From IMG/VR virus record IMGVR_UViG_3300025133_000085, positions 1 through 64,000 of that record: a stretch of 64,000 bases of DNA. One strand, given 5' to 3'. Position numbers and translations under genes: made by a program. Under the pieces are notes generated by a model. That model did not search any database. It saw nothing but the letters and a program-made list of their open reading frames with translations, and was not told where the DNA came from. Shown here in pieces: positions 1-64,000 of this stretch. Within the stretch, counting starts at the first letter, position 1; every line of letters begins with the position of its first letter. This stretch comes from a virus.

Positions 1-133
1 CGACATTGTTGTCTCTAACGTGCTCCTTGAGTCGTGCTATTGTTGACTGATTTGGGCCCATGTACCTGATACCGTAATCATCATCGAGCCTCTGCCTTGT
101 CAACGTATCGTCGAAATCGAATGTAACAACCAT
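1..133 (-). CDS. HAD-superfamily hydrolase, copy A (3' end outside window)
   Basis: Only the first 44 codons are present; the gene runs off the left edge. The start is the ATG at 133, preceded by AGGAG-like sequence. Residues 5-10 are TFDFDDTLT, the HAD motif I with the two catalytic aspartates (DxD). The same opening, including the following YGIRYMGPN stretch, is found in the complete gene at 6143-6565, so this is its tandem paralogue. The family hydrolyses phosphate esters, often of nucleotides or sugars; the substrate cannot be read here. It is the last gene of the first duplicated block in transcription order. Confidence 0.8.
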   Translation of the reverse strand, partial: MVVTFDFDDTLTRQRLDDDYGIRYMGPNQSTIARLKEHVRDNNV

Positions 134-158
134 GAGTGTCTCCTAATGTATTCATACT

Positions 159-166
159 GATAAGTA
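159..166 (-). promoter_or_regulatory. late-type promoter motif TACTTATC
   Basis: On the minus strand the sequence reads GATACTTATC about 25 bases upstream of the HAD start at 133. It is one base from the octamer TAYTTATA that recurs before many starts in this window. No -35 element is evident. The role as a -10-only promoter is inferred. Confidence 0.4.
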
Positions 167-247
167 TCACTTTGAATCCTTGGATTGAAGCACTCGAGGG
201 TAGTCACTAAAAACAGTTTCAATCTTACCAAAGCTCCACAAAACACC

Positions 248-649
248 TCAGAGCTTTGCAACCAAGTCCTTCTTCTTGCGCTTGACCTTGAGCGAGCCGT
301 TTTCAAGAATCTCCACTGTCTTCGGCGTAGTACTAATAACGATACCTTCGATAATGTTGTTACCATCATCGATCCACATCACCAGGTCGTTCTCCTCAAG
401 CGTTGCCTCGTTGATTGTGTGCTTGTCTGTGGCGTGTCTAAGGACATCCTCCTTCACAACGATGCATTGCCTGGTGGGTACGATCCACCGTGAATAATCG
501 TGAGTTCCTGGCAGCCCGTATGTCAGACGATACGTTGATTCCACTACAGTCTTATCCTCATCGATGTGCAAGACCCTTGCAAGCGAAGGACGCTTATCAC
601 CGGACATGACCTGAGGCCGCACAACAAAAACGTAGTCACCCTTCTTCAT
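248..649 (-). CDS. KOW/SH3-like small protein, copy A
   Basis: A 133-residue protein beginning MKKGDYVFVVRPQ. It has a beta-rich opening typical of small SH3/KOW barrels (KGDYVFVV) and a lysine-rich end (KRKKKDLVAKL). I do not recognise a named family. It is about 65-70 percent similar by eye to the copy B protein at 6944-7342, with conserved blocks MSGDKRPSLA and NDLVMWxD. It lies just after the ClpP-like gene in both copies, so the two probably form a transcriptional unit. A nucleic-acid-binding role is only a guess from the fold-like pattern. Confidence 0.75.
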   Translation of the reverse strand: MKKGDYVFVVRPQVMSGDKRPSLARVLHIDEDKTVVESTYRLTYGLPGTHDYSRWIVPTRQCIVVKEDVLRHATDKHTINEATLEENDLVMWIDDGNNIIEGIVISTTPKTVEILENGSLKVKRKKKDLVAKL

Positions 650-658
650 GATTCACCC

Positions 659-1261
659 CTACTCAAAATCGATGTTAACATCGATGGTGATGTTAAGTTT
701 TGGAACCCTAAGCTGGTTCGCAAGATTGTGCTTCTTACACTCGGTGGCGTCCAGGAACCAGTCTGCATGTTTCTTCTTGTCAACGAGCTTGATGAAGTAG
801 TCGTCTTTCTTCCCACAGTTTTGAGCCATCATCTTGTAGACAACCTTGTTCAGGCGCTCCGTTTCGGCAGCGCTGGCCTTCACTTCCTCGACCTTCCCGA
901 GCTGACCCGATGACACGTCGTGAATCATCACCGTCGCGTTCGGATCCATGAAACGCATTCCCTCTTCACCGAAAGAGAACAGGATCGCACCACACGACAT
1001 CGCCTTGCCCTCAACGATCGTTGCGATCGGAATCTCGGCGTGCTTGATCGCACTGATCATTGCCATCAACGAATACACTTCACCACCGTAAGAGTCGATG
1101 ACAATGGGAATCACCTTCTGGCCGGTGTTGTGAGCCATGGCGATGGAGGTCTGGAATTCTTTCACAGACTTCTCATCGAACTTGTTGACGCGTACGATGA
1201 CGGGATTCTTCCTGAGTTCGACCTCTTTGAGCAGACCGGATATCGAAGTTGTCCACTTCAT
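659..1261 (-). CDS. clpP: ClpP-like serine protease, copy A
   Basis: A 200-residue peptidase of the S14 (ClpP) family, the usual size for ClpP. Visible features are the strand-and-turn IDSYGGEVYS, the catalytic serine in GKAMSCGAIL (about residue 88), the catalytic histidine in VMIHDVSSG (about 113), and a candidate aspartate in FLDATEC (about 170). ClpP forms a barrel-shaped protease; alone or with an AAA+ partner it degrades peptides or proteins, and some phage relatives mature capsids. No ClpX/ClpA or capsid gene is nearby. The start follows AGGAG with five-base spacing. A second copy is at 7352-7954. Confidence 0.9.
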   Translation of the reverse strand: MKWTTSISGLLKEVELRKNPVIVRVNKFDEKSVKEFQTSIAMAHNTGQKVIPIVIDSYGGEVYSLMAMISAIKHAEIPIATIVEGKAMSCGAILFSFGEEGMRFMDPNATVMIHDVSSGQLGKVEEVKASAAETERLNKVVYKMMAQNCGKKDDYFIKLVDKKKHADWFLDATECKKHNLANQLRVPKLNITIDVNIDFE

Positions 1262-1269
1262 TTATTCTC

Positions 1270-1719
1270 CTACTTCCAACAGATTTCTGAGCAGCACAGG
1301 TTCCCCTTCTTGGTTACGAACTTCGGGGCACCACAGTGACAACGCTCGGGACGAGAGGCCTTCCGCCAAACGTCCCGCATCCGACCGTACATGCGATCGG
1401 TGATGTCACCAACGTTACCGACCCGGTGGACACGGCGATTCTTCACCAGCCCTCGGGTGGCACCATCGCGCGTGTTGTAAATGGCAGCGACCCGGATGGA
1501 ATCCTTGCCGCAACCCCGTACCTTGTCATTCACGATGGTGGTGTAAATGCGCACCTCGGTGCTCTCGTTGACGGGACGAGTAAACACCCGCTCAGACCCA
1601 GCGTACTTCGCGTCCTTATCGTAACGCTTGAGCTCCGAAAAACCGCAATCTTCAAGCTTCGTGAGAAGTGAAGCAGCAAGCGCAGTGCGCATGCCGGGGA
1701 TAGTGGGATCGTAGTCCAT
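1270..1719 (-). CDS. Zinc-ribbon protein of unknown function, copy A
   Basis: A 149-residue protein starting MDYDPTIPGMRTALA. The C-terminus has four to five cysteines arranged CHCG...CCSEIC, a probable zinc ribbon, preceded by a basic helix with several arginines (VKNRRVHRV). The N-terminal two thirds look alpha/beta and carry many conserved residues shared with the paralogue at 8076-8525. Zinc ribbon plus basic helix suggests binding of DNA or RNA. It is the first gene downstream of the promoter at 1745-1772 and precedes the ClpP-like gene by eight bases. Confidence 0.8.
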   Translation of the reverse strand: MDYDPTIPGMRTALAASLLTKLEDCGFSELKRYDKDAKYAGSERVFTRPVNESTEVRIYTTIVNDKVRGCGKDSIRVAAIYNTRDGATRGLVKNRRVHRVGNVGDITDRMYGRMRDVWRKASRPERCHCGAPKFVTKKGNLCCSEICWK

Positions 1720-1744
1720 CAGGCTATTTCCTCCTTACAGATCT

Positions 1745-1772
1745 ATAATACCACATATCCCGGCATTTTGCA
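1745..1772 (-). promoter_or_regulatory. Sigma70-like promoter, copy A
   Basis: On the minus strand a TGCAAA box (1767-1772) is separated by 16 bases from TATTAT (1745-1750), with GTGG just before the -10. The same arrangement occurs at 8548-8576 and 27873-27900. It sits between the membrane-protein gene and the zinc-ribbon gene and would drive the ClpP block. Confidence 0.65.
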
Positions 1773-1777
1773 CTCAA

Positions 1778-2092
1778 TTAATTGTTATCTGCTGGCACCT
1801 TGATCTTATCAACATCGGCACCTTCGGTGTCCTCTGCATGCTTCGCTGCCGCGTTAACCTGGTTCATAATGTCCTTGTTGTGGGTGATCTCGTCAGAGTT
1901 ACTGTTCTCTGCGTTCTTCACCTCCAACGAGGTGCTAGCCTTGTTCTTCTCGTTGGGGGTGGCAGTCACATCCTCAATCGTGTCCTCAGTCGTTTCAATT
2001 GCAGTGCTCGAAGGCCATACCAGAAAAACAGTAATTGCTACAACTAGAATCCCTGTACCAATAATACCCTTTGCATATTTGTTATCAAACAT
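1778..2092 (-). CDS. Single-span membrane protein with acidic tail, copy A
   Basis: A 104-residue protein from the ATG at 2092, which has AAGGAG nine bases upstream. A hydrophobic helix at about residues 9-28 (GIIGTGILVVAITVFLVW) is followed by a long hydrophilic, acidic and asparagine-rich domain. I infer a single membrane span with a polar C-terminal domain; the side of the membrane is not determined. The paralogue is at 8578-8880. Only the membrane helix and the spacing are conserved between copies, so the tail is evolving fast. Confidence 0.7.
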   Translation of the reverse strand: MFDNKYAKGIIGTGILVVAITVFLVWPSSTAIETTEDTIEDVTATPNEKNKASTSLEVKNAENSNSDEITHNKDIMNQVNAAAKHAEDTEGADVDKIKVPADNN

Positions 2093-2166
2093 AACGTTCA
2101 ACTCCTTTTTCTTGTGAACCTCATAATATATTGTCGGAATATACTTTGTTCATAAATTTAAGCAAA

Positions 2167-2174
2167 TATTTATA
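2167..2174 (+). promoter_or_regulatory. late-type promoter motif TATTTATA
   Basis: TATTTATA lies on the plus strand 23 bases before the GTG start of the small membrane gene at 2198, in the sense direction of that gene. It matches the TAYTTATA octamer found ahead of other starts. Assignment as a promoter is by recurrence only. Confidence 0.45.
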
Positions 2175-2197
2175 GATCTAACCACGGAGGAGGGGAA

Positions 2198-2368
2198 GTG
2201 GGTTTAGCATTAAAATTCTTAAAGCATTATGGCAGTGTGTTCCTAGGTGTTATTGTCGGGGCAATCGTCGCCACGATGACAACGATGGTGATTTACGGTG
2301 ACTTACCAGGTCACGAGGTTGAAGCGTTGCAGAAGTGCCTCGCCGAGTATGCCACCTCGCATCGCTAA
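2198..2368 (+). CDS. Small membrane protein, copy A
   Basis: A 56-residue plus-strand gene with a GTG start after a strong GGAGGAGGGG site. Residues 12-32 form one hydrophobic helix rich in Val, Ile, Ala and Thr, followed by the conserved block IYGDLPGHEVEA and a polar tail ending in HR. The paralogue at 9011-9172 keeps the helix and the IYGDLPGHEVEA block. It is the only plus-strand gene within each duplicated block and overlaps the 3' end of the GIY-YIG gene tail to tail by 66 bases. A small phage membrane effector or exclusion peptide is possible; function is unknown. Confidence 0.7.
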   Translation: MGLALKFLKHYGSVFLGVIVGAIVATMTTMVIYGDLPGHEVEALQKCLAEYATSHR

Positions 2369-2596
2369 CTCTTCTTTCTGGCTCTTGCTGTGTTGCTTAA
2401 CGAAATACTCCGCCTTGTGCGCGGTGCTCTTGTCTGTGCCTGAAGACTGCCAAACGAGTTCGACCGGCAGTCGGGAACGCGTGTACTTGGCTCCCTTGCC
2501 GGTTGAGTGTTTTTCTACTCTCTTCTGCAGGTCATTGGTGACGCCGCAGTAGAGACTGTTGTCGGAGCAGCGGAGGAGGTAGACGAACCAGGTCAA
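2303..2596 (-). CDS. GIY-YIG nuclease domain protein, copy A
   Basis: A 97-residue protein of the UPF0213/YhbQ-like GIY-YIG superfamily. WFVYLLRC and SLYCGVTNDL are the two core strands (VYLL ... YCGVT in place of GIY...YIG), followed by the conserved arginine in LQKRVEKH and the glycine-alanine loop GKGAKYTRS. The start is TTG at 2596. The family includes single-strand nucleases and relatives of homing endonucleases. The copy at 9107-9400 is nearly identical, far more so than the flanking genes. Fragments of the same gene lie at about 3092-3131 and 9862-9901, pointing to past recombination. Confidence 0.85.
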   Translation of the reverse strand: MTWFVYLLRCSDNSLYCGVTNDLQKRVEKHSTGKGAKYTRSRLPVELVWQSSGTDKSTAHKAEYFVKQHSKSQKEELAMRGGILGEALLQRFNLVTW

Positions 2597-2605
2597 TCCC
2601 GATGA

Positions 2606-3034
2606 TCACATATTTTCAGCGATGGTTGCCACTTCAACATAAAAGTTATATAACTCTTCAGCTGCGCCATATTCAATCGACCTAAGAGCGTCAGCTGCGT
2701 CGTACGCAGCAAGAAAGTTTGCTGGGCCGACCTGCTGCAGGACCGGTTCCATCGGTTCGCCTTCATATCCAGCCATTTCGACTTCTTTAATCGCCTTTTG
2801 CTGTGCAGGTGTCAAACTACTAAATGCATCGTTGAGATACTCAACCTCCGGATACTCTTCCGGGTCTAGATCCATAATTTGACCAATGCTGCCATACTCG
2901 AGGTACGGACTTTCATTTAGTCTACGTCTACCCCGACCCCACCGACGGTGGTTGGATCTGCGGCGCCTAGAGGGTCGAGTTCTTTTCATCTCTTCTTTGA
3001 TGATTCTTCTAAGCTGTCGTCTTGTAATTCTCAT
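2606..3034 (-). CDS. Class 1-tagged protein with Arg-rich segment
   Basis: A 142-residue protein. Residues 1-15 are the class 1 tag MRITRRQLRRIIKEE, then comes an extremely basic stretch of about 25 residues with runs of Arg (SRRRRSNHRRWGRGRRR), then LNE and an acidic, helical C-terminal domain. Both IKE (13-14) and LNE match the [I/L]xE cleavage consensus of T4-type prohead proteases, so cleavage could release a protamine-like peptide and a separate acidic domain. The tag and Arg-rich linker are shared with the genes at 9403 and 10771, but the C-terminal domains differ. Cellular role inferred: internal head protein. Confidence 0.75.
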   Translation of the reverse strand: MRITRRQLRRIIKEEMKRTRPSRRRRSNHRRWGRGRRRLNESPYLEYGSIGQIMDLDPEEYPEVEYLNDAFSSLTPAQQKAIKEVEMAGYEGEPMEPVLQQVGPANFLAAYDAADALRSIEYGAAEELYNFYVEVATIAENM

Positions 3035-3056
3035 GACGTCTATCTCCTAACGTGTT

Positions 3057-3064
3057 TATAAATA
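3057..3064 (-). promoter_or_regulatory. late-type promoter motif TATTTATA
   Basis: The minus strand reads CAGTATATTTATAAACACG 23 bases upstream of the ATG at 3034, followed by TTAGGAGA as ribosome-binding site. The same promoter-plus-leader sequence is repeated before the genes starting at 9804 and 11070. Confidence 0.5.
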
Positions 3065-3075
3065 TACTGATTCTA

Positions 3076-3131
3076 TTAATAAAACTGGGCAATGTCATAC
3101 CCACCTGTTTTTGGCTCCGTTACCGGTCGAG
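3076..3131 (-). pseudogene. Remnant of a GIY-YIG gene joined to a tagged-gene tail
   Basis: On the minus strand, right after the stop of the 3134-3469 gene, CACTCGACCGGTAACGGAGC translates as HSTGNGAK, matching the HSTGKGAKYTR core of the GIY-YIG proteins. It is followed by a stretch reading YDIAQFY, matching the C-terminus GSYGIAQSYW of the 9403-9804 gene. Neither fragment has a usable start. This is a recombination scar and is repeated at about 9846-9901. Confidence 0.55.
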
Positions 3132-3133
3132 TG

Positions 3134-3469
3134 TTATGCGTAGTCTCCATTAATCAACTTATCGGTGAATTCCTGCATCGTCTGCAACGCCATCTTTCGG
3201 ACCCTTACAGTTAGCTCCACTTCCATGTCCATCGATGCGGATTCGACCTGTTCTTCCCAAAACGCTTTTGCCTCAGCGGTGGGTGTGTCATCGGGTGCCA
3301 TGGACGGATCACCTATGTTGAATGCTTTCTTCTCCTGGTCCCTCCATTCATCGACTAGCGTCCCAACATTTGTCCAATCTACTCGAGGCCAGTGATGTGT
3401 GTTACTGTCAACAACAGGTTCAGTTGCTTCCCTGATAATTTTTCTTAACTGTCGTCTTGTAATTTTCAT
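3134..3469 (-). CDS. Class 1-tagged small protein (paralogue of 9904-10236)
   Basis: A 111-residue protein from ATG 3469. Tag MKITRRQLRKIIREA occupies residues 1-15 with IRE as the candidate cleavage site. The rest begins VVDSNTHHWPRVDWTNVGTL and is largely helical and acidic, ending LINGDYA. The mature part is almost identical at DNA level to the gene at 9904-10236, with only a handful of differences over about 300 bases. The first residues after the tag differ, as expected if tag and body recombine separately. No family recognised. Confidence 0.75.
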   Translation of the reverse strand: MKITRRQLRKIIREATEPVVDSNTHHWPRVDWTNVGTLVDEWRDQEKKAFNIGDPSMAPDDTPTAEAKAFWEEQVESASMDMEVELTVRVRKMALQTMQEFTDKLINGDYA

Positions 3470-3470
3470 T

Positions 3471-3740
3471 TTAATATCCCTCAACATCAATAGTTAACAC
3501 GCCATCTTTCGAAAGTTTTGCAGTGAGTGTCTCTCCCCTGTCGATGATGTCAACCCCGGTTCCCCAATCCTGGATAGGGTCCATATCATGGTATGACAAT
3601 ACGCCCTCGACTGCTTGTAGAAGATTGGAGCCCAATACAACGTTGAAGTTCTTACCCTTCAATATCTCCAGCCCAGGCACCTGCATATCGGTATGTGCTT
3701 CCTTGATGATCCTTCTGAGTTGGCGCTTTGTGATCTTCAT
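3471..3740 (-). CDS. Class 1-tagged small protein (paralogue of 4017-4310)
   Basis: An 89-residue protein: tag MKITKRQLRRIIKEA, then a compact beta-rich domain with FNVVLGSNLLQAVEGV and the ending KLSKDGVLTIDVEGY. The protein at 4017-4310 has the same blocks (FNVVLGANLMTAIEGM and LSKDGVLTVDIQ), so the two are a local duplication. The body has no family I can name. Its gene is separated from the previous one by one base, consistent with translational coupling. Confidence 0.7.
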   Translation of the reverse strand: MKITKRQLRRIIKEAHTDMQVPGLEILKGKNFNVVLGSNLLQAVEGVLSYHDMDPIQDWGTGVDIIDRGETLTAKLSKDGVLTIDVEGY

Positions 3741-4009
3741 CTTAAATCTCCCACCGAACGATTGATATCATATATATCACGATAAATCACTTCAGCGTCT
3801 TCCAACGCCTCCAACGCATTCAGTAGGAGGTCCTTGATCCTACCACTGGCTTCCACATCAAGTTCTTTATAGGTGCCCATTTCAACAAATCCGGTCATGG
3901 CATTTATTTCCTGTATCCAACGTCGTAAGGAATAAGCCACGTGACCAGATTGTTGATACACCTTCTCTTCCTTGATGATTCTTCTGAGCTGGCGCTTTGT
4001 GATTCTCAC
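3737..4009 (-). CDS. Class 1-tagged small helical protein
   Basis: A 90-residue protein using the GTG at 4009, which places the tag (M/V)RITKRQLRRIIKEE at the N-terminus as in its neighbours. An upstream in-frame ATG at 4030 would add seven residues before the tag. The body is mostly alpha-helical (RRWIQEINAMTGFVEM, LLLNALEALEDAEV). It overlaps the next gene by four bases. Function unknown; packaging into the head is inferred from the tag. Confidence 0.65.
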   Translation of the reverse strand: MRITKRQLRRIIKEEKVYQQSGHVAYSLRRWIQEINAMTGFVEMGTYKELDVEASGRIKDLLLNALEALEDAEVIYRDIYDINRSVGDLR

Positions 4010-4016
4010 ATTAATC

Positions 4017-4310
4017 TCACTGAATATCAACAGTCAACACACCGTCTTTCGAAAGCGTTAGGGTCACCGTCTCTCCCATTTGGGTGTCGGCCACCTCGAG
4101 CTCTTCTCCGGCACTCCACTCATCATCGGGTTGTTCAGCCATGAAAGTTTGCATGCCCTCGATCGCAGTCATCAGGTTCGCCCCCAATACAACATTAAAA
4201 TCACTGGTTCCTGGTTTGTGCCCTTTCCACATACGAACAGCCCCAGGTATCTTATATGCCCCCGTTGCTTCCTTGATGATCCTTCTAAGCTGTCGTCTTG
4301 TGATTCTCAT
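4017..4310 (-). CDS. Class 1-tagged small protein (paralogue of 3471-3740)
   Basis: A 97-residue protein. Three consecutive ATG codons (4316, 4313, 4310) precede the tag; the third is chosen because AGGGA lies six bases upstream and because it begins the tag exactly (MRITRRQLRRIIKEA). The body shares the FNVVLGANL and LSKDGVLTVDI blocks with the neighbouring 3471-3740 gene but carries a longer acidic loop. The 4316 ATG overlaps the upstream stop (ATGA), so coupled initiation there is also possible. Confidence 0.7.
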   Translation of the reverse strand: MRITRRQLRRIIKEATGAYKIPGAVRMWKGHKPGTSDFNVVLGANLMTAIEGMQTFMAEQPDDEWSAGEELEVADTQMGETVTLTLSKDGVLTVDIQ

Positions 4311-4312
4311 CA

Positions 4313-4612
4313 TCATTCCCTGCTGCCAGTCTTCTGGTAATTCTCGGCGGCGTGCCATCCTTCCATATAATCCGGATTATCCGGCATCAAAGGCTCAGGC
4401 ACGAACTGTTCTCCTGCAAGCCAATCATCAAAACCACTATCGTAATCATTCTTGATAGGATCAGCCCAGAAATGCACTAATTCGCCATCAGGTCCAGTAT
4501 AATACTCGGCTTGTTTCGCCACATCATCACGCGGATCGGGGCCCATTTCTTTAAGAAGCTTTCGCTTCTCTTCCTTGATGATTCTCCTAAGCTGTCTCTT
4601 TGTAATTTTCAT
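4313..4612 (-). CDS. Class 1-tagged small acidic protein
   Basis: A 99-residue protein. Tag MKITKRQLRRIIKEEKRKLL is followed at once by a second candidate site, LKE (residues 20-22), giving two [I/L]xE sites eight residues apart. The same double arrangement is seen at 10236-10484 and 10538-10774. The body is acidic and aromatic, with DWLAGEQFVPEP and YMEGWHAAENYQ. No family recognised. Confidence 0.7.
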   Translation of the reverse strand: MKITKRQLRRIIKEEKRKLLKEMGPDPRDDVAKQAEYYTGPDGELVHFWADPIKNDYDSGFDDWLAGEQFVPEPLMPDNPDYMEGWHAAENYQKTGSRE

Positions 4613-4651
4613 TAGTATTTCTCCGTTAAGTTTTCTATGCCTGAGTTGATA

Positions 4652-4954
4652 TCACCACGGACCATACGTTTCTTCGTAGATCTTCTTATAAGCGAATTCC
4701 AGCGCGCTTTGAATGAAAGCCGCTTCCTTGTCGTCGTCGACCTCGAACTCGTCTTCCCACGCCGCCTGTTGACGAGACAAAAACTCTTTCATGAACTTGC
4801 GCCCCTCTGCACGACGGGCACTGTCAGCATCACGTTCCCACTCTTGGGACATGTTGGGGTGCCAACCAGGTCTATCCATGTCAGGTGGTGGATCGATCGT
4901 GTCCCGCCACGCTCCGCGAATCATCTCCCTCAGCTGTCTCTTTGTGAGCTTCAT
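4652..4954 (-). CDS. Class 1-tagged protein lacking the cleavage glutamate
   Basis: A 100-residue protein from the ATG at 4954, which overlaps the preceding stop as TGATG. The tag is MKLTKRQLREMIRGA; the position normally held by E in IKE/IRE is G, so this copy should not be cut at the usual site. The body is helical, charged and tryptophan-containing, with AEGRKFMKEFLSRQQAAWED. It may keep its tag permanently or be a decayed member. Function unknown. Confidence 0.65.
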   Translation of the reverse strand: MKLTKRQLREMIRGAWRDTIDPPPDMDRPGWHPNMSQEWERDADSARRAEGRKFMKEFLSRQQAAWEDEFEVDDDKEAAFIQSALEFAYKKIYEETYGPW

Positions 4955-5109
4955 CAACCTTTTCCCTGTCCACGGTATTTCTTCTTATGTCCCTCTGCCC
5001 AGGCATTATCGGAACCCAAGCTCTTGTACTTCGTATTCCCACCTTGGCCGACCGAAGTCTTCTCCGAGTTGCCCTTGGGCGCCCAATGAGTTCCAATTGC
5101 TTTGGCCAT
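4954..5109 (-). CDS. Small basic untagged protein
   Basis: A 51-residue protein, MAKAIGTHWAPKGNSEKTSV at the start, rich in Gly, Lys and Asn and ending KKKYRGQGKG. It has no hydrophobic core, so it is probably disordered and may bind nucleic acid. Its stop overlaps the next start as TGATG, which supports real translation. It has no tag although it sits within the tagged-gene run. No family recognised. Confidence 0.55.
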   Translation of the reverse strand: MAKAIGTHWAPKGNSEKTSVGQGGNTKYKSLGSDNAWAEGHKKKYRGQGKG

Positions 5110-5158
5110 TATGCCTCCGTCTATTAAATACTACTCTCTAACCGCATCCGCCGTCTCT

Positions 5159-5239
5159 TTACCCTACGTTGTGATCGACCTCGTTGAGCTTGGCGAGCTC
5201 ACGGATTAACTTTCTTAACTGTGCTGATCTAATTTTCAT
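5159..5239 (-). CDS. Stand-alone class 1 tag micro-ORF
   Basis: A 26-codon reading frame that begins MKIRSAQLRKLIREL and then has only eleven more residues before TAA. The ATG at 5239 overlaps the stop of the nuclease gene (ATGA), so translation is coupled. It carries the full tag with IRE but almost no cargo. Either a tagged gene that lost its body, or a deliberately made tag peptide. Three similar micro-ORFs exist at 11131, 16054 and 21584. Confidence 0.5.
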   Translation of the reverse strand: MKIRSAQLRKLIRELAKLNEVDHNVG

Positions 5240-6102
5240 TTTATCCCTCTTTTTTTCTCTTCGGTAAGTACATGCTGCACGAACCTGCGAAGTCTCTGTT
5301 CAAACTTGAGATCGATCCTTACTTTGCTTCCGTCGATTCGTAGGCCTGGAATTGTCATTTTGCCGGGAGGAATGTCTTTTACCGCTTCTTGATCACGCGA
5401 GGCTCTTTTTAATCTGGCGATAATGGCAGCCTGTAATGCGCGACCTAAATAGGGCGTACTGAGCTTCTTCATATCGCGCCTGGATATCTTTCCGCCCCCT
5501 GCTTGCGCGGCATTTATTACTTGCTCGAGATCATAATCGCCCGGTTCTCTTCTGGTTTTTTTGACGCCTCTTTTGATCTTAATCGCGTCAGCAGACGTTA
5601 TAACGTAGGTCTCGCCCAGGGCGCCCGCCTTTTGGTGCTCGAACAATACGTAAGCATCATATGCCGAAGACGGAGCCGACGCAGTGGGCCACGATTGAAA
5701 CTTATCCTGTGTGTACTTTACTTCGAGTCGTACCACTTCGATCTGCGGGTTAGGTTTGCCATCTTCGCTTGTGCCTCCCGTGCCCTTAAGAAGTAGGACG
5801 TCCGGAATGGATCCTGCTGCGTTATTCTTTGCGATCTCTTCTTGGGCAGAAGTAAGCCCTGCCTGCTTAATAGCTTTGTGAGATGCATGAACTGCCCTAA
5901 CAGCTGGGAAGTCTGGAGCGCCTTCAAACAACCCATCAAACATCGTTGCTAACTTATGTTCGGCGTCGATCGAAGACGACGCGTCGTTCGCAATTATGTC
6001 GAGATTGCGCTTAAGCTTTGCGGCGTCTATACCTGTTACGGCACTCAACCACTCCAGTCCGCGAGGAGAAAAGTCCTGTATGTTATCTCGTATGGTGCTC
6101 AT
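5236..6102 (-). CDS. PD-(D/E)xK-type nuclease with C-terminal tag
   Basis: A 288-residue protein. Around residues 98-130, IPDVLLL followed by EVVRLEVKYT gives the PD...ExK signature of the restriction-endonuclease fold, with QSW and a helix after it as usual. The extreme C-terminus, LRRFVQHVLTEEKK, matches the class 2 tag (LREYIRxLLxE) seen N-terminally in other genes, here with LTE as candidate cleavage site. I infer a DNA nuclease that may be carried in the virion. Its targets might be host or competitor DNA lacking the phage's base modification. No known restriction enzyme is recognised. Confidence 0.6.
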   Translation of the reverse strand: MSTIRDNIQDFSPRGLEWLSAVTGIDAAKLKRNLDIIANDASSSIDAEHKLATMFDGLFEGAPDFPAVRAVHASHKAIKQAGLTSAQEEIAKNNAAGSIPDVLLLKGTGGTSEDGKPNPQIEVVRLEVKYTQDKFQSWPTASAPSSAYDAYVLFEHQKAGALGETYVITSADAIKIKRGVKKTRREPGDYDLEQVINAAQAGGGKISRRDMKKLSTPYLGRALQAAIIARLKRASRDQEAVKDIPPGKMTIPGLRIDGSKVRIDLKFEQRLRRFVQHVLTEEKKRGIK

Positions 6103-6142
6103 GCCCTTAAATATCCTTCACGGTAGCCAAACGCCATGCGCT

Positions 6143-6565
6143 TTAGTTTTCGTCCAGTATCGCGCCCGTCTCGTGATCCACGCGGATCCCACGAGTGTCG
6201 GGGTGTATGGCGCCCAACTCTTCCACGTCGTCGTCGTAGTGAACCGCCGACCCGAGGTGTTTGAGGACTCCCGCCTTTAGCATGCCGTTCGTAAAAAAAA
6301 CGTCCTCGACGTAATGAACGAGTCCCTGTTCGTTCAGGAAATCCCGAACCGAGTGCGAGAGGATCCTTCCGTACTCATCGAGCTCCGGGCGGTTATCCTC
6401 GAGGTGCTCGCTACGCGAGGTGACAACGTAAACGACGTCCCTATTTTTCGCGTGGCGCTTAAGTCGATCGATGGCGAGATTGTTCGGCCCCATGTACCTG
6501 ATACCGTAATCTTCGTCTAGACGTTGTCTCGTAAGCGTGTCGTCGAAATCGAATGTGATAATCAT
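6143..6565 (-). CDS. HAD-superfamily hydrolase, copy B
   Basis: A 140-residue protein from ATG 6565, preceded by CGGGAG. Motif I is TFDFDDTLT (residues 4-12); VYVVTSRSEH supplies the motif II Thr/Ser; SAVHYDDDVEELGAI is motif III/IV with the acidic cluster. The compact size with small cap resembles phage polynucleotide-phosphatase-type and nucleotidase-type HADs. The partial paralogue at 1-133 begins the same way. Substrate unknown. Confidence 0.8.
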   Translation of the reverse strand: MIITFDFDDTLTRQRLDEDYGIRYMGPNNLAIDRLKRHAKNRDVVYVVTSRSEHLEDNRPELDEYGRILSHSVRDFLNEQGLVHYVEDVFFTNGMLKAGVLKHLGSAVHYDDDVEELGAIHPDTRGIRVDHETGAILDEN

Positions 6566-6592
6566 CGTTATCTCCCGGCGCGTTGGTTTCTT

Positions 6593-6600
6593 TATAAGTA
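6593..6600 (-). promoter_or_regulatory. late-type promoter motif TACTTATA
   Basis: The minus strand reads GATACTTATAAAG 28 bases before the HAD ATG at 6565. The same 12-base sequence, GATACTTATAAA or G, also occurs at 34408-34415 and 40788-40795. Confidence 0.5.
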
Positions 6601-6614
6601 TCTTTCGCGGGCAT

Positions 6615-6827
6615 TCACTCGACGGATTTGACAACTTCCAAGAGGTAAGCGTTGATCGATTGAACGTTCCCGGTACCCCAAAGAACGAAGACCCTTTGCT
6701 CCTGCGGTAGGTACGAATGATCTCGATACATCTCTGTCTTCACGACTATCCCAAGTTCGTTGTCGACGTTCGGATTTCGTTCGACGACGTCGCCAACCTT
6801 GATGTAGAATTCGGCCGATATGGACAT
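6615..6827 (-). CDS. Small SH3-like protein, only in copy B
   Basis: A 70-residue protein starting MSISAEFYIKVGDVVE, with GAGGG upstream. The alternating hydrophobic pattern (YIKVGDVV, GIVVKTEMY, RVFVLWGTG) suggests a small beta barrel similar in style to the KOW/SH3-like neighbour at 6944. There is no counterpart in the first duplicated block, where only 114 bases separate the equivalent genes. Function unknown. Confidence 0.65.
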   Translation of the reverse strand: MSISAEFYIKVGDVVERNPNVDNELGIVVKTEMYRDHSYLPQEQRVFVLWGTGNVQSINAYLLEVVKSVE

Positions 6828-6943
6828 TTTCCCTCAACACATTACGCTGATAAGCGCTTCCTCTTATTACTAATTGCGCCCGTACAAAGCGCTTATCGAC
6901 GAAAACGAGGGGGGAATAAACCTATGCCAAAAAGCTATATTAC

Positions 6944-7342
6944 TCATATCTTGACAACTAGCCCCTTCTTTTTCCTCATCACTTTAATTGTACCATGCTC
7001 TAAAATTTCCACCGTCTTCGGCGTTTCATTAACGACGACTCCTTCCGCCACCATTCCCTCTTTATCGACCCACATTACCAGATCGTTAGATCGAAGCTGC
7101 GTTTCTTTGGGCTCGGCTTTTGCGGCCCCACGCAACGTGCTCGCTTCTACCGGTACGCAACATCCCACCGGCACAACCCAACGGGAGTGATCCGGTAGGT
7201 GTGGGTGAACCATTCTGTACGTCGATTCGACGAGCGCCTTGCCTCCTATTTCGTCAACGTGAATTATCTTTGCAAGCGACGGTCGTTTGTCTCCGGACAT
7301 GACAGCCGGCTTTACGACGAAAACGTAATCTCCCTTTTTCAC
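6944..7342 (-). CDS. KOW/SH3-like small protein, copy B
   Basis: A 132-residue paralogue of the 248-649 protein. Shared blocks are MKKGDYVFVV, MSGDKRPSLA, SRWVVP, NDLVMWVD and the lysine-rich end MRKKKGLVVKI. A stretch near residues 60-75 carries two cysteines (GCCVPVEAS) absent from copy A. It follows the ClpP-like gene by nine bases. Confidence 0.75.
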   Translation of the reverse strand: MKKGDYVFVVKPAVMSGDKRPSLAKIIHVDEIGGKALVESTYRMVHPHLPDHSRWVVPVGCCVPVEASTLRGAAKAEPKETQLRSNDLVMWVDKEGMVAEGVVVNETPKTVEILEHGTIKVMRKKKGLVVKI

Positions 7343-7351
7343 ACGAACCCC

Positions 7352-7954
7352 CTATTCGAAATCAATTTTGACGTCGATGGTAATATGAAGCTTTGGAACC
7401 CTGAGGTGGTTCGCCAATCCGTGCCTCTTACACTCCTCCGCATCGAGGAACCAGTCTGCGTGGTTCTTCTTGTCGACAAACTTAAGAAAGTAGTCGTCTT
7501 TCTTACCGCAGTTTCTCGCCATCATCTTATACACGATCTTGTTTAGTCTCTCGGTCTCCGCGACGCTGGCCTTCAGCTCTTCGACCTTGCCAAGTTGCCC
7601 CGAAGAAACGTCGTGAATCATTACCGTGGCGTTGGGATCCATGAAGCGCATTCCTTCTTCGCCGAAAGAAAAAAGTATCGCGCCACACGACATCGCCTTT
7701 CCTTCAATGATCGTTGCGACGGGAAGCTCCGCATGCTTGATGGCGCTAATCATGGCCATCAACGAATACACTTCGCCGCCGTAAGAATCGATCACGACGG
7801 GGATCACATCCTGGCCAGTGTTGTGCGCTTCCGCAAGGGCGTTGTGAAATTCCTTCGACGACTTTTCGTCGAACTTGTTCACCCTAACAACGATCGGATT
7901 TTTTCGTAGCTCGACTTCCTTAAGCAAACCAGATATTTCGGTTGTCCACTTCAC
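7352..7954 (-). CDS. clpP: ClpP-like serine protease, copy B
   Basis: A 200-residue S14 peptidase from the GTG at 7954 (GAGG five bases upstream), which gives the same length and MKWTT start as copy A. Catalytic serine in GKAMSCGAIL, histidine in VMIHDVSSG and aspartate region FLDAEEC are all kept. Amino-acid identity to copy A is about 85-90 percent by eye, while the DNA differs mainly at third codon positions, so both copies look under selection. Two ClpP-like subunits could form a hetero-oligomer, as in organisms with paired ClpPs. Confidence 0.88.
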   Translation of the reverse strand: MKWTTEISGLLKEVELRKNPIVVRVNKFDEKSSKEFHNALAEAHNTGQDVIPVVIDSYGGEVYSLMAMISAIKHAELPVATIIEGKAMSCGAILFSFGEEGMRFMDPNATVMIHDVSSGQLGKVEELKASVAETERLNKIVYKMMARNCGKKDDYFLKFVDKKNHADWFLDAEECKRHGLANHLRVPKLHITIDVKIDFE

Positions 7955-7956
7955 GA

Positions 7957-8070
7957 TCACCTCGTGGTCTTGGTGTTTATAGCGCGCACATATTGAGCTT
8001 GTGTTTGGACCCAGACGCGTAAAAGGGCGTCGGGCTCTACTGGCGGTTCTCCGCAGCGAATTTCGATCAC
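7957..8070 (-). CDS. Possible 37-residue peptide in a copy B-specific insert
   Basis: Between the zinc-ribbon stop and the ClpP start, copy B has about 110 extra bases compared with eight in copy A. A GTG at 8070, two bases after AGGAG, opens a short frame beginning (M)IEIRCGEPPVEPDALLRV and ending just before the ClpP start. The ribosome-binding site spacing is short and there is no homologue, so this may be a spacer and not a gene. Confidence 0.3.
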   Translation of the reverse strand: MIEIRCGEPPVEPDALLRVWVQTQAQYVRAINTKTTR

Positions 8071-8075
8071 GTCTC

Positions 8076-8525
8076 CTACTTCCAGCAAATTTCTGCGCAA
8101 CAGAGATTTCCCTTCTTTGTTACGAACTTCGGTGCTCCACAGCGACAGCGCTCCGGGCGCGCGGCGTTCTTCCACACGGCCCGCATCCGTCCAACCATGC
8201 GCTCGGTGATTGCGTCGACGTTCCCCATCCGGTGAACCCGACGGTTCTTGACGAGACCCCGCGTTTTCCCGTCCTTTGTTGTGTAGACGGCGGCAACGCG
8301 AATGGAGTCCTTACCAACGTTGCGAACCTTCCCGTCCACGATCGTGGTGTAAACGCGAACGTCGGTTCTATCGTTGACCGGACGTGCAAACACGCGCTCC
8401 ATGCCGCAGTACTTGGCGTTGCGATCGGGCTTCTCCACCTCCGCAAACCCACACTCGTCAAGCCTCATCAGAAGCGAGGCGGCGAGCGCGGTGCGCATGC
8501 CGGGGATGGTGGGATCATAGTCCAT
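8076..8525 (-). CDS. Zinc-ribbon protein of unknown function, copy B
   Basis: A 149-residue paralogue of 1270-1719 with the same start MDYDPTIPGMRTALAASLL and the C-terminal cysteine set CRCGAPK...CCAEIC. The basic segment VKNRRVHRMGNV is also conserved. The pattern of changes is mostly conservative. It is the first gene downstream of the promoter at 8548-8576. Confidence 0.8.
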   Translation of the reverse strand: MDYDPTIPGMRTALAASLLMRLDECGFAEVEKPDRNAKYCGMERVFARPVNDRTDVRVYTTIVDGKVRNVGKDSIRVAAVYTTKDGKTRGLVKNRRVHRMGNVDAITERMVGRMRAVWKNAARPERCRCGAPKFVTKKGNLCCAEICWK

Positions 8526-8547
8526 GTGGTAACTCCCTTATAGACTT

Positions 8548-8576
8548 ATAGTACCACAAACCCCCGGCATTTTACA
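8548..8576 (-). promoter_or_regulatory. Sigma70-like promoter, copy B
   Basis: TGTAAA (8571-8576), a 17-base spacer, and TACTAT (8548-8553) on the minus strand. The spacer shares ATGCCGGG and TGTGG with the copy A promoter at 1745-1772. Confidence 0.6.
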
Positions 8577-8577
8577 C

Positions 8578-8880
8578 TCAGTTGTCGTCGGCGATAACCT
8601 CTACTTCTAGCGCGTCTGCATCTTCAGAGCGCTTGGCTGCCTCGTTGGTCCGGTCGATGATGTCCTGATTCGTCGTCGACGCTGGCGTCTTTTGGTCGTC
8701 GTTCAATGGGACCTCATCGTTGAACGACGCTCGAATAGCATCGCCCTCGACGTTGTCAGACGCATTACCATCTGCGACGTTAAGCGTCGCGTCGGTCGTA
8801 TCGCTAGGCCACGCCAGAAACGCGATGACGGCAGCTGCAACGATGCCCAGACCAATAAAGCTCTTCATATATTTATTCAT
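8578..8880 (-). CDS. Single-span membrane protein with acidic tail, copy B
   Basis: A 100-residue protein from the second ATG (8880), ten bases after AAGGA; an ATG at 8889 is too close to that site. Residues 5-24 form the membrane helix (SFIGLGIVAAAVIAFLAW) and the remainder is a hydrophilic tail dominated by Asp, Asn and Ala, ending VEVIADDN. Equivalent to 1778-2092, with little sequence identity in the tail. Confidence 0.7.
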   Translation of the reverse strand: MNKYMKSFIGLGIVAAAVIAFLAWPSDTTDATLNVADGNASDNVEGDAIRASFNDEVPLNDDQKTPASTTNQDIIDRTNEAAKRSEDADALEVEVIADDN

Positions 8881-8960
8881 GATGTTCATATCCTTTTTTT
8901 ATGCGAACAGAGAAAAAATAACCCAAACGTAAAGTTTGTTTAATTCTCGGTAAAAAAAAC

Positions 8961-8968
8961 TACTTATA
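8961..8968 (+). promoter_or_regulatory. late-type promoter motif TACTTATA
   Basis: TACTTATA on the plus strand, 42 bases before the ATG at 9011 and in its sense direction. Same octamer family as the minus-strand examples. Confidence 0.45.
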
Positions 8969-9010
8969 CCAGGGGTGCCGTATAACAAGGTATCACATAG
9001 GGAGTTGTAT

Positions 9011-9172
9011 ATGCAGGCATTCATAAAACACTATATTGGTGCGTTACTTGGATTAGTCTTTGGGGCCGTCGTCGCGACGCTAACGACGATGATGATTTAC
9101 GGAGACTTACCCGGACACGAGGTGGAAGCGTTCCAACAGTGCCTTATCGAGTACGCCTCTACCAGCAAGTAA
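9011..9172 (+). CDS. Small membrane protein, copy B
   Basis: A 53-residue plus-strand protein from ATG 9011 (GGGAG upstream), chosen over an earlier in-frame ATG because it matches copy A in length. A single hydrophobic helix (IGALLGLVFGAVVATLTTMM) is followed by IYGDLPGHEVEAFQQCLIEY. It overlaps the GIY-YIG gene tail to tail, as in copy A. The protein sequence is conserved over the antisense overlap, so the two strands constrain each other. Confidence 0.7.
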   Translation: MQAFIKHYIGALLGLVFGAVVATLTTMMIYGDLPGHEVEAFQQCLIEYASTSK

Positions 9173-9400
9173 CTCTTCTTTGTCTCGCTTATTGTGTTGC
9201 TTAACGAAATACTCCGCCTTGTGCGCGGTGCTCTTATCTGTGCCTGAAGACTGCCAAACGAGTTCGACCGGCAACCGGGAACGCGTGTACTTGGCTCCCT
9301 TGCCGGTCGAGTGTTTTTCTACTCTCTTCTGCAGGTCGTTGGTGACGCCACAGTAGAGACTGTTATCGGAACAGCGGAGGAGGTAGACGAACCAGGTCAA
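9107..9400 (-). CDS. GIY-YIG nuclease domain protein, copy B
   Basis: A 97-residue protein starting at TTG 9400, two bases after the stop of the tagged gene at 9403. It carries the WFVYLLRC, YCGVTNDLQKRVEKH and GKGAKYTRSRLP blocks of the YhbQ-like GIY-YIG family. The central part is almost identical to copy A; only the last 25 residues differ clearly (NKRDKEELLAGRG against SKSQKEELAMRG). This patch of high identity inside otherwise diverged copies suggests recent conversion or gene mobility. Confidence 0.85.
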   Translation of the reverse strand: MTWFVYLLRCSDNSLYCGVTNDLQKRVEKHSTGKGAKYTRSRLPVELVWQSSGTDKSTAHKAEYFVKQHNKRDKEELLAGRGVLDKALLERFHLVSG

Positions 9401-9402
9401 TC

Positions 9403-9804
9403 CTACCAGTAAGACTGGGCAATACCATACGACCCAGCGACCCCACCCACGGAGTCGAACCAATCGTTGAGGAAGCCTTCGCCGATACCAGCATCCCCTA
9501 CCATCGTGACTTGGACCCAGTCTGTCTCGCCGGGCATACCCCACTCTCCCTGGAGGTCCTCAAGCGTGGCGTCTGTATCTTCCCAACTACCGGTCTCTTC
9601 GGACACACGCAGACCCTCTCGTCCCGCAGCGCTACTTAAGTCTGCTAGAAGTCGACCTGGAACGACAAGGCCCCACGTAACTTCCCCCGGACCCGCACGT
9701 TCCCGCAAGCGACGTCGCCTTCGCGAGGTGGGTCGGCGCCGACGCTTGGTGCGGTTGATCTCTTCCTTGATGATCCTCCTAAGCTGTCGTCTTGTGATTC
9801 TCAT
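9403..9804 (-). CDS. Class 1-tagged protein with Arg-rich segment
   Basis: A 133-residue protein. Tag MRITRRQLRRIIKEE, then a protamine-like segment (TKRRRRPTSRRRRR), then LRE as second candidate cleavage site, then a globular part with WGLVVPGRLLADLSS and WGMPGETDWVQVTM. It ends in glycine- and tyrosine-rich GGVAGSYGIAQSYW, a tail whose remnants lie at about 3076, 9846 and 11110. No family recognised. Confidence 0.75.
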   Translation of the reverse strand: MRITRRQLRRIIKEEINRTKRRRRPTSRRRRRLRERAGPGEVTWGLVVPGRLLADLSSAAGREGLRVSEETGSWEDTDATLEDLQGEWGMPGETDWVQVTMVGDAGIGEGFLNDWFDSVGGVAGSYGIAQSYW

Positions 9805-9826
9805 GATGTCTATCTCCTAACGTGTT

Positions 9827-9834
9827 TATAAATA
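9827..9834 (-). promoter_or_regulatory. late-type promoter motif TATTTATA
   Basis: TATTTATA on the minus strand, 23 bases before ATG 9804, inside a leader that is identical to the one at 3057. Confidence 0.5.
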
Positions 9835-9845
9835 TACTGATTCTA

Positions 9846-9901
9846 TCAATAAAACTGGGCAATGTCATACCCACCTGTCTTTGGCTCCGTTACCGGTCGA
9901 G
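9846..9901 (-). pseudogene. Second copy of the GIY-YIG remnant scar
   Basis: Nearly identical to 3076-3131: a fragment encoding HSTGNGAK from the GIY-YIG core followed by YDIAQFY from a tagged-gene tail. Because both duplicated blocks carry it in the same place, the scar either predates the duplication or was copied later. Confidence 0.55.
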
Positions 9902-9903
9902 TG

Positions 9904-10236
9904 TTATGCGTAGTCTCCGTTAATCAACTTATCGGTGAATTCCTGCATCGTCTGCAACGCTAGCTTTCGGATCCTTACGGTTAGCTCCACTTCCATGTCC
10001 ATCGATGCGGATTCGACCTGTTCTTCCCAAAACGCTTTTGCCTCAGCGGTGGGTGTGTCATCGGGTGCCATGGACGGATCACCTGTGTCGAATGCTTTCT
10101 CCTCCTGGTCCCTCCATTCATCGACTAGCGTCCCAACATTTGTCCAATCCACTCGAGGCCAATGATGAGTGTTGCTGTCAACAGATTCAACCTCTTGCAA
10201 GATGATCCTTCTAAGCTGTCGTCTTGTGATTTTCAC
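9904..10236 (-). CDS. Class 1-tagged small protein (paralogue of 3134-3469)
   Basis: A 110-residue protein with a GTG start at 10236 that overlaps the upstream stop as TAGTG. Tag (M)KITRRQLRRIILQE has LQE as candidate site in place of IKE. The body from VDSNTHHWPRVDWTNVG onward is nearly the same as the 3134-3469 protein. Differences cluster around the tag junction. Confidence 0.75.
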   Translation of the reverse strand: MKITRRQLRRIILQEVESVDSNTHHWPRVDWTNVGTLVDEWRDQEEKAFDTGDPSMAPDDTPTAEAKAFWEEQVESASMDMEVELTVRIRKLALQTMQEFTDKLINGDYA

Positions 10237-10484
10237 TATTCCTCTTCAGCCGCATATTGTGCTGCGGCTTGCACCCCTGCAAACATGGCATCAACAAGGT
10301 TATAAAGTTCACCCTTAAGCACATCTTCCGGAATATCATATCCCATGTTTTCATCAAGTATCATGATATATTCCTCCAACGCATCGTTGAGACGCTCTTC
10401 AGCACCCTGCAACGAACCTTCGCTTAGAAGCTTTCGCTTCTCTTCTTTGATAATTCTTCTAAGCTGTCGTCTGGTGATTCTCAT
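10236..10484 (-). CDS. Class 1-tagged small helical protein
   Basis: An 82-residue protein: tag MRITRRQLRRIIKEE, then KRKLLSEG with LSE as second candidate site, then a helical acidic body (AEERLNDALEEYIMILDENM) ending in AAAQYAAEEE. The first 23 residues resemble the 4313-4612 protein, but the body is unrelated, an example of tag and body exchange. Confidence 0.7.
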   Translation of the reverse strand: MRITRRQLRRIIKEEKRKLLSEGSLQGAEERLNDALEEYIMILDENMGYDIPEDVLKGELYNLVDAMFAGVQAAAQYAAEEE

Positions 10485-10504
10485 GTTGTCTGTTTCTTAT
10501 GACC

Positions 10505-10512
10505 TATAAATA
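10505..10512 (-). promoter_or_regulatory. late-type promoter motif TATTTATA
   Basis: On the minus strand ATGTATTTATAGG, 21 bases upstream of the ATG at 10484. It lies in the short gap between two tagged genes. Confidence 0.45.
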
Positions 10513-10537
10513 CATTGCTCGACTTAATCGTCTCTGG

Positions 10538-10774
10538 CTATGTGACCCAGGGAGAGGTGCTCGGTGCGGAGTCTTCCACGTCGTCGGCCAACGAGCGAAG
10601 TTCGTTCGCCAGCTCGAGGGTGTCGATACCCTGGGTGAGCATTTGATCGATGACGCGGTTGAGGACGAGCCACAGGTTCTCACCAGTCTTGGGATCGCGG
10701 AAGCCGTCGGTCTCTCGAAGCTTTTGCTTCTCTTCCTTGACGATTCTTCTGAGTTGGCGCTTTGTAATTCTCAC
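10538..10774 (-). CDS. Class 1-tagged small acidic protein
   Basis: A 78-residue protein from the GTG at 10774, which overlaps the preceding TGA (GTGA). Tag (M)RITKRQLRRIVKEE, then KQKLRET with LRE as second site. The body is helical and acidic (TLELANELRSLADDVED) and ends APSTSPWVT. An upstream in-frame ATG at 10804 would add ten residues inside the previous gene and is less likely. Confidence 0.65.
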   Translation of the reverse strand: MRITKRQLRRIVKEEKQKLRETDGFRDPKTGENLWLVLNRVIDQMLTQGIDTLELANELRSLADDVEDSAPSTSPWVT

Positions 10775-11070
10775 TCTGCGTATTCTCCCGTATACACAAT
10801 CCAACTCTCCTCATCATAACTTTGTTCAGCGGTCCAGGTCACATCGTCAGGTAAACTAAGCACGTCTGCTTCTTCATTTGACAAATAAATTATCTTCTGC
10901 CCTTGGTTGTCGTGCTCGATACCCAGACCGTTTTGATTTGCCCAGGCCTCAGGAGTTATATGGGGGCTCTCTCGAAGCCGACGGCGGCTGGATCTGCGGC
11001 GCCTAGAGGTTCGAGTTCTTTTCATCTCTTCTTTGATGATCCTTCTAAGCTGTCGTCTTGTGATTCTCAT
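10771..11070 (-). CDS. Class 1-tagged protein with Arg-rich segment
   Basis: A 99-residue protein. Tag MRITRRQLRRIIKEE, Arg-rich linker (TRTSRRRRSSRRR), LRE, then a small domain with aromatic and acidic residues (IIYLSNEEADVLSLPDDV, WTAEQSYDEESWIVYTGEY). Tag and linker are the same as in 2606-3034, but the C-terminal domain is new. Confidence 0.7.
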   Translation of the reverse strand: MRITRRQLRRIIKEEMKRTRTSRRRRSSRRRLRESPHITPEAWANQNGLGIEHDNQGQKIIYLSNEEADVLSLPDDVTWTAEQSYDEESWIVYTGEYAE

Positions 11071-11092
11071 GCTATTCGTCTCCTAACGTGTT

Positions 11093-11100
11093 TATAAGTA
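11093..11100 (-). promoter_or_regulatory. late-type promoter motif TACTTATA
   Basis: ATATACTTATAAACACG on the minus strand, 23 bases before ATG 11070, with the same TTAGGAGA ribosome-binding site that follows the copies at 3057 and 9827. Confidence 0.5.
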
Positions 11101-11130
11101 TATTGGTTCTATCGATAAGACTAGGTAATA

Positions 11131-11211
11131 TCATACGACCCAGCAAGTTCGCCTGGTGCGGTTGAGCTCTTCCTTGACGATTCTTCTAAGCTGTCGCTTT
11201 GTGATCTTCAT
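11131..11211 (-). CDS. Stand-alone class 1 tag micro-ORF (decayed tagged gene)
   Basis: A 26-codon frame from ATG 11211 (ATGA overlap with the previous gene), beginning MKITKRQLRRIVKEE and ending NRTRRTCWVV. In another frame the following DNA encodes AGSYDIT, matching the tail GVAGSYGIAQ of the 9403 gene. This one therefore looks like an internal deletion derivative of a 9403-type gene, leaving a tag-only peptide. Confidence 0.5.
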   Translation of the reverse strand: MKITKRQLRRIVKEELNRTRRTCWVV

Positions 11212-11681
11212 GTTCCCAAACTTCCCTTTCTATTTAGCGAGCTCGACACAACAATGCCCGACGGCTCGTGAACTACGTTTCGTCGCTTACGGCCATACCT
11301 TGCATCTGCCTCGTCGCTTGCGTTAACTTCTTTAAACTGCCCCTTCAAATCTTCGTATTCACCAATAGCAGAACTCACTTCTTCGAAAGTTGGTACACCA
11401 TCAAACCATAATTTGTAAGCGCTAGAAGGAAAAATGGAAAACGGTTTGATACGAACCTTGCTGAGGAAGACACCGTAGTTATCATAACTATTGTCTTGAT
11501 TGTACATCTCATTTCGAAGATCAATTAGTTCGCTATACTTGTCCCCCAAACGACGAAGATATTGAAAGTGAGAACCGTATTGGTCCCTTAGTTCCAGCAT
11601 TCGATCATAAAGTGCTTGTGGCTCTGGTCCCGTTATAGCTTCCCTGATGATCCTTCTAAGCTGTCGTCTTGTGACCTTCAT
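11208..11681 (-). CDS. Class 1-tagged protein, 157 residues
   Basis: Tag MKVTRRQLRRIIREA, then a mostly helical body with a coiled-coil-like start (ALYDRMLELRDQYGSHFQYL) and a C-terminal half that is mixed (IKPFSIFPSSAYKLWFDG). The C-terminus is basic and serine-rich. No family recognised. Candidate cleavage after IRE at residue 14. Confidence 0.7.
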   Translation of the reverse strand: MKVTRRQLRRIIREAITGPEPQALYDRMLELRDQYGSHFQYLRRLGDKYSELIDLRNEMYNQDNSYDNYGVFLSKVRIKPFSIFPSSAYKLWFDGVPTFEEVSSAIGEYEDLKGQFKEVNASDEADARYGRKRRNVVHEPSGIVVSSSLNRKGSLGT

Positions 11682-11683
11682 GG

Positions 11684-11965
11684 TTACCGCCTCCTACGAC
11701 TTCGACGTCCTCGCGAATACCGATCGCCACCACCGGAGCCATAGCCACCACGCATCGATCCGGTTCCGAAAATGGTCTCGCCCTCACCGCCGGCTTCTAG
11801 GTGACCGTACTGGCCTTCGAGGTGTGGAGCAGGTTCGTTATTACCATCGTCGTCGCTGATCATGAGGTCGCCGTCCCGGTTGCGATAGACATACCGTTCG
11901 TACTCGAGTAGAAGCGAAGCCGCTTCCTTGATGACTCTTCTCAATTGTCGGGTTGTGATCTTCAC
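11684..11965 (-). CDS. Class 1-tagged Gly/Arg-rich protein
   Basis: A 93-residue protein: tag MKITTRQLRRVIKEA, a short acidic middle (DGDLMISDDDGNNEPAPH), and a glycine-rich region ending in RYSRGRRSRRRR. The low-complexity basic C-terminus suggests DNA or RNA binding, comparable in charge to the Arg-rich linkers of other tagged proteins but placed at the opposite end. Confidence 0.65.
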   Translation of the reverse strand: MKITTRQLRRVIKEAASLLLEYERYVYRNRDGDLMISDDDGNNEPAPHLEGQYGHLEAGGEGETIFGTGSMRGGYGSGGGDRYSRGRRSRRRR

Positions 11966-11969
11966 GTTC

Positions 11970-12260
11970 TCACCCTCTACGCGTGTTGCGCTTTACCTCG
12001 CGGATCATCCGACGGAGTTGCTTGTACGTGAGACGGCGGCCTGAACGCCGGCGACTTTCGTGGTGATGATAAGCGACATCGTGTGCATGCTCCTCCTCTT
12101 CCCTATCGTCTTCGATATCTTTTTCGAGCGCATCGATGTGCCCTTTGTCATCTTCGATGTTCTTTCTAAGGTGCTCGAGTTCTCTGTCGACCGTGTCTTC
12201 GGATATTCTGTGCGCTTCCTCGCGGATGATCCGACGAAGCTGGCGTGGCGTGATTTTCAT
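11970..12260 (-). CDS. Protein with class 1 tags at both ends
   Basis: A 96-residue protein. Residues 1-15 are MKITPRQLRRIIREE; residues 75-91 contain a second tag-like element, RRLTYKQLRRMIREV, ending in RNTRRG. Between them lies an acidic, histidine-rich helix (DIEDDREEEEHAHDVAYHHH). Both tags contain an IRE site. The middle could bind metal through its histidines. No family recognised. Confidence 0.7.
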   Translation of the reverse strand: MKITPRQLRRIIREEAHRISEDTVDRELEHLRKNIEDDKGHIDALEKDIEDDREEEEHAHDVAYHHHESRRRSGRRLTYKQLRRMIREVKRNTRRG

Positions 12261-12329
12261 GGTGAGGTCTCCATTAACGTTAGATGAACCATCAACATTA
12301 AATATTACGTACCACCGCGAAAAGCCCGT

Positions 12330-12677
12330 TTACTTTAGGTAAGCTTGTACACCCAGGATGCAAAACGCTAACAACGTGCAGATTAACGTCTTGGAAGTAA
12401 AGAAGGATTCGCCCAACAAATAGTATGTCAAAACCGGGAAAACCAAGAACGTCAACGAAAATCCAATGAAGCGTACACCCCACCAACTACCGAACGCCGC
12501 GACCGCGTATGACCACGCGAAGTAGTAACCGAACGCAATGGGAAGCGCGAGCAACCCGCATAGAAGCAGGGATCTTTCTTTCCACCACTCATTTAGAAAC
12601 TGCGAGTTTAGTTGAAACCACACCAATATATCTGTCACGACGAAAAGAAGGACCGCCATGGCGACGTTCCAATTCAC
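12330..12677 (-). CDS. Four-span membrane protein
   Basis: A 115-residue protein with four predicted membrane helices: residues 5-21, 37-57, 64-85 and 92-113. Size and topology resemble small multidrug-resistance or EamA half-transporters, but no diagnostic residues (for example the EmrE glutamate context) are convincing. It overlaps the next gene by four bases. A membrane-modifying phage protein is possible. Confidence 0.65.
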   Translation of the reverse strand: MNWNVAMAVLLFVVTDILVWFQLNSQFLNEWWKERSLLLCGLLALPIAFGYYFAWSYAVAAFGSWWGVRFIGFSLTFLVFPVLTYYLLGESFFTSKTLICTLLAFCILGVQAYLK

Positions 12678-12877
12678 GGTCGTTCCAGTACCTTGAGCTC
12701 GTTCAACATGTGAAGCTCAAGCTTACCGTCCGGAAACTGAACTTCGGCCTTCAGCGTTTTCCCAGGCGTGCCGCCAACGTACCACGAAACTGTCTCTGTT
12801 TGTACAACTTGCTTAACTGTTCCTACTCTACTCATATTATTCCACACGCAAACTTTATCATTCGGTCTTGGAGTCAT
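12674..12877 (-). CDS. Small KOW/SH3-like protein
   Basis: A 67-residue protein starting MTPRPNDKVCVWNNMSRVGT. The pattern of short strands (KVCVW, GTVKQVVQ, LKAEVQF, LELHMLNEL) is typical of small SH3-like barrels. It is similar in style to the KOW/SH3-like proteins at 248 and 6944 but not clearly homologous. Function unknown. Confidence 0.6.
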   Translation of the reverse strand: MTPRPNDKVCVWNNMSRVGTVKQVVQTETVSWYVGGTPGKTLKAEVQFPDGKLELHMLNELKVLERP

Positions 12878-12918
12878 CGATCACCTCTCACCATTATACG
12901 ATTATACGCCGCTTTGTT

Positions 12919-13437
12919 CTAAACGTTTACTTCGTATCGACGAAGATCCGAACCAAAGCCCTGCTTACGCATCACCGTTACAACTCGTAGCTCGTCGTTA
13001 CCGGGACGCATGTTCAACACCGCGATGACGTTGAGCGGTGGACCAGACCCGGTCTTACCCACGAATAGAAACTTTTCGCCGTTTGCGAGTTCTCCGTTTG
13101 CGAAATCATCGATCGCCAGCCCAAGTCCCGCGTTGACGACGTCTAGGATCGACTGTCCTGTAATGCGAAACCCCCCACCTCCCGTTTTCTTGTGGCGACT
13201 TTGACGTTCTTTAGAGTGTTGCGTGGCCTGGACATCGACGCCAGGAATGTCAACCACGATTTTTAGACGAGGTACCGATACGACCTGCTTCTTTTCACGC
13301 GTTCTCCCGTAGTACGAACCGAGGGCTTCCTGCACGAACTCCCTCAGGGGTCCCATCTCCAACATATCCAGCGTTCCCGCGGGTACCGGTTCGTCTTGCG
13401 TTTGAAGCTTGTCGAAAATCTGGGGTTCTTTTTTCAT
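12919..13437 (-). CDS. Protein with internal class 2 tag-like segment
   Basis: A 172-residue protein from ATG 13437, which overlaps the polyprotein stop (ATGA). Residues 25-40, MLEMGPLREFVQEALGSYYG, resemble a class 2 tag, with VQE in place of LxE. The following domain has THSKERQSRH-like and VVTVMRKQGF strands reminiscent of small ribonuclease toxins of the DUF4258/BrnT type (a histidine-lysine-glutamate-arginine start and a valine-rich end). That link is weak and needs profile comparison. Confidence 0.55.
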   Translation of the reverse strand: MKKEPQIFDKLQTQDEPVPAGTLDMLEMGPLREFVQEALGSYYGRTREKKQVVSVPRLKIVVDIPGVDVQATQHSKERQSRHKKTGGGGFRITGQSILDVVNAGLGLAIDDFANGELANGEKFLFVGKTGSGPPLNVIAVLNMRPGNDELRVVTVMRKQGFGSDLRRYEVNV

Positions 13438-16067
13438 AATCCACTCGAGGTTTCGAGGTCCCACGGACCCCAGTGTTTGTAGTCTAATAGTTTCTTCCGC
13501 ACCTCGGGCCACGTGTAACGATGTACGTTTTGTCCACCCACAGGATCGTAACCACCCCCGCCAAAAGTCTCGCGGTTAATTTGTCCCAATGCGTAATAGA
13601 CAACTTTGGGCATCCTGAGATCTTTACCGTTTGACTTGTCGATCACGGTGTCGCCATCCTCGACCCAAGCGTGACCGTACCGAACACCCTCTAAGGGACC
13701 CTGGCCACCCACTTCGCCGTGGACGAGAACGATATCGCAATCGTCGGCACCGAAATTACACTCATCCATCATATACTTGGCGGCAGCTTCGTAACAATCG
13801 CCTAACTGTGCGCCCTCTTTAAGCACCGATTCTGTCATTCGCGAACTAAAGAGTTTGATGTATGTGTAAAGCTTAGACCTAAATTTCTTAAGCGTAGGAC
13901 TAGTCGCAGGTAGTTGTTCGAAATAATGTCGTAACGCATTGGGTAAGTCGGGATCCGATAAATCCACCTCTCCCCGAATTGCATCGAGCGCGCCCTCCTT
14001 TCCGTAAACCGCGATCAATTCCTCGGCACCATCGTGAGCGTGTGCGTCGATCTCGATGTGGGAATTCAAATAATCCCTAACGTCGCTCGAGTCTTTAGAC
14101 GGAATCTGCTTCGGGTCGTTTATCATTTCCTCGAATGCCGCCGTGTCATCGAGTCCCTTATTCAGCGCCTGCTTTTTCATCTGTTGGTAATGCACCAGCT
14201 CGTGTCGCACGGTCTGCGTGATGTGTCTTACGAGCGCAGCGGGATCCAAGTCGTTCGGATCGAATTCATCACCTAGTGGCATCGTTTGTAAGTCTATCAC
14301 GTTTCGACCCGGGTCTTGCTTCGAAACGTACCACCGCGCATCGATTAACCACCTGTTAGGATAAGCTGGGTGATTTGGGTTTAGCGTATAGGCCGGGTCG
14401 TCGGATTCAAAAGAACTCACGTAAACGTCCATGTCTAATCCGAGTTCGGCAAATACACCACCCAATGCGAATTCCAAAGTCGCCGCGGCGGGAGTTTGTA
14501 ATGATTCACCATCGCCTTGAATGTCGATATCATCGTAGTCGTTTGACTCCTCCCAAAACCTAGATTCCTCCACGGCTCCATCGATTTTCTCGAAATACTC
14601 GTCGGGTAAGACCGTCGCCTCGCCTAAGAGCACTCTCTGCACATACTCTTTCATTAGCTCCACGTCGAGAACGCCCGACGTATCGCCCAAGATCCATTCC
14701 CGCGAGAAATCATCGATGTCGGTAATGTCTATTATGAACGTATCACGTGATAGCGTGCCAAGATATTCTTGGTAAGCCTTGTCTATTTTTCTCAACGTCA
14801 CGGGATCCAGATGGCGCGCCAGTGTTGGATGCATGTCCATCCGATTCAGGATTGGGTATTCCTCGAGCTCGTCCCAAGAGTGAGTCGTGTCATCCTTACC
14901 CGCCTGATACATCGCGTACAATCCATCAACCGCGCCCAGGGCGCCACCGACGATCGGGATCTCGCCCATCGCTACCTTCGCAAACTCTACGCCAACGTTT
15001 TTGATTCGAGTAGCCAAACCCCCTCTATCCGTTTCGTCCTGGAGCCTCTGGATCAAATCGAGAACCTGTCCCACGGTTTTCAAATGGCGAGGGTGACGTT
15101 CGTTTTCTGGTGATATGTCCTCGAATTCCCTAAGAAGTCTGCCCTCGTCCAGCCACGCATCTCGCTTACGCATCGTCGCGTACAGCTCTTCATTCCATGG
15201 ACCCTCGCCACCATACTTGGCGCAATTATTTAGAACCTCTTCTGCGGTGTATTCATTTTGGGGATCGGGTTGATACATGTCGTAGTAGAACTCGCGGGCG
15301 ATTCCATCCGGCTTGGTATACTTGGTCTGATCGTCGAAGACCAGATCGCCCATCTCGACCCACCCGTGCACGATTGGCTTGGGGGGATCCTTCCACTTGT
15401 CCGTCACGATACCGTGGACAACCTTGAACTTGCTCTTATCGTTTAGATCCGGGTGTCTCTTGGGACGGCGACCCGGACCACCCTTTGTGAAATGTGCCTC
15501 GAACCACTCCTCAGCTTTTTGATACGCGAAAGGAAAGCACCTACCCAAAGCGAGCACGTTCTCTTCCACCAAAAGCTCCCGTACGTACTCACGAAGTGAT
15601 CCTTCGTTCATGGACTTTTCCTCGATGGGTTTCGCGAGGTGCTTTTGAAGGTGTGCCATCAGCTCATTGTGATCCGCGGGCGGTGCGTCGTAACGAGCTT
15701 CGTACTCTTGGCTATGAATGTCTGCCGCACTCGTCTCCCCCTTTTGCTTGAGCAAATTGTAACCTAACCAATCGGCTTCGCGCTCTATGGCTTCATCTCG
15801 GGCTGCATGAGCATCGCCGGCATGTCCGGCCATGTAATGTCCGGCCTCATGTGCTTGGATCACTAGAAGGTGGTCTGGAGTGAACCATGACTGACCGACT
15901 GCGCCTCCATCCACAACCATCATGTTATGATCGTGTAGAAGAAACGCATGACCCGATTTCTCAAACTGCTTCGAAAGAAGGGCGTAACGCTCGGACTCCG
16001 GGTAAATGATTACGACGGTAAGCTCGGGAAGTATCTCGCTTTGGTATACTTGTTCAGAGTCGCTCAC
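13434..16067 (-). CDS. Multi-enzyme polyprotein with internal tags
   Basis: About 877 residues from GTG 16067 (GAGG six bases upstream; an in-frame GTG at 16079 lacks a site). Module 1 has HEAGH (about 73-77) and a downstream EADWLGYNLL helix: zinc metalloprotease. A tag, SLREYVRELLVE (157-168), leads to module 2 with Cys177 and HGWVEMGD (His234): papain/NlpC-like hydrolase. LLREFE (311-316) precedes module 3, which has a glycine-rich hydrophobic stretch (PIVGGALGAV). ELMKEYVQRVLLGE (470-483) precedes module 4 with HELVHYQQ (622-626): second metalloprotease. SVLKEG precedes module 5 with DCYEAA (Cys758) and GHAWVEDGD (His799): second papain-like hydrolase. Every junction has an LxE site. I infer cleavage into separate internal proteins in the prohead. 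Confidence 0.75.
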   Translation of the reverse strand: MSDSEQVYQSEILPELTVVIIYPESERYALLSKQFEKSGHAFLLHDHNMMVVDGGAVGQSWFTPDHLLVIQAHEAGHYMAGHAGDAHAARDEAIEREADWLGYNLLKQKGETSAADIHSQEYEARYDAPPADHNELMAHLQKHLAKPIEEKSMNEGSLREYVRELLVEENVLALGRCFPFAYQKAEEWFEAHFTKGGPGRRPKRHPDLNDKSKFKVVHGIVTDKWKDPPKPIVHGWVEMGDLVFDDQTKYTKPDGIAREFYYDMYQPDPQNEYTAEEVLNNCAKYGGEGPWNEELYATMRKRDAWLDEGRLLREFEDISPENERHPRHLKTVGQVLDLIQRLQDETDRGGLATRIKNVGVEFAKVAMGEIPIVGGALGAVDGLYAMYQAGKDDTTHSWDELEEYPILNRMDMHPTLARHLDPVTLRKIDKAYQEYLGTLSRDTFIIDITDIDDFSREWILGDTSGVLDVELMKEYVQRVLLGEATVLPDEYFEKIDGAVEESRFWEESNDYDDIDIQGDGESLQTPAAATLEFALGGVFAELGLDMDVYVSSFESDDPAYTLNPNHPAYPNRWLIDARWYVSKQDPGRNVIDLQTMPLGDEFDPNDLDPAALVRHITQTVRHELVHYQQMKKQALNKGLDDTAAFEEMINDPKQIPSKDSSDVRDYLNSHIEIDAHAHDGAEELIAVYGKEGALDAIRGEVDLSDPDLPNALRHYFEQLPATSPTLKKFRSKLYTYIKLFSSRMTESVLKEGAQLGDCYEAAAKYMMDECNFGADDCDIVLVHGEVGGQGPLEGVRYGHAWVEDGDTVIDKSNGKDLRMPKVVYYALGQINRETFGGGGYDPVGGQNVHRYTWPEVRKKLLDYKHWGPWDLETSSGL

Positions 16068-16116
16068 CTGACACCTCACTTAAAACGTCTCTTATGTATT
16101 GTCGCAAGATACCCAT
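16054..16116 (-). CDS. Class 2 tag micro-ORF overlapping the polyprotein start
   Basis: Twenty codons, MGILRQYIRDVLSEVSGERL, then TGA. The ATG overlaps the previous stop as TGATG, so initiation is coupled. It encodes a complete class 2 tag (LSE site) in a frame one base off from the metalloprotease module that follows. A +1 shift at the end would fuse tag and enzyme: the last codons are CGA CTC TGA, preceded by AGGTGAG, an arrangement like the prfB frameshift site (SD-like, three bases, CTT TGA). It could equally be a base-level indel, or a separate peptide. Confidence 0.5.
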   Translation of the reverse strand: MGILRQYIRDVLSEVSGERL

Positions 16117-16715
16117 CACACGGTTCCTACCAACGTCTTTAGGTGAGTCGCACCATCGCCGTACTGTCGTTTGTACCAGCCTCTACCTTCGCTTCCCGGA
16201 CGCTCACCGACCCACTCCAGATCCCGCTGGACCAACCCCCTCACTTTCGCTTCGTCTTCTATGATGGTCACGCCTGCGGCCATGGCTATCTGCGCGATGC
16301 GACCCGATACCTCGGCAAACGTGCCGGGTCGTTTTAGAAGTTCGATAAAACGGGAAACGCTCACGCGTTTGCCTGCGCCACCATCGTGACCCAACCCTCC
16401 GACTTTGAGGGCGCCGCCCCGGGTCTTTCCGAAAACCACAGCATCCGGTTCCGGGTCGGCATCGATATCGACGGCATCGAAGAAAGTGTACTTTCCAGGA
16501 ATATCTTGGGCCGATTGTATCTTTACGTTACCACCCGGGAGACTGGCGTATGCGGTGGTCACCAAGTCGAAGACTTCATCGTCCAAACCAGTTTCCTGGG
16601 ATCGCATCGCTAGGTCTTCGGGCGATACGTCAACCCACTGCCCCTTTGGCACACCAAAGTCGGCGAAAGTCTTTTCGGCCAACAGCCGTCTTATGTACTC
16701 ACGTAGAAGATTCAT
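16116..16715 (-). CDS. Class 2-tagged protein of unknown fold
   Basis: A 199-residue protein from ATG 16715 (ATGA overlap). Tag MNLLREYIRRLLAEK with LAE site. The body contains DIDADPEPDAVVFGKTRGG and a C-terminal IAQIAMAAGVTIIEDEA helix-strand that resembles the end of acetyltransferase-like folds, and a basic end. A similar AMAFGVPIYDA end occurs in the neighbour at 16712-17566, so the two may share a domain. Not assigned. Confidence 0.65.
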   Translation of the reverse strand: MNLLREYIRRLLAEKTFADFGVPKGQWVDVSPEDLAMRSQETGLDDEVFDLVTTAYASLPGGNVKIQSAQDIPGKYTFFDAVDIDADPEPDAVVFGKTRGGALKVGGLGHDGGAGKRVSVSRFIELLKRPGTFAEVSGRIAQIAMAAGVTIIEDEAKVRGLVQRDLEWVGERPGSEGRGWYKRQYGDGATHLKTLVGTV

Positions 16716-17566
16716 TCTGGACTCCATAACACTTTGCGTCTCGCATCATAAATTGGAACGCCAAAAGCCATGGCGACTCTAAACATCTCTTTTGTCACGC
16801 CGACGGATCTCCCGCCTGGGGGAGACCAGGTCGCGGCGTGCCTCACAGACTTTGCGAGATCGACCAAGGCTATGACTCCGACGGCCTTCCAGTTATCTAC
16901 CAACGCTTCGTTAACGACGACCCCACCCTCGGGCGGTTTCCACGTCGATTGATCGAGAACGTAAGGGATGTTTCTTGCCATCTTCTCACCAAACTCAGTA
17001 TCAGGTTTAAGATTCCCGTACCTGCTATAATCCTTTGAGATCGTGGGAAGCTTGTTAACGCCCGAAGATCTTGCCCTACGCTCCTGCCCTTCTCCCTCCT
17101 CACCGGTAGCGCCCATATAATCCCCCCACTTCCCAGTGTATATCTCATCTTGGTTGTTAGCCGCCAGCGAAATATGCCCTTTTACCCAAAGCCCCGCGGG
17201 AAACCCCACGATGCTCCTCAACCTCTCGTCAGGTAAACTCATGGTCGTTGAAAGCTCGTCCTTTCCCCTACCGATGAGATCACTCAGCGCGTAGGGATCT
17301 TGGACCCAATGCACCGTATCAAGCGTCGATAACCACTGATGATCTGCGTTTGCATTGAAGGCACGCTTTATCGCTTTGCCCCCGCCCTTACCGGGATCGC
17401 CGCCGAAAAACATTCCCCCCTCTTCGCCGAACTCACCCGACGTCGCCGCGAGATCCTGAACGAATCCCATGGGGTCTTCAGTCAACAACCGTCTTATGTA
17501 CTCGCGGAGAAGCACATCCTCCGAATACCCTTTTTTACCTTCATAAACGGTTTCGGCATCACTCAC
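16712..17566 (-). CDS. Class 2-tagged protein of unknown fold
   Basis: A 284-residue protein with a GTG start directly after the upstream TAA. A 17-residue lead (MSDAETVYEGKKGYSED) comes before the tag VLLREYIRRLLTED. The body is glycine-rich near residues 45-65 and ends in a compact alpha/beta segment (VVVNEALVDNWKAVGVIALV, FRVAMAFGVPIYDARRKVLW). No family recognised. An internal start at the tag itself (GTG with GGAGG two bases upstream) is possible but poorly spaced. Confidence 0.65.
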   Translation of the reverse strand: MSDAETVYEGKKGYSEDVLLREYIRRLLTEDPMGFVQDLAATSGEFGEEGGMFFGGDPGKGGGKAIKRAFNANADHQWLSTLDTVHWVQDPYALSDLIGRGKDELSTTMSLPDERLRSIVGFPAGLWVKGHISLAANNQDEIYTGKWGDYMGATGEEGEGQERRARSSGVNKLPTISKDYSRYGNLKPDTEFGEKMARNIPYVLDQSTWKPPEGGVVVNEALVDNWKAVGVIALVDLAKSVRHAATWSPPGGRSVGVTKEMFRVAMAFGVPIYDARRKVLWSPE

Positions 17567-18253
17567 TTAACACCCCCCAGGCGATGTCGACGGAGAGCAC
17601 CGCACCCATCTACCTACCTTCTTGAGGGCTTCTATCTTGGGAGTGCCTTTCGATCGATACATTTTCGTACGTGGGCTCTTCAATAGAGCTTCCTTACCTC
17701 GTGGATCCCACGCAAATCCGCCACCGTAGCGCCAATACAAACCGTCACGGTCATCCATGTACGCATTCTTTTGATCACAGTTGTCTGACGGTTCACCGGG
17801 GGTGAGACGATCATCCGAATCGTCAAGCTGAATGATCTCTACATCCGGGCGACGATTTGCGTAATATTTCCACACACGGAACGCATCATCAGAAACGCTG
17901 AGCCTATCGGCCATGATACCCGAACCCTTGCTTGTCGCTAGTTCCATAGCAAGATCATAGAGGAGTGGCCCATAACCCGAGGCCTCCTCGGCATTTGACC
18001 ATACCACCTCATATGCATCCAAACATCCCAGCCCTCGACTGGCGGGGGGGTTTTCAGCGGCAATTACACCAATTGAAGAATAGGGCAAACGAGCTTTCCC
18101 GAGGGCGGGACGAGGGTCATTTTTATATAGCTTTATCTCAAACGAGGACGCGTCCTCGGAGACCACAACGTAATACCTAGCTTTCAGGACATCTTCTACG
18201 CCCATAGCCCTTTCGGTAAGGAGCTCTCTTATGTACTCGCGTAGAAGATTCAT
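17567..18253 (-). CDS. Class 2-tagged GNAT-like protein
   Basis: A 228-residue protein, tag MNLLREYIRELLTERA (LTE). Residues 95-140 (SGYGPLLYDLAMELATSKGS, then SDDAFRVWKYYANRRPDV) look like the acetyl-CoA-binding core of an N-acetyltransferase: glycine loop, long helix and a Vx-W-Y helix. A paralogue lies at 18942-19607 with the same LLYD(L/V)AMEYAT core and a shared C-terminal KLxxLG ending. GNATs transfer acetyl groups to small molecules or proteins; a virion-delivered one could modify host proteins. Confidence 0.65.
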   Translation of the reverse strand: MNLLREYIRELLTERAMGVEDVLKARYYVVVSEDASSFEIKLYKNDPRPALGKARLPYSSIGVIAAENPPASRGLGCLDAYEVVWSNAEEASGYGPLLYDLAMELATSKGSGIMADRLSVSDDAFRVWKYYANRRPDVEIIQLDDSDDRLTPGEPSDNCDQKNAYMDDRDGLYWRYGGGFAWDPRGKEALLKSPRTKMYRSKGTPKIEALKKVGRWVRCSPSTSPGGC

Positions 18254-18945
18254 TTCTTAAGCCTCTCAATATCTTGCTTTCTAGCGTTAACCTGAACTGC
18301 GGTGACGGTGCAATCTCCAAAAAGCAATATCTCTCTTTCAGATCCTCCTTGAGGGTTTAGCTTTCTAATATCGAATTCGTCACGATACCTGCCACCCTTA
18401 AATCTAGCAAATGAATATGTGTACATGAAATAACCGGAATCGCAATCAGAATGTAATATCACTGGAACTGTGTCTGACGACCACTGCGTAGTAAAGCGCC
18501 TTGCGGCCTTCCAACTGTTTGTCCACGAACTAACGTTTCCGAATTTACCTTCTGACTTATATGTCATAGGCGTTATTGGCACAGGTGGTCCCCAGTCTAG
18601 TATGTCCTTGAACTCAGTCGGTAAATTCTCTAAAGCTTCCGGTGCATATTTTTCTAGCCAGGAAACTGGAAGCCTCATTCCCCTGAGGATCGGGCCAGAC
18701 TTACATGGAGAAAATACATCTGAATATTGTCCTGAGTCTAAAATCTGTTGCAACGCAGATATCGCGGAGGTGCTCAATGGGGCTATGGCGCCAAAGTGAT
18801 TATGAAGTTGTCGATACAACATTTCTTCTATGTCTGTGTCTGGCTCTTTGGGCCACGTATCTCCAGCAGCAGTAGGCCACACCCACTTGCCGAGCACATC
18901 CTCTTCATTCAATATTCCTCTTATGTATTCGCGAAGCAACCTCAT
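18250..18945 (-). CDS. Class 2-tagged ADP-ribosyltransferase (Alt-like role)
   Basis: A 231-residue protein. Tag MRLLREYIRGILNEED with LNE. The three parts of the R-S-E class of mono-ADP-ribosyltransferases are visible: Arg88 in LRGMRLP, the SSW(T) motif at 139-141 with a helix containing KAARRFT, and ExE at 203-205 in SEREILLFGDC. The E-x-E points to arginine as acceptor. T4 Alt, the classic analogue, is packed in the head, cut by the prohead protease at an LxE-type site and modifies host RNA polymerase after injection. This gene has both the tag and the fold for that job; the target is unknown. Confidence 0.72.
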   Translation of the reverse strand: MRLLREYIRGILNEEDVLGKWVWPTAAGDTWPKEPDTDIEEMLYRQLHNHFGAIAPLSTSAISALQQILDSGQYSDVFSPCKSGPILRGMRLPVSWLEKYAPEALENLPTEFKDILDWGPPVPITPMTYKSEGKFGNVSSWTNSWKAARRFTTQWSSDTVPVILHSDCDSGYFMYTYSFARFKGGRYRDEFDIRKLNPQGGSEREILLFGDCTVTAVQVNARKQDIERLKK

Positions 18946-19607
18946 AACTTCACCAACTTTCCAAGTGACTTCAGTTTTTCGATCGTGGTCGGTGGTTTCG
19001 TGTATCGTTTACTCAACGCAGAATCAACCCAATTCACGTCCACCTTCCCACTCGCATCATATTTGTATGGTTCGTATGGTCGACGCGCTACTTTTTGATC
19101 ACAGTTGTCTTCCTCCTGTGGGGTAAGCGTGTTTCCTAAGTCATCCAGTTGATGTGCTGTAACATCGCTTCGATTGTTAAGATAATAATCCCAAACTCGA
19201 CGAGCATCCGCGGAGACGATGCTTCTGTCTGCAATCAAACCGCCCCCTTTCATCGTTGCGTACTCCATCGCAACATCGTATAACAACGGTCCCCAACCAC
19301 TGGGATGTGCTTCGGACCCTATCACAACACCGGCTCCGTCACACTTGCCTAGGTCACCCATCCCTCCATATGTCCCACCTCCTATTGCTTCATAGGGACC
19401 GATCCAGCCAACCTCAACATTACCGTGCATACCAACGGGGTAGTAAGGATCGCCGGCCATCACCGTCGGGTCATCTGTGATACCGTAATAGGTGTAAAAC
19501 CCTTCCCCACTCGTCTGTATGACGACGTTCACCTCATCTGGTAAGTCTTGTGGTCCTTTGGCGACCTCGGTTAACAACCGTCTTATGTATTCACGGAGAA
19601 GTTTCAT
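18942..19607 (-). CDS. Class 2-tagged GNAT-like protein (paralogue)
   Basis: A 221-residue protein from ATG 19607 (ATGA overlap). Tag MKLLREYIRRLLTEVA (LTE). The core SGWGPLLYDVAMEYATMKGG and ARRVWDYYLNNRSDVTAHQL match the 17567-18253 protein. Its mid region is glycine-rich (EAIGGGTYGGMGDLGKC). Expected to be an acetyltransferase relative; substrate not known. Confidence 0.65.
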   Translation of the reverse strand: MKLLREYIRRLLTEVAKGPQDLPDEVNVVIQTSGEGFYTYYGITDDPTVMAGDPYYPVGMHGNVEVGWIGPYEAIGGGTYGGMGDLGKCDGAGVVIGSEAHPSGWGPLLYDVAMEYATMKGGGLIADRSIVSADARRVWDYYLNNRSDVTAHQLDDLGNTLTPQEEDNCDQKVARRPYEPYKYDASGKVDVNWVDSALSKRYTKPPTTIEKLKSLGKLVKL

Positions 19608-19981
19608 GCTTCGAATCGATCCACGACCAAGGGCGTGAGCTTTTTGCGAACCGGGCGAATCGATGAAGCAAGGTCTTCCAGAGACTCTCCATCCAAAACA
19701 TGTTGGTGCCAACCCCTAATGACGCCAGGAATTTTTACTATGAACGGATACCGACTCTCCTTGTCCAGCGATATCGCTTCCTCGGCAAGGGCCTCGCACT
19801 TCATTAGGTGCTTATTGATGCAATCATGACATTGCATGTCCGGTTGATTTAGGTGGTCCTCGAGGAGAGTAAACTCCTTGCACATCTCCCTCATGTTGAA
19901 GAGGGGATCCATTATCGGTTGCATGGCCGTTTCTTCGCCACATTCCAGCAACACTCTTATGTACTCACGTAACAACCTCAT
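19604..19981 (-). CDS. Class 2-tagged small cysteine-containing protein
   Basis: A 125-residue protein with tag MRLLREYIRVLLECG (LLE). The body is helical and has four cysteines in MCKEFTLL and QCHDCINKHLMKC (CHDC looks like half of a zinc site). The C-terminus is amphipathic (SLEDLASSIRPVRKKLTPL). No family recognised. Overlaps both neighbours by ATGA. Confidence 0.6.
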   Translation of the reverse strand: MRLLREYIRVLLECGEETAMQPIMDPLFNMREMCKEFTLLEDHLNQPDMQCHDCINKHLMKCEALAEEAISLDKESRYPFIVKIPGVIRGWHQHVLDGESLEDLASSIRPVRKKLTPLVVDRFEA

Positions 19982-20679
19982 AACCCCATTCCTTCAAGTT
20001 GCTTAATCGTCCCATCGCTATCACCTGGTAGATGATGGATCGCGATTCCACCTGCAGCTCGCCAAGCAGCCACATTCTTCGTGTGGTCGTCGATGAGTAA
20101 GTTGGGAACGCCTCCGCGCATCGCGTATCGCGCTTTTTTGTCTGCCGAACTTCCATCAACGTCGGCCTGGACCACGATTATTTCTGATGGTGGTGGGGAA
20201 AGGTGCGTGCCGATCCATTCGATCTTACCGTCCTTAGACGTCGAGCCCGCGCCCGGACGCGCTCTCACCGCCGCAGTTAGAATGTTGACGACGTGATCCG
20301 TAGAATTTATGAATGGCCAAAGTTGGCCGACGCCATCAGCCAAAGCCGGTAGGTTCGCAAACGCCGGACCAGGGGCGGCGCCAATCGTCGAAAGCATCAA
20401 CGATCGAATCGACCGTATGTTTATGTCATTTTTTGTTCGGGCGCGGAAATCCGGTCCCACTTCTCTCTGCGCTTTGCGCAACCTCTTGCGGTGACCCTTC
20501 GTCGCCTCGGAGTAGGGAGGCTCACCACCCGCGAGCATGTCGTTAATGATGGGGATGATGCCTGCGACGAAGTCCGCGATGACTCCATCCATGTCGCAAA
20601 ATATCTGCGCGTTAGGTTGGAGGACCGGCGCGTCCTCTGCTTCTAATACTTCCCTGATATATGTCCTTAAAGTCGTCAT
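19978..20679 (-). CDS. Class 2-tagged HAD nucleotidase-like protein
   Basis: A 233-residue protein from ATG 20679. Tag MTTLRTYIREVLEAED. Motif I is IFCDMDGVIADF (about 25-36), motif II is FINSTDHVV, and motif IV is NLLIDDHTKNVAAWRAAGG with GIAIHH after it. This is the pattern of 5'(3')-deoxyribonucleotidase-type HADs (NT5C family), which dephosphorylate nucleoside monophosphates. A tagged, virion-packed version could act on host nucleotide pools early in infection; this is inferred. Confidence 0.7.
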   Translation of the reverse strand: MTTLRTYIREVLEAEDAPVLQPNAQIFCDMDGVIADFVAGIIPIINDMLAGGEPPYSEATKGHRKRLRKAQREVGPDFRARTKNDINIRSIRSLMLSTIGAAPGPAFANLPALADGVGQLWPFINSTDHVVNILTAAVRARPGAGSTSKDGKIEWIGTHLSPPPSEIIVVQADVDGSSADKKARYAMRGGVPNLLIDDHTKNVAAWRAAGGIAIHHLPGDSDGTIKQLEGMGL

Positions 20680-21584
20680 CTCAAAACCTCCTCGATATAC
20701 CCCTTTAATTGTATCGAACCGGATTCGATTGTTTCGAAATCCCATAGTTCGAAGTAGTTCGACATTACTGCTTCTCCACCGTCCGGGTTCACCGCAATGG
20801 TTATATGAGGAAAGGCCGGTCCATTCATTGGTATAGGTAGTCCACCCATGTCGACCAATCCCGTTACAACCTTATCATTTCTAGCGATCGCCACGACGCT
20901 CATCCTACCTGCGTCGTCGGAGAAGTCGAGCCAGTGCAAAGGTAACCGTCGCTTTTGCTCGGGCGGACTGATCAATGTCATGTGATGTGCTTTGGGCGTC
21001 CATCCCGGAGGTGCGTACTCCAATAAAGCATCGCGAACGCTCGCGTCGAGGATGAAAGCAGTGTACTCGATCCCCTCGACGACGCCGAGATCAGCTTCAA
21101 CCAAAAGTCTTCTTACGTAGCGCCTTAGAAAAGACTCATTCTGGCTGGCGCCCCCCACCGCCCGACCAATGGCTTCCAGCGCCCCGACGTCTGACATTTG
21201 GTGACTCTCACCACACGTAGCCAGTTCGGCGCCCTGAATCTGTTCGCTGTCCCGAAACGGAACTATATCATCGGTGGCGCAGTGTATAACGATAGTGTTG
21301 GGAGGAACAGAAGGCTGAAGACCGAAGTGCTTCCAGGCCGGAGCGATTAAGATTAGGCGAGCCCCTCTAGGGTTGAGCGCCATGGCCACCGCGCCACCCC
21401 GACTGGATCCGACGACGATATCCGGACTCTCCAGGTCGACCTCGTCCTGCGCTATTTGGACGGAGGCCTCGAAGTCGTCCCGTGGAAGGAGCGGGTTGAG
21501 AACAGTGTATCCTAAGCTTCGAAGGTACAATACCTTAGACCCGCCAGGTTTCGATTCCAAACCGTGTAAGAACAAAATCTTCAT
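20676..21584 (-). CDS. Alpha/beta hydrolase plus 2H phosphoesterase with internal tag
   Basis: A 302-residue two-domain protein. Residues 1-130 are an alpha/beta hydrolase: MKILFLHGLES start, the nucleophile elbow in VVGSSRGGAV, an acidic DDIVPF turn, similar to YqiA-like esterases. Next comes an internal class 2 tag, FLRRYVRRLLVEAD (about 148-158, LVE). The rest has two HxT motifs, HHMTLI (about 200) and PHITIAV (about 259), the mark of 2H phosphoesterases, which cut cyclic phosphodiesters. Phage 2H enzymes include the anti-CBASS protein Acb1. Cleavage after LVE would free the two enzymes. ATG 21584 overlaps the upstream micro-ORF stop (TAATG). Confidence 0.7.
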   Translation of the reverse strand: MKILFLHGLESKPGGSKVLYLRSLGYTVLNPLLPRDDFEASVQIAQDEVDLESPDIVVGSSRGGAVAMALNPRGARLILIAPAWKHFGLQPSVPPNTIVIHCATDDIVPFRDSEQIQGAELATCGESHQMSDVGALEAIGRAVGGASQNESFLRRYVRRLLVEADLGVVEGIEYTAFILDASVRDALLEYAPPGWTPKAHHMTLISPPEQKRRLPLHWLDFSDDAGRMSVVAIARNDKVVTGLVDMGGLPIPMNGPAFPHITIAVNPDGGEAVMSNYFELWDFETIESGSIQLKGYIEEVLR

Positions 21585-21640
21585 TATAACTCGACACCTT
21601 CGCAAAGAGTGGCGCTTATGTATTGCCGCAAGCGTTTCAT
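21584..21640 (-). CDS. Stand-alone class 2 tag micro-ORF
   Basis: Eighteen codons, MKRLRQYISATLCEGVEL, then TAA. ATG 21640 overlaps the previous stop (TAATG) and the TAA overlaps the next ATG in the same way. It encodes the class 2 tag (LCE as site) directly before an enzyme that lacks an N-terminal tag. The frame differs from that of the enzyme and I see no slippery sequence. As at 16054, the tag appears detached from its cargo. Confidence 0.5.
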   Translation of the reverse strand: MKRLRQYISATLCEGVEL

Positions 21641-22755
21641 TAGAAGTTCCTCGCTCCTACCACGCTAACATTGGGATATTTCTCGGCCATCTTATCTTTT
21701 AGGTGACCGACTTCCTTTCGCATCATCTTACCAAAGTGAATCGTAACCCCGGGCTTGGCGTGTCGATTGAAAAACTCATCTACCAGTTGGCTCGCGTATC
21801 CCTTGCCTCGCATATCCCCGCGGGTTTTCAAATAATCGATGTACCAATAATCATCGCCCGCCGTATGATAATCCAAGAATCCCACGACACAGATGTCAGC
21901 AACGCCTGGAATAATCTCGTCGAGTACTTTCTTCTTTAGCATCCGACCGGTCTTTGACCGTCTGCGCCACCTTTCAATTTCTGCGAAATATGTGTCATGC
22001 TTACGTGCTGGTTCGGTTACGTTGCTATCACATAATGCCAGTCGTTTAATATTACCTGCGCGACTATACTGCAATGGAGAATCGACCTCCCGGAATTCGA
22101 CGCCCTCGTGGAGAACGCCTCTCACAAATCTACGTAGGTTTTCTTCCACGTCGCCGAGCTCTCTTGCAAGTTTCATCTGTATTTCCATTTCCTTCTCTGT
22201 AGCCCTACCACTCTCACCCCAATCCGGCATATCGGAATCAAGGCATGCCTGGGAATCGATTTCGTAATCTGCCCCCTTTTTCAGAAAACTCAATGCCCTG
22301 ATATGATCCTTGCCGTCGCCTTTTCCCCTAACCGCCTTCAGGGAAATGCCCGCATCAGAGGCAACCTGACACGCTTGTCGCAAAGGCACGATATTATCGC
22401 CATCCGAGTGAACCGCCTTGCTTCCCGCTGGTAGATCTGGTACGGGCGCGGACGTCCATTTTCTCAGTGATGCTGGGGAGATGTACGTAACCGGAGGCAC
22501 TTCGTCCGCGATACCAGGCTCGTCGGATAGCATTTGGTTCAAAACGGCGGCGCCTCTACTAAAAGCAACGAGTTCATTCGGTTCCTCGTCCTCGAGCCAC
22601 TCGATCGCTGCTTCGATGTCCTCTGGCGTAACGTTTTCTTTGTCGCTAAACTTCGGTCCTCGTAACCCTATCTTGTCCGGACCGAACTTGTACCCATGAA
22701 ACGCATGCGTCTCTTCGTTAATAACTTGCCTTACAAACTTTCGTAAACCTTTCAT
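21640..22755 (-). CDS. Two-domain protein: hydrolase-like and GNAT, each with a tag
   Basis: A 371-residue protein from ATG 22755 (AGGGG eight bases upstream). First tag MKGLRKFVRQVINEET (INE). Domain 1 (about 20-175) has the alpha/beta-hydrolase pattern LVAFSRGAAV, YISP and HSDGDNIVP, but the tag sits at the N-terminus. The second tag, ENLRRFVRGVLHEGV (LHE), precedes domain 2, a GNAT: ICVVGFLDYH, then YIDYLKTRGDMRGKGYASQ (the acetyl-CoA loop R-x-x-G-x-G/A) and an end in YPNVSVVGARNF. Expected to be cut into two internal enzymes. Confidence 0.7.
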   Translation of the reverse strand: MKGLRKFVRQVINEETHAFHGYKFGPDKIGLRGPKFSDKENVTPEDIEAAIEWLEDEEPNELVAFSRGAAVLNQMLSDEPGIADEVPPVTYISPASLRKWTSAPVPDLPAGSKAVHSDGDNIVPLRQACQVASDAGISLKAVRGKGDGKDHIRALSFLKKGADYEIDSQACLDSDMPDWGESGRATEKEMEIQMKLARELGDVEENLRRFVRGVLHEGVEFREVDSPLQYSRAGNIKRLALCDSNVTEPARKHDTYFAEIERWRRRSKTGRMLKKKVLDEIIPGVADICVVGFLDYHTAGDDYWYIDYLKTRGDMRGKGYASQLVDEFFNRHAKPGVTIHFGKMMRKEVGHLKDKMAEKYPNVSVVGARNF

Positions 22756-22765
22756 CGGTCGTCCC

Positions 22766-23455
22766 CTAAGCGAAACTGTGTCCGGTCCACTTTTCGTAAA
22801 CCTCTCTGGCTTCATCATCCGAGATTGCGCCGACTTTTTTATAATTGTCTAGATAATACGTGATGAGCTCCGCCACGGGCACGCCCGAATGATTCGACTC
22901 TGCCCGAAAACCGATTACGAATGCGGGTACCTCGCACGCGGATATGAAGTAGTCGCGATACGAATCGCTCTCCCTCTCAGGTAAAAAAGGACAGTCAGGT
23001 CGCTTAAGGGGTCCCTCCTGCGTGAGATGGTGAATCTCATGGGCAAGTGTCCCCCTTAACTCGCTGACGATTGCGTTGTAGTGATCGTTTATGTCGACGC
23101 CCCTCTCGTACTCGATCCGGATCTCGATGTTCGCGATCAAGTCGGTTTCACCCGCGTTACCGGCGACGTTCGTCGGCGCAGACATGTCGTCCTCGGGATA
23201 AACCGAAAGATCTATGACAAAGTAATCCGACGAATATGAATCGAACTCTTCGGGATCCACCGGATATGGCCAGCGAAAATCAAACTCCGCGTGTCTCTTT
23301 TCACCACCACGAGCGTCGAAAATAAAATCGACTAGTTGCGCTTCTATAGGCAATACCAAGTCCTGGTAAAAGAATTCTTCGTTGGCTAACTCGATGCCTT
23401 CTCTAAGTTTTCGTTTAAGCCCATAGATAATTGGTGGGTATTTTCTTGGTAACAT
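22766..23455 (-). CDS. Zinc metalloprotease-like protein
   Basis: A 229-residue protein. TLAHEIHHLTQEG (about 143-155) is a HExxH zinc site, followed by ERESDSYRDYFISACEVPAF, with the EVPAF glutamate as the probable third ligand in gluzincin style. The N-terminus is KRKLREGIELANEE, which contains LRE and IEL, but no complete class 2 tag. First gene of the minus-strand run that ends near 12919. Could be a virion protease or toxin-like metalloprotease. Confidence 0.65.
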   Translation of the reverse strand: MLPRKYPPIIYGLKRKLREGIELANEEFFYQDLVLPIEAQLVDFIFDARGGEKRHAEFDFRWPYPVDPEEFDSYSSDYFVIDLSVYPEDDMSAPTNVAGNAGETDLIANIEIRIEYERGVDINDHYNAIVSELRGTLAHEIHHLTQEGPLKRPDCPFLPERESDSYRDYFISACEVPAFVIGFRAESNHSGVPVAELITYYLDNYKKVGAISDDEAREVYEKWTGHSFA

Positions 23456-23499
23456 ACTAGTCCTCGAAGATAAATATTACTATAAAGACGGAGAAACAA

Positions 23500-23922
23500 A
23501 TGGGAATTCATTGGGCCGAACCTGGATGGAAGGCTGTGGGAGAATATCAGGTTTCTGGGATCCCTTACGTTACGTCGAGCGTTCTTGCGGATCAAGAAAC
23601 TCGAGCTATCGAATTTCCTCGAGTTACTCGTTTCATCATTGTTAGAAACGCAAATACCGGTACGTCGCTAAATTCCGCGATCGCGGTTGGTTTTACCGAA
23701 AACGGCGTAAAGGCCAATCCCGTGTCGCAAACGAACTATCTTACGCTTAACGGTGGGGAAAGTTTGTCGGCGGATCTTAGGATCAAAAGTCTGTTTCTAA
23801 GCAACAGCCTAGGCTCTGACAATTCTCTGGCCGAGTTCGAGGTACTCGCCGGACTAACCGACATCAGTCGAGAAAAGGTGTTCCCAATCACGGGCTCAAG
23901 TGGTTACCAGGGCGTGGGCTAA
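23500..23922 (+). CDS. Virion surface or decoration protein
   Basis: A 140-residue plus-strand protein beginning MGIHWAEPGWKAVGEYQVSG, with GGAG upstream. The alternating polar and hydrophobic pattern with many Ser, Thr and Asn suggests a beta-sandwich. Its stop overlaps the next start (TAATG). A structural protein such as a fibre base or head decoration is likely because the next gene is lectin-like; not assigned to a family. Confidence 0.6.
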   Translation: MGIHWAEPGWKAVGEYQVSGIPYVTSSVLADQETRAIEFPRVTRFIIVRNANTGTSLNSAIAVGFTENGVKANPVSQTNYLTLNGGESLSADLRIKSLFLSNSLGSDNSLAEFEVLAGLTDISREKVFPITGSSGYQGVG

Positions 23923-24758
23923 TGAACGGTATAGGTAGCGCTTCCCTAGGCATCGGTTCGAATGGCTGGAGCACGCTAGCAGGAAACGTGGGTAGCCCCA
24001 GTTTCGACTCGCCTGTAGCGAAGTCACGTGGCAGAAGCGGGGCACGCATACCGATGGCAGGGTTTAAGCTATGGGTAATGGGAACCGCGAACAACGGAGC
24101 GAGGACGTATACTGGAAACGTGACGGATGTTATCCAGTGGCGAGACTTCAGTGGTGAAGGTAACCACTTAAAACAGTTATCGGCGTCGAAACGACCTAGC
24201 ATAACCGCAAGCGCGCAAAATGGAAAGGCTGCGTTGACTTTCGACGGTAGCAACGATTATCTCGTGGGAAGTTCTACAACGGCATTCGACTTCGGAAACA
24301 ACGAATACGACGTTTACATGGTCGTGGACATCCCAAACTCGGGTAACAAGGTTATCCTATCAACTACGTCTGCGATCAGTTCCTCCGCGCCGGGCATTGC
24401 TGTAATGTATATGAACAAAAAAATTAGGGGACTATTACAGACAGGATCAAAACAGAGAGTCGCGACCACAGCCAACAACTACAATGGTAAAGGATACGTT
24501 TACGTTCGAACGTACAGAGGTGGCCCGCAGCTCAAACTCGAGGTCGATGCTAGCGACGGTACCACCGACACGATCACAACAACATCGGCCACTGGAGACG
24601 TCAGCGGCGGTGCGTTTAGCGTAGGCGCGGAGAACGACGGAGGGAATGCAGGTGCCATTAACGTGTGTGAGATCCTGGTTTACAACCGACTTCTGGGCAC
24701 CGGTGACGCTACAATGGTTAAACAATACCTTAGTGACAAGTACGGACTTTCGCTCTAG
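23922..24758 (+). CDS. LamG/concanavalin-like lectin domain protein (receptor binding?)
   Basis: A 278-residue protein. Residues 45-275 show the pattern of LamG/concanavalin-A-like domains: VIQWRDFSGEGNHL, KAALTFDGSNDYL, FSVGAENDGGNAGAINVCEI and the ending LVYNRLLGTGDATMVKQYL. The N-terminus is glycine- and serine-rich, probably the attachment part. In phages such domains form tail fibres or head decorations and bind surface glycans. The pair 23500-24758 is in the opposite orientation to everything around it. Confidence 0.7.
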   Translation: MNGIGSASLGIGSNGWSTLAGNVGSPSFDSPVAKSRGRSGARIPMAGFKLWVMGTANNGARTYTGNVTDVIQWRDFSGEGNHLKQLSASKRPSITASAQNGKAALTFDGSNDYLVGSSTTAFDFGNNEYDVYMVVDIPNSGNKVILSTTSAISSSAPGIAVMYMNKKIRGLLQTGSKQRVATTANNYNGKGYVYVRTYRGGPQLKLEVDASDGTTDTITTTSATGDVSGGAFSVGAENDGGNAGAINVCEILVYNRLLGTGDATMVKQYLSDKYGLSL

Positions 24759-24760
24759 AG

Positions 24761-24785
24761 GTTCCGCAACTGCGGAAAGGTTTTA
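24761..24785. terminator. Intrinsic terminator between converging genes
   Basis: TTCCGC (24762-24767), a four-base loop, and GCGGAA (24772-24777), followed by AGGTTTTATCC on the plus strand. It lies three bases after the lectin gene stop and just before the stop of the converging minus-strand gene at 24789. The T-run is short, so strength is uncertain. Confidence 0.6.
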
Positions 24786-24788
24786 TCC

Positions 24789-25313
24789 TCAACCGTGTTC
24801 CATTTCGCGGGTGAGATTCTTGTACTCGAGGTACTCGGCCACGTTACCTAGCATTTGTTGCGCCTGGGCGATGTGAGACTGGCTCCAGGCAGGGATGTCA
24901 TCGTCGTCACTCAACGAGTCATAGAGACCCTGCGCCGTCTGGGCGATCGTGTAAAGCTGTTGGCGCGCCATCGTTGCAGCACCGGCGCCGTGACAGTCAT
25001 AGTCGCCAACATCATCAGTGAAAGAAAACTCTCCTTCGATGTCGAGGACCGGTAGGTCCAGCATGGTGTCCAACTCCTCTTTCAACAGGGCCTCAAGCTT
25101 CGCCTTTCCCTCGGCGAAAGGGTACGTCACGTCTTGCGACTTATTACGTTGTGCCTCCCCTTGAACGAGACGCCTAAGCGCCTCGATTTCCGGAAAGCTT
25201 AAACCCAAATCGATCAGATCGAGCACAGTGGCTTGTGTAAGAGCTTCTACGTGTTTCGGTGTAAGTTTCGTACCTGCTATCGCTAGGCTCACTGCGTCGT
25301 CTAAAACTTTCAT
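24789..25313 (-). CDS. Probable virion-associated small protein
   Basis: A 174-residue protein. The C-terminal part (about 110-170), with MARQQLYTIAQTAQGLYDSL, DDDDIPAWSQSHIAQAQQML and NVAEYLEY, matches from memory a helical domain common in marine tailed phages, where it often follows a tag like MKITRRQLRRIIKE. Here no tag is present; the N-terminus is instead a helical region with LDLIDLGLSFPEIEAL. Function unknown. Confidence 0.6.
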   Translation of the reverse strand: MKVLDDAVSLAIAGTKLTPKHVEALTQATVLDLIDLGLSFPEIEALRRLVQGEAQRNKSQDVTYPFAEGKAKLEALLKEELDTMLDLPVLDIEGEFSFTDDVGDYDCHGAGAATMARQQLYTIAQTAQGLYDSLSDDDDIPAWSQSHIAQAQQMLGNVAEYLEYKNLTREMEHG

Positions 25314-25327
25314 TATAGTCCTCGAAT

Positions 25328-25335
25328 CATAAATA
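25328..25335 (-). promoter_or_regulatory. late-type promoter motif TATTTATG
   Basis: Minus strand GGTATTTATGATTCG, 15 bases upstream of ATG 25313, in an intergenic gap. One mismatch to the TAYTTATA octamer. Confidence 0.35.
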
Positions 25336-25355
25336 CCTACCAGTAAATGCTAGTT

Positions 25356-25580
25356 TCAATCGATCGAGACATTCAGCGCTTCAAGAATATTCTCTAGTTC
25401 ATCGTCACTACCCCTATAGGTCGACTTAATCTTCGCGATCCTTAAAGCTGCCTTGAACGCAGTAACATCCAGTTTGTCCGTATATTCTTCTAGGGTGTCT
25501 TTCATCTGTTGCGACAAAAGTTTCTTTTCGTTTTCGATCTCACTGACCTTTTGCGCCAGCTCAAGTACAAATTGTTTCAT
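25356..25580 (-). CDS. GapR/DUF2312-like small DNA-binding protein
   Basis: A 74-residue helical protein: VSEIENEKKLLSQQMKDTLE, then LDVTAFKAALRIAKIKS. This matches the layout of GapR-type (DUF2312) proteins, where an E-x-x-K-K coiled coil is followed by a helix-turn-helix-like segment that contacts overtwisted DNA. The similarity is by pattern only. It overlaps the gene at 25561 by 20 bases. Confidence 0.45.
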   Translation of the reverse strand: MKQFVLELAQKVSEIENEKKLLSQQMKDTLEEYTDKLDVTAFKAALRIAKIKSTYRGSDDELENILEALNVSID

Positions 25581-25815
25581 AGGTTTCTCCTGTTTGTGTA
25601 ACGCTGTCGGCCCTAGCTATTAAGTGTTCGTTATTTACAAACACAATGTAACGAGGATCCGAAGAATCCATCGAACCGTCCTCAAGCAACAAACACGGTT
25701 CGATGTTTTTTAACGTAACGAAGCGATTATCCGTAGCAGACATATATTGCCCGGGTTTGATAAACCACAGTTCGTTAGATTTATTCGTGTTCTTTTTCTT
25801 GTACGACGTCATTAA
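25561..25815 (-). CDS. Unknown small protein
   Basis: An 84-residue protein if it begins at the ATG at 25815 (MTSYKKKNTNKSNELWFIKP). An in-frame ATG at 25839 would extend it by eight residues into the preceding gene. The body is beta-rich (RFVTLKNIEPCLLLED, RYIVFVNNEHLIA). No ribosome-binding site clearly decides the start. No family recognised. Confidence 0.5.
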   Translation of the reverse strand, partial: LMTSYKKKNTNKSNELWFIKPGQYMSATDNRFVTLKNIEPCLLLEDGSMDSSDPRYIVFVNNEHLIARADSVTQTGETYETICT

Positions 25816-26008
25816 TACTGCCACATGTTTCGCAAGCATACGATTGAATATCCATCGACGCTGAAAAACTTAAAGCGACCTCCTGCATTTCGGTAGCAAA
25901 CCGTAGAAAATTATCATAGTCCATATCGAGAGTAACATCACCGATCGATACGCTAATCTTTCCCGTCACCAGATTTGCCACCGCGTTGTGTGCCAACTGG
26001 ATTTTCAT
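25781..26008 (-). CDS. Unknown small protein with CxxC
   Basis: A 75-residue protein from ATG 26008 (MKIQLAHNAVANLVTGKISV). It ends with ACETCGSINDVVQEKEHE; CETC could be half of a zinc site. It overlaps the preceding gene by 56 bases and the following one by about 35, dense even for this region. Function unknown. Confidence 0.5.
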   Translation of the reverse strand: MKIQLAHNAVANLVTGKISVSIGDVTLDMDYDNFLRFATEMQEVALSFSASMDIQSYACETCGSINDVVQEKEHE

Positions 26009-26288
26009 TTTTGGGTACACTTTTTCTTTTCCTTGTGACGGACTTCGGCGTAATCGAAGTCGACTTGGGTTTTGTGGGCGGTTTGGGTTTACGCTTTGAT
26101 TTCACCGGTGGCTTCGGTAGCGATGGCTTTGGTAGCAATCGATTAAACTCCGCTTCACCAATCGGGTCCACGCCCTTGCCTTCACACCACCCCGCGTAAT
26201 CGGCGTAGGTCTTAAACGTTCCCCCCTCCAACATCTTGGAAAGATCGTAACCTCGTCGTTTGGAAAAAAAACTCCATGGAACTTTCAT
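25953..26288 (-). CDS. Small protein with Lys/Pro-rich basic tail
   Basis: A 111-residue protein. A structured N-terminus (YDLSKMLEGGTFKTYADYAG) is followed by a disordered tail with repeated K-P (KPSLPKPPVKSKRKPKPPTK). Such histone-H1-like tails bind nucleic acids. Its ATG overlaps the stop of the previous gene (ATGA). Confidence 0.6.
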   Translation of the reverse strand: MKVPWSFFSKRRGYDLSKMLEGGTFKTYADYAGWCEGKGVDPIGEAEFNRLLPKPSLPKPPVKSKRKPKPPTKPKSTSITPKSVTRKRKSVPKNENPVGTQRGGKSGDGKD

Positions 26289-26560
26289 GCTTCACCCCTC
26301 ATATTGTTAAGCTCTCCCTCTACTTCTGTTTTCACAAGCGCGAGAAGATGTCTAATCACTTCGTCATCCCAACTACGGGCGCGCATCGATTTGCGAATAT
26401 GGTCGACAAGATCCTCTAGTCTCAATCCGCTATACCTACCGATCGCTTCGTTTAAATCCTCAAATGCTCTATTCATGAGATCCTCGTCCCACTCGCACGC
26501 CTCCAAAACGGCCGTGTGACCGGTTAGACTCCGTAAGCGTTGCGTTAAAATCGAAAACAT
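26285..26560 (-). CDS. Unknown small helical protein
   Basis: A 91-residue protein beginning MFSILTQRLRSLTGHTAVLE. All helical by composition, with alternating charge (LEDLVDHIRKSMRARSWDDE). Coupled to the preceding HTH gene by a TGATG-type overlap. It has no recognisable family; its position suggests a link to the transcription genes upstream. Confidence 0.55.
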   Translation of the reverse strand: MFSILTQRLRSLTGHTAVLEACEWDEDLMNRAFEDLNEAIGRYSGLRLEDLVDHIRKSMRARSWDDEVIRHLLALVKTEVEGELNNMRGEA

Positions 26561-26835
26561 CAGTCATAAATATCGTGTAAGAGAGCAATCATGCTTTCTT
26601 GAAACCGAGGATCTTTGGCGACGATCGACGAGTTCGAACCAATCTCTACAGAGAATGCGTCGACCAAGGGCTCGGCGATTTTCTCCAGCGCGCGAAGTAA
26701 CACGTTGCGCGCTGTCGAATGATTCATCTTATCACCCGCTTCCGTCATCCTTTCGGCGATTTCCCGATATCCCATACCTTCGGGCGCAGAGATCCCGTAA
26801 CCATGATCGAACGTTTTTCCTGAGGGCATACTCAT
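26560..26835 (-). CDS. HTH protein coupled to truncated sigma factor
   Basis: A 91-residue protein. GMGYREIAERM followed by NHSTARNVLLRALEKIAEP resembles a sigma region 4.2 helix-turn-helix (normally LEEVGxxFxVTRERIRQIEAKALRKL), with a longer turn. It starts inside the last codons of the sigma gene (ATGA). It may supply the region 4 function missing from its partner, as T4 gp33 does for gp55. The rest is a helical tail. Confidence 0.55.
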   Translation of the reverse strand: MSMPSGKTFDHGYGISAPEGMGYREIAERMTEAGDKMNHSTARNVLLRALEKIAEPLVDAFSVEIGSNSSIVAKDPRFQESMIALLHDIYD

Positions 26836-27557
26836 TTATTCTCTCCTTTCAAAAATAGGTCATCACTTTCGGTAGGTCCTAGACCAAAGCGCATGCGTAA
26901 AACCGCTTCCTCGCGTGGGCTAAGTCCACGAAGCGCTTCCCGGACCATCACTTCAATCTTTTCGCTGTCGAGATTCTGACCCGGATCCACAATGGATTCG
27001 TCCGGGATAACATCACCCAACTTTCTCGAGCCCTCCACGGACCCAACCTGCGCATCGAGCGACACGAAATTGTGGTGCATCGAGCGCATCTTTTTCAAAG
27101 CGTTGACGGTTACGTCGAGCGCTTCCGCCAGTTCTTCGTCGGTAGGCCTAATCCCCAACGCATCCTCGTATTCGTCGGCGTAACGCTTGGCTTTCCACGC
27201 CATCAACCGAATGTGACCAGGAATTCGAACGTCCGACTTTTGGGTGTTGATGTGCTTAAGCACCGCCTGGCGAATCCACCAACACGCGTAAGTGGAGAAC
27301 TTGTAACCTCGTCGCCAGTCGAAGCGCTCAACCGCCTTCATCAAACCCACGTTGGACTCTTGGATTAGATCCTCTAGATCTATACCACGGTTTTGATACT
27401 TCTTTGCGATAGAAATTGCTAATCGTAAATTCGCGGAGATCATCTGATCTCGCGCATACTTATCACCTTTTTCGATGCGCTTTGAAAGCGCAACTTCCTC
27501 CTCTTTGGTTAAAAGTTTGTAAGAACCGACATCATCAAAGTACGCCGATAGACTCAT
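26832..27557 (-). CDS. RNA polymerase sigma factor lacking region 4.2
   Basis: A 241-residue sigma70-family protein. Region 1.2 (YKLLTKEEEVALSKRIEKGD), region 2 (SANLRLAISIAKKYQNRG, DLIQESNVGLMKAVERFDWR, KFSTYACWWIRQAVLKHI), region 3 (IRLMAWKAKRYADEYED) and region 4.1 (LSPREEAVLRMRFGLG) are clear. It stops after ESDDLFLKGENK, so the -35-reading helix-turn-helix is absent. It would direct host RNA polymerase to phage promoters, likely with -10-only elements. Followed by the HTH gene at 26560. It overlaps the preceding gene as ATGA. Confidence 0.88.
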   Translation of the reverse strand: MSLSAYFDDVGSYKLLTKEEEVALSKRIEKGDKYARDQMISANLRLAISIAKKYQNRGIDLEDLIQESNVGLMKAVERFDWRRGYKFSTYACWWIRQAVLKHINTQKSDVRIPGHIRLMAWKAKRYADEYEDALGIRPTDEELAEALDVTVNALKKMRSMHHNFVSLDAQVGSVEGSRKLGDVIPDESIVDPGQNLDSEKIEVMVREALRGLSPREEAVLRMRFGLGPTESDDLFLKGENK

Positions 27558-27802
27558 ACGACCCCCCTATTTTCCCTTCTGTTTCTGTTTTTGCTTGCTA
27601 AGTACTTCGCGTGTGCAGATCGTCGCTGCGCTCGAATCTCAATCTCTCGATAAAAGTAACAACACTCCACCTCAAGTTGCATACGCTTATCCCGATTCAA
27701 ACACCTCCGAATAGCCCGTCGAATATTTCGCATACGAGCTCGAAGCTCGTCCTCATCCATCTCGATCAATTGATCGCGTAACGCGATCTCGATACCAGAC
27801 AT
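27554..27802 (-). CDS. Small basic helical protein
   Basis: An 82-residue protein, very rich in Arg (RMRNIRRAIRRCLNRDKRMQ, REIEIRAQRRSAHAKYL). Probably a helix bundle that binds nucleic acid or polymerase. It is the first gene downstream of the promoter at 27873-27900 and overlaps the sigma gene start, so it would be coexpressed with it. No family recognised. Confidence 0.6.
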   Translation of the reverse strand: MSGIEIALRDQLIEMDEDELRARMRNIRRAIRRCLNRDKRMQLEVECCYFYREIEIRAQRRSAHAKYLASKNRNRRENRGVV

Positions 27803-27872
27803 CAGTTACCTCATGTACCCTTAGTTAGAAGATAAACACATATGATCGAAAGAACACCCCGACCACAATATT

Positions 27873-27900
27873 ATTATACCACGTCCTGATAAAATTTGCA
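27873..27900 (-). promoter_or_regulatory. Sigma70-like promoter for the sigma-factor operon
   Basis: TGCAAA (27895-27900), a 16-base spacer and TATAAT (27873-27878) on the minus strand, with GTGG before the -10, as at 1745 and 8548. It begins right after the GroEL stop and precedes the 27554-27802 gene. Confidence 0.7.
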
Positions 27901-27901
27901 C

Positions 27902-29674
<1,773 letters not shown>

Positions 29675-29685
<11 letters not shown>

Positions 29686-30490
29686 TCTCAACTCCTTCGA
29701 ACGTTTTAACATACTTTGGCCATGCGGTTTTGTTTATCATCGACCAGAAGCCCAAACCCTCGAACCTCTCGTAAAGATGATCCCACTCGGCGACGCCGGT
29801 CGAATGTTCAACATCATTGATATCAAGTTGCTCGAATTGAATAAGGCTTCGATTTTGCTCATACTTTTCGTGTCCGCTTTTCTTCTCGAGAAACTCGAGA
29901 AGCTTCTTTCGATCTTCAATCATCTTAAGCGCCGTCTTATTACCGACGCCCTTAAACCCCGCGATGTTATCCGAATTGTCACCAACGAGCGCCTTCCAAC
30001 CCACATAATCGTCACAGGGTGCATTTCGCATCTTCTTGGCGATGGGATTGTAAACCTCGCAGCGTCTGTCGGCGTTAATCAATTGAATAAAATCCGTGTC
30101 GCTCGACACAACTACTCGACGATCCCAGTCTCCCCGTAACGCGAAATATCCGATGACGTCGTCGGCTTCACGTTCCGGATGCCGAACAACATCAATGGGT
30201 AGATGCCTCAACAAATCCAGAATGACTCGTCGTTGCTCACCGTAATTGTCAGAGTCGTCGTATGTACGATTCGCCTTGTATCCTTCGTGCATTTCTAATC
30301 GACGAACTGGTCGACCCTCAAGAGCAAGCACAATTTTTTGAGGTTGAAACTTCTCAACCAATGGACGAAGCGATCGAAAAAACGAATACACGATTGACCA
30401 ATGGCCACCCTTTAGGTTTCGTCGGCTCGCAAACCGAGCACGTTGCATGAGGTTCGCGCCATCAAGAAGCAGCAGCGTTCGAGTCGTCAT
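29675..30490 (-). CDS. 5'-3' exonuclease of the FEN/RNase H family (1)
   Basis: A 271-residue protein. LLLLDGANLMQRARF is the first acidic motif; EADDVIGYFAL and VVSSDTDFIQLI hold the central aspartates; GDNSDNIAGFKGVGNKTALK is the helix-hairpin-helix. This is the T4 RNase H/5'-nuclease family, which removes RNA primers and trims flaps. A second member of the family lies at 60849-61793, so the two probably have different roles (primer removal and recombination, or one taking the place of a polymerase I domain). Confidence 0.9.
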
Positions 30491-30821
30491 CTTCCACCAG
30501 GGGTTGAACGTTATGTAAAGCGATGTCCCGACCGAAATACTTCTGTTCGAACGAGCGCGCTTTCGTAATCACTTTGTCGACGTATGACATGGCCTCCTGC
30601 GTGACGACCTTGCGTGCCTCGTCGAGCGTCACGTAAATCTCCTCCTGGTCTGGGTCAATCTCGTAATCTTCGCCAGTCGGTCCCCTCACGATATACGAAA
30701 TGGCCTTTCCATCGAGGTTCTCCCGAATTAGACGCTCTGTCACCTTGATAGGGATCAACGCTTTGTTCGACGATCCCCGAGTCGATATACGAATGTATGC
30801 GATGTCACCAACGTTCATCAT
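30462..30821 (-). CDS. Unknown protein, 119 residues
   Basis: Starts at ATG 30821 (GGAG seven bases upstream). MNVGDIAYIRISTRG and IVRGPTGEDYEIDPDQEEIY look like a small SH3-like barrel; EARKVVTQEAMSYVDKVIT is a helix. The C-terminus is acidic (LVEDDDSNAAAS). It overlaps the nuclease start by 29 bases. No family recognised. Confidence 0.6.
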   Translation of the reverse strand: MMNVGDIAYIRISTRGSSNKALIPIKVTERLIRENLDGKAISYIVRGPTGEDYEIDPDQEEIYVTLDEARKVVTQEAMSYVDKVITKARSFEQKYFGRDIALHNVQPLVEDDDSNAAAS

Positions 30822-30834
30822 CTTCTAGCTCCGT

Positions 30835-31065
30835 CTATTTCTTAAATCCGGGTCCTAAAAACCCGTGGGTGTGTCCTGGTCCAGCAAACTTGGGGCTTTT
30901 CTTGTATCCCGAATCGAAACCAGAATCGCTAAACCCGTACACATGTGATAAGCGCTTAGTTCGTTGAAGTCGTGCAATCTCATCACGGGCCCCGGGATCC
31001 CGGCGATTCTGGAGCGCCTTCTGGATTTCTTGTTGCACTACGCTGCGCAGGTTAAACTTTGACAT
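30835..31065 (-). CDS. Small basic glycine-rich protein
   Basis: A 76-residue protein. N-terminus SKFNLRSVVQQEIQKALQNR is an amphipathic helix reminiscent of the tag families but without an LxE site. It ends in a Gly, Phe and Lys-rich segment (KFAGPGHTHGFLGPGFKK). Possible virion protein. Overlaps 31038-31838 by 28 bases. Confidence 0.5.
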   Translation of the reverse strand: MSKFNLRSVVQQEIQKALQNRRDPGARDEIARLQRTKRLSHVYGFSDSGFDSGYKKSPKFAGPGHTHGFLGPGFKK

Positions 31066-31838
31066 TCTTCGTCTCCAATTTTTTCAAGATTCACAGTATA
31101 ACTACCTGATTTTTTGGTCCATGCGCGGATCTTGCTTTCCAAACGAGCCGTCTTCTTTAAGAAGCGAAGGTTTTCCCGAGCGATCGTCGAACGGGTTTTC
31201 TTAGCCTTGTAGGGCGTTTCACTAGCCATTCGGCACTGCAATTCTGCAATTCGCTTTAAACGTTGCGTATCGGTAGCGCCAAGCTCGAGCTGGTATCTAC
31301 GAATGTATGCTTCTTTGCGGTCCTCTACGGATCCGACCAAAACATTACACTTCTTCATTCCGCAATGTTTCTTCATACGAACGCGACCGCGGGCGCCTGG
31401 AGATTCCTCGTGAAAATCATCGCGATTAAGGTTGGAAAAATGTAAGACCGCAAACGATTCAAACATCTTATCGGCAACCACGTATAAAAAATCCAAGCCA
31501 TCCGGCTTTCCCTCGAAAGACATGGAGTCCGTCTGAAAGGAGATCGCACCCGACGATTGGTACCTTGTCGTAAGCTTGCACTCCAATTCTTTTTCAAGTT
31601 CTGGAATTATAATATCCGGTTCTCCTGTGTGACCGTCGTTTCTCGTTTCGGGGAAATCGCTTTGCAAAGCGCCCGCGAAAAACTTCTCTTGGGCCCCCGA
31701 TAACAAAATGTTACGTCGACCTAGATCGGCTTCTAGGTTCATATCGAAATTCGAAAACAAAAGCCTAAGCCTATTGTTAAACCGCTTCATATTACGTAAA
31801 GCCTGTAGGGATTGTTCGCGGGACAAATACACGTTCAC
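31038..31838 (-). CDS. PD-(D/E)xK-like nuclease (candidate)
   Basis: A 266-residue protein. GEPDIIIPELEKELECKLTT (about 73-92) fits the PD-x(n)-(E)-x-K site of restriction-like nucleases, with D74 and ECK. It is followed by a strand SFQTDSM and a helix. The C-terminal half is basic (RLKRIAELQCRMASETPYK) and might bind DNA. The role could be host DNA degradation or recombination. No clear closer relatives recognised. Confidence 0.5.
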   Translation of the reverse strand: MNVYLSREQSLQALRNMKRFNNRLRLLFSNFDMNLEADLGRRNILLSGAQEKFFAGALQSDFPETRNDGHTGEPDIIIPELEKELECKLTTRYQSSGAISFQTDSMSFEGKPDGLDFLYVVADKMFESFAVLHFSNLNRDDFHEESPGARGRVRMKKHCGMKKCNVLVGSVEDRKEAYIRRYQLELGATDTQRLKRIAELQCRMASETPYKAKKTRSTIARENLRFLKKTARLESKIRAWTKKSGSYTVNLEKIGDEECQSLTCAA

Positions 31839-31902
31839 CTCCTATAACCGACATATGAATATTATATCGTTGTTTACGAAGGTGTACAAACGTGACGTCC
31901 CG

Positions 31903-32250
31903 CTAAGTATCGGACAGGTTTTTGCGAACGTTGTCGGTAATCTTTTGACCCTTGATTGCGGCATTCTGTAGCGACTCAAGTCCCAATGTAAAACGAACGT
32001 TATCGTACTCCATAGGCGACATTCGCTCCTTCAAAATAGCCATATCGCAATATTGGTGTAGCGTCATCTCCGTGATGGGTATCTCTTCACCTTCTGGTCC
32101 GGGTTCAAACGTACCAGTCTCTCGACTTTCGAACACGTAAACGAGTTCTGGCATCTGGTGCCCTTCGGGTACAGGAACGAAAGGAAGACTAGCTGTTACA
32201 CCGTCCTCGGCCTCTTCATAACAAAATTCTGGAATCCACTGTTGCGACAT
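31903..32250 (-). CDS. Unknown acidic protein
   Basis: A 115-residue protein from ATG 32250 (GAAGAGG upstream), MSQQWIPEFCYEEAEDGVTA. Beta-rich N-terminus with FVPVPEGHQMPELVYVF and a helical C-terminus. Possible virion component. No family recognised. Confidence 0.6.
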   Translation of the reverse strand: MSQQWIPEFCYEEAEDGVTASLPFVPVPEGHQMPELVYVFESRETGTFEPGPEGEEIPITEMTLHQYCDMAILKERMSPMEYDNVRFTLGLESLQNAAIKGQKITDNVRKNLSDT

Positions 32251-32301
32251 TATTACCTCTTCGTTGCATATAAACACTATACACAAAACGAGAAGTGTTA
32301 A

Positions 32302-33291
32302 TCACATTTTCTGCGTCAGGTCGTTAATCTCTTCGATTAGAGCAACAACGCTCGAAGCTAAGGGGTGGGGGGATTTTTCTAAGTCACCAACGTCGGGAAA
32401 CTTACTCATCACCTCTTCGATCTCGCCCTTCAGCTCGCTCGAACCTTCTTTCACGATTCCAGCTATCGCCTGATTGATCGCTTGTGGATCATCGTTTTCG
32501 CCCGCCTCGAACTCCTTGATCTTCGTCTCAACCTCGCGGGAATCGAATTCAGGAGAAATTTGCTTGGCTAGTTTGGTTATCGCCAATAGGTCGTCGGCGG
32601 TTTTCGCGGATAACATCTTTTCGAATATCTCTTCGCGGCGTTTCACGGTATCACGCAAGCTTTCGAGTGACGAAATTGTTTCCTCAAAAAATGCTTGTTG
32701 CATACTTTGTAGGTCTATACCTGCAGCTTGAAAAACCTCTAGTGCCTCGCGGTCTGTACTCGCGATCTTTGCGGCTTCGGAAATCAAATCGCCCACGGGA
32801 TCGTGACCGGCCGTGATAAAAAACAATTTCGATAACTGGCCCAACAACCCGGGTTGGTCTTCAATTGCACGTGTGGTGCGACGTTGCTCGTCCGCTAGTT
32901 CGTCCTGGGCTTTCTTTATCCAGGAAGGTATTTCGCCGGCCCCGGCCTCATCGAAAATGAATTTCGTTGCCGCGACCGGCATCGCCACAAGCGCCATGGC
33001 GGGATTCAACAAAATCGTATCCGGATTAAAGTCGTACGCTCCCAATTGACGAAGCTCATTCTCGATTTCACGTTCGCGATCTTGGCGTCTATCGTAATAG
33101 TTCTCAAACTTCTTTAGCGCAGTAGATGTTCTTATGGAAAAAAATACCCTAAACGGTAACAACATCGCATCGGTGATTCCTGCGATGCTGCGTAAAACAA
33201 CTTTTGACGCATCTCTTACGTGGGTGATGCCTGCCTTAAGATCATTCAGGTCAAAAAATTCTTGTAACGTATCTCGTTCTTTCGCTGGCAT
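32302..33291 (-). CDS. Probable virion or core protein, 329 residues
   Basis: From ATG 33291 (TTGAGG upstream). Long helical segments (RREEIFEKMLSAKTADDLLA, EGSSELKGEIEEVMSKF) and a hydrophobic stretch near residues 75-100 (LNPAMALVAMPVAATKFIF). Helical and acidic, suited to a structural or core protein. No domain recognised. Confidence 0.55.
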   Translation of the reverse strand: MPAKERDTLQEFFDLNDLKAGITHVRDASKVVLRSIAGITDAMLLPFRVFFSIRTSTALKKFENYYDRRQDREREIENELRQLGAYDFNPDTILLNPAMALVAMPVAATKFIFDEAGAGEIPSWIKKAQDELADEQRRTTRAIEDQPGLLGQLSKLFFITAGHDPVGDLISEAAKIASTDREALEVFQAAGIDLQSMQQAFFEETISSLESLRDTVKRREEIFEKMLSAKTADDLLAITKLAKQISPEFDSREVETKIKEFEAGENDDPQAINQAIAGIVKEGSSELKGEIEEVMSKFPDVGDLEKSPHPLASSVVALIEEINDLTQKM

Positions 33292-33327
33292 CTTTACCTC
33301 AAGGTTAATTATCAACAGGAGGTTGCT

Positions 33328-33642
33328 ATGTTCTTTCTTTTGTTACTGTGCTTATTTTCGTGTCATACCCCAGAAGACGCGCAGGAATTCTTAGAAACGA
33401 AAGCAGAGTTCGAAAACAACTGGTGGGAAAGCGATAGCTGGGGTGTATGTCTTTTGGTCGACCCGAGTGTAGAAATGGTCGTTTTTGATGATGGAGATGA
33501 TAAGGAATTTTATCCCTATGAGTTTGAAGCGCCCAACATTTATCATCTAGAAGAGTACACGGCCAAGGTGTTTCCCAACGAGTGGTGTTGGGACATCGTC
33601 GTGGGTTTGGCACACGAGACGATTTGCGAGTGCACGCTTTAG
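33328..33642 (+). CDS. Phage lipoprotein on the plus strand
   Basis: A 104-residue protein with AGGAGG upstream. The N-terminus MFFLLLLCLFSC is a short signal with lipobox L-F-S-C, so Cys12 would be acylated. The mature part is acidic, Trp- and Glu-rich, and contains three to four cysteines. It is a lone plus-strand gene among minus-strand virion genes, a moron-like position. Candidates are superinfection exclusion or lysis control; neither is proven. Confidence 0.7.
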   Translation: MFFLLLLCLFSCHTPEDAQEFLETKAEFENNWWESDSWGVCLLVDPSVEMVVFDDGDDKEFYPYEFEAPNIYHLEEYTAKVFPNEWCWDIVVGLAHETICECTL

Positions 33643-34238
33643 TTGTTTCCCAAAAGTATTTTCTTTAGTGTTCTTTTACCCCTCGCAGATTCACCTACCA
33701 CGATGGGCGTGTCTTGCGCTGCGACTGCGCGGGGCTTCTTGTCCTTTGCGACCAGCGTTTTGGTCTCGCTACCGGTTCGCTTGAGCGTCATCTCAATACC
33801 ATACGGACTCTGTCCCGGTTCCTCGACCTTTTGCGCATCCTCGCCACCCGAAATTATCTCTGCGAATGCTTCGAGATAAGCGAGTAGTGCAAGTTTTTCG
33901 GCGTCCGTGAGATCGTTAAAGTACGTTTCGAGTTGTGTACCAATCTCGGCATCGTCGAGTGATTTTCCGCTGCGCACGACGTTAAGCTTATCCTTCACCA
34001 CGTTATACGTCGGAACAGCAGCAAGCTTTTCCGTCGTTACGGGTTCCTCGACCTTGGCTTCGGTATCCTCCTCGACTTCGATCTCTTCCTCTTCTTTCAC
34101 TTGCGCCTCTTGCTTCTTGCGACGTAATCGAAATGGTTCCTGTCGCTTCGCGGCACGATCCTGTCTAAGCTCTTCGTTTTCTCGCACAAGGTGCTTCTTA
34201 AGCAAGCGAAGTTGTCTGGGGTTTATTTTTCTTCTCAT
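33639..34238 (-). CDS. Tag-like protein with acidic middle
   Basis: A 199-residue protein from ATG 34238 (ATGA overlap). The N-terminus MRRKINPRQLRLLKKHLVRE resembles the class 1 tag (KIxxRQLR) but runs on as a longer basic helix. The middle is highly acidic (EVEEDTEAKVEEP) and the C-terminus basic. Possible core or DNA-condensing virion protein. No domain recognised. Confidence 0.55.
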   Translation of the reverse strand: MRRKINPRQLRLLKKHLVRENEELRQDRAAKRQEPFRLRRKKQEAQVKEEEEIEVEEDTEAKVEEPVTTEKLAAVPTYNVVKDKLNVVRSGKSLDDAEIGTQLETYFNDLTDAEKLALLAYLEAFAEIISGGEDAQKVEEPGQSPYGIEMTLKRTGSETKTLVAKDKKPRAVAAQDTPIVVGESARGKRTLKKILLGNN

Positions 34239-34393
34239 TTCTTTTTTGCCCAACGTATACGGTGACGATAGTTTTCCCGATGCCTCCGTAGAAGTTTTTC
34301 CTGCGGCGTTTCGGGCGCCTCCTTTATATCATTACGGGGCTGTTCGCGTTGAGCGATGTCCTGCATGAACTTATCAAATTGAAATTTTTTCAT
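34235..34393 (-). CDS. Small basic protein
   Basis: A 52-residue protein from ATG 34393, MKKFQFDKFMQDIAQREQPR, ending RRHRENYRHRIRWAKKK. Strongly basic C-terminus. Overlaps both neighbours by ATGA. No family recognised. Confidence 0.55.
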   Translation of the reverse strand: MKKFQFDKFMQDIAQREQPRNDIKEAPETPQEKLLRRHRENYRHRIRWAKKK

Positions 34394-34740
34394 GTCGAAA
34401 CCTCGTTTATAAGTATCTCTCCGCCGACGATCCACGAATTATCATCGAAACTTACGGAAACTTCGGTGAGTAAAACATTTCGCGTTATTTTTGTGCCACG
34501 TAAGACGAGCGTGAGTGTAACCTTCTGCCCTAAGTTTTCGCACAACCACGCGGGAAACTCTTCGATCAACGAACCGATAACTTTAATCAGATGCGGGGAA
34601 AGAAAAAAATTACGATACCCCCCAGTGAAAGTTTGTTCCCCGTTTTCGCTACGAACGATTAGCATTTCGTCGCCAAGAAAAGAAGTCGATTCCCTTACTC
34701 GACCGCGAAGCTCCTCGCTCATAAAGACGTGACCCTCCAT
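34390..34740 (-). CDS. Unknown beta-rich protein
   Basis: A 116-residue protein from ATG 34740, which shares bases with the preceding stop (TGATG). MEGHVFMSEELRGRV start; beta pattern SVSFDDNSWIVGGEILINEV near the end. Possible small virion or regulatory protein. No family recognised. Confidence 0.55.
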   Translation of the reverse strand: MEGHVFMSEELRGRVRESTSFLGDEMLIVRSENGEQTFTGGYRNFFLSPHLIKVIGSLIEEFPAWLCENLGQKVTLTLVLRGTKITRNVLLTEVSVSFDDNSWIVGGEILINEVST

Positions 34741-35132
34741 CAGAGCCTCGAATGGCGGACGTCTACAGCACAGTCCGAGAGTCGTTTCGAGCACTCAAGA
34801 TCCAGATCGGTAACCATATTGAGGTCCTTCGTCTGTAACACGACGAAGACGTCAGTATCACTGACGTTATAGTCTACGTGATGACCCGAAGAGTTTTCGA
34901 GCTCCATGATGTCCAACACGAACGCATTTCTGGACCGTACGTTCGGAAAGGTAAACTGTCTTTCAAGTTTTTTTCCACACGGACTTAAGGCCCAGTCCGA
35001 AGATACGGGACTTACGGGAAACTCGTTATACGAATCCAAGTGCATCTCGCGTAGCGGTGGCAAAAAATCGTACCTCGACCGATCGCTATCTTGCAGGTAT
35101 TCGTCCATGATTTCGCTAATCTTCCTTCGCAT
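34740..35132 (-). CDS. Pterin-4a-carbinolamine dehydratase-like protein
   Basis: A 130-residue protein. The 50-130 part fits the PCD fold: WALSPCGKKLERQFTFPN, then NAFVLDIMELENSSGHHVDY with the paired active-site histidines, then VFVVLQTKDLNMVTDLDLE, equal to the usual V-x-L-x-T-H-x-x-x-G-L-T-x-x-D. The THD histidine is K here. PCD recycles hydroxylated pterins, or acts as a coactivator. A tie to folate-dependent base hydroxymethylation elsewhere in the window is a speculation. Confidence 0.55.
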   Translation of the reverse strand: MRRKISEIMDEYLQDSDRSRYDFLPPLREMHLDSYNEFPVSPVSSDWALSPCGKKLERQFTFPNVRSRNAFVLDIMELENSSGHHVDYNVSDTDVFVVLQTKDLNMVTDLDLECSKRLSDCAVDVRHSRL

Positions 35133-36417
35133 CGAGTTCGTCCTGAAAGGATTGGGTTTCTTCTAGCGCAGCCAGAATCTCTTTTTCTTTTCTCGCCTTA
35201 CCCAAACCGTCCCAACGCTCGCGGGCGAGGGCGCCAATATCGAATCCTTCCAGATCCGCCAAGTCCTTAAGGGTAGGATACATCGATTTGAGTCTGTCGA
35301 GTAGTTCGTCTACGCCGACCGAAGACCCCTGCTCGCTTACGTCCTTTTGAATCTTCGTTTTAAGTTTTTCGGGTGTTGTCATCGATTCGCCAAAAAGAAT
35401 GTTCGCTACGGTCGCGGCGGACCTTTTTGGAAACCCGCTTCTGACTAATCGACCCTCGATATCTTTACGCGTCTGTCGATATATCTTGTTGTAAATGGGT
35501 AAGATGAACGACTTCACGAAGAAGAACCGGTACGAATCCAAGCCACGAACTACATCCCTGTTTAGTTTAAGTTCATCTACATCATCTTCTTCTACGTGAG
35601 GCGTGATGCCCCGAATAAACTGAATGGTGGCGTATGTTTGCAATCCTGTCAACTGTTGCGGGGACATCAACCGATCCACCACATTTGTCCGTCTAACGAT
35701 TCTTGCCACGGACTGTCTCGCACCAGACGCTTTCTTCAACCCAAGTTCCTTGGCCAAATCCTCAAGATTCATTCCGTCGCGGGTGACCTCTATGGGTTCC
35801 ACGACGTCTTTGATCTCTACCTCTTCTTCCGTCTCACCCCTGATCTTATGGATGGGATCCTTGGACGTACCAATGTCTGACCACGGTACGAAAGCCTTTT
35901 GGGACTTGAGTTGTGCGATCATGTCATCCAACTCCTTTCGCTCCTCCTCATCCATGTCGGCGTAAAGCTCTTCGTCGTCGAGGTCTTCCCAGTACAATGA
36001 AGATTGCGGGTTCGCTTCCACGATGACGCCCTCCGCAACTCGATCGCCTAAAGTTTGCTTCACCGTTCGATATAGCTTCGCAAGGTCTTCCGCGGAGAGA
36101 TCGTCAGCCAACGCCTGCATCGCCAAGCCAAATTGAGCCACTGACGCGGGAACATATTCATCATCATTAATAGGAGGCATTTCACCGGTCAACTGTGCTG
36201 TCATCTCCGCCGACGGAATCAAGGGCACCTCTTCGCCCATGGTATCGTTCGGAGCGGCCTTTACTGTTTGTTGGATCATCGTGGTATTTCCAACGGCCGG
36301 ATCGAACCCCGTATCATTGCCCGGTGCTAAAGTCCTGCTTCCAAAGTCTTCGCGTAAAGCGCCTTCGAACAAGACGGCTTCGACGAGTTTGTCCAACGCT
36401 CTTCGTTGTTTGTTCAT
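35116..36417 (-). CDS. Probable virion core protein with N-terminal LxE sites
   Basis: A 433-residue protein. The first 22 residues (MNKQRRALDKLVEAVLFEGA) hold LVE and LFE, and LRE follows, so the N-terminus resembles a processed signal. The rest is helical and acidic with a basic patch in ARQSVARIVRRTNVVDRLM. Comparable to internal scaffold or core proteins in shape, but no family is recognised. Overlaps the PCD-like gene by 17 bases. Confidence 0.55.
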   Translation of the reverse strand: MNKQRRALDKLVEAVLFEGALREDFGSRTLAPGNDTGFDPAVGNTTMIQQTVKAAPNDTMGEEVPLIPSAEMTAQLTGEMPPINDDEYVPASVAQFGLAMQALADDLSAEDLAKLYRTVKQTLGDRVAEGVIVEANPQSSLYWEDLDDEELYADMDEEERKELDDMIAQLKSQKAFVPWSDIGTSKDPIHKIRGETEEEVEIKDVVEPIEVTRDGMNLEDLAKELGLKKASGARQSVARIVRRTNVVDRLMSPQQLTGLQTYATIQFIRGITPHVEEDDVDELKLNRDVVRGLDSYRFFFVKSFILPIYNKIYRQTRKDIEGRLVRSGFPKRSAATVANILFGESMTTPEKLKTKIQKDVSEQGSSVGVDELLDRLKSMYPTLKDLADLEGFDIGALARERWDGLGKARKEKEILAALEETQSFQDELDAKED

Positions 36418-36431
36418 TAAATCACCTCAGC

Positions 36432-36439
36432 AATAAGTA
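36432..36439 (-). promoter_or_regulatory. late-type promoter motif TACTTATT
   Basis: Minus strand GAAATACTTATTGCTGAGG, 15 bases before the ATG at 36417, in an intergenic gap. One mismatch to TAYTTATA. Confidence 0.35.
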
Positions 36440-36455
36440 TTTCATTCTATCGCTA

Positions 36456-37310
36456 TTAAAACTTCGTTCCCAAACTAAGATGCCCCGAAGGCTGGGCATG
36501 AATATCTATCGCCACGCCGACGTGAATCCACAAATCGGTAATCACGGGAACGTGCGCGGCGATGTTATACCCCACAGCGTCGATACCGAATTGCGCGGTT
36601 TGACCATTAGCACCGATACGAATGCCCAGAACATCGACGTTTTCGTGTGGATGTAAAAACGACAAAAAAACCGACCCCAACAAATCGGGTTGTTCCGTAG
36701 CCGAGAACGTTAGACCGACCCCGATATGAGGCTCAAAGAGAGGTTGTTCGTTTATCGATCTCACCTCTAGAGAATCGATAGGAAACTCCATGAAGCTATC
36801 AGGATCCGCGGTCGAAGATATCTGTAATAAACCGGACGTGGTTTTTTCCGAAATGATGACGGAATTTCTGAACGTCAAACCGTACGTCTCGAAAGTGTAG
36901 GGTTTCTCGACTTCCGGATCGTACGCGAATCTCGCGACCGCTAGTCTATCGTCCAACAAGAACACGTGTTCTGAAGGTAAGTCGACGGTCTCAAGAACGG
37001 GTTTGGATGGCTCTATCACCGTCTCTGTTATCGTAATGTAGCGAATCTTTTCCGGTCTTGCCTGTAGCTGTGCGACCAGATCTAGCAGCTCCGTGTTTTT
37101 ATCGGACAGTTGTCGAATCGATTTTTCTAAGGTGGACGACTTATTTCTTACAATCTCGACCTCTTCGTATAGCTTTTCTTTCGAAGAGAGTAGCTCCGTA
37201 AAAGACTTCGCTGCCGAATCCCTTTCGATTTTTGCGCCTATCGCATAACCCCCAGCTAGGGCAACCAATAAGACGATAGCCAGTAACACGAGTTGAGTCC
37301 TGACTTTCAT
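36456..37310 (-). CDS. Membrane-anchored coiled-coil protein
   Basis: A 284-residue protein from ATG 37310, overlapping the preceding TAA as TAATG. One membrane helix at about residues 7-27 (LVLLAIVLLVALAGGYAIGA), a coiled coil at 30-80 (VEIVRNKSSTLEKSIRQL), then a large beta-rich domain ending in LSLGTKF. The C-terminal beta pattern (GVGLTFSATEQPDLLGSVFL) is like outer-membrane or adhesion barrels. Possible spanin- or adhesin-like role; unassigned. Confidence 0.6.
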   Translation of the reverse strand: MKVRTQLVLLAIVLLVALAGGYAIGAKIERDSAAKSFTELLSSKEKLYEEVEIVRNKSSTLEKSIRQLSDKNTELLDLVAQLQARPEKIRYITITETVIEPSKPVLETVDLPSEHVFLLDDRLAVARFAYDPEVEKPYTFETYGLTFRNSVIISEKTTSGLLQISSTADPDSFMEFPIDSLEVRSINEQPLFEPHIGVGLTFSATEQPDLLGSVFLSFLHPHENVDVLGIRIGANGQTAQFGIDAVGYNIAAHVPVITDLWIHVGVAIDIHAQPSGHLSLGTKF

Positions 37311-37606
37311 TAATTCCATACGTCTGGGTCTTCTTTCTTTTCGATTGCCCGCTCGGATTCTAGCTGCGTCTGTGCTACCTGCGCGATTCGTATCAGCGTC
37401 TCGAATTCGACCATAAATTCCGATTGGGCCCGACAAACATCGCCAAGTACATTTTGCGTCTTTATTAACGCGATCCGTAGTTCACCCACTTGTCGTGTAA
37501 GATCTTCGACGCATCCATTCAACGCGTCAATTTTTTGCGAGTGGGTTACCTCTTTCGATCGCTCGAAAAATCGACTCAGCATCTGTCGCAGCCACTTTGG
37601 TAACAA
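37310..37606 (-). CDS. Small coiled-coil protein
   Basis: A 98-residue protein if it starts at TTG 37606 (MLPKWLRQMLSRFFERS); an internal ATG at 37582 is also possible. A helical body with heptad pattern (LNGCVEDLTRQVGELRIAL). Overlaps the 37527-37814 gene by 80 bases at the earlier start, so the later start may be the true one. Function unknown. Confidence 0.45.
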   Translation of the reverse strand: MLPKWLRQMLSRFFERSKEVTHSQKIDALNGCVEDLTRQVGELRIALIKTQNVLGDVCRAQSEFMVEFETLIRIAQVAQTQLESERAIEKKEDPDVWN

Positions 37607-37814
37607 TTTTCTCTCTCTTTTCTCGTTCTAGCCTTTGTAGTATCGAAACCATACGATCATCACGATCTACTAAAAGCTTCGTAAATTCCCTAAAAACCTG
37701 TTGCATAGACAGACCATGATCGATCAGTAGCTTTCTAAGTTCAGCGTGCGTTGATCTTGTGAGCGTGATATGAACGGACGTTCTTGTCTCAAAATCAACG
37801 TATCGATCACTCAC
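37527..37814 (-). CDS. Ribbon-helix-helix-like protein
   Basis: A 95-residue protein. RTSVHITLTRSTHAELRKLL followed by LSMQQVFREFTKLLVDRD fits a ribbon-helix-helix DNA-binding fold (beta strand, two helices), as in phage Arc/MetJ-type repressors. A C-terminal helix follows. May be a transcription regulator of the virion genes; targets not visible. Confidence 0.5.
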   Translation of the reverse strand: MSDRYVDFETRTSVHITLTRSTHAELRKLLIDHGLSMQQVFREFTKLLVDRDDRMVSILQRLEREKREKIVTKVAATDAESIFRAIERGNPLAKN

Positions 37815-38596
37815 ACAACACCGCCGCCGCCACCGCCCGACGTGCCAACGGCAACAGGTTGTTCGATCTCCTCCTCTTCTCCAATAACGATCCCGTGCTT
37901 AACATCGAGCAACTCAAGAAACTCTTCAGCTAATTCTTCATTATAATGTGACGTGAGAAACTGTATAGCCTTGTTAACGATAATGGCTTCCATATCTAAA
38001 AGATTATCGTAGTTCATAACCAAGCGCGCGACATCGGTCGTAAACCTGTCAACGTCCAAATCGCCCTCGACTTCCTCGATAAGGTACCTGCGCAAAGAGT
38101 ATCGCGACTCGGACTGAACCACTGCGGACTTTCTTGCCTTCGACTCGTAATCGACGAGGATAGATTCAAGCGCATCGTCGACGGACTTACCAAGCTCCTC
38201 AGTTTCCGAAGGCGTAACATCCACTACTTCCTCTTCCTCTTCCTCTTCGGCTTCGGCTTCGGTTTCGGCTTCCTCTCCGCCCTCGGCTTCGTCGCCTCCA
38301 CCCTCGTCACCGACATCACCCTCATCACCTTCATCTTCACCTGCCTCATCGTCTCCGAAAATATCCTCCGTTTCTTCCTCCTCGTCCTCCTCGGGTTGTT
38401 CGAGCAAGACCTTCAAGCTAAACCGTCTGGATTCCGAAAACTCTTTCTTTTCTTTTTTTGCCTCAATTTCTTCGTCGGTCTCCTCTTCGTCGGCGAACGT
38501 TCGTTCATCGGAAGCCTCGGCCGCTTCGCCTGCGGCGGTCTCACGCATCAAGCGACTTCGCGTGTTCCTGCGCACTTCTTCGAAATTCAAACTCAT
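37811..38596 (-). CDS. Highly acidic probable core protein
   Basis: A 261-residue protein with long Glu/Asp runs (residues 65-130, mostly E, D and A). Three tag-like or cleavage-like elements are spaced along it: RSRLMRE near 16, RFSLKVLLEQ near 62 and YSLRRYLIEEVEGD near 165. The C-terminus is Gly-rich. T4 core proteins such as gp67 are similarly acidic and cut by the prohead protease. Overlaps neighbours by ATGA. Family not recognised. Confidence 0.55.
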   Translation of the reverse strand: MSLNFEEVRRNTRSRLMRETAAGEAAEASDERTFADEEETDEEIEAKKEKKEFSESRRFSLKVLLEQPEEDEEEETEDIFGDDEAGEDEGDEGDVGDEGGGDEAEGGEEAETEAEAEEEEEEEVVDVTPSETEELGKSVDDALESILVDYESKARKSAVVQSESRYSLRRYLIEEVEGDLDVDRFTTDVARLVMNYDNLLDMEAIIVNKAIQFLTSHYNEELAEEFLELLDVKHGIVIGEEEEIEQPVAVGTSGGGGGGVV

Positions 38597-39291
38597 AACC
38601 GTCGTCCCTCGTATGCCGCGGCCGCAGCTTCCGCTCGCTTAACACGCGCCTCGATTCTATCCCACGCAAGCTCTTTCATCATAGCAAAAATGTAAGACTT
38701 ACGATCGTCTAGATAATCCTTAACGTAAAGCTGCGGCATCACACACAACGAGATAATAGGCACGATCGAAGGAGGAAGTGGATGGTTATCATCGACTATG
38801 AGATTCATGTATCGACGCAACTCGAAATTGTAGGCCGTCACCGAGTAACACGTGCTGCCTATCGCACACGCTATGAAGTCCTTTTGCCACAAATCGAATG
38901 AACCGAAATCCCTTTCGAGTCGCATAAACGCTAAAGAGTCCATCGTCAACACAGACTGAACGTCGGAAATATTGGTAACGTGAAGACCCAATAAAAAGCT
39001 AAGTTGTAAGAGTCTTCCTTCTTGAGCTTTCAACGCGACGTATCGAGACGCGTTTGGCATTGCCAAGTCGCGAGATGCGGTATCGAGTTCCGCGCTTACG
39101 AAATTCAACTCCGTGGCGTAGGAATCAATCATATCCTTTAAGATCTGTTTCGACTTCAAGCTCAATAGCTCCGTCGTAACTTCTATCACAGGCGTCTGAA
39201 CTACGTACGATTCGTTAAGTCCCATTTCGCTTCTGATCTTTTCCTTTATCGCCTTTACGTCTATAAGCTCTTCGAGTTTCACCTGCATCAC
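38593..39291 (-). CDS. Unknown protein, 232 residues
   Basis: A mostly helical protein: VKLEELIDVKAIKEKIRSEM, MPNASRYVALKAQEGRLL. Contains LKEL-like helices and a central hydrophobic stretch (LQLSFLLGLHVTNISDVQSV). The C-terminus is basic (ARVKRAEAAAAAYEGRRL). Between two acidic proteins, so possibly a virion assembly partner. No domain recognised. Confidence 0.55.
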   Translation of the reverse strand: MMQVKLEELIDVKAIKEKIRSEMGLNESYVVQTPVIEVTTELLSLKSKQILKDMIDSYATELNFVSAELDTASRDLAMPNASRYVALKAQEGRLLQLSFLLGLHVTNISDVQSVLTMDSLAFMRLERDFGSFDLWQKDFIACAIGSTCYSVTAYNFELRRYMNLIVDDNHPLPPSIVPIISLCVMPQLYVKDYLDDRKSYIFAMMKELAWDRIEARVKRAEAAAAAYEGRRL

Positions 39292-39605
39292 TTCACCTCG
39301 TAATCCTTTTCGAACTCGCCTTGGGTTACGATAAAATCGCCCTCACCCTCGACCTCCTCTGTGTATCCTGGCGGCGTGAAGCGAGCTTCCTCCGGCGCTC
39401 TCAATACAATACTCATGCCGGAGTCTTCGCGACCTCGAATGATTTCTGCAACGGTATACTCAAACTGCGATGGGATATGTCTAACCTTTAGATCTTTCGC
39501 AATGACCATGTTCCCACGTTCATCATACACGTCTGCCTCATCCAGGTTCTCGACAATCCTGCGAAGTAAAACCCTGCGCATCGACTCAACTATCGTTTTG
39601 TTCAT
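39288..39605 (-). CDS. Unknown small virion-type protein
   Basis: A 105-residue protein. N-terminus SMRRVLLRRIVENLDEADVY holds a tag-like helix with IVE. The body is beta-rich and acidic (MSIVLRAPEEARFTPPGYTE). Candidate internal protein by its N-terminal helix. No domain recognised. Confidence 0.5.
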   Translation of the reverse strand: MNKTIVESMRRVLLRRIVENLDEADVYDERGNMVIAKDLKVRHIPSQFEYTVAEIIRGREDSGMSIVLRAPEEARFTPPGYTEEVEGEGDFIVTQGEFEKDYEVK

Positions 39606-40767
39606 TACTCAACCCCGCTAAAATCATCCACCTATTAGAACCCACGCGCTGTCTCGATTCGAAAAGCTCTCTATCCGCAACAGCATTCATCAAACTAATA
39701 AACCTTTTCCTGTTTTTCGTATTGGGTTTATTAACAACGGCTTGTACAACCTCTTTCCACGATTCGTCTCTAAACTCAACGCCCTTCTCAGGATCATCCG
39801 GATCTTTGTACTTAAACATAGTTCCGACGAGCTTCACTTTCCCAGCGGGCGCAGGAGCTTCCTCAGCTTCCTCCTCAGCTTCCTCCTCAGCTTCCTCTTC
39901 GCCCTCACCCCCGACATCGTCTTCGACCGCTTCTTCTTCAAACTCGCCAGATTCCCCCGCCTCGATACTCGCCTCAACATCGTCCTGTACGGCGCCGAGA
40001 GTGTCCTGAAGTACTTGTTGCGTCTCTTCTCGTCCCGAACCCATTTCGGCTGCAACGGCTGCGGGTGGTTCGAAGCCTATAATGGAAGCAAGGGGAATGC
40101 TCAAAAAATCCGTTAACATCGCCTGATCATCGGGCGGTGTCGTTTCCCAACCAATCCATCGTTGTAGCTTCTTCAAAAAGCCTTTTGCGGGCTGCGGTGG
40201 TTGATACGCTCTTGTGATTCCCTTCTTTATTTGTGCGGGCGTCAACGTCCAATCCTCGACCTTTTCGATGAACTCGCTAAAGGGCGCGTTGTTGTAGAGT
40301 TCGAGTTCCTCGGAAGACAGCGTGCCGGCCTTCGCTTTTGCGACGACTTCGTTCTTTCCTAGATTTTGCTTTAGTACCTCGAACGCTTTTACTATACTAG
40401 CATTCGCTGATGTGATCTTATCTATTGCGACCGTGGCCTTAGAGATTTCCGCGGCGAGGCGATCCTTTCCGACGCCCTCCAAACCCAAGGCAATCACGCT
40501 ATCAGGAGTAGGAAGTTCCTTCGCGATGTTCTTCATGAACTTTTTCGACGTAGTAAACCCTTGTCCAGGCATGTTATTCGCTAGCGCTTGGAGCGAATCC
40601 CGGGCTTCTTTTGCTTGCGTCGCCAGTTGTTGGAGCTCGTCGTCGGTTACTTCTTCCATAAGCAAGCGAAGAGACCCTTCGCGTAACAACGGTCCCGCGT
40701 CAAAGTCGATGGACATCCACACTTTTTGAGCCAACGCTTCGCGGAATCGCTTGTTTTCCAAATTCAT
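39586..40767 (-). CDS. Acidic probable core protein with EEEA repeats
   Basis: A 393-residue protein from ATG 40767 (the reading frame is open further upstream, but a promoter-like motif lies in between). N-terminus: LLREGSLRLLMEEVTD, with LRE and LME. Residues near 290-320 contain E-E-E-A repeats encoded by a 12-base direct repeat. Helical throughout, with a Lys/Pro linker and a C-terminal segment of mixed character. Resembles an internal head or core protein. No domain recognised. Confidence 0.55.
   Translation of the reverse strand: MNLENKRFREALAQKVWMSIDFDAGPLLREGSLRLLMEEVTDDELQQLATQAKEARDSLQALANNMPGQGFTTSKKFMKNIAKELPTPDSVIALGLEGVGKDRLAAEISKATVAIDKITSANASIVKAFEVLKQNLGKNEVVAKAKAGTLSSEELELYNNAPFSEFIEKVEDWTLTPAQIKKGITRAYQPPQPAKGFLKKLQRWIGWETTPPDDQAMLTDFLSIPLASIIGFEPPAAVAAEMGSGREETQQVLQDTLGAVQDDVEASIEAGESGEFEEEAVEDDVGGEGEEEAEEEAEEEAEEAPAPAGKVKLVGTMFKYKDPDDPEKGVEFRDESWKEVVQAVVNKPNTKNRKRFISLMNAVADRELFESRQRVGSNRWMILAGLSNEQNDS
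39850..39904 (+). repeat. Short direct repeats coding acidic residues
   Basis: About four and a half copies of a 12-base unit, gcttcctcctca, inside the core protein gene at 39586, encoding EEEA units. Length could vary by slippage between related phages. Confidence 0.6.
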
Positions 40768-40787
40768 TATCAAGTCCGGTTCTGGCT

Positions 40788-40795
40788 TATAAGTA
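40788..40795 (-). promoter_or_regulatory. late-type promoter motif TACTTATA
   Basis: Minus strand GATACTTATAAGCC, directly after the dCMP deaminase stop and 21 bases before ATG 40767. Intergenic placement between replication and virion gene groups supports a late promoter. Confidence 0.55.
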
Positions 40796-41215
40796 TCAAT
40801 CCCGGTTGTATTTGCGAAATTCAATACTGGCGTCGCGAAAGATATCGAGACTAGACACGTCGCGATACTCCTCAGCGTAAATCACCTCGTCGATCCCACC
40901 ATTTACGATGGCCTTTGCACAGGCCCTGCACGGCGAAAGCGTAACATACATTTTCTTACGCTTCGGGTTATTATAGTCCAGTTTTATGAGCGCATTAATC
41001 TCCGCGTGGATCATACCGGACTGACCCGGCGTCGTAGACTCAACTTCGTTTGGACCCCCTGAGTAGTTACCGTTATACCCGACCGAAAGCACCTGAGTAT
41101 TATCCACGGTAACAACGATGGCCCCCACTTGATGACGAGGATCGTAAGAACGTCGCGCGACTGTCTGGGCGACGCTCATCCATATTTCATCCCAATCAGG
41201 TCGCGTCGTCGTCAT
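40796..41215 (-). CDS. dCMP deaminase
   Basis: A 139-residue member of the cytidine/dCMP deaminase family. HAEINALIKLD (about 70-80) carries the zinc-binding His and catalytic Glu; PCRACAKAIVNGG (about 95-107) supplies the two cysteines. It converts dCMP to dUMP. In a phage that also makes a modified cytosine from dCMP, it feeds the thymine pool and competes for the same substrate. Start at ATG 41215, overlapping the methylase stop region by 20 bases. Confidence 0.92.
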   Translation of the reverse strand: MTTTRPDWDEIWMSVAQTVARRSYDPRHQVGAIVVTVDNTQVLSVGYNGNYSGGPNEVESTTPGQSGMIHAEINALIKLDYNNPKRKKMYVTLSPCRACAKAIVNGGIDEVIYAEEYRDVSSLDIFRDASIEFRKYNRD

Positions 41216-41735
41216 TTATCTCATCTCCCCATGCGTCCCAGCCTGGACGTTGATGTCGTGCGAACAGCTCCAAGTAAGGACCGTGACTACGTGATTCAAC
41301 CAAGTCATAAAGTTGAGTCGGTTTTGCGCTATGGCGGGTAGGTTTCACCAAATCCTGGCCTATCAACGTAGAAACGCTATTGGACGCTGTACGATTGGCA
41401 AAGCCCTTCCCTTTTACGGCGAATAGACAAAGTTCGTGTTGTCCCCTAAAGTATCTCCCCAAACCAAATCTAGATTTTGCCCACACCAGATTGGTGATAT
41501 ATCGAAACCCTAAGTGCTCGATTATCCTAAGCGCTTCGGGTAAATGATTGTTAGCGACCCAAAGGTAAAGATGAGCGTCATCGGCGACCTTATCTTCTAG
41601 TAAATTGGTCATGACGCTTTTAATCTCGCGTTCTTTCATGATACCGTAATGTTTGTCGGCGCCGCGTTTAATCTTTCCTCCACCCCTTTGATACCATGGC
41701 GGATCGGCAACAATCGTGGAATATTTTTTAGACAT
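41196..41735 (-). CDS. MT-A70 family adenine methyltransferase
   Basis: A 179-residue protein from ATG 41735 (AAGGA upstream). IVADPPWYQRGGG is the catalytic DPPW motif; LYLWVANNHLPEAL and FRYITNLVWAKSRFG are the next conserved strands; GRYFRGQHELCLFAVKG follows. These enzymes make N6-methyladenine in DNA or RNA. In this operon it probably methylates phage DNA as extra protection. Confidence 0.9.
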   Translation of the reverse strand: MSKKYSTIVADPPWYQRGGGKIKRGADKHYGIMKEREIKSVMTNLLEDKVADDAHLYLWVANNHLPEALRIIEHLGFRYITNLVWAKSRFGLGRYFRGQHELCLFAVKGKGFANRTASNSVSTLIGQDLVKPTRHSAKPTQLYDLVESRSHGPYLELFARHQRPGWDAWGDEINDDDAT

Positions 41736-42579
41736 CACTTTCCTTATCGAAAATCTCTTCTATGTGTGCGTCGGCAGGTAAGGAAAATCCCGCAGCCTTT
41801 TTGTGACCACCCCCGCCAAATTTCTTTGCTAGTTCGCTAACATCGATGGTATCATGAAACGACCGCAACGAAACTTTCGTCATACGATCGATGTGATCCC
41901 AGTACCATATCACCGCACAATCGCAATCGGGGGCTAAGCGGGCACCAATTTCAGACATCCAATGTGGGGAGTTAACGACTAGGACGTCCTTACCGTCGAG
42001 CCTTCTTGGTTGGGCACCTTCACTCACCTTCTTCACGACAGTCTTCGAATACGCAAGAATGAACGAACCACGTTTCACAGCATCATCAAAAACTGAATCG
42101 TCTTCGAATTTTGAGTACTCTTCAAACTCAAACGGAACCATGTCGAATGCCGCAGAAAACTCCTTACTATAAGGGAGCTCCCATTTCCACAAATCTCGAT
42201 CTTCAATGTACTGAATGAATTTTGGTGCTTCTTTACCCGGGTGAAAGAAGTCCCAAGATAACATCGCACCGCTATGACCCATGTCGAACAGCGCGTTCGA
42301 AATATCGTGTAATTCCACCATCGCGGACTTGTGATGATCGATTACTATGAGAGCTTCGGCGTCCTCGATCATTCGTTTGGTGGTCGCGTTATTAAAAGAG
42401 AAGTCAAGAATTACAACAACTTTCCCATTCACATCGGGCGGTGTTGTGCCGTGTTTACACGCATGATACTCCGCGCGGCTTCCCAAGAGCTTCCACGCGG
42501 CATACGCCGCGCCGAACCCATCATTACAATCCGCATGATAAATTACACAATCAACTGATCCTGGTTTGACTACAGACAT
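41728..42579 (-). CDS. DHH-family phosphoesterase
   Basis: A 283-residue protein from ATG 42579 (AGGG upstream). VIYHADCNDGFGAAYAAW and VVILDFSF hold the first acidic motifs; VIDHHKSA is the DHH motif; KKFGGGGHKKAAGFSLP is the GGGH motif of the DHHA1 domain. Members cut short RNA, cyclic dinucleotides or pyrophosphates. Likely nanoRNase-like or a cyclic-nucleotide-degrading enzyme; both would suit a phage. Confidence 0.88.
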   Translation of the reverse strand: MSVVKPGSVDCVIYHADCNDGFGAAYAAWKLLGSRAEYHACKHGTTPPDVNGKVVVILDFSFNNATTKRMIEDAEALIVIDHHKSAMVELHDISNALFDMGHSGAMLSWDFFHPGKEAPKFIQYIEDRDLWKWELPYSKEFSAAFDMVPFEFEEYSKFEDDSVFDDAVKRGSFILAYSKTVVKKVSEGAQPRRLDGKDVLVVNSPHWMSEIGARLAPDCDCAVIWYWDHIDRMTKVSLRSFHDTIDVSELAKKFGGGGHKKAAGFSLPADAHIEEIFDKESDV

Positions 42580-42604
42580 GATAACCCTATACACTTTAGG
42601 CTAA

Positions 42605-43066
42605 TTAAATATCCTCGATTAACGCTATACTTTTCTCTGCTTTTTCGGCATTTTGATAAGCCTCATGTTCTTCGACGGTACTGTGACGCCCATAATCATC
42701 GTGAAACCGCACGACACCGTCGCTGTAAGTTCGATAGGCAATTTCCACTATCGTACTATCTTCTAGCGCCTTTATACGATAGGGACACCCAGACTGGATA
42801 TTAATCGTGTCCCCAGGTAAAACTTGCATCGAATGAAACTCATAGTGTTCCTGAGGGTGCTCGTTCGAATATGTTAGTAAAAGTTTACCGGACAATAAAA
42901 ACAACGTCTCATCTTTGATCTTATTGTATTTTAGACTGTTACGACAATCTTTGTTAAGACGAAGAATCTTGCCCGATATCCTACCGGTTCCACCGGTGCT
43001 CCATTGGCGCTCCTCGCCCCATGGCTTCGAAACGTTCTTCGAACTTGTCACCCATATACTTTTCAT
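42605..43066 (-). CDS. Cupin, phosphomannose isomerase type II-like
   Basis: A 153-residue protein from ATG 43066 (ATGA overlap). KPWGEERQW is the conserved start of the PMI-II/ManC C-terminal cupin. FLLSGKLLLTY and EFHSMQVLPGDTINIQSG are the cupin strands; the usual metal histidines are partly changed. Cupins of this type act on sugar nucleotides. With the epimerase next to it, sugar metabolism is likely, perhaps for DNA or capsid modification. Confidence 0.75.
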   Translation of the reverse strand: MKSIWVTSSKNVSKPWGEERQWSTGGTGRISGKILRLNKDCRNSLKYNKIKDETLFLLSGKLLLTYSNEHPQEHYEFHSMQVLPGDTINIQSGCPYRIKALEDSTIVEIAYRTYSDGVVRFHDDYGRHSTVEEHEAYQNAEKAEKSIALIEDI

Positions 43067-44070
43067 AGCAAGCCCCACCACTTCATCGTCGACTCGAGTC
43101 CCGCGGCAAACGATATTTGAGATCGAAATCCAAGTGTTTTCATCGCCAAAGCTGGATCGCCGAGAGTATGCATAACATCACCCGGACGCCATGGCGCATT
43201 CACCCTCTCGTAGGGTCCAGTGGCCTTCCAGATCATTCGTAAAATTTCATCATTAGTTACCGAATGGCCCGTACAAATGTTAAGGGATGCGCCCTTCAAG
43301 TCCTCTCCGTGCAACGCTGCCAAGATGTTGGCGGTGGCGATGTCATCAACATAAACCATGTCGCGGCTTTGTGACCCGTCACCATCAGAGCGTAACTGTT
43401 TTCCTGCTTTAAGTGCATTACACCATGCAGCGACTGCAGTCGCATATGCGCCCGTCCCATCGTGACCAGGACCGTACACGTTGAAATAACGTAACGAAAC
43501 GGAATCAAGTCCATGAAACTTATGAAACATCGGCAAAAATCGATCGATCGTTAATTTTTGTAACGCGTAAGGAGACTCTGGCGCAGGTGTAGCCAATTCG
43601 TTTGTCGCGTGGTCGGAACCAGAATAGTGATCGCCATATACGGAACACGACGAAGAAAACACGAACCGACGAATGTTACCGACGCATGCGGCAAGAAGCG
43701 TGAGAGTTTTTGTAACGTTATTCTCCGTGGTACGTACCGGATACTGGACGGAATACTCTACTCGTGGATCGGCGGCGAGATGAAAAACGTAATTGTAAAA
43801 CCCTTGCGCGATCCTACTCAAGACGAGAGGGTGAGCGAAATCACCTTCGATAACCAGAACGTGGTTACCGTCAAGCTCTTCAATTTCGTCGGTATTTTGG
43901 TAAATACTAATCAGGTCCGCTGGTACAACCCGAAGTGGAGCGTTCGTCAGTTTCGATAGATCGCCACCTGACATGTCGTCCACCACATCGACTCGCACAT
44001 CCTGTTCGCGAAGCTTCCTTACCAGCGCGCTCCCAATAAACCCACACCCACCGGTAACCAAAACTCTCAT
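43063..44070 (-). CDS. NAD-dependent epimerase/dehydratase (SDR)
   Basis: A 335-residue extended SDR. GGCGFIGSALVRKL is the NAD site (GxxGxxG); SSSCSVYGD and SPYALQKL give the catalytic S/Y-x-x-x-K; RYFNVYGPG and RDMVYVDD follow. Closest in pattern to UDP-glucose/GlcNAc 4-epimerases. It acts on a sugar nucleotide. Overlaps the TS-family gene upstream and the cupin gene downstream by ATGA, so it is translated with the DNA-modification genes. Confidence 0.9.
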   Translation of the reverse strand: MRVLVTGGCGFIGSALVRKLREQDVRVDVVDDMSGGDLSKLTNAPLRVVPADLISIYQNTDEIEELDGNHVLVIEGDFAHPLVLSRIAQGFYNYVFHLAADPRVEYSVQYPVRTTENNVTKTLTLLAACVGNIRRFVFSSSCSVYGDHYSGSDHATNELATPAPESPYALQKLTIDRFLPMFHKFHGLDSVSLRYFNVYGPGHDGTGAYATAVAAWCNALKAGKQLRSDGDGSQSRDMVYVDDIATANILAALHGEDLKGASLNICTGHSVTNDEILRMIWKATGPYERVNAPWRPGDVMHTLGDPALAMKTLGFRSQISFAAGLESTMKWWGLL

Positions 44071-45077
44071 CGGTTCTCTCCTAAAAGTAATTTGATTGGT
44101 CTAAGTTGCTCCGAAACACCATACATCAAACTTCTCATTTTCTTTTTGTTCCCTAGCATGGCCATGCGATGGGCCGCTAGAATTTGTGCCCAATCGTACC
44201 AGTAGTCGTCCAGGTCCTTCGCCTCGGCCAGGATCTCGTCGACGTGGTCAACATGCTTGCAGGAACGAAGATGCGCTTCAATCACATACAACCTACGCGT
44301 ACTGTTCTGCAAAGGCATCGGGCTCATAGGACCACGCGTGTAACTCAACAAGCTACTTTCGGCTACATTTCGTTTGTCAAGAATCTCGTCTAACATTTCG
44401 AAATGTCTCTCGTACACGTGAAGTGAATTTGAAACATGGATGTACGTTCCTACGGGCACGCCTAGCTCGATCGCCATCAATTCCTGTAGAAATGTAAACG
44501 CAGGAACATCGTACGAAATTCCTAAAACAAGATCGCTCGAACGCATGTTTGCAACCATATCGAGCGCTCCGTTCCTAATAAAAAACTGAAGACCTATTGT
44601 ACAGGGGACATCCTTCAATCCAATGATGCTGTCTTCGGGCGTTCGGATATGTAGAAACGCCCGTCGCGAATCCGGATCGTTCTCTAACTCGTTTTTTATG
44701 TATTCCCACTGGTTCAAATTTCCTTGTGCGATTCTCGGATGGGTCTTGAAAATCCTCGCCCCATACGCGCTGTTCGCAGTAGTACCATCATCACTGATGG
44801 CGTACCAAAACGGAGCGTAGTTCGCTATCCACTCCGTCTCATTATTTCCGCTAAAGTACCAAAGCGCCTCTGCGATCATGTACTGGATCTTAAACTTTCG
44901 GGCGGGGACGTAAGGAATCCTGTGTAGCGGATTTGTTATCTCAAATCTTACGCCCAACTTCTCCTTAACCTTCATCCCACGAGGCGAGGAGATGTGATCA
45001 TAATCATCGCGTAGCTCTTCCACTAGACTTAGGTACGCGCTGGTAAAATCCTTGAAACAACGAGTGGGTTTAGTCAT
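44067..45077 (-). CDS. Thymidylate synthase-family enzyme, probable dCMP hydroxymethylase
   Basis: A 336-residue protein. The catalytic cysteine lies in VPCTIGLQFF (about 158), MRSSDLVLG holds the arginine-serine-aspartate set, and LHVYERH the His and Tyr of the dUMP site. In LGISYDVPAF (about 188) the Asn of thymidylate synthase (LGxPFN) is Asp. This N-to-D change is what switches TS-family enzymes to dCMP, as in T4 gp42. So it probably makes 5-hydroxymethyl-dCMP. The neighbours (carbamoyltransferase, NTP pyrophosphatase, kinase) fit. No separate conventional TS is in the window. Confidence 0.8.
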   Translation of the reverse strand: MTKPTRCFKDFTSAYLSLVEELRDDYDHISSPRGMKVKEKLGVRFEITNPLHRIPYVPARKFKIQYMIAEALWYFSGNNETEWIANYAPFWYAISDDGTTANSAYGARIFKTHPRIAQGNLNQWEYIKNELENDPDSRRAFLHIRTPEDSIIGLKDVPCTIGLQFFIRNGALDMVANMRSSDLVLGISYDVPAFTFLQELMAIELGVPVGTYIHVSNSLHVYERHFEMLDEILDKRNVAESSLLSYTRGPMSPMPLQNSTRRLYVIEAHLRSCKHVDHVDEILAEAKDLDDYWYDWAQILAAHRMAMLGNKKKMRSLMYGVSEQLRPIKLLLGENR

Positions 45078-45748
45078 TGTGATACACTCCCGACTAGATT
45101 TGATAACGATACCATTATCCTATCCCAACTCGATATGTTTTGAGCGGTACCCGAATATATCTCAATGGGTACAGAACGATGTCCATACACGGGATGCAAA
45201 AAGTGTTTCGTCAACAATACGAGATCAGGTATTAGCTCGTTAGCAACGTCGGACGCCCGCATGTAAACAACAACGCGATCTACCATGAAGTGAATCGCTA
45301 ACGTACATGCAACGTCGATTGTCTTATCTTCAACACTTTCGAGATATCGCTTTCCGGGGTTTGCTAATCTCACAACGCATCGACGACAGCCAGAACTTCG
45401 CTCGAGTACGTCGCGGACATTCGTAAGTAACTCGTCCTTGGATAGTCCATTTTCCCGGCCACACGCGACAGAGTAGTTCGTTGTGTCCAGCTTGGCAGAC
45501 GCTTCAAGCATATTACCCAACCCCCGTAAGCTTGGACGAGAATCCACAAAAGCGATCAAGCTTCGAGGATCAACGTTGAGCGTTTCAAACATGCGCGACT
45601 TGACAGCGACGTAAGCCGCCATCGTCCTCCCACACTCCTCTTCTATCGCATTAACCTCGCAAACAGGAAACCTGGAAAGCCTTACGAGGTACGAATCGTT
45701 TTCTTCCAACGGAGGTTTGTACGCGTCTACGAAACCGTTATTCGTCAT
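45074..45748 (-). CDS. Divergent thymidylate synthase-fold protein
   Basis: A 224-residue protein from ATG 45748 (GGGGGG upstream). The C-terminal half aligns by eye with the neighbouring TS-family enzyme: DVACTLAIHFMVDRVVVYMR against DVPCTIGLQFFIRNGALDMV, then ASDVANELIPD against SSDLVLGISYD. The nucleophile Cys and the R-x-S-D-like set are kept, but the dUMP-site His and Tyr are not obvious, and the N-terminal half is different. Could be a partner subunit or an enzyme acting on another base. Not a described class to my knowledge. Confidence 0.6.
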   Translation of the reverse strand: MTNNGFVDAYKPPLEENDSYLVRLSRFPVCEVNAIEEECGRTMAAYVAVKSRMFETLNVDPRSLIAFVDSRPSLRGLGNMLEASAKLDTTNYSVACGRENGLSKDELLTNVRDVLERSSGCRRCVVRLANPGKRYLESVEDKTIDVACTLAIHFMVDRVVVYMRASDVANELIPDLVLLTKHFLHPVYGHRSVPIEIYSGTAQNISSWDRIMVSLSNLVGSVSQ

Positions 45749-47624
45749 CGCCACCCCCCGAGTAATGATCACAAAGATAAAGAAGTGGTGGCTGTAACCC
45801 CAGATTTTTCGCTTTTCTAACCTGAAAGACGTAGCTGTCTAAAACGCTGTCGACGTTAAAAACAATCGGTCGACCGTGCGCGTTGAACGACGTGTTGATA
45901 AGGATCTTGCGACCCTCGACCTTATCAAAGATTCCCGACATCACCGGATCATCGCTATTGACGAACTGCGGTCGACCCGAAAAACGACCGCTGTAATCAC
46001 TCATCACAGGGTACGCGTGTGTTACACCATCATAATCCATGATCTCGCCCGATCCACCCAAGTAATCGTACGTGACAATCATGTAACGATCCGAACCGAC
46101 AACCCTCTCGTAAAGCTCCGGCTCGAAATAGTTCGCGGCCTCGGAGGCAGGCATCACCGGTGCCATTGGCATGACGGTATCACGATCGTTCAACGTGTTG
46201 ATTCTCTCTACATTCTTCTTCGTCGGTTTGGCTAGCGTCGTCGTCGAACACAGCGCTCGTGGACCAAACTCCATTGGGCCCGTGACTATGTTAACGATCT
46301 CGCCATTCGCTAACGAATTTGTTACCGCAGTTGTAAAGTCGTTACGATCGTCGAAGTGTTCGATGTAGTCTTTACACATATCGAAATCTTCCTGTGACAT
46401 GACATCACGCCAACCGCTAAACGATTCGCGGGTTCCCCACTTAAGATCGCCGAACTTAAACTGACCGACGAAATACTCATACATACCGATGCCGCAACCC
46501 TGATCACCCGCGAGAGGAATCACGCTAAATAATCCTGGGATTTGCTTAAGCAGACGGTTGTTGAGCTTAACGTTGTAGAACACCCCGCCGGCGACCAGAA
46601 GGTGCTTAATCCCCAAGCCGGAGACCACTTTTACTAACACGTTTTCCACGATCATCTGAACGAACGTGCCAACGATAACCCTTTTTTCCCGGGAATCGAT
46701 GGAGTCGGGATCGATGTTTAGCGATGCCAAAACCTCGTCGAATCGCTTGTGCCACGTCTCACGCGCCATGGCCAAATCGTTCAAATCGATCATTCCCTCG
46801 CCAGTAGAGTTATGACTCGAGGGCTTCGCCATAATTAGGTCATTCCCTAAAAATGATTGGAACACCTCTGCTTCCTGTATGGCTGCGACTTCTCTCAGCT
46901 TTTCGCGAGTTTGTTCGTCGAGGGTTTCTCCAATGTGACTCTCGTAACCCAAAAACTTATATTCGTCCTGGTTTTCCTTCATGCCGCAATACGACGTCGC
47001 GAATTGATACATGAGCCCCATCGAACGTTCGTAGCCCCACACTCGTCTAACGAGCCTAAGGTCACCGCCGGCTGCGATGCCAGACGCCGACATCTCGTAA
47101 ACCGAAAGCACCTCCTGCCAGTTTCCGAAACCGTCCACGACTACGACGTGTACCGTATCGTCTGTATCGACGAGCTCAAGGTTCTTCGTCGTAACCTTAT
47201 CCCGAAAAAACGAAAGCGCTGACCAAGCGTGAGCATCATGGTGAGTAAAGGACGGCACGCCGGTCACGGCGCTCGTAAGCCGTGACCGGCGTGACCCAGT
47301 AAGGAATTCTGAGCGGTGATCGGAAACGAACTCCGGACGTAGGTCGTAACGCTCCACCAAGTCTTCAAAGTGTGTACGATCGAAGTACTTTCCATCCGGG
47401 ATGGCTTGAGGCCCAAATACGTCGAACCAATGCGAAACAAGTACGCGAGATCCGGGCGCTATTTCACACTGCTCTTCGATTAACTTAAGCGCCTTACGCG
47501 GGTAGTCGGAGGTCGCCTTCTTCCTATTAAGACGTTCTTCCTCGTAACCGATTGCCTTCGCCCCGTCGTAATAGATCACGCTAGCGTGATGACCCAAAGT
47601 AATCAAAAGCGCAGTATTAGTCAT
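45738..47624 (-). CDS. Carbamoyltransferase (CmcH/NodU/TobZ family)
   Basis: A 628-residue protein, full length for the family. HHDAHAWSALSFF (about 131-143) is the metal site of the N-terminal Kae1-like domain, and VVDGFGNWQEV and GDQGCGIGMYEY follow; FGPRALCSTTT and INTSFNAHGRPIV are the C-terminal YrdC-like domain. It carbamoylates hydroxyls using carbamoyl phosphate and ATP. In viruses, a homologue next to a TS-family enzyme was shown to form 5-carbamoyloxymethylcytosine (metaGPA study). Here it is adjacent to both TS-like genes. A perfect 15-base inverted repeat lies inside it (47256-47293). Confidence 0.92.
   Translation of the reverse strand: MTNTALLITLGHHASVIYYDGAKAIGYEEERLNRKKATSDYPRKALKLIEEQCEIAPGSRVLVSHWFDVFGPQAIPDGKYFDRTHFEDLVERYDLRPEFVSDHRSEFLTGSRRSRLTSAVTGVPSFTHHDAHAWSALSFFRDKVTTKNLELVDTDDTVHVVVVDGFGNWQEVLSVYEMSASGIAAGGDLRLVRRVWGYERSMGLMYQFATSYCGMKENQDEYKFLGYESHIGETLDEQTREKLREVAAIQEAEVFQSFLGNDLIMAKPSSHNSTGEGMIDLNDLAMARETWHKRFDEVLASLNIDPDSIDSREKRVIVGTFVQMIVENVLVKVVSGLGIKHLLVAGGVFYNVKLNNRLLKQIPGLFSVIPLAGDQGCGIGMYEYFVGQFKFGDLKWGTRESFSGWRDVMSQEDFDMCKDYIEHFDDRNDFTTAVTNSLANGEIVNIVTGPMEFGPRALCSTTTLAKPTKKNVERINTLNDRDTVMPMAPVMPASEAANYFEPELYERVVGSDRYMIVTYDYLGGSGEIMDYDGVTHAYPVMSDYSGRFSGRPQFVNSDDPVMSGIFDKVEGRKILINTSFNAHGRPIVFNVDSVLDSYVFQVRKAKNLGLQPPLLYLCDHYSGGGDDE
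47256..47293. repeat. Perfect 15-base inverted repeat inside carbamoyltransferase gene
   Basis: cacgccggtcacggc (47256-47270) and its exact reverse complement gccgtgaccggcgtg (47279-47293), separated by eight bases. It is GC-rich compared with nearby sequence and lies in coding DNA, so a strong RNA hairpin would form within the transcript. Role unknown. Confidence 0.75.
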
Positions 47625-48909
47625 GTATCACCTCATTTTGTAAATTCATTATATCAATAACATCCCTAATTTTCAATCCGTCTTCGTCGATTGGCGTACC
47701 ACAAGGCTTACCCATTATCAACTTATCGTACTCGACGCCCCATGATGCAAGTTGTGATCGAGTCGTATCATAGAGCATGGCGTAAACCATGGCGGCATCA
47801 TTGTTGTATCTTTTCATACCTCGCGCAGTATGAACGATCACCTCGGCTCCCGAGCGATACACTCGATTTACGACTTCAACCGCCTCGCGTATGGGTTGCG
47901 CATTGTGATATTCCCCCCGAGTCTCGGTGCAAATTGTTCCGTCCAAGTCGAACACATAGCTTTGACGACCGATAGGTTTCACGGCCATATGTCTAGCGAT
48001 AACTTGATCGGATGTTGTTTTCTCGATCATGGTCCATTTCGAGTTCCAGTCATCCCAAAACCAGGCGACGTAATCCTTTCGCGCCGCCTTGGTGATACAA
48101 AACGATCCGCTAATCCTACAGTTCACCTCGAGTAACTTGGGAATACCCGCGGCGTCGAACTTAAACTGCGCGAACCATACGTGGGAAAGCTTAAGCTCCT
48201 CCGCGAGCTTCCTTACCAGAGACTCTATCGTGCCCTTGGCATCCGCGACAGATTTCCCGTATGCCGTGATACCATCGCGGATGCGCTCTCTAATGCGAAC
48301 GTTGTAGTCTTTGAGGCGTCCGTGTCGATCCGAAACGCAATCCACGGTAAATTCCTGACCCGGTAGATACTCAGTAATGACGTGCGTATCCCATAACGGT
48401 GACTCCTGCGATGGTGCACCTAGCAGCTCTTGTGTTCCTTGTCCGGAGCTTCCGTAAAACGGTTTAGCGAAACAACGAACATTTGTCGCGTCGGCGTCGT
48501 TACGACTAAACACCAGTGGAGACATTCCAGGAAACTTCTTGTAGAGCACGTGCTTAAACAAACATGCCTCCAGCGAGCGTCGATCGGGTAAAATCGATAC
48601 GCATCGTATACTTTCCGGAACATCATCCCAGTTATCGTATACGAACTTCATCATCTTACAGTTCGTGTATACGATGTCCGTAATACTTTTTTCTGTCACG
48701 ATCTCTTCAACTCGAGCCAAAAATTTATGAGGCTCGTCAAAAGGCGATGGAACTTGCAGGATCCTCTTCGCTGTTAGATATGCGCGACCTGCATTCATCG
48801 TATCGTAATGACACCCCCATAAAGAATGCTTATTCGTTTTGGTTAGGCTCTTCACGAACTCGATCGAACTCTCATTACCAAATGTCATAAGTAGAATTCT
48901 TCTGTTCAT
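47617..48909 (-). CDS. ATP-grasp enzyme fused to a HAD phosphatase
   Basis: A 430-residue protein. Residues 90-280 are an ATP-grasp domain of the carbamoyl-phosphate-synthase-like type: CFAKPFYGSSGQGTQELL, EYLPGQEFTVDCVS, PKLLEVNCRISGSF (metal-binding E-x-N-x-R). From about 318, YVFDLDGTICTETRGEYHNA is a HAD motif I, VIVHTARGMKRYNND motif II and MGKPCGTPIDED the end. Similar fusions occur in sugar and capsule loci. Upstream of the carbamoyltransferase, it may ligate an acid to an amine or supply carbamoyl phosphate; not established. Confidence 0.85.
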   Translation of the reverse strand: MNRRILLMTFGNESSIEFVKSLTKTNKHSLWGCHYDTMNAGRAYLTAKRILQVPSPFDEPHKFLARVEEIVTEKSITDIVYTNCKMMKFVYDNWDDVPESIRCVSILPDRRSLEACLFKHVLYKKFPGMSPLVFSRNDADATNVRCFAKPFYGSSGQGTQELLGAPSQESPLWDTHVITEYLPGQEFTVDCVSDRHGRLKDYNVRIRERIRDGITAYGKSVADAKGTIESLVRKLAEELKLSHVWFAQFKFDAAGIPKLLEVNCRISGSFCITKAARKDYVAWFWDDWNSKWTMIEKTTSDQVIARHMAVKPIGRQSYVFDLDGTICTETRGEYHNAQPIREAVEVVNRVYRSGAEVIVHTARGMKRYNNDAAMVYAMLYDTTRSQLASWGVEYDKLIMGKPCGTPIDEDGLKIRDVIDIMNLQNEVIHD

Positions 48910-49400
48910 CGAATTGTTCCCTCTAACCTTCTAAGCAAGGCGCTAACTTCACTATCATCTTCAGGGTTTAATCTAACCTTGAACATATGCGCTTTATCAA
49001 ACGCTTGCTCAAATAGGCGTTTAATCGCTTCGTTTTGTTCACGTGTGACAGTCTCATCACGATCCAACCATTCGGCGTCTCGTCGACACAAAACCAACAA
49101 ATATCCCAGTTCCCTAAACTTATTTTCGATTTTATGCCTTATTTCGGGCGTGATGTTTCCTCGCTGGAAATATTCGCCGTAAGCGATCTCGGATAGGTAA
49201 CTTCGATCGAAAACGTAACCTAACGGTGATCTATCAATATCATAAAAGTAACTGGCGAAATAGTCGAACTTGTCATCAACGAAACCGTATCGCTTATGCA
49301 TGTGAATGATTTTTAGGCCAGTCTCTTTAGCAATGCGATCACACAACGTCGACTTACCAGACTGCTCGGCGCCCTCAACTATTACACCACGAAAAAACAC
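48906..49400 (-). CDS. Deoxynucleoside monophosphate kinase-like P-loop protein
   Basis: A 164-residue protein from GTG 49400, which overlaps the polymerase stop as TAGTG. GVIVEGAEQSGKSTLCDRIA is the Walker A loop; YVFDRSYLSEIAYGEYF holds a DRS motif as in thymidylate kinases; LVLCRRDAEWLDRDE follows. By context it could phosphorylate the hydroxymethylated dCMP, as T4 gp1 does, but the family is also broad. It also resembles small phage dNMP and polynucleotide kinases. Confidence 0.75.
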   Translation of the reverse strand: MFFRGVIVEGAEQSGKSTLCDRIAKETGLKIIHMHKRYGFVDDKFDYFASYFYDIDRSPLGYVFDRSYLSEIAYGEYFQRGNITPEIRHKIENKFRELGYLLVLCRRDAEWLDRDETVTREQNEAIKRLFEQAFDKAHMFKVRLNPEDDSEVSALLRRLEGTIR

Positions 49401-52400
49401 TATGCCCCCAACGATCGATACTTCATACGCTTCCACTTCGTTGCCGTACCGAAATCATTCGTTTTAGCTTCCGAGTAAGCGAATGAGTATGGAGGCACGT
49501 TTGTCTGACCGTCCCACCCCCAACAAAACATTCGTCTTTGCATACCAGACTCGCCAATGACTTCTAGTAGCAAGTAAGGACTACCACGCTTGGTTTTTTT
49601 CGGTGTAGCCTTACATACGATGAACCAGTAAACGTCATTCTCCGTCGTCACGTCATCAATGGACATAATTCCTTTTTCGCGTAATCTTTCGATTAGCGCG
49701 GGTTTGACTATGTCTAACGCGCTAAATGCCCCGAAAAGACCGGTGTAATTCGTCGCGATCTCGGCCGGCGTCCACCCCGGAGAGTCCTTGGCTTCGAGAC
49801 TTGCTTCTCGTAACACACGTTGCGCAAACCCGGGGTCGGTCTTCTTGCGCTTACGCAGGTCCGCGTAGTTATCGATTACAACGTCATAAAACTGTCGGTA
49901 GTTTTCGAACACGCAATCCTGACCAACGACGCCCAACGAATCAAACGCCCGCGCCTTGATAAGCGCGGCCATGGCACCCTTGTTGAATTTCTTATGTTTC
50001 CACGTGCCATCCTCATTCCACAGTAGATCTTCAATGCACGTATACGGTCGACTCGCAACTATCTCACGTGCAGCCGCGGTGCCCACCGCCTTACACGCCA
50101 AGAAGGATGGCATAAACTTCTTACCGGGTAAGATAGTCCAGGACGTCGACGCGTAATTGACATCAATCGGTACAACTTCGTAACCCAAACCCTTAAGCTC
50201 GCCAATCGCCTTAGCTCGTTTTTTAGGGTTACTGGACGAAGCCTCGAGGTAGGCACACAACCATTCTTCCTCGTAGTGAGTCAGAAGCCAAGCGCAATAA
50301 TATGAATCGACAGCATACGAAACAGCGTGAGCCTTGTTGAACCCGTAACCAGCAAAGTAAAGAATCTTTTCGTACAGATCACTCGCGATCTTTCTGGGTA
50401 CGCCGTTACTCACCGATCCCCCCACGAATCGCTTCTGGAGCTTTCTCGCAGACTCGAGATTGGCCTCTTTCTCGGACGCCTTACGCTTAAGCAACCCGCG
50501 ACGAACCTGATCGGTATCTTCCTCGGGGAAACCAGCGACCACGGAACACAGTTGCATGATCTGCTCTTGGAAAATAATCATACCATACGTCGATTCTAGA
50601 ACCTCTTTGATAAGAGGGTGACCATAATCGACTTGGTCGGGATTACTCTTCGCCGTGATATACAACTTATCGACCTTCGCGGCCAGGGGACCCGGACGAT
50701 AAACGGAGGTAAGCGTCGCGATGTCGATGATATTTTTTGGTTGCGCCTTCATGAACAACCGACGCGCGCCTCTACCCGCCAACTGAAAGACTCCTGGGAA
50801 ACGACCTTCTTCGTACACGTTTTTGTAAACGCGTTGATCGTTCATGTCGATGATTTTGGGATCCATGTGTTTATCGAACCAGTCGCGCACTTGTTCGAAC
50901 GTAGGGTTCTCGATACCTTCCTTGCGTTGTAAAACGAGTTCGATAGTACGCTGAATGATCCGTAGCGTTTCGAGCCCAAGCAAATCAAACTTAATCCACC
51001 CTAGCGACTCGAGGTGCTTATAGTTCATACCCTCCACCCAGGGGGTTTGCATCTCGCCTTTCGCGCGAATGAGTGGCATACGCTCGGCTATACGTTCGGA
51101 AATGATGCAACCACCCGCGTGCTTACCAAGCGACTTGTTTTGCTTAAAGAGAATCTGGATTGGTCCCGCCACCTCAGGATACTTGTCGATGAACGCCCTA
51201 AACGTTGGCGAATGTTTATAAGCATCCTCGTACAACAAGACAAACATGTTTTTGTCCATGCCTCGCGTAAAGATAGCTTTCTTAACGTCGTTTTCAACGG
51301 GCGCCAACGCCCGGTTTGCCTCATCGAACGGGATACCGTAGAAACGAGAAATGTCTTTCACAAGACTTTTGAGTTTAAACGTGTTGTAGTTCGAGATCGG
51401 TACGATGTTTTCACCGCCGAATTCTTGCTTCAAAAGATCGATGAGATGATCTCTATCGGCGACATCCGAATCGATGTCCGGTGCGCCCTGGCGATGGACG
51501 CTTAAGAATCTGCTAAAGAGCAAACCATACTCAATGGGATCGATGTTCGTGATCCCCAACACGTATGCGACCAAGGAACCCGCTGCGGAACCTCGACCGG
51601 GACCGATGAGCATGTTATCACGGGCGATATCCATGATCGCCTTCATTGTCAAGAAGTACTTCGAAAAAGATTTTTGCTTGATGATCACTAGCTCGGTCTT
51701 CAATCGATCGATGTATTGTGGATCCTTGTGAAGCCCCCGCTCGACAAGACCACGCTTACACGCCTCCAGCAACGCGTCGTCTTCAGTCATGTTTTCCGGA
51801 ACAACGTAGTCCGGAAGTTTCATGCTGGTGTCTGGATGTATGTCACCAATCATGTGGTGTGCGATATCGTAAGTTCTTTCGACGGCGTCGCAAACGACTG
51901 CGTCGTCATAAAAATCGTAATTGTGCTTTTGATCTTGATAAGTTTCCCAAATCTGCTTTGCGTTCTTCGGGTAAAGCTCACACTTTAAATCATCACGCGA
52001 AGTAGGAAGTTTATCTGGATCCATATCACGATAGTTCAACCACCCCAGGTTCTTGTAAATCTCCCGTTCACGCCAGTGCTCCGGTCTGGAATAATGGCTA
52101 TCACACGTTACAATGAGTTTATCTTCGACCCCATTTTGCTTGGCGAAATCAAGAAGTGCTCGATTGACAAGATGCTGAGCTGGGAGTCGGTTAAACTGTA
52201 GTTCTAGAAACGCCGCGTCCGGACCGACGGCATTCGTCAAACGGTCGTAAACGTTTCCGATCCCGCGAAGAACCTTTTCACTCAGGCCCGGGGTATCGTA
52301 TAGATTCGCGCTTAGGTGATCAAACTCGACGTTCTGTAAATGCTTAAACACCTCGTACGCAGCGGGACCACCGATACATGCTGTAGAAACAAGTAGGTGA

Positions 52401-53014
52401 CCGCCTTCGGACGCCTCCTTAAGCATCTTATAATCCACGCGAGGAAAGCGATAAAACCCTTCCGAGTACCCTCTCGATACCAGATGAAAAAGTCTATTCA
52501 GTCCTTCTGGGGTGCGTGGCAATACGACTAAGTGATGTCGTCTCTTAACGGGATCGTAAAACTTACCCGACTTCGACTCTTCCTCGTTTTCTACGGTAAA
52601 TCCTTCACGGTCGACCTCAATACCCACGATGTCATCGTCTGCGTCAACGAGAGCGGTGAGGGGCGTAACAATCTTTTCTCGCTGTTCGCGAAGCGTACGA
52701 ATCGCATCCTTATCACCTTTTTTCGCCGCGGCCGAAATCTGGTGATCTAGGCGCCAAACGTCCAAGTCCGGATGCACATACATTTCGCAGCCTGGAATGA
52801 ACTTAAAGTCTATTCCTTTTTTTCGAAGCTTTTGTGAGTGGAAATAGGCGTGACCAAACGAATTCATGTGACCGTGTTCCGTTAACGCCCACGCGTTCAT
52901 ACCGTTTTCCAAAATATAGTCGATGTGTTCTTGCGGGTACCCAAGTCCATCAAACGTAGAAAACCCAGAGTGGGCATGTAAACCTGTAAAGCGCTTAGGC
53001 GTTAGCTTACTCAA
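49400..53014 (-). CDS. dnaE: DNA polymerase III alpha subunit (C-family polymerase)
   Basis: A 1204-residue replicative polymerase, close in length to E. coli DnaE (1160). The start is TTG 53014, with GGGAGG before it and a TTGA overlap. The PHP domain begins at about residue 5 with GLHAHSGFSTFDGLGY. The palm has GPGRGSAAGSLVAYVLG and PDIDSDV (about 510) and the third aspartate in FDLLGLETL (about 676). An HhH region (LGYEVVPIDVNYAS) and an OB-like end are present. Phages with C-family polymerases are uncommon. Host Pol III machinery may act with it. Confidence 0.95.
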   Translation of the reverse strand: MSKLTPKRFTGLHAHSGFSTFDGLGYPQEHIDYILENGMNAWALTEHGHMNSFGHAYFHSQKLRKKGIDFKFIPGCEMYVHPDLDVWRLDHQISAAAKKGDKDAIRTLREQREKIVTPLTALVDADDDIVGIEVDREGFTVENEEESKSGKFYDPVKRRHHLVVLPRTPEGLNRLFHLVSRGYSEGFYRFPRVDYKMLKEASEGGHLLVSTACIGGPAAYEVFKHLQNVEFDHLSANLYDTPGLSEKVLRGIGNVYDRLTNAVGPDAAFLELQFNRLPAQHLVNRALLDFAKQNGVEDKLIVTCDSHYSRPEHWREREIYKNLGWLNYRDMDPDKLPTSRDDLKCELYPKNAKQIWETYQDQKHNYDFYDDAVVCDAVERTYDIAHHMIGDIHPDTSMKLPDYVVPENMTEDDALLEACKRGLVERGLHKDPQYIDRLKTELVIIKQKSFSKYFLTMKAIMDIARDNMLIGPGRGSAAGSLVAYVLGITNIDPIEYGLLFSRFLSVHRQGAPDIDSDVADRDHLIDLLKQEFGGENIVPISNYNTFKLKSLVKDISRFYGIPFDEANRALAPVENDVKKAIFTRGMDKNMFVLLYEDAYKHSPTFRAFIDKYPEVAGPIQILFKQNKSLGKHAGGCIISERIAERMPLIRAKGEMQTPWVEGMNYKHLESLGWIKFDLLGLETLRIIQRTIELVLQRKEGIENPTFEQVRDWFDKHMDPKIIDMNDQRVYKNVYEEGRFPGVFQLAGRGARRLFMKAQPKNIIDIATLTSVYRPGPLAAKVDKLYITAKSNPDQVDYGHPLIKEVLESTYGMIIFQEQIMQLCSVVAGFPEEDTDQVRRGLLKRKASEKEANLESARKLQKRFVGGSVSNGVPRKIASDLYEKILYFAGYGFNKAHAVSYAVDSYYCAWLLTHYEEEWLCAYLEASSSNPKKRAKAIGELKGLGYEVVPIDVNYASTSWTILPGKKFMPSFLACKAVGTAAAREIVASRPYTCIEDLLWNEDGTWKHKKFNKGAMAALIKARAFDSLGVVGQDCVFENYRQFYDVVIDNYADLRKRKKTDPGFAQRVLREASLEAKDSPGWTPAEIATNYTGLFGAFSALDIVKPALIERLREKGIMSIDDVTTENDVYWFIVCKATPKKTKRGSPYLLLEVIGESGMQRRMFCWGWDGQTNVPPYSFAYSEAKTNDFGTATKWKRMKYRSLGA

Positions 53015-53427
53015 TTGTCCTCCCACTTAGGATTATCTCGTTTTTTCGCTTTATTTTCAAGGCGTTGTATAATAATCTCGTGTTTTTTCACATACGAATC
53101 GAATAATTCTTTCTCGTCGATTCCAAGTAAGATGAGCACAGCAAAGAAATAATTGACGGCGTCGACCATCTCTTCAAGGAACGCCGCCCTATCAAAATCC
53201 TCGTTGGTATCGGAGCGATGCGTCTTCCAGTTTTTTAGATGCTGGAGGGCTTCGAAAAGTTCCTCAACTCCCCGAAGGGTTGTTTCTCGAAGCGCCTGTT
53301 GGTTTTCGCGCTTTCGTATATCAACGGGCCACTCTGGATAACAAGTCTCGTCATTTTCTCTAAGATCGTTCATAAACTGTTCACGTAATTTGAACATACG
53401 CTCAAGCATATCTGCGGGTCCGTTCAT
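53011..53427 (-). CDS. All-alpha NTP pyrophosphatase (dUTPase/dCTPase/MazG type)
   Basis: A 138-residue helical protein. GVEELFEALQHLKNWK (E-x-x-E) and EEMVDAVNYFFAVLILLG (E-x-x-x-D) are the metal-binding pairs of all-alpha NTP pyrophosphatases. In phages with modified cytosine, such an enzyme removes dCTP and dUTP and provides the monophosphates; T4 gp56 is the analogue. The gene is the first of the operon ending in the deaminase. Substrate specificity is inferred. Confidence 0.8.
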   Translation of the reverse strand: MNGPADMLERMFKLREQFMNDLRENDETCYPEWPVDIRKRENQQALRETTLRGVEELFEALQHLKNWKTHRSDTNEDFDRAAFLEEMVDAVNYFFAVLILLGIDEKELFDSYVKKHEIIIQRLENKAKKRDNPKWEDN

Positions 53428-53435
53428 TTTTTCTC

Positions 53436-53666
53436 CTAAAACGGGTTTTGTCGACAGTAATCGATCAACTCGATAATTTGCTCGAAATCGTCGTCACTAC
53501 ATTCTTTATAACTTTTTCCCATCTTGTTTTTAATACACTTATACAAATGCGCATAAGGATTGCGCGTCGCGTGATGTGGCGATGGAGGGAGTTTACCCTC
53601 AAGCTCTGCGCCCGCTGTAGCAATATTCTCCCGAATGATTTTAGCGCGCGCTTCACTGAGTGGCAT
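53436..53666 (-). CDS. Small unknown protein
   Basis: A 76-residue protein, MPLSEARAKIIRENIATAGA, with cysteine-containing middle (YKCIKNKMGKSYKECSDDDF). Overlaps the next gene at 53653 by 14 bases. No family recognised. Confidence 0.55.
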   Translation of the reverse strand: MPLSEARAKIIRENIATAGAELEGKLPPSPHHATRNPYAHLYKCIKNKMGKSYKECSDDDFEQIIELIDYCRQNPF

Positions 53667-53913
53667 TTAACACCTCGAAACAATCTTGCATTGGGCGGTT
53701 TTGACGATCGAAAGCAAAAACTTTATTGCCTATTAGTAGTAGCGCCTCACACAACGCCATATCGAGTACCAAGCTTACTTCCCCTGGCTCAAGAAATACA
53801 ACCCACGGAACACGACCCATGTGAGGTAACAACCTCTGGTTATCAATCACCTCGACCACGGAGCACGAATTAACGCAACGAATAATCGAGCCTGATGTAA
53901 AAAGACTAGCCAT
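53653..53913 (-). CDS. Small unknown protein
   Basis: An 86-residue protein of mixed character, MASLFTSGSIIRCVNSCSVV, with a hydrophobic strand LVLDMALCEALLLIGNKVFAF. Small-barrel appearance. No family recognised. Confidence 0.5.
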   Translation of the reverse strand: MASLFTSGSIIRCVNSCSVVEVIDNQRLLPHMGRVPWVVFLEPGEVSLVLDMALCEALLLIGNKVFAFDRQNRPMQDCFEVLNATQ

Positions 53914-53932
53914 CTCTGGCCCTCACATCGGT

Positions 53933-53961
53933 TCGTGATCTTACGAAACCGAAGATCACGA
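53933..53961. repeat. 10-base perfect inverted repeat
   Basis: tcgtgatctt (53933-53942) and aagatcacga (53952-53961) with a nine-base spacer, in the gap between two small genes. No T-run follows on either strand, so it could be an operator or a weak terminator. Confidence 0.5.
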
Positions 53962-54009
53962 GTATCTCATTCGATGTATGTTACGATAAGCCTCACGGGA
54001 AAAGCGAGA

Positions 54010-54240
54010 CTACGTAAGTTCGACGCTTAGCTGCGCCGCCTCTTGCGCCATCCTATTAATGGTCGCCTCAAGATGCTCAACGAAATCCGGGTGAGGATAC
54101 GCGATGCTATCTTCGACGACCAATTTAAGTGTGCGAAGGTGATCCGTCACGTCCGTCCCTGACAAAATAGCCAATTGCAAAAGACGCGCTATTTCTGCGA
54201 TTGTTGGATCACCCAACGTGATAGTGTCATTATTAGACAT
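54010..54240 (-). CDS. Small unknown acidic protein
   Basis: A 76-residue protein, MSNNDTITLGDPTIAEIARL, helical and acidic; contains LQLAILSGTDVTDHLRTL. AAGGAGA lies upstream of the ATG. No family recognised. Confidence 0.55.
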   Translation of the reverse strand: MSNNDTITLGDPTIAEIARLLQLAILSGTDVTDHLRTLKLVVEDSIAYPHPDFVEHLEATINRMAQEAAQLSVELT

Positions 54241-54296
54241 TCTTTCTCCTTTTAAGCAGTTCTATTGTAGTTTCGAAACGTAAGTTTGTTCACCGT

Positions 54297-54686
54297 TTAT
54301 TTCGATTGATCTCTTAAAGATCGTAGTCTCTCAATGGTAGACGAGCTACCATAAACGAACTCTAGAATCCCTATCGAAAAACCTTGCGCATCATCATAAC
54401 ACACTAGACCATCATTCATCATCATTTTTATTCTGGTACAATTCGTCGATTTTTCCTTCCAACTACTCGTCGTCGATGGCTTAAGCCAAATCGAAAAATC
54501 GCCATCCAAAATCCAAAAGATAGTATCGTGGTGAACGCCTACACCAATCACCTTACAAGGTAACGATTTACAAAAATCATGATAGCCCATAGGGTTATTG
54601 CTATGTGCGATCTCAACCTTTTCCAGTGTTCGATTTGAACATCTTTTTGCAAGTGCTTCGGCACTATCATGCTGTTCATGTTGCAT
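54297..54686 (-). CDS. Fpg/MutM N-terminal domain-like protein without catalytic start
   Basis: A 129-residue protein. The stretch KSLPCKVIGVGVHHDTIFWI, WKEKSTNCTRIKMMMNDGLV and YDDAQGFSIGILEF parallels the N-terminal beta-sandwich of formamidopyrimidine-DNA glycosylase (L-x-G-x-x-I, then the H-L-G-M region, then Y-x-D-x-R-x-F-G). The catalytic Pro-Glu at the N-terminus and the H2TH and zinc domains are missing. May be a DNA-binding leftover or a protein that recognises modified bases. Pattern-based only. Confidence 0.4.
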   Translation of the reverse strand: MQHEQHDSAEALAKRCSNRTLEKVEIAHSNNPMGYHDFCKSLPCKVIGVGVHHDTIFWILDGDFSIWLKPSTTSSWKEKSTNCTRIKMMMNDGLVCYDDAQGFSIGILEFVYGSSSTIERLRSLRDQSK

Positions 54687-54873
54687 TCTTGAGATACACC
54701 TCTCGCATGTGCCAACTGCGATAGTGGTTTAACGCGCGATCCTCCGGTTTCGCCTCCAGTCGCTTTCGACTCGTTTGATTGAGTAACTGACAACAGACGA
54801 GCACCCTGTATTCGTCACCGGGATAATGTTCTTGAATCAGACCGTATGGTGAAAGCGGTGCAACGTATTTCAC
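54676..54873 (-). CDS. Small unknown protein
   Basis: A 65-residue protein, MKYVAPLSPYGLIQEHYPGD, basic and Tyr-rich (ALNHYRSWHMREVYLKNAT). Its start overlaps the CPBP protease stop by ATGA and its end overlaps the Fpg-like gene. No family recognised. Confidence 0.5.
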   Translation of the reverse strand: MKYVAPLSPYGLIQEHYPGDEYRVLVCCQLLNQTSRKRLEAKPEDRALNHYRSWHMREVYLKNAT

Positions 54874-55295
54874 AATAACCTTGGGAGTAAGAGACCGACG
54901 CCGTTGAAGCAGATGTGTGCAACGACCCCGGGCTTTATGTTCCCTTCAGTATACCTCAAGTAACTCAAATATACGGCGAAAGGCAGTAAAAAAAACGCCG
55001 CGTCCGCAGAGTGTAAGAAGGAAAAAGCAATCGCCGTCAAAATCGCCGCAGCTTTGTCGTTCCAAAAATAGGCGATCGCTTTCCACAACAAGCCACGAAA
55101 AATGACTTCTTCGAAAAACGGTACCACGATAATCGTCAATAAATAAAAGAGGATGATGGCAAACGTTGGAGCCGACTCAAGAAACGTAGCAATCGCCTCG
55201 GACGCTTCCGAGCTTGTCACGAATAGTTTTTGAACGTACGACAAGCCTAGGTTTAGAAAGATAGCTATAGCCACGATTTGTAAGTACTTTACCAT
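54870..55295 (-). CDS. CPBP-family intramembrane metalloprotease-like protein
   Basis: A 141-residue membrane protein with about four helices. The CPBP motifs are in order: EEVIFRGLLW (E-E-x-x-x-R), FSFLHSADAA (F-x-x-x-H) and HICFNGVGL (H-x-x-x-N). The family includes Rce1-like and bacteriocin-immunity proteases. In a phage next to the endolysin and small membrane proteins it could protect the host envelope, block superinfection or process a membrane protein. Overlaps the next gene by one base. Confidence 0.78.
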   Translation of the reverse strand: MVKYLQIVAIAIFLNLGLSYVQKLFVTSSEASEAIATFLESAPTFAIILFYLLTIIVVPFFEEVIFRGLLWKAIAYFWNDKAAAILTAIAFSFLHSADAAFFLLPFAVYLSYLRYTEGNIKPGVVAHICFNGVGLLLPRLL

Positions 55296-55648
55296 TAGCT
55301 CTCGTTTGCTTGCGTGAGTTTTTCAGTTAGCTTATCAACAGTTCGTTGTAGCTTTTCCCTTTCTTCTCGGAGATACTGGACTTCCACCCTAAGCGCAGCA
55401 GTCTCTTCCGATAAAGTTCTAAGCTTTTCCATCAAGTCGTCTCGATCTTTTCGAGATCCCTCTAGCTTACTTTCCAAAACAGCAACCCTTTCCCTTAAGT
55501 CGTCTCTATAAATGTATTTTTGTTCACGCTCTTTTTCCTGTTCGGCGTTTTTGAGCTCCAGCTTTTTCTGATAATACTGCCAAGCGGAGGCACCACCTAA
55601 CGTTCCAATGACGGCGATCAAAAGAGTTATGATATCACTTTGTTCCAC
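55295..55648 (-). CDS. Membrane-anchored coiled-coil protein (spanin-like)
   Basis: A 117-residue protein with one N-terminal membrane helix (residues 4-22, IITLLIAVIGTLGGASAW) followed by a long coiled coil (LRERVAVLESKLEGSRKDRD). Topology and place beside the endolysin fit an inner-membrane spanin or holin accessory. No lipobox or separate outer-membrane partner is visible adjacent. Confidence 0.55.
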   Translation of the reverse strand: MEQSDIITLLIAVIGTLGGASAWQYYQKKLELKNAEQEKEREQKYIYRDDLRERVAVLESKLEGSRKDRDDLMEKLRTLSEETAALRVEVQYLREEREKLQRTVDKLTEKLTQANES

Positions 55649-56021
55649 GATTACATCTCCCCCTAATTTCCCTTATCATTCTCTGTCGACCGACCCTCCA
55701 CCAGATGTATCCGATTACGAAGTTCTGTAATACATGACCTGCATCAATATGATAGTGACGAAACTCGATAAAGTTCAGCGCCGTTAGATTAACGAGCGCC
55801 AACAACAAACCGGTTTCCCGGGCTCTTATGTTTCGGCGCCCAAGACCCCACAAAATGCTTAGCGCGGCAACCACGCCCAATGCGCACCAACCATGTGGGA
55901 CGCACAACTCGGCGTAATGCGTGGGGTTCACGATTATAAGCACCAAACAAAGCACCAGTTCGAGAAGCTCACTGTCGGAAAACACGAGAACGTCCCTTAT
56001 GTTATGGACGAACTTTCTCAA
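55635..56021 (-). CDS. Polytopic membrane protein, holin candidate
   Basis: A 128-residue protein with three or four hydrophobic helices (about residues 18-34, 43-60, 70-85 and 95-110) and basic ends. It lies directly after the endolysin in the transcript (ATGA overlap), so holin is the natural suggestion. Length is on the upper side for holins. Confidence 0.5.
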   Translation of the reverse strand: MRKFVHNIRDVLVFSDSELLELVLCLVLIIVNPTHYAELCVPHGWCALGVVAALSILWGLGRRNIRARETGLLLALVNLTALNFIEFRHYHIDAGHVLQNFVIGYIWWRVGRQRMIREIRGRCNRGTK

Positions 56022-56917
56022 ACCAACTCCTTCGCGGCTTCCAATATTTTCTCGTTATCCAAACCCGCACAATCTATTTTGTTGAGCGTCACGTGGTAAT
56101 GGTTGAGGAAACCAGAAAATCTACCTGCTACCACCTCAGGTGAGATCGCGTGGTCCTCCACCGGCAGCTCGAATGGAGTATCTGTACACGAATGAATCGC
56201 TTCCCATAGGGCGGCAAGAGCCTTCAGCTGAATCGGATAAAACCCAAGAAAATTCTCAAGTTCTCTCCCGTGAACCTTAACGTCACTAAGTATGGGTCTT
56301 TCACCAAACCCTCTGGAAACGTATGTATCCTGATATTTCGTATAATAAACGTTTGAGATCTCCACGCCTACCGAGGCGTGATTAACTTTACTATTACCCG
56401 CATGCCAACCAGCGTGTTGCATGTCGAGCAGTTGATAGATCGTACCGTCGTTGTCAATACAAAAATGAACCGAAACGCCCCTGTTGTTAAGCACTCGGGC
56501 GCACGTCTTCGAATCCAAACACACGTCCCAGTGATTGACAAACATTTTAATGGGACGAGTTGGCTTCCCCGCGTAAGATGAGTAAGCACCTTCGCGAATG
56601 ATTAACCCTCCGTCATCGAACCAGTGGACGACCTTCTTCCATTTAATGGGAAAAAATTCGCCGTTATAAACGATATGATCGCTGTACGTCGATGGGCCCG
56701 GATCAAAGTCGTTCATTTTTACCATGCGATCTGCGTACACACGCCGGAAAGTACCAGGACCGCATAAGCCGTCGGCCGTGATGTGGTGCTCGACCTGAAA
56801 CTGGACAATGTTGCTGATTAGAATATCATCGAAGTCATTCGCGTCAAACCAGGACGGTTTCCAACCTAGTTCGACGGACGTCTTCTTGTTATACTCTAAT
56901 TGTCGTTGCGTGGCCAT
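56018..56917 (-). CDS. Endolysin: N-acetylmuramoyl-L-alanine amidase
   Basis: A 299-residue protein. Residues 25-75 (NIVQFQVEHHITADGLCGPG) form a peptidoglycan-binding domain. Residues 110-299 form a type 2 amidase: FVNHWDVC (zinc His), SVHFCIDNDGTIYQL, QHAGWHAGNSKVNHASVGVE, then NHYHVTLNKIDCAGLD with the second His, lysine and cysteine of the zinc and catalytic site. It cleaves the amide bond between MurNAc and the peptide stem. No signal peptide, so a holin is expected. Confidence 0.9.
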   Translation of the reverse strand: MATQRQLEYNKKTSVELGWKPSWFDANDFDDILISNIVQFQVEHHITADGLCGPGTFRRVYADRMVKMNDFDPGPSTYSDHIVYNGEFFPIKWKKVVHWFDDGGLIIREGAYSSYAGKPTRPIKMFVNHWDVCLDSKTCARVLNNRGVSVHFCIDNDGTIYQLLDMQHAGWHAGNSKVNHASVGVEISNVYYTKYQDTYVSRGFGERPILSDVKVHGRELENFLGFYPIQLKALAALWEAIHSCTDTPFELPVEDHAISPEVVAGRFSGFLNHYHVTLNKIDCAGLDNEKILEAAKELV

Positions 56918-56948
56918 TGCAGATAACTATTTCGCTCGCGACGATAAC

Positions 56949-59432
56949 TTAACCGCACTTACCGTACCCGCAACTTAAGCAGGTGATACAACCCTCTTGG
57001 TACGTGAGAGATTCTTCGCCACACTCAGTACATTTCTTTCCACCGCCCGGTTCAGTACCGTCCTTGATGAAACGCTTAAGAACCCGACTGATTACCTTCG
57101 CAAAAGAAAATAGATCGGCATCACGATCCTTTAACAGTTGTTCCACGATATATTGAATCGATGCCCCATGCCGCAGCGCTAACGATATCATTCGGGTGAA
57201 CCCAGCGTAGTTCGGGTTGTCAAAAACCCTGACGACGTCTTTGATCATCACCTCGTCTCCGTTCTCACCAAAAATTAGGTCATAAATGCTGTTACGCGTC
57301 TTTCTGTGACGCTTCTTAATTGAGCCGGTTGAATACTTAGACGGAATCTCAACAAACTCTGCAAGGCCACCCAGCACCTCATAGGGCTTATCATCGAGCA
57401 CCCCTACCAAGATGGTCCACTTTTCGCCCTTAATAGTGGCATGGTGAATCTCGCAAGGTAACACGACGGGACGCTTAGGGGCGCTGTGGTTCACAAACTT
57501 AATGTGTTCACGCGATTTTGGTTCTTCCTTCTTGACCAACACACCACTTCGCGATCCTTCACGATATACCGTAAAGCCCTTACAACCCGACGCCCACGCC
57601 TCCATGTAAACATCACCGACCAAGTCCTTACTCACGTCCGCCGGAAGGTTGCAGGTTTTCGAGATACCATGACACACCCATCGTTGCGCCGCGGCTTGGA
57701 TCTTTACCGATTGTACCCAGTCGATTTCTGGGCTTGTCGAACCCCAGTACGGACATGTGTCGTCGACCTCTGTTTTGCCAGTAACCTCCATCCACCTCTT
57801 TACGCCGTGATGATAAACAGTAAACTCCTGCCACTTATCGCCCATATCATCTACAAAATCAACCCGAGTATCTGCATCGTGCTCAACAATCTTTTTCCTA
57901 CGAGTATGATCGATCATATACACCGGCTCGATACCGGACGTGGTTTGTGTCAAACAAGAAACAGAACCGACGGGTGCGGTTGTTAAAAGCGCGATGTTTC
58001 TTCGACCATACTTCACGCGTAACTCATTAATCTCATTAGGCAATTCTGCATGAATTCGATCGAGGTACTTGTTCCCTTCCTCGAGGGACGCATCATACAC
58101 AGGAAATGCCCCTCGCTCTTTCGCCATTATGATCGAAGATGTATAGGACGCAATAGCATGCGCGCGGTAAATCCTGTCGGTCATCTCGATCGATTCATCG
58201 CTCCCGTATCTAATACCCAATGCAGCCAGCGTGTCGCCGACCGCGGTTGGCCCCAAACCTGTACGGCGACCGCCCAACGACGCGGCACGAATCTTGTTCC
58301 ATAAGTCGACCTCGATCCGTTTTACGTAAGAAGCTTCGGGATCACCATCTATCTTTCGTAGAATCTTATCAATCGCTTCGATTTCCAGATCGACAAGATC
58401 ATCCATTAATCGTTGGGCTTTTATCACATTTTCATGAAATGCATCGAAATCGAAAATAGCATTCGATGTAAACGGATTTTGCACGTACTTGATCAGGTTG
58501 TTCACCATAAGCCGACAACTATCATACGGGCTTAGCGGTATCTCCGCGCAAGGATTCGTCGCAGAAGTACGATAGCCAACATCACGATAACAATCCGCGG
58601 GACCCTCGGTTACGCGATCCCAAAATAGAGCACCAGGCTCTGCACATTCCCATGCAGCATCGATGAACTTTTCCCAAATCTCAAGGGCACGAACCGGCTT
58701 TACAAGGATAGCGTCTTCCACGCTCGCCTCGACGGGCCACCTCAAAACATACTCTTCGTCGTTTTTAACGCACTCCATAAACTCGTCATTAAAACGAACG
58801 GATATATTCGCGCCGGTAACTTTTTTTCTATCTCGCTTAATATCGATGAACGTCTCGATTTCTGGGTGTCGACAATCGATCGTAATCATCAAAGCGCCGC
58901 GGCGACCTCCCTGGGCAACTTCGCGACAAGAGTTCGAAAATCTTTCCATAAACACAGCGAGACCATCGGTCGTGCGCGCAGCGTTCGCCGTTGTTTGTCC
59001 TTTGGGTCGGATTCTACTCACGTCGAACCCAACACCCCCGCGCCTCTTCATAATCTGAACTTGCTCCTGATCGGTAAAGAGAATACCGCCATACGAGTCC
59101 TCGGGTGGCGCCACGACGAAACAGTTAGAAAGACTTTGGACCTGCGACGTATTACCGACGCCACTCAGGGGTGAGCCCTGGGGTACAACAAGCCATGAAG
59201 AAAAAAGACGATAGATCTCTTTCACGCTCATCGGGTTCGGATACTTCGATTCAGCCCTTGCAAATTCTTTAGCAAGACGTCGATGCATATCGTCAGGCGT
59301 TAACTCCAGCACTCCACCGTTACCATCGGGGAGCGCATACTTTCCGGAAAACACGTTTCCCGCCAGTTCATCTCCAGAAAAATATTCAACGCTCGCCTTA
59401 AACGCGTCGTTAACGGAAATACTTTGGTTCAT
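56949..59432 (-). CDS. nrdJ: Class II (adenosylcobalamin-dependent) ribonucleotide reductase
   Basis: An 827-residue protein. SLSNCFVVAPPEDS carries the first redox cysteine; NPCAEIPLSPYDSCRLMVNN (about 292) carries the radical cysteine and Asn/Glu; APVGSVSCLTQTTSG follows, and the C-terminus ends in CTECGEE...CLSCGYGKCG, the zinc-binding and redox tail of NrdJ-like enzymes. It reduces ribonucleotides to deoxyribonucleotides and needs vitamin B12 from the host. No NrdB is present, as expected. Followed in transcription by the endolysin gene. Confidence 0.93.
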   Translation of the reverse strand: MNQSISVNDAFKASVEYFSGDELAGNVFSGKYALPDGNGGVLELTPDDMHRRLAKEFARAESKYPNPMSVKEIYRLFSSWLVVPQGSPLSGVGNTSQVQSLSNCFVVAPPEDSYGGILFTDQEQVQIMKRRGGVGFDVSRIRPKGQTTANAARTTDGLAVFMERFSNSCREVAQGGRRGALMITIDCRHPEIETFIDIKRDRKKVTGANISVRFNDEFMECVKNDEEYVLRWPVEASVEDAILVKPVRALEIWEKFIDAAWECAEPGALFWDRVTEGPADCYRDVGYRTSATNPCAEIPLSPYDSCRLMVNNLIKYVQNPFTSNAIFDFDAFHENVIKAQRLMDDLVDLEIEAIDKILRKIDGDPEASYVKRIEVDLWNKIRAASLGGRRTGLGPTAVGDTLAALGIRYGSDESIEMTDRIYRAHAIASYTSSIIMAKERGAFPVYDASLEEGNKYLDRIHAELPNEINELRVKYGRRNIALLTTAPVGSVSCLTQTTSGIEPVYMIDHTRRKKIVEHDADTRVDFVDDMGDKWQEFTVYHHGVKRWMEVTGKTEVDDTCPYWGSTSPEIDWVQSVKIQAAAQRWVCHGISKTCNLPADVSKDLVGDVYMEAWASGCKGFTVYREGSRSGVLVKKEEPKSREHIKFVNHSAPKRPVVLPCEIHHATIKGEKWTILVGVLDDKPYEVLGGLAEFVEIPSKYSTGSIKKRHRKTRNSIYDLIFGENGDEVMIKDVVRVFDNPNYAGFTRMISLALRHGASIQYIVEQLLKDRDADLFSFAKVISRVLKRFIKDGTEPGGGKKCTECGEESLTYQEGCITCLSCGYGKCG

Positions 59433-60845
59433 CTAATCACCAGTTTCCTTCAGCTGCTTGGTTACCTCGTGCCACTTCGCTCGAAGTAAATCCTTAGCAG
59501 CGCCCGCGTCTTGACTAACGGCTTCGTTCAGCGTTAACTCGGATTCATCTAGTAATGTAATTCGAGACTGTGCTGTGTTAATGATCATGGGAAACAAAAT
59601 CCCATCCCGACCGGCTCGGTTCTTCGCGATAAACAACCGACCGTGACCAGTGGCTTTCTCCTGCGCTTTACGAGAAAGCGACACCACGACGTCGGCGACC
59701 ATCGCTTTTCCGTACGCTTCCGACATATTTTCGAGTCCCACGATATCGCTATTAGCGGAGTCCCTATTCGCTTGACTAGCCGTCCAAATGGGAACGTTTA
59801 GTTCCATCGCGAGGTTACGAAGTTCTTCGTAAATAAGCTTAAGCTCGTGTCTCAACGAATCATAAGACTTCGTCGACTTCATGATGTCCGCGTAATCGAC
59901 AATGATCAAGCTCGGTCTAAACCCCTTAAGCGAAAGCTTCTCGATATGGTTACGAATCGTGATAACCGACGCAGATCCTGTCGGATACTCTTTGATGATG
60001 AGGCGTCCCATCTCGTTGTTTTCGTAAAAATCAAACACCTCCTTTTTCGAAGGTATCAGCTTGTTGATATCGATATTGGCTAGATTCGAATCGTACCTTC
60101 GACCGACAGCCGTCTCCGTAAGCTCGAAAGTATAGTGCAACACGTTCTTACCAACGCTTAGCGCGTGCGCGCCCATCGCGACCAGGTAGTGAGATTTTCC
60201 AACGCCCGTATTTGCGGTAACGACACCGATCTCGCCACGACCGAGACCACCATCCAGGATATCGGGAGCATCGATACGCTTGAGACCGGTTGGACATGGC
60301 ACCCTATGCGTCGCGACGAATCGAGCCTCGATGTCCTCCATGAAATCGTGCCCAATTGAATGGGGCATACCCACAGACACGGCATTCTTCATGAGACCAA
60401 TAACACTATCGAACTTTTCCGTCTGAATCAACTCGACGGCTTTGTGAAGCGCGTCCTTAAACGCCTGACGCTTACAAAAATCAAGAGTCTTATCTTTGAC
60501 GTATCCGATATCACCCGGGTGAGGATTCGATTTAACGCGATGTAAAAACTCTACGATCTGGTCTCGAAGAATGACGTCGTTGCCCTCTGACAAATCGTCC
60601 TTGATGATAGTAATCAACAGAGGAAGCGTGGGGAAAGCCTTATACTGCGTATAGTACCGGAAGTAAAGCCTGGTCAGATATTTCAAATAAGTAAGTTCGA
60701 AAAAATCGGGCAGCATCACCTCGTACATTTGGTTCGCCCATTCGCGATCTAGTAGCAAAGCCTGGAATATCTTTTCCTGAAAGGGCTTTCCGTAATGTGA
60801 GAAACAGGATGCGTTTCCTGTAAAATCAAGCGCCGCGTCGTGCAT
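59433..60845 (-). CDS. Replicative DNA helicase (DnaB/gp41-like)
   Basis: A 470-residue protein. VVTANTGVGKSHYLVAMGAH is the Walker A site (about 212-231), LIIVDYADIMK the Walker B, and PIWTASQANRDSAN the H4 glutamine-type motif, in the RecA-type helicase domain. The N-terminal helical domain is about 150 residues, as in DnaB-family proteins. A hexameric helicase that unwinds the fork. It directly precedes the ribonucleotide reductase gene without a gap. Confidence 0.92.
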   Translation of the reverse strand: MHDAALDFTGNASCFSHYGKPFQEKIFQALLLDREWANQMYEVMLPDFFELTYLKYLTRLYFRYYTQYKAFPTLPLLITIIKDDLSEGNDVILRDQIVEFLHRVKSNPHPGDIGYVKDKTLDFCKRQAFKDALHKAVELIQTEKFDSVIGLMKNAVSVGMPHSIGHDFMEDIEARFVATHRVPCPTGLKRIDAPDILDGGLGRGEIGVVTANTGVGKSHYLVAMGAHALSVGKNVLHYTFELTETAVGRRYDSNLANIDINKLIPSKKEVFDFYENNEMGRLIIKEYPTGSASVITIRNHIEKLSLKGFRPSLIIVDYADIMKSTKSYDSLRHELKLIYEELRNLAMELNVPIWTASQANRDSANSDIVGLENMSEAYGKAMVADVVVSLSRKAQEKATGHGRLFIAKNRAGRDGILFPMIINTAQSRITLLDESELTLNEAVSQDAGAAKDLLRAKWHEVTKQLKETGD

Positions 60846-60848
60846 CGT

Positions 60849-61793
60849 TCACCGTTTGTTAAGAAGATTCATTTGTAAGAATAACACGTTAGGGTCGAAG
60901 TTTATCAACCCAAATTTGCGAAGACTTCTGAGAAACGATAGCTTATCGTACTTCTTTTCATTGATCTCTAGGCTTCCTTTGATTTGTTGGATTTGCGTGG
61001 CGGCGAGATTAGAAATATCCAGACACATAAGTCGGAAATTACGCCTTACGAGATCTTTGTTTTCTAGAACGCTGGAGTAAACTTGTACTTTCGATGTCTT
61101 CTTAAGTCGCTCGCATTCTTTAAATACGAAATCCAAGGACACTCGTTCATCAAACGTTAACGCGGGAAATCTTTTTGCGAGCGTTTTAAAGCCTACCCCT
61201 TTCACCCCGTTAATGTTATCGCTTGGGTCTCCTACGAAAGCTCGCGTCAACGCAACGTTACTCGACTTAACGTGCATCTTTTCGACGACGACGTCACCAT
61301 CGATCAGGCGTTTCTGGCCTGGCGACCAGACCTTCACTCGATCATCGATGAGTTGATAAAAGTCTTTATCACTTGAGACAATCACGATATCGTCGTTCCC
61401 GAACTCGTATCTCGCGCAATAACCAATAACGTCATCGGCTTCGCAGTCTTTGACGTAGTGTTGGTATACCGGTAGGTTTCGCAAACACTTTGTCAAAAAA
61501 GCCACCTGCGATAGCCTATTTTGGTTCGAATCAGGGATATCATCTTCATAGTACCGGTTGAAGTGCTGTGGCTTCTTACCTTTTTTGTAATCCGCGTAGA
61601 TCGCGCGACGCCGAAGACTACCACCACCCTCCCAAACGACGTGGACTTCTCTTGGGTTAAACTGCCTACAGAGACCGGCCAAGCCGCGAAGGAATCCGAC
61701 GACTCCCCCCGCCGCATCGCCGTGTTGGGTCATCGATGGGTTCGCAGCGTAATGTCGCATGAAAAAATTAAGACCGTCGATCAGGATGACCAT
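60849..61793 (-). CDS. 5'-3' exonuclease of the FEN/RNase H family (2)
   Basis: A 314-residue protein. MVILIDGLNFFMRHYAA holds the first aspartate; CEADDVIGYCARYEF and IVSSDKDFYQLI the central ones; GDPSDNINGVKGVGFKTLAK the HhH. Unlike the 271-residue member at 29675, it has a longer insert in the middle and a helical C-terminus. Its place between helicase and RecA points to primer removal at the fork or end processing in recombination. Confidence 0.9.
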   Translation of the reverse strand: MVILIDGLNFFMRHYAANPSMTQHGDAAGGVVGFLRGLAGLCRQFNPREVHVVWEGGGSLRRRAIYADYKKGKKPQHFNRYYEDDIPDSNQNRLSQVAFLTKCLRNLPVYQHYVKDCEADDVIGYCARYEFGNDDIVIVSSDKDFYQLIDDRVKVWSPGQKRLIDGDVVVEKMHVKSSNVALTRAFVGDPSDNINGVKGVGFKTLAKRFPALTFDERVSLDFVFKECERLKKTSKVQVYSSVLENKDLVRRNFRLMCLDISNLAATQIQQIKGSLEINEKKYDKLSFLRSLRKFGLINFDPNVLFLQMNLLNKR

Positions 61794-61796
61794 CGA

Positions 61797-62963
61797 CTAT
61801 TCCGGGGCTACAAATTCGTCTTCCATCTCCATCGAAAGTGCCCTAATCTCCTCATAGGATTCGACATCGATATCGAGCTCCGATCTCCTCACGTAAGTAC
61901 TTTCGATTAACGCGTCGAAATACTGTTTGTACTCCGGGGCGTCGAGAAGTTCATGAAAATCTGTCTTGTAAAACTTCTTCTCGACCAACACCTTCCCGGA
62001 CGTACAATCAGTGACGGTGAACTTTTTCCACGCACCTGTGCCAGAAACATCGATTTCCTTTCCATTCCAGATGACAGGATCCACCCTACGGAGCTCGTTG
62101 AACAACTCTTCGTGTTCGACAATTCCCTTGCCAAAGTGAATCTGAAACTTTACCGTCCGGAATGGTGGCGCGACCTTATTCTTGATCGTCTTCGCGGAGA
62201 CGTTAATACCGATTATCTCCTTGTCCTTATTTTCGATCGGCTTTCCAGCGCCAAGCTTAATGCGAACCGACGAATGAAACGGGATCGCTTTTCCGCCAGG
62301 CGTTGTTGTAGGGTCTCCATATAGAACGCCAATCTTCATGCGAATCTGATTCAAACATAAGAATAGAACCTTTTGATTCGCGATGATCCCGTTGATCTTA
62401 CGCATACCTTTGGAAATAGCGCGAGCCTGTAAACCGATACTCTCCTTGTCATAGTCGCCTATGAGCTCTGCCTTGGGGGAAGATGCAGCTACGGAGTCCC
62501 AAATGATAGTAATAGGAACGTTCTTTTCCATCGCCCGAGCCTTCATAATCGTAGCCTCGGTAATCGAGAGGACCTCCTCAGTACAGTGCGTATCGACGTA
62601 GACGAATCGCTTCTCAATATCGACGCCTAAGAGCGAAAGGTTCTCAACGCTCGTCGCGTTTTCGGTATCGATGTAAACGACGATACCGCCCATTCGTTGC
62701 GTGCTAACGGCCACTTGAATCGCTAGATGGGATTTTCCAATTGATGGTGGACCGAACACCTCAACGATCCTACCTTCCGGAAATCCTCCGTTTAAACGAT
62801 TTGAGATGATCGCATCGAGCTGGCGAGACCCGGTGCTAATCCACCTATTAACATGCGTCGGTGAATCGTCGGTCGCCAGATTGTACGCGACGCGTTGACC
62901 GGCATCTTTGTTAAGCTGCTGGATCAGTTCAGCAGTAAAATCGTTTTCTTTACTTTTTGCCAT
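61797..62963 (-). CDS. recA: RecA-family recombinase
   Basis: A 388-residue protein from ATG 62963. Walker A: GPPSIGKSHLAIQVAV (about 69-84); Walker B: IIWDSVAAS with the AASSPKAEL loop; LCLNQIRMKIGVLYGDPTTT is the L2 region; KIGV(L)YGDP-T-T-PGG is typical for bacterial and phage RecA. The C-terminus is acidic (EEIRALSMEMEDEF). It forms filaments on ssDNA and pairs homologous strands. It sits between SSB/TadE and the nuclease and helicase. Confidence 0.93.
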   Translation of the reverse strand: MAKSKENDFTAELIQQLNKDAGQRVAYNLATDDSPTHVNRWISTGSRQLDAIISNRLNGGFPEGRIVEVFGPPSIGKSHLAIQVAVSTQRMGGIVVYIDTENATSVENLSLLGVDIEKRFVYVDTHCTEEVLSITEATIMKARAMEKNVPITIIWDSVAASSPKAELIGDYDKESIGLQARAISKGMRKINGIIANQKVLFLCLNQIRMKIGVLYGDPTTTPGGKAIPFHSSVRIKLGAGKPIENKDKEIIGINVSAKTIKNKVAPPFRTVKFQIHFGKGIVEHEELFNELRRVDPVIWNGKEIDVSGTGAWKKFTVTDCTSGKVLVEKKFYKTDFHELLDAPEYKQYFDALIESTYVRRSELDIDVESYEEIRALSMEMEDEFVAPE

Positions 62964-63028
62964 ATCAATACCCTCATACAAAAATACAGCACTTCGTAGT
63001 ACTGTTCACCGGGGTGACGTGAATAAAG

Positions 63029-63472
63029 CTAGTAGGACGTGTCGAGGTCTTCGGCTTCTGGTATCTTGACCGGTTGCGTCGACGTAGCCGTTAAAAGGTC
63101 AGGCGTAGGAACAAACCCAACCAGCGGTGCATATATCAACTCGGCGCTACACTGAAGCAACCAAACGTCGTCGGTCGGACCCGTGGCTTCGTCTATAAAA
63201 ATCGAGCAAAGCCCAACGCCACAGTCTCCAACGTTGTTACCAATGTTGTTGAGTATACTCTGACCTGCGATCGCGCTAGCGTCGGCATAAGGGTCGTCCC
63301 CAACCAGCGCGCCAGTCCTACAGCCGGAGGCAACCGCATCCGTTAATTCGTATCTCTGGAGAATGTACCATAGATAGTCAATCCCACCAAACACCAAAGT
63401 TAGAAACACAGGAAATAGCAACGCGAACTCAACCGCGTGCGAACCTCTCCTATTCCTAGATCTATTACTCAT
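63029..63472 (-). CDS. TadE-like pseudopilin protein
   Basis: A 147-residue protein from ATG 63472 (GGAAGG upstream). NRRGSHAVEFALLFPVFLTL and VFGGIDYLWYILQRYELTDA are the TadE/TadG N-terminal signature: short basic leader, glutamate at position 5 of the hydrophobic helix, and a single membrane span. The C-terminal domain has two cysteine pairs (GDCGVGLCS). TadE proteins assemble type IVc (Flp) pili in bacteria; one inside a phage replication cluster is unexpected. It may be acquired from a host and used for surface change. Confidence 0.8.
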   Translation of the reverse strand: MSNRSRNRRGSHAVEFALLFPVFLTLVFGGIDYLWYILQRYELTDAVASGCRTGALVGDDPYADASAIAGQSILNNIGNNVGDCGVGLCSIFIDEATGPTDDVWLLQCSAELIYAPLVGFVPTPDLLTATSTQPVKIPEAEDLDTSY

Positions 63473-63484
63473 ATACGCAACCTT

Positions 63485-63508
63485 CCGCACGGGATTGCTC
63501 CCGTGCGG
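63485..63508. terminator. Strong hairpin between SSB and TadE-like gene
   Basis: ccgcacggga (63485-63494), loop ttgc, and tcccgtgcgg (63499-63508), a perfect 10-base stem. It lies after the SSB stop and before the TadE ribosome-binding site. There is no T-run on the minus strand, so it may slow polymerase or protect the mRNA end and not fully terminate. Confidence 0.5.
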
Positions 63509-63525
63509 ATTAACAACCAAGCCTC

Positions 63526-64000
63526 TTAAAAAGTACCGAGATCGGCAAACGCGTCGTCCAAGTCCTTATACTTCGCAGAACTGGACGTCCCGCTATTGTC
63601 GGAAGACGAAGTCGTGGGAACGGTCGCGGCGCTCGACTTAGACGGCGAAGCGTCAAACGCCCTTTCCGTCGGAGCGCCATCGCCCAACCAATCGTTGATA
63701 ATCTTCTCCAACTCGTCGTACGACTTGCAACTATACAGGTCGTCGAGGTTGGGAATGTTATCGATCCACTCCTTCGCCTGCTTCGGATCGTCGCAAAGCT
63801 GTGTACTCTTGGGGCGGGGACGAACCGACGTCATGGCCCACTTACGACCTGGTTGCTTTACGCACTCAACCTTCACATCGCGACCCTCAAGCGGATCGGT
63901 GATATCGCCGTAATCCTCGTCGAGCATGATATTCAATAGATCCTGGTAGACGGTCTTACCGAACGACCAAAGTCGAATGCCCTTGTTTTCTTCGCCACGA
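63526..64000 (-). CDS. T4 gp32-like single-stranded DNA-binding protein (5' end outside window)
   Basis: The 3' 158 codons of a gene whose start lies beyond the right edge. RLWSFGKTVYQDLLNIML and GDITDPLEGRDVKVECVK, then the GRKW motif and a helix, match the core of the T4 gp32 family (KFGKKIWDKI...; DVTCPWEG). The C-terminus is Ser/Thr-rich and ends in the acidic tail LDDAFADLGTF, typical for phage SSBs that recruit partner proteins. It coats ssDNA at the fork, next to RecA and the helicase. Confidence 0.8.
   Translation of the reverse strand, partial: RGEENKGIRLWSFGKTVYQDLLNIMLDEDYGDITDPLEGRDVKVECVKQPGRKWAMTSVRPRPKSTQLCDDPKQAKEWIDNIPNLDDLYSCKSYDELEKIINDWLGDGAPTERAFDASPSKSSAATVPTTSSSDNSGTSSSAKYKDLDDAFADLGTF

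Follow-up and report, generated by a model that had tools for sequence, protein, structure and literature searches.

The window, which is the whole 64,000-nucleotide stretch analysed here and part of a 70-kb fragment, carries two families of short peptide tags on its minus strand (Table 1). The class 1 consensus is MKITKRQLRRIIKE, with glutamate as residue 14 when numbered from the tag methionine. The class 1 pattern had 15 matches, all on the minus strand between 3.0 and 12.3 kb and none in any other reading frame, while its exact DNA form had 12 matches against 0.00 expected from 100 dinucleotide shuffles. These counts confirm the tag family that the earlier note had described in about 15 small proteins; the tags are real, although one of the 15 matches is an orphan with an early stop. 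An extra class 1 tag lies at 64639, just beyond the window edge. Among the loci fetched by the tag pattern, 245 of 253 tags stood immediately at the start codon.

The second proposed family was likewise recovered. The class 2 pattern matched 13 times, at 5.3 and 14.6-22.7 kb, and its strict DNA form 5 times against 0.00 expected. As in class 1, the glutamate of the example tag MNLLREYIRRLLTE is residue 14 from the tag methionine. At 5.2 kb, where a class 2 tag had been placed at the start of a protein or between domains, the motif is present but located at the protein C terminus. Both classes had also been said to end at the same place in [I/L]xE. When the final tag residues were left free, so that glutamate was not imposed, three genomes had E14 in 18/18, 32/32, and 13/16 of their class 1 tags, the three exceptions belonging to the studied record itself, and [ILVMF]xE was present in 51 of 52 class 2 tags. 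Both classes share E14, but those three class 1 tags lack it and the glutamate of some class 2 tags comes one residue earlier.

Table 1. Tagged genes and tags of the window.
Feature	Position	Strand	Tag and remarks
Class 1 tagged protein	2606..3034	-	Tag 2993-3034
Class 1 tagged protein	3134..3469	-	Tag 3428-3469; paralogue of 9904-10236
Class 1 tagged protein	3471..3740	-	Tag 3699-3740
Class 1 tagged protein	3737..4009	-	Tag 3968-4009
Class 1 tagged protein	4017..4310	-	Tag 4269-4310
Class 1 tagged protein	4313..4612	-	Tag 4571-4612
Degenerate class 1 tag	4652..4954	-	MKLTKRQLREMIRG at 4954, without E14
288-aa protein	5236..6102	-	Class 2 motif QRLRRFVQHVLTEEKKRGIK at C terminus
Class 1 tagged protein	9403..9804	-	Tag 9763-9804
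Class 1 tagged protein	9904..10236	-	Tag MKITRRQLRRIILQE, E is residue 15
Class 1 tagged protein	10236..10484	-	Tag 10443-10484
Class 1 tagged protein	10538..10774	-	Tag 10733-10774
Class 1 tagged protein	10771..11070	-	Tag 11029-11070
Orphan class 1 tag	11170..11211	-	Stop 26 codons after tag start
Class 1 tagged protein	11208..11681	-	Tag 11640-11681
Class 1 tagged protein	11684..11965	-	Tag 11924-11965
Class 1 tagged protein	11970..12260	-	Tag 12219-12260; second tag-like stretch LTYKQLRRMIREV at C terminus
881-aa multidomain protein	13434..16079	-	Internal class 2 tags 15564-15602, 14619-14657
Weaker tag (MTESVLKE) in 881-aa protein 13434..16079	13815-13838	-	
Class 2 tagged protein	16116..16727	-	Tag 16674-16715
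Class 2 tagged protein	16712..17566	-	Tag 17477-17512
Class 2 tagged protein	17567..18253	-	Tag 18212-18253; paralogue of 18942-19607
Class 2 tagged ADP-ribosyltransferase-like protein	18250..18945	-	Tag 18904-18945
Class 2 tagged protein	18942..19607	-	Tag 19566-19607
Class 2 tagged protein	19604..19981	-	Tag 19943-19981
Class 2 tagged NT5C/HAD-like protein	19978..20679	-	Tag 20641-20679
Hydrolase-like domain and second domain	20676..21605	-	Class 2 tag between, 21096-21131
Hydrolase-like domain and GNAT-like domain	21640..22755	-	Class 2 tag 22714-22755 ahead of the first domain; internal class 2 tag 22105-22143 between the two

Several unlike domains are joined in one polypeptide in the window proteins of 881 aa and 392 aa and in a relative of 923 aa. 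The domains that follow the tags of the 881-aa protein are separate proteins in relatives, and internal-tag domains occur elsewhere as stand-alone tagged proteins; thus, some of the cargo resembles a tag-punctuated polyprotein. Pfam and PHROGs assigned few functions to class 2 cargo, and for 21643-22758 AlphaFold gave only a poor model (pLDDT 49.7), which was left out of the conclusions. For the ADP-ribosyltransferase (ART)-like protein (18250-18945), the best structural matches of the predicted model (pTM 0.59) were Arr and Tpt1 (Z 7.9-7.0), with mostly ART enzymes lower down. Foldseek returned nothing with an E value below 0.001 for this model, and the sequence had no match in the PDB. Of the R, S-T-S-like, and E-x-E residues expected of an ART fold, RGxR and SSWT are kept where aligned, and E-x-E is found in the two complete members.

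The statement that the window lacks a prohead protease holds and extends to the entire 70-kb record, across which neither an S77 protease nor gp23 was found and which has no head genes. Two ClpP-like genes, at 659-1261 and at 7352-7960, are similar to PHROGs termed "head maturation protease". We rejected them as the head protease, as they match the Clp protease family, are duplicated, and lie outside a head module, and we consider S77 the better candidate. Of the 23 tagged records, 16 had both the S77 (gp21-type) prohead protease, at about 33.1-33.7 kb in G014:C1, and gp23, and the other seven, including the studied record, had neither. In the genome studied, both genes would be expected past the right end of the 70-kb record. 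Lack of a prohead protease in the genome had been named as evidence that would count against capsid targeting; among the relatives, every gp23-bearing tagged record has S77. These co-occurrences are not independent events, because the tagged records are mutually related, and the control set fetched with ribonucleotide reductase consisted mostly of fragments and close kin and so gave no clean S77 background rate. Conversely, the protease does not require the class 1 tag, which was absent in some S77-bearing kin (G027, G029, and G032).

The gp23 precursors of tagged phages carry L[RK]E ahead of the mature domain, the counterpart of FLTE↓A in T4. Between the protease and the scaffold lie two conserved small genes with tag-like N termini resembling class 1, and these took the top ranks when 697 ORFs were scored against the cargo tag. 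The scoring relied on a smoothed matrix, as the HMM of the tag proved too sharp to detect distant matches. In one relative (G002), tagged genes directly follow gp23. The T4-type targeting reading is thus supported, and the likeness of class 1 to the N termini of small core genes beside the protease is a link that the earlier note did not contain. The core-gene likeness was scored by rank, without a calibrated E value; single HMM E values were 0.008 and above.

With considerable confidence, we interpret both tags as capsid-targeting sequences (CTSs) cleaved by a gp21-type protease to free cargo in the head, although docking, cleavage, packaging, and injection are all inferred, with no virion proteomics or cleavage data behind them. 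The 14-residue amphipathic segment (MKITKRQLRRIIKE or MxLLREYIRxLLxE) would dock cargo on the scaffolding core as a T4-type prohead forms, probably through mimicry of the N termini of the two small proteins whose genes lie next to that of the protease. The S77 protease would then cleave [I/L]-x-E behind its glutamate, leaving mature cargo free inside the head, where DNA would be packaged alongside it, and the cargo would exit with the DNA on infection. At an inter-domain tag, the same cleavage would split a polyprotein into separate proteins within the capsid. Most likely, the tags let unrelated small proteins and enzymes enter the head and reach bacteria with the DNA. The fuller proposal, in which enzyme strings punctuated by core-derived tags are cut by the protease into effectors in the virion and, together with dozens of singly tagged small proteins, make up a modular system of cargo whose tags can be exchanged, is one for which we see about even chances. 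That the cargo is an injected arsenal is suggested only by analogy with T4 Alt and internal proteins and by the types of domain in the cargo; roles in anti-defence or host takeover are inferred.

The tags could also dock cargo on the prohead core and remain uncut, the glutamate being kept for the docking helix alone. The resemblance to core-gene N termini favors docking itself, and targeting and processing are separable in T4 (PMC9026906). However, the conserved I/L12 and E14 make up the exact gp21-type motif, a site of matching type precedes the mature capsid protein, and S77 is present, so we regard the uncut variant as improbable.

Targeting followed by cleavage has its closest counterpart in the CTSs of T4 IPI-III and Alt (PMC9026906, PMC3012670), where a short N-terminal segment is likewise common to otherwise unrelated small proteins. 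The T4 protease is specific for L/I-X-E (PMC9026906), and this L/I-x-E end is common to both systems, as are a gp21-type protease and a gp23 capsid in the respective phages. An ADP-ribosyltransferase-like cargo recalls Alt, although the protein here is only ART-like on a model of pTM 0.59. The T4 CTS differs in having 10 residues (PMC9026906) rather than 14. A handful of T4 proteins are tagged, compared with about 15-33 class 1 tagged proteins per genome read here, where in addition there are two exchangeable classes, tags also stand between domains, and the tag resembles head-core gene N termini. There is no detectable kinship between T4 MKTYQEFIAE and the tags, which agree only in the final hydrophobic-[IL]-x-E pattern, and a relaxed class 1 pattern had no match in T4. 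The best reading is that the tags work as T4 CTSs do without detectable sequence kinship. No class 1 tag was found in T4 or in the named isolates whose capsids are closest (Mel-JY01, immuto, and RM378), and none emerged when Mel-JY01 N termini were clustered. A tblastn search of named phages with the tag peptide, a very short query, and a literature search with the tag letters also gave no match.

In the ejection proteins of phiKZ-type giant phages (SPN3US; PMC5694885, PMC10052503), a gp21-related protease similarly processes head cargo after glutamate, but there the sites are A-x-E and the propeptides are mostly longer than 100 residues and found on a few proteins, whereas here I/L-x-E ends a 14-residue tag in many. 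Polyvalent proteins (PMC5512222) likewise combine unlike enzymes in multidomain phage polypeptides and are presumed to be injected; their release is ascribed to embedded peptidase domains, in contrast to the repeated [IL]xE tag at domain junctions that we propose is read by the prohead protease. The internal tags suggest polyprotein processing inside the capsid, of which we found no description in the literature searched. Phage head contents are normally known only through proteomics of cultured phage, and a 14-residue signature on dozens of unrelated proteins, both small ones and enzymes, would yield a cargo list from sequence for widespread uncultured large T4-like phages. The cargo, most of which is uncharacterized, offers candidates for proteins of anti-defence and host takeover; in T4, restriction enzymes of type IV are blocked by Ip1, Ip2, and Ip3 (PMC12373910). 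The resemblance of the tag to the N termini of core genes also suggests a possible origin of capsid-targeting sequences.

The two classes are interchangeable on a given cargo. The class 2 protein at 19604..19981 has a homologue in L079 (67.7% identical) that carries a class 1 tag, and its counterpart in L065 is internal; the tag class on a single cargo can thus differ between phages. An alternative is that the tags send cargo elsewhere than to the head, for instance to phage DNA, a replication compartment, or host RNA polymerase. Phages have addressing peptides of other kinds, and class 1 tags have a strongly basic character. Yet class 2 is far less basic on homologous cargo, and a non-head address leaves unexplained the tag-like N termini in the head module, the tagged genes by gp23, and [I/L]xE; we give it only a slim chance.

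Tag codons showed a pN/pS of 0.19-0.24 with nearly saturated synonymous sites, both in the window and in other genomes, while the flanks were random and cargo DNA past the tag was similar only at random level. The near saturation and random flanks point to selection on the protein level. Recent copies of DNA cassettes or recombination hot spots without protein function, to which a 6.7-kb tandem duplication in the window and 35-60 bp of DNA similarity around several tags might point, are contradicted by this codon analysis, in which amino acids are kept, and by the swapping of two dissimilar tag sequences on the same cargo, and are hardly tenable. The duplication is diverged, pairing 0.05-3.5 kb with 6.5-10.2 kb at 74-92% identity, so some class 1 genes are not independent of one another; past the tags, relatedness of cargo was detectable in only two pairs within the window.

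Our scan of the window (1-64000 of a 70,437-bp IMG/VR virus record) bore out the tag positions proposed in the earlier note, with 15 class 1 and 13 class 2 matches at the expected places, all on the minus strand. The corresponding DNA forms gave 12 class 1 and five class 2 matches, and none in 100 dinucleotide shuffles. A loosened form of the class 1 pattern gave up to 28 matches per genome in a set of 18 genomes or records, in which its reversed version gave none. One class 1 tag is an orphan that soon runs into a stop codon, perhaps the remnant of a tagged gene. Tag-like stretches also occur at the C terminus of two window proteins; for T4 Alt, C-terminal processing has likewise been reported (PMC9026906).

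Because several searches had the final glutamate built in, we retested it with the last tag residues left free. Glutamate at residue 14, counted from the tag's Met, was present in 95% of 462 class 1 tags, a set partly enriched by the pattern used to fetch the loci, and residue 12 was I or V in 99% of them. In sequences read through, the glutamate was found in 18/18 tags of one related phage (G010), 32/32 of another (most of G011), and 13/16 of the window's own record. For class 2, [ILVMF]xE stood at the expected position in 51 of 52 strict N-terminal tags.

Within each genome, 60-75% of synonymous sites differed among the tags, with few non-synonymous differences; pN/pS was 0.19-0.24 in four genomes and 0.44 in G028, an S77-bearing relative. 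Similarity of the DNA upstream of the tags and in the cargo was at the random level of 25-30%. Selection on the tag works at the protein level. In the window, copies were also added by a diverged tandem duplication of ~6.7 kb (74-92% identity), which takes in some of the tagged genes together with ClpP-like and GIY-YIG-like ones. Beyond the tag, window cargo was recognisably related in two pairs only. Each of the two ClpP-like protease genes adjoins a cluster of genes with class 1 tags.

In tagged phages, the capsid precursors carry [VIL]L[RK]E immediately N-terminal of the mature domain, the counterpart of FLTE|A in T4 gp23. T4 gp21 cleaves after L/I-X-E, and positions 4 and 7 of the T4 targeting sequence are important for targeting, positions 8 and 10 for processing (PMC9026906). 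Set side by side with the T4 N termini (MKTYQEFIAE in IPII and IPIII, MAKINELLRE in gp24), tags and capsid precursors show the same ending: a hydrophobic residue, I or L, any residue, E.

The head modules examined contain small genes with tag-like N termini between the S77 protease and scaffold genes, one family starting like MAKISKTALKGLIKECLVEILQE and a second containing KLTPALLRKLVLQEK. A matrix built from cargo tags was applied to every one of the 697 ORFs at 14 head loci; the top 31 were exclusively tagged cargo near head genes and these two families, some members of which were recognised by eye. The related phage G002 has five tagged genes behind its capsid gene. By inference, a core-docking segment is what the tag mimics or derives from. 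The tags are very probably best explained by targeting to the capsid and subsequent cleavage by S77, with docking, cutting, packaging, and injection not shown. The tags would function like the T4 targeting sequence, to which no sequence kinship was found when tested. The novelty lies in the scale, in two tag classes that can replace each other, in the resemblance to N termini of core genes, and in tags at internal positions.

Exchange is seen in a class 2 window protein 67.7% identical to a protein bearing a class 1 tag, and in four more cargo families. Domains behind internal tags in the window are separate tagged proteins in relatives, and the same class 2 protein has an internal position in another locus. 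In a relative's 923-aa chain, DUF192, poly(A)-polymerase, GNAT-like, and PAP2 domains follow in succession, and tag-like LxE stretches lie where they meet (order by inspection; families as seen in the relatives' cargo set).

Coordinates of features in the window, its record, and loci of relatives (L-numbers)
Feature	Window or record	Relative
Tandem duplication	0.05-3.5 kb; 6.5-10.2 kb	
ClpP-like genes	659-1261; 7352-7960	
C-terminal tag-like stretches (proteins)	5236-6102; 11970-12260	
Orphan class 1 tag	11170-11211	
Class 2 protein, internal in relative	19604-19981	L065:9708-11159
Protein, second half matching	21640-22755	L163:6131-6655
881-aa protein, part matching		L062:391-1200
GroEL-like gene	27902-29500	
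TadE-like protein	63029-63520	
978-aa protein (record)	67237-70173	
Tandem gp23 genes, G003		L170:11269-15150
Tandem gp23 genes, G001		L178:11110-14965

In IMG/VR, at least 119 stretches carried tags, many in records of 180-293 kb; cellular genomes (84,980 species) yielded nine matching stretches on six contigs. Since one of these contigs, NHDW01000006.1 (305,838 bp, Methylococcaceae MAG; loci L306, L311-L313), holds many tags and an S77 protease, it is probably a large phage genome within the bin. S77 was present in 16 of 23 tagged records and gp23 in the identical 16; neither was found in the remaining seven, the window's record included, all ≤104 kb. The 978-aa protein of the window's record is 47% identical to one of the phage G014, which shows the kinship of the window. 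In G014, S77 and gp23 lie ~29 kb and ~24 kb upstream of the homologue's gene on the same strand; if this order is kept, the head genes absent from the window's record would sit just past its right end. Among S77-bearing kin, G028 has variant tags (KITKRKLRQIIKEE) and some lack a class 1 match, so the tag marks some, not all, lineages with S77. Two large phage records each have two tandem gp23 genes.

Class 1 tags in the window sit on small, mostly acidic cargo (61-140 aa after the tag, pI 4.1-6.7). Among the larger cargo are an ADP-ribosyltransferase-like protein (T4 Alt, too, is a packaged ADP-ribosyltransferase) and proteins that weakly match hydrolases, GNAT acetyltransferases, and 5'-nucleotidases; relatives add zeta-toxin, RNase T, M23, L,D-transpeptidase, SLT, and repeat families. 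By eye, the window also encodes a GroEL-like (HSP60) chaperonin and a protein with a TadE-like N terminus (RGSHAVEFALLFPVFLTLVFGGIDYL), the latter unexpected for a phage.
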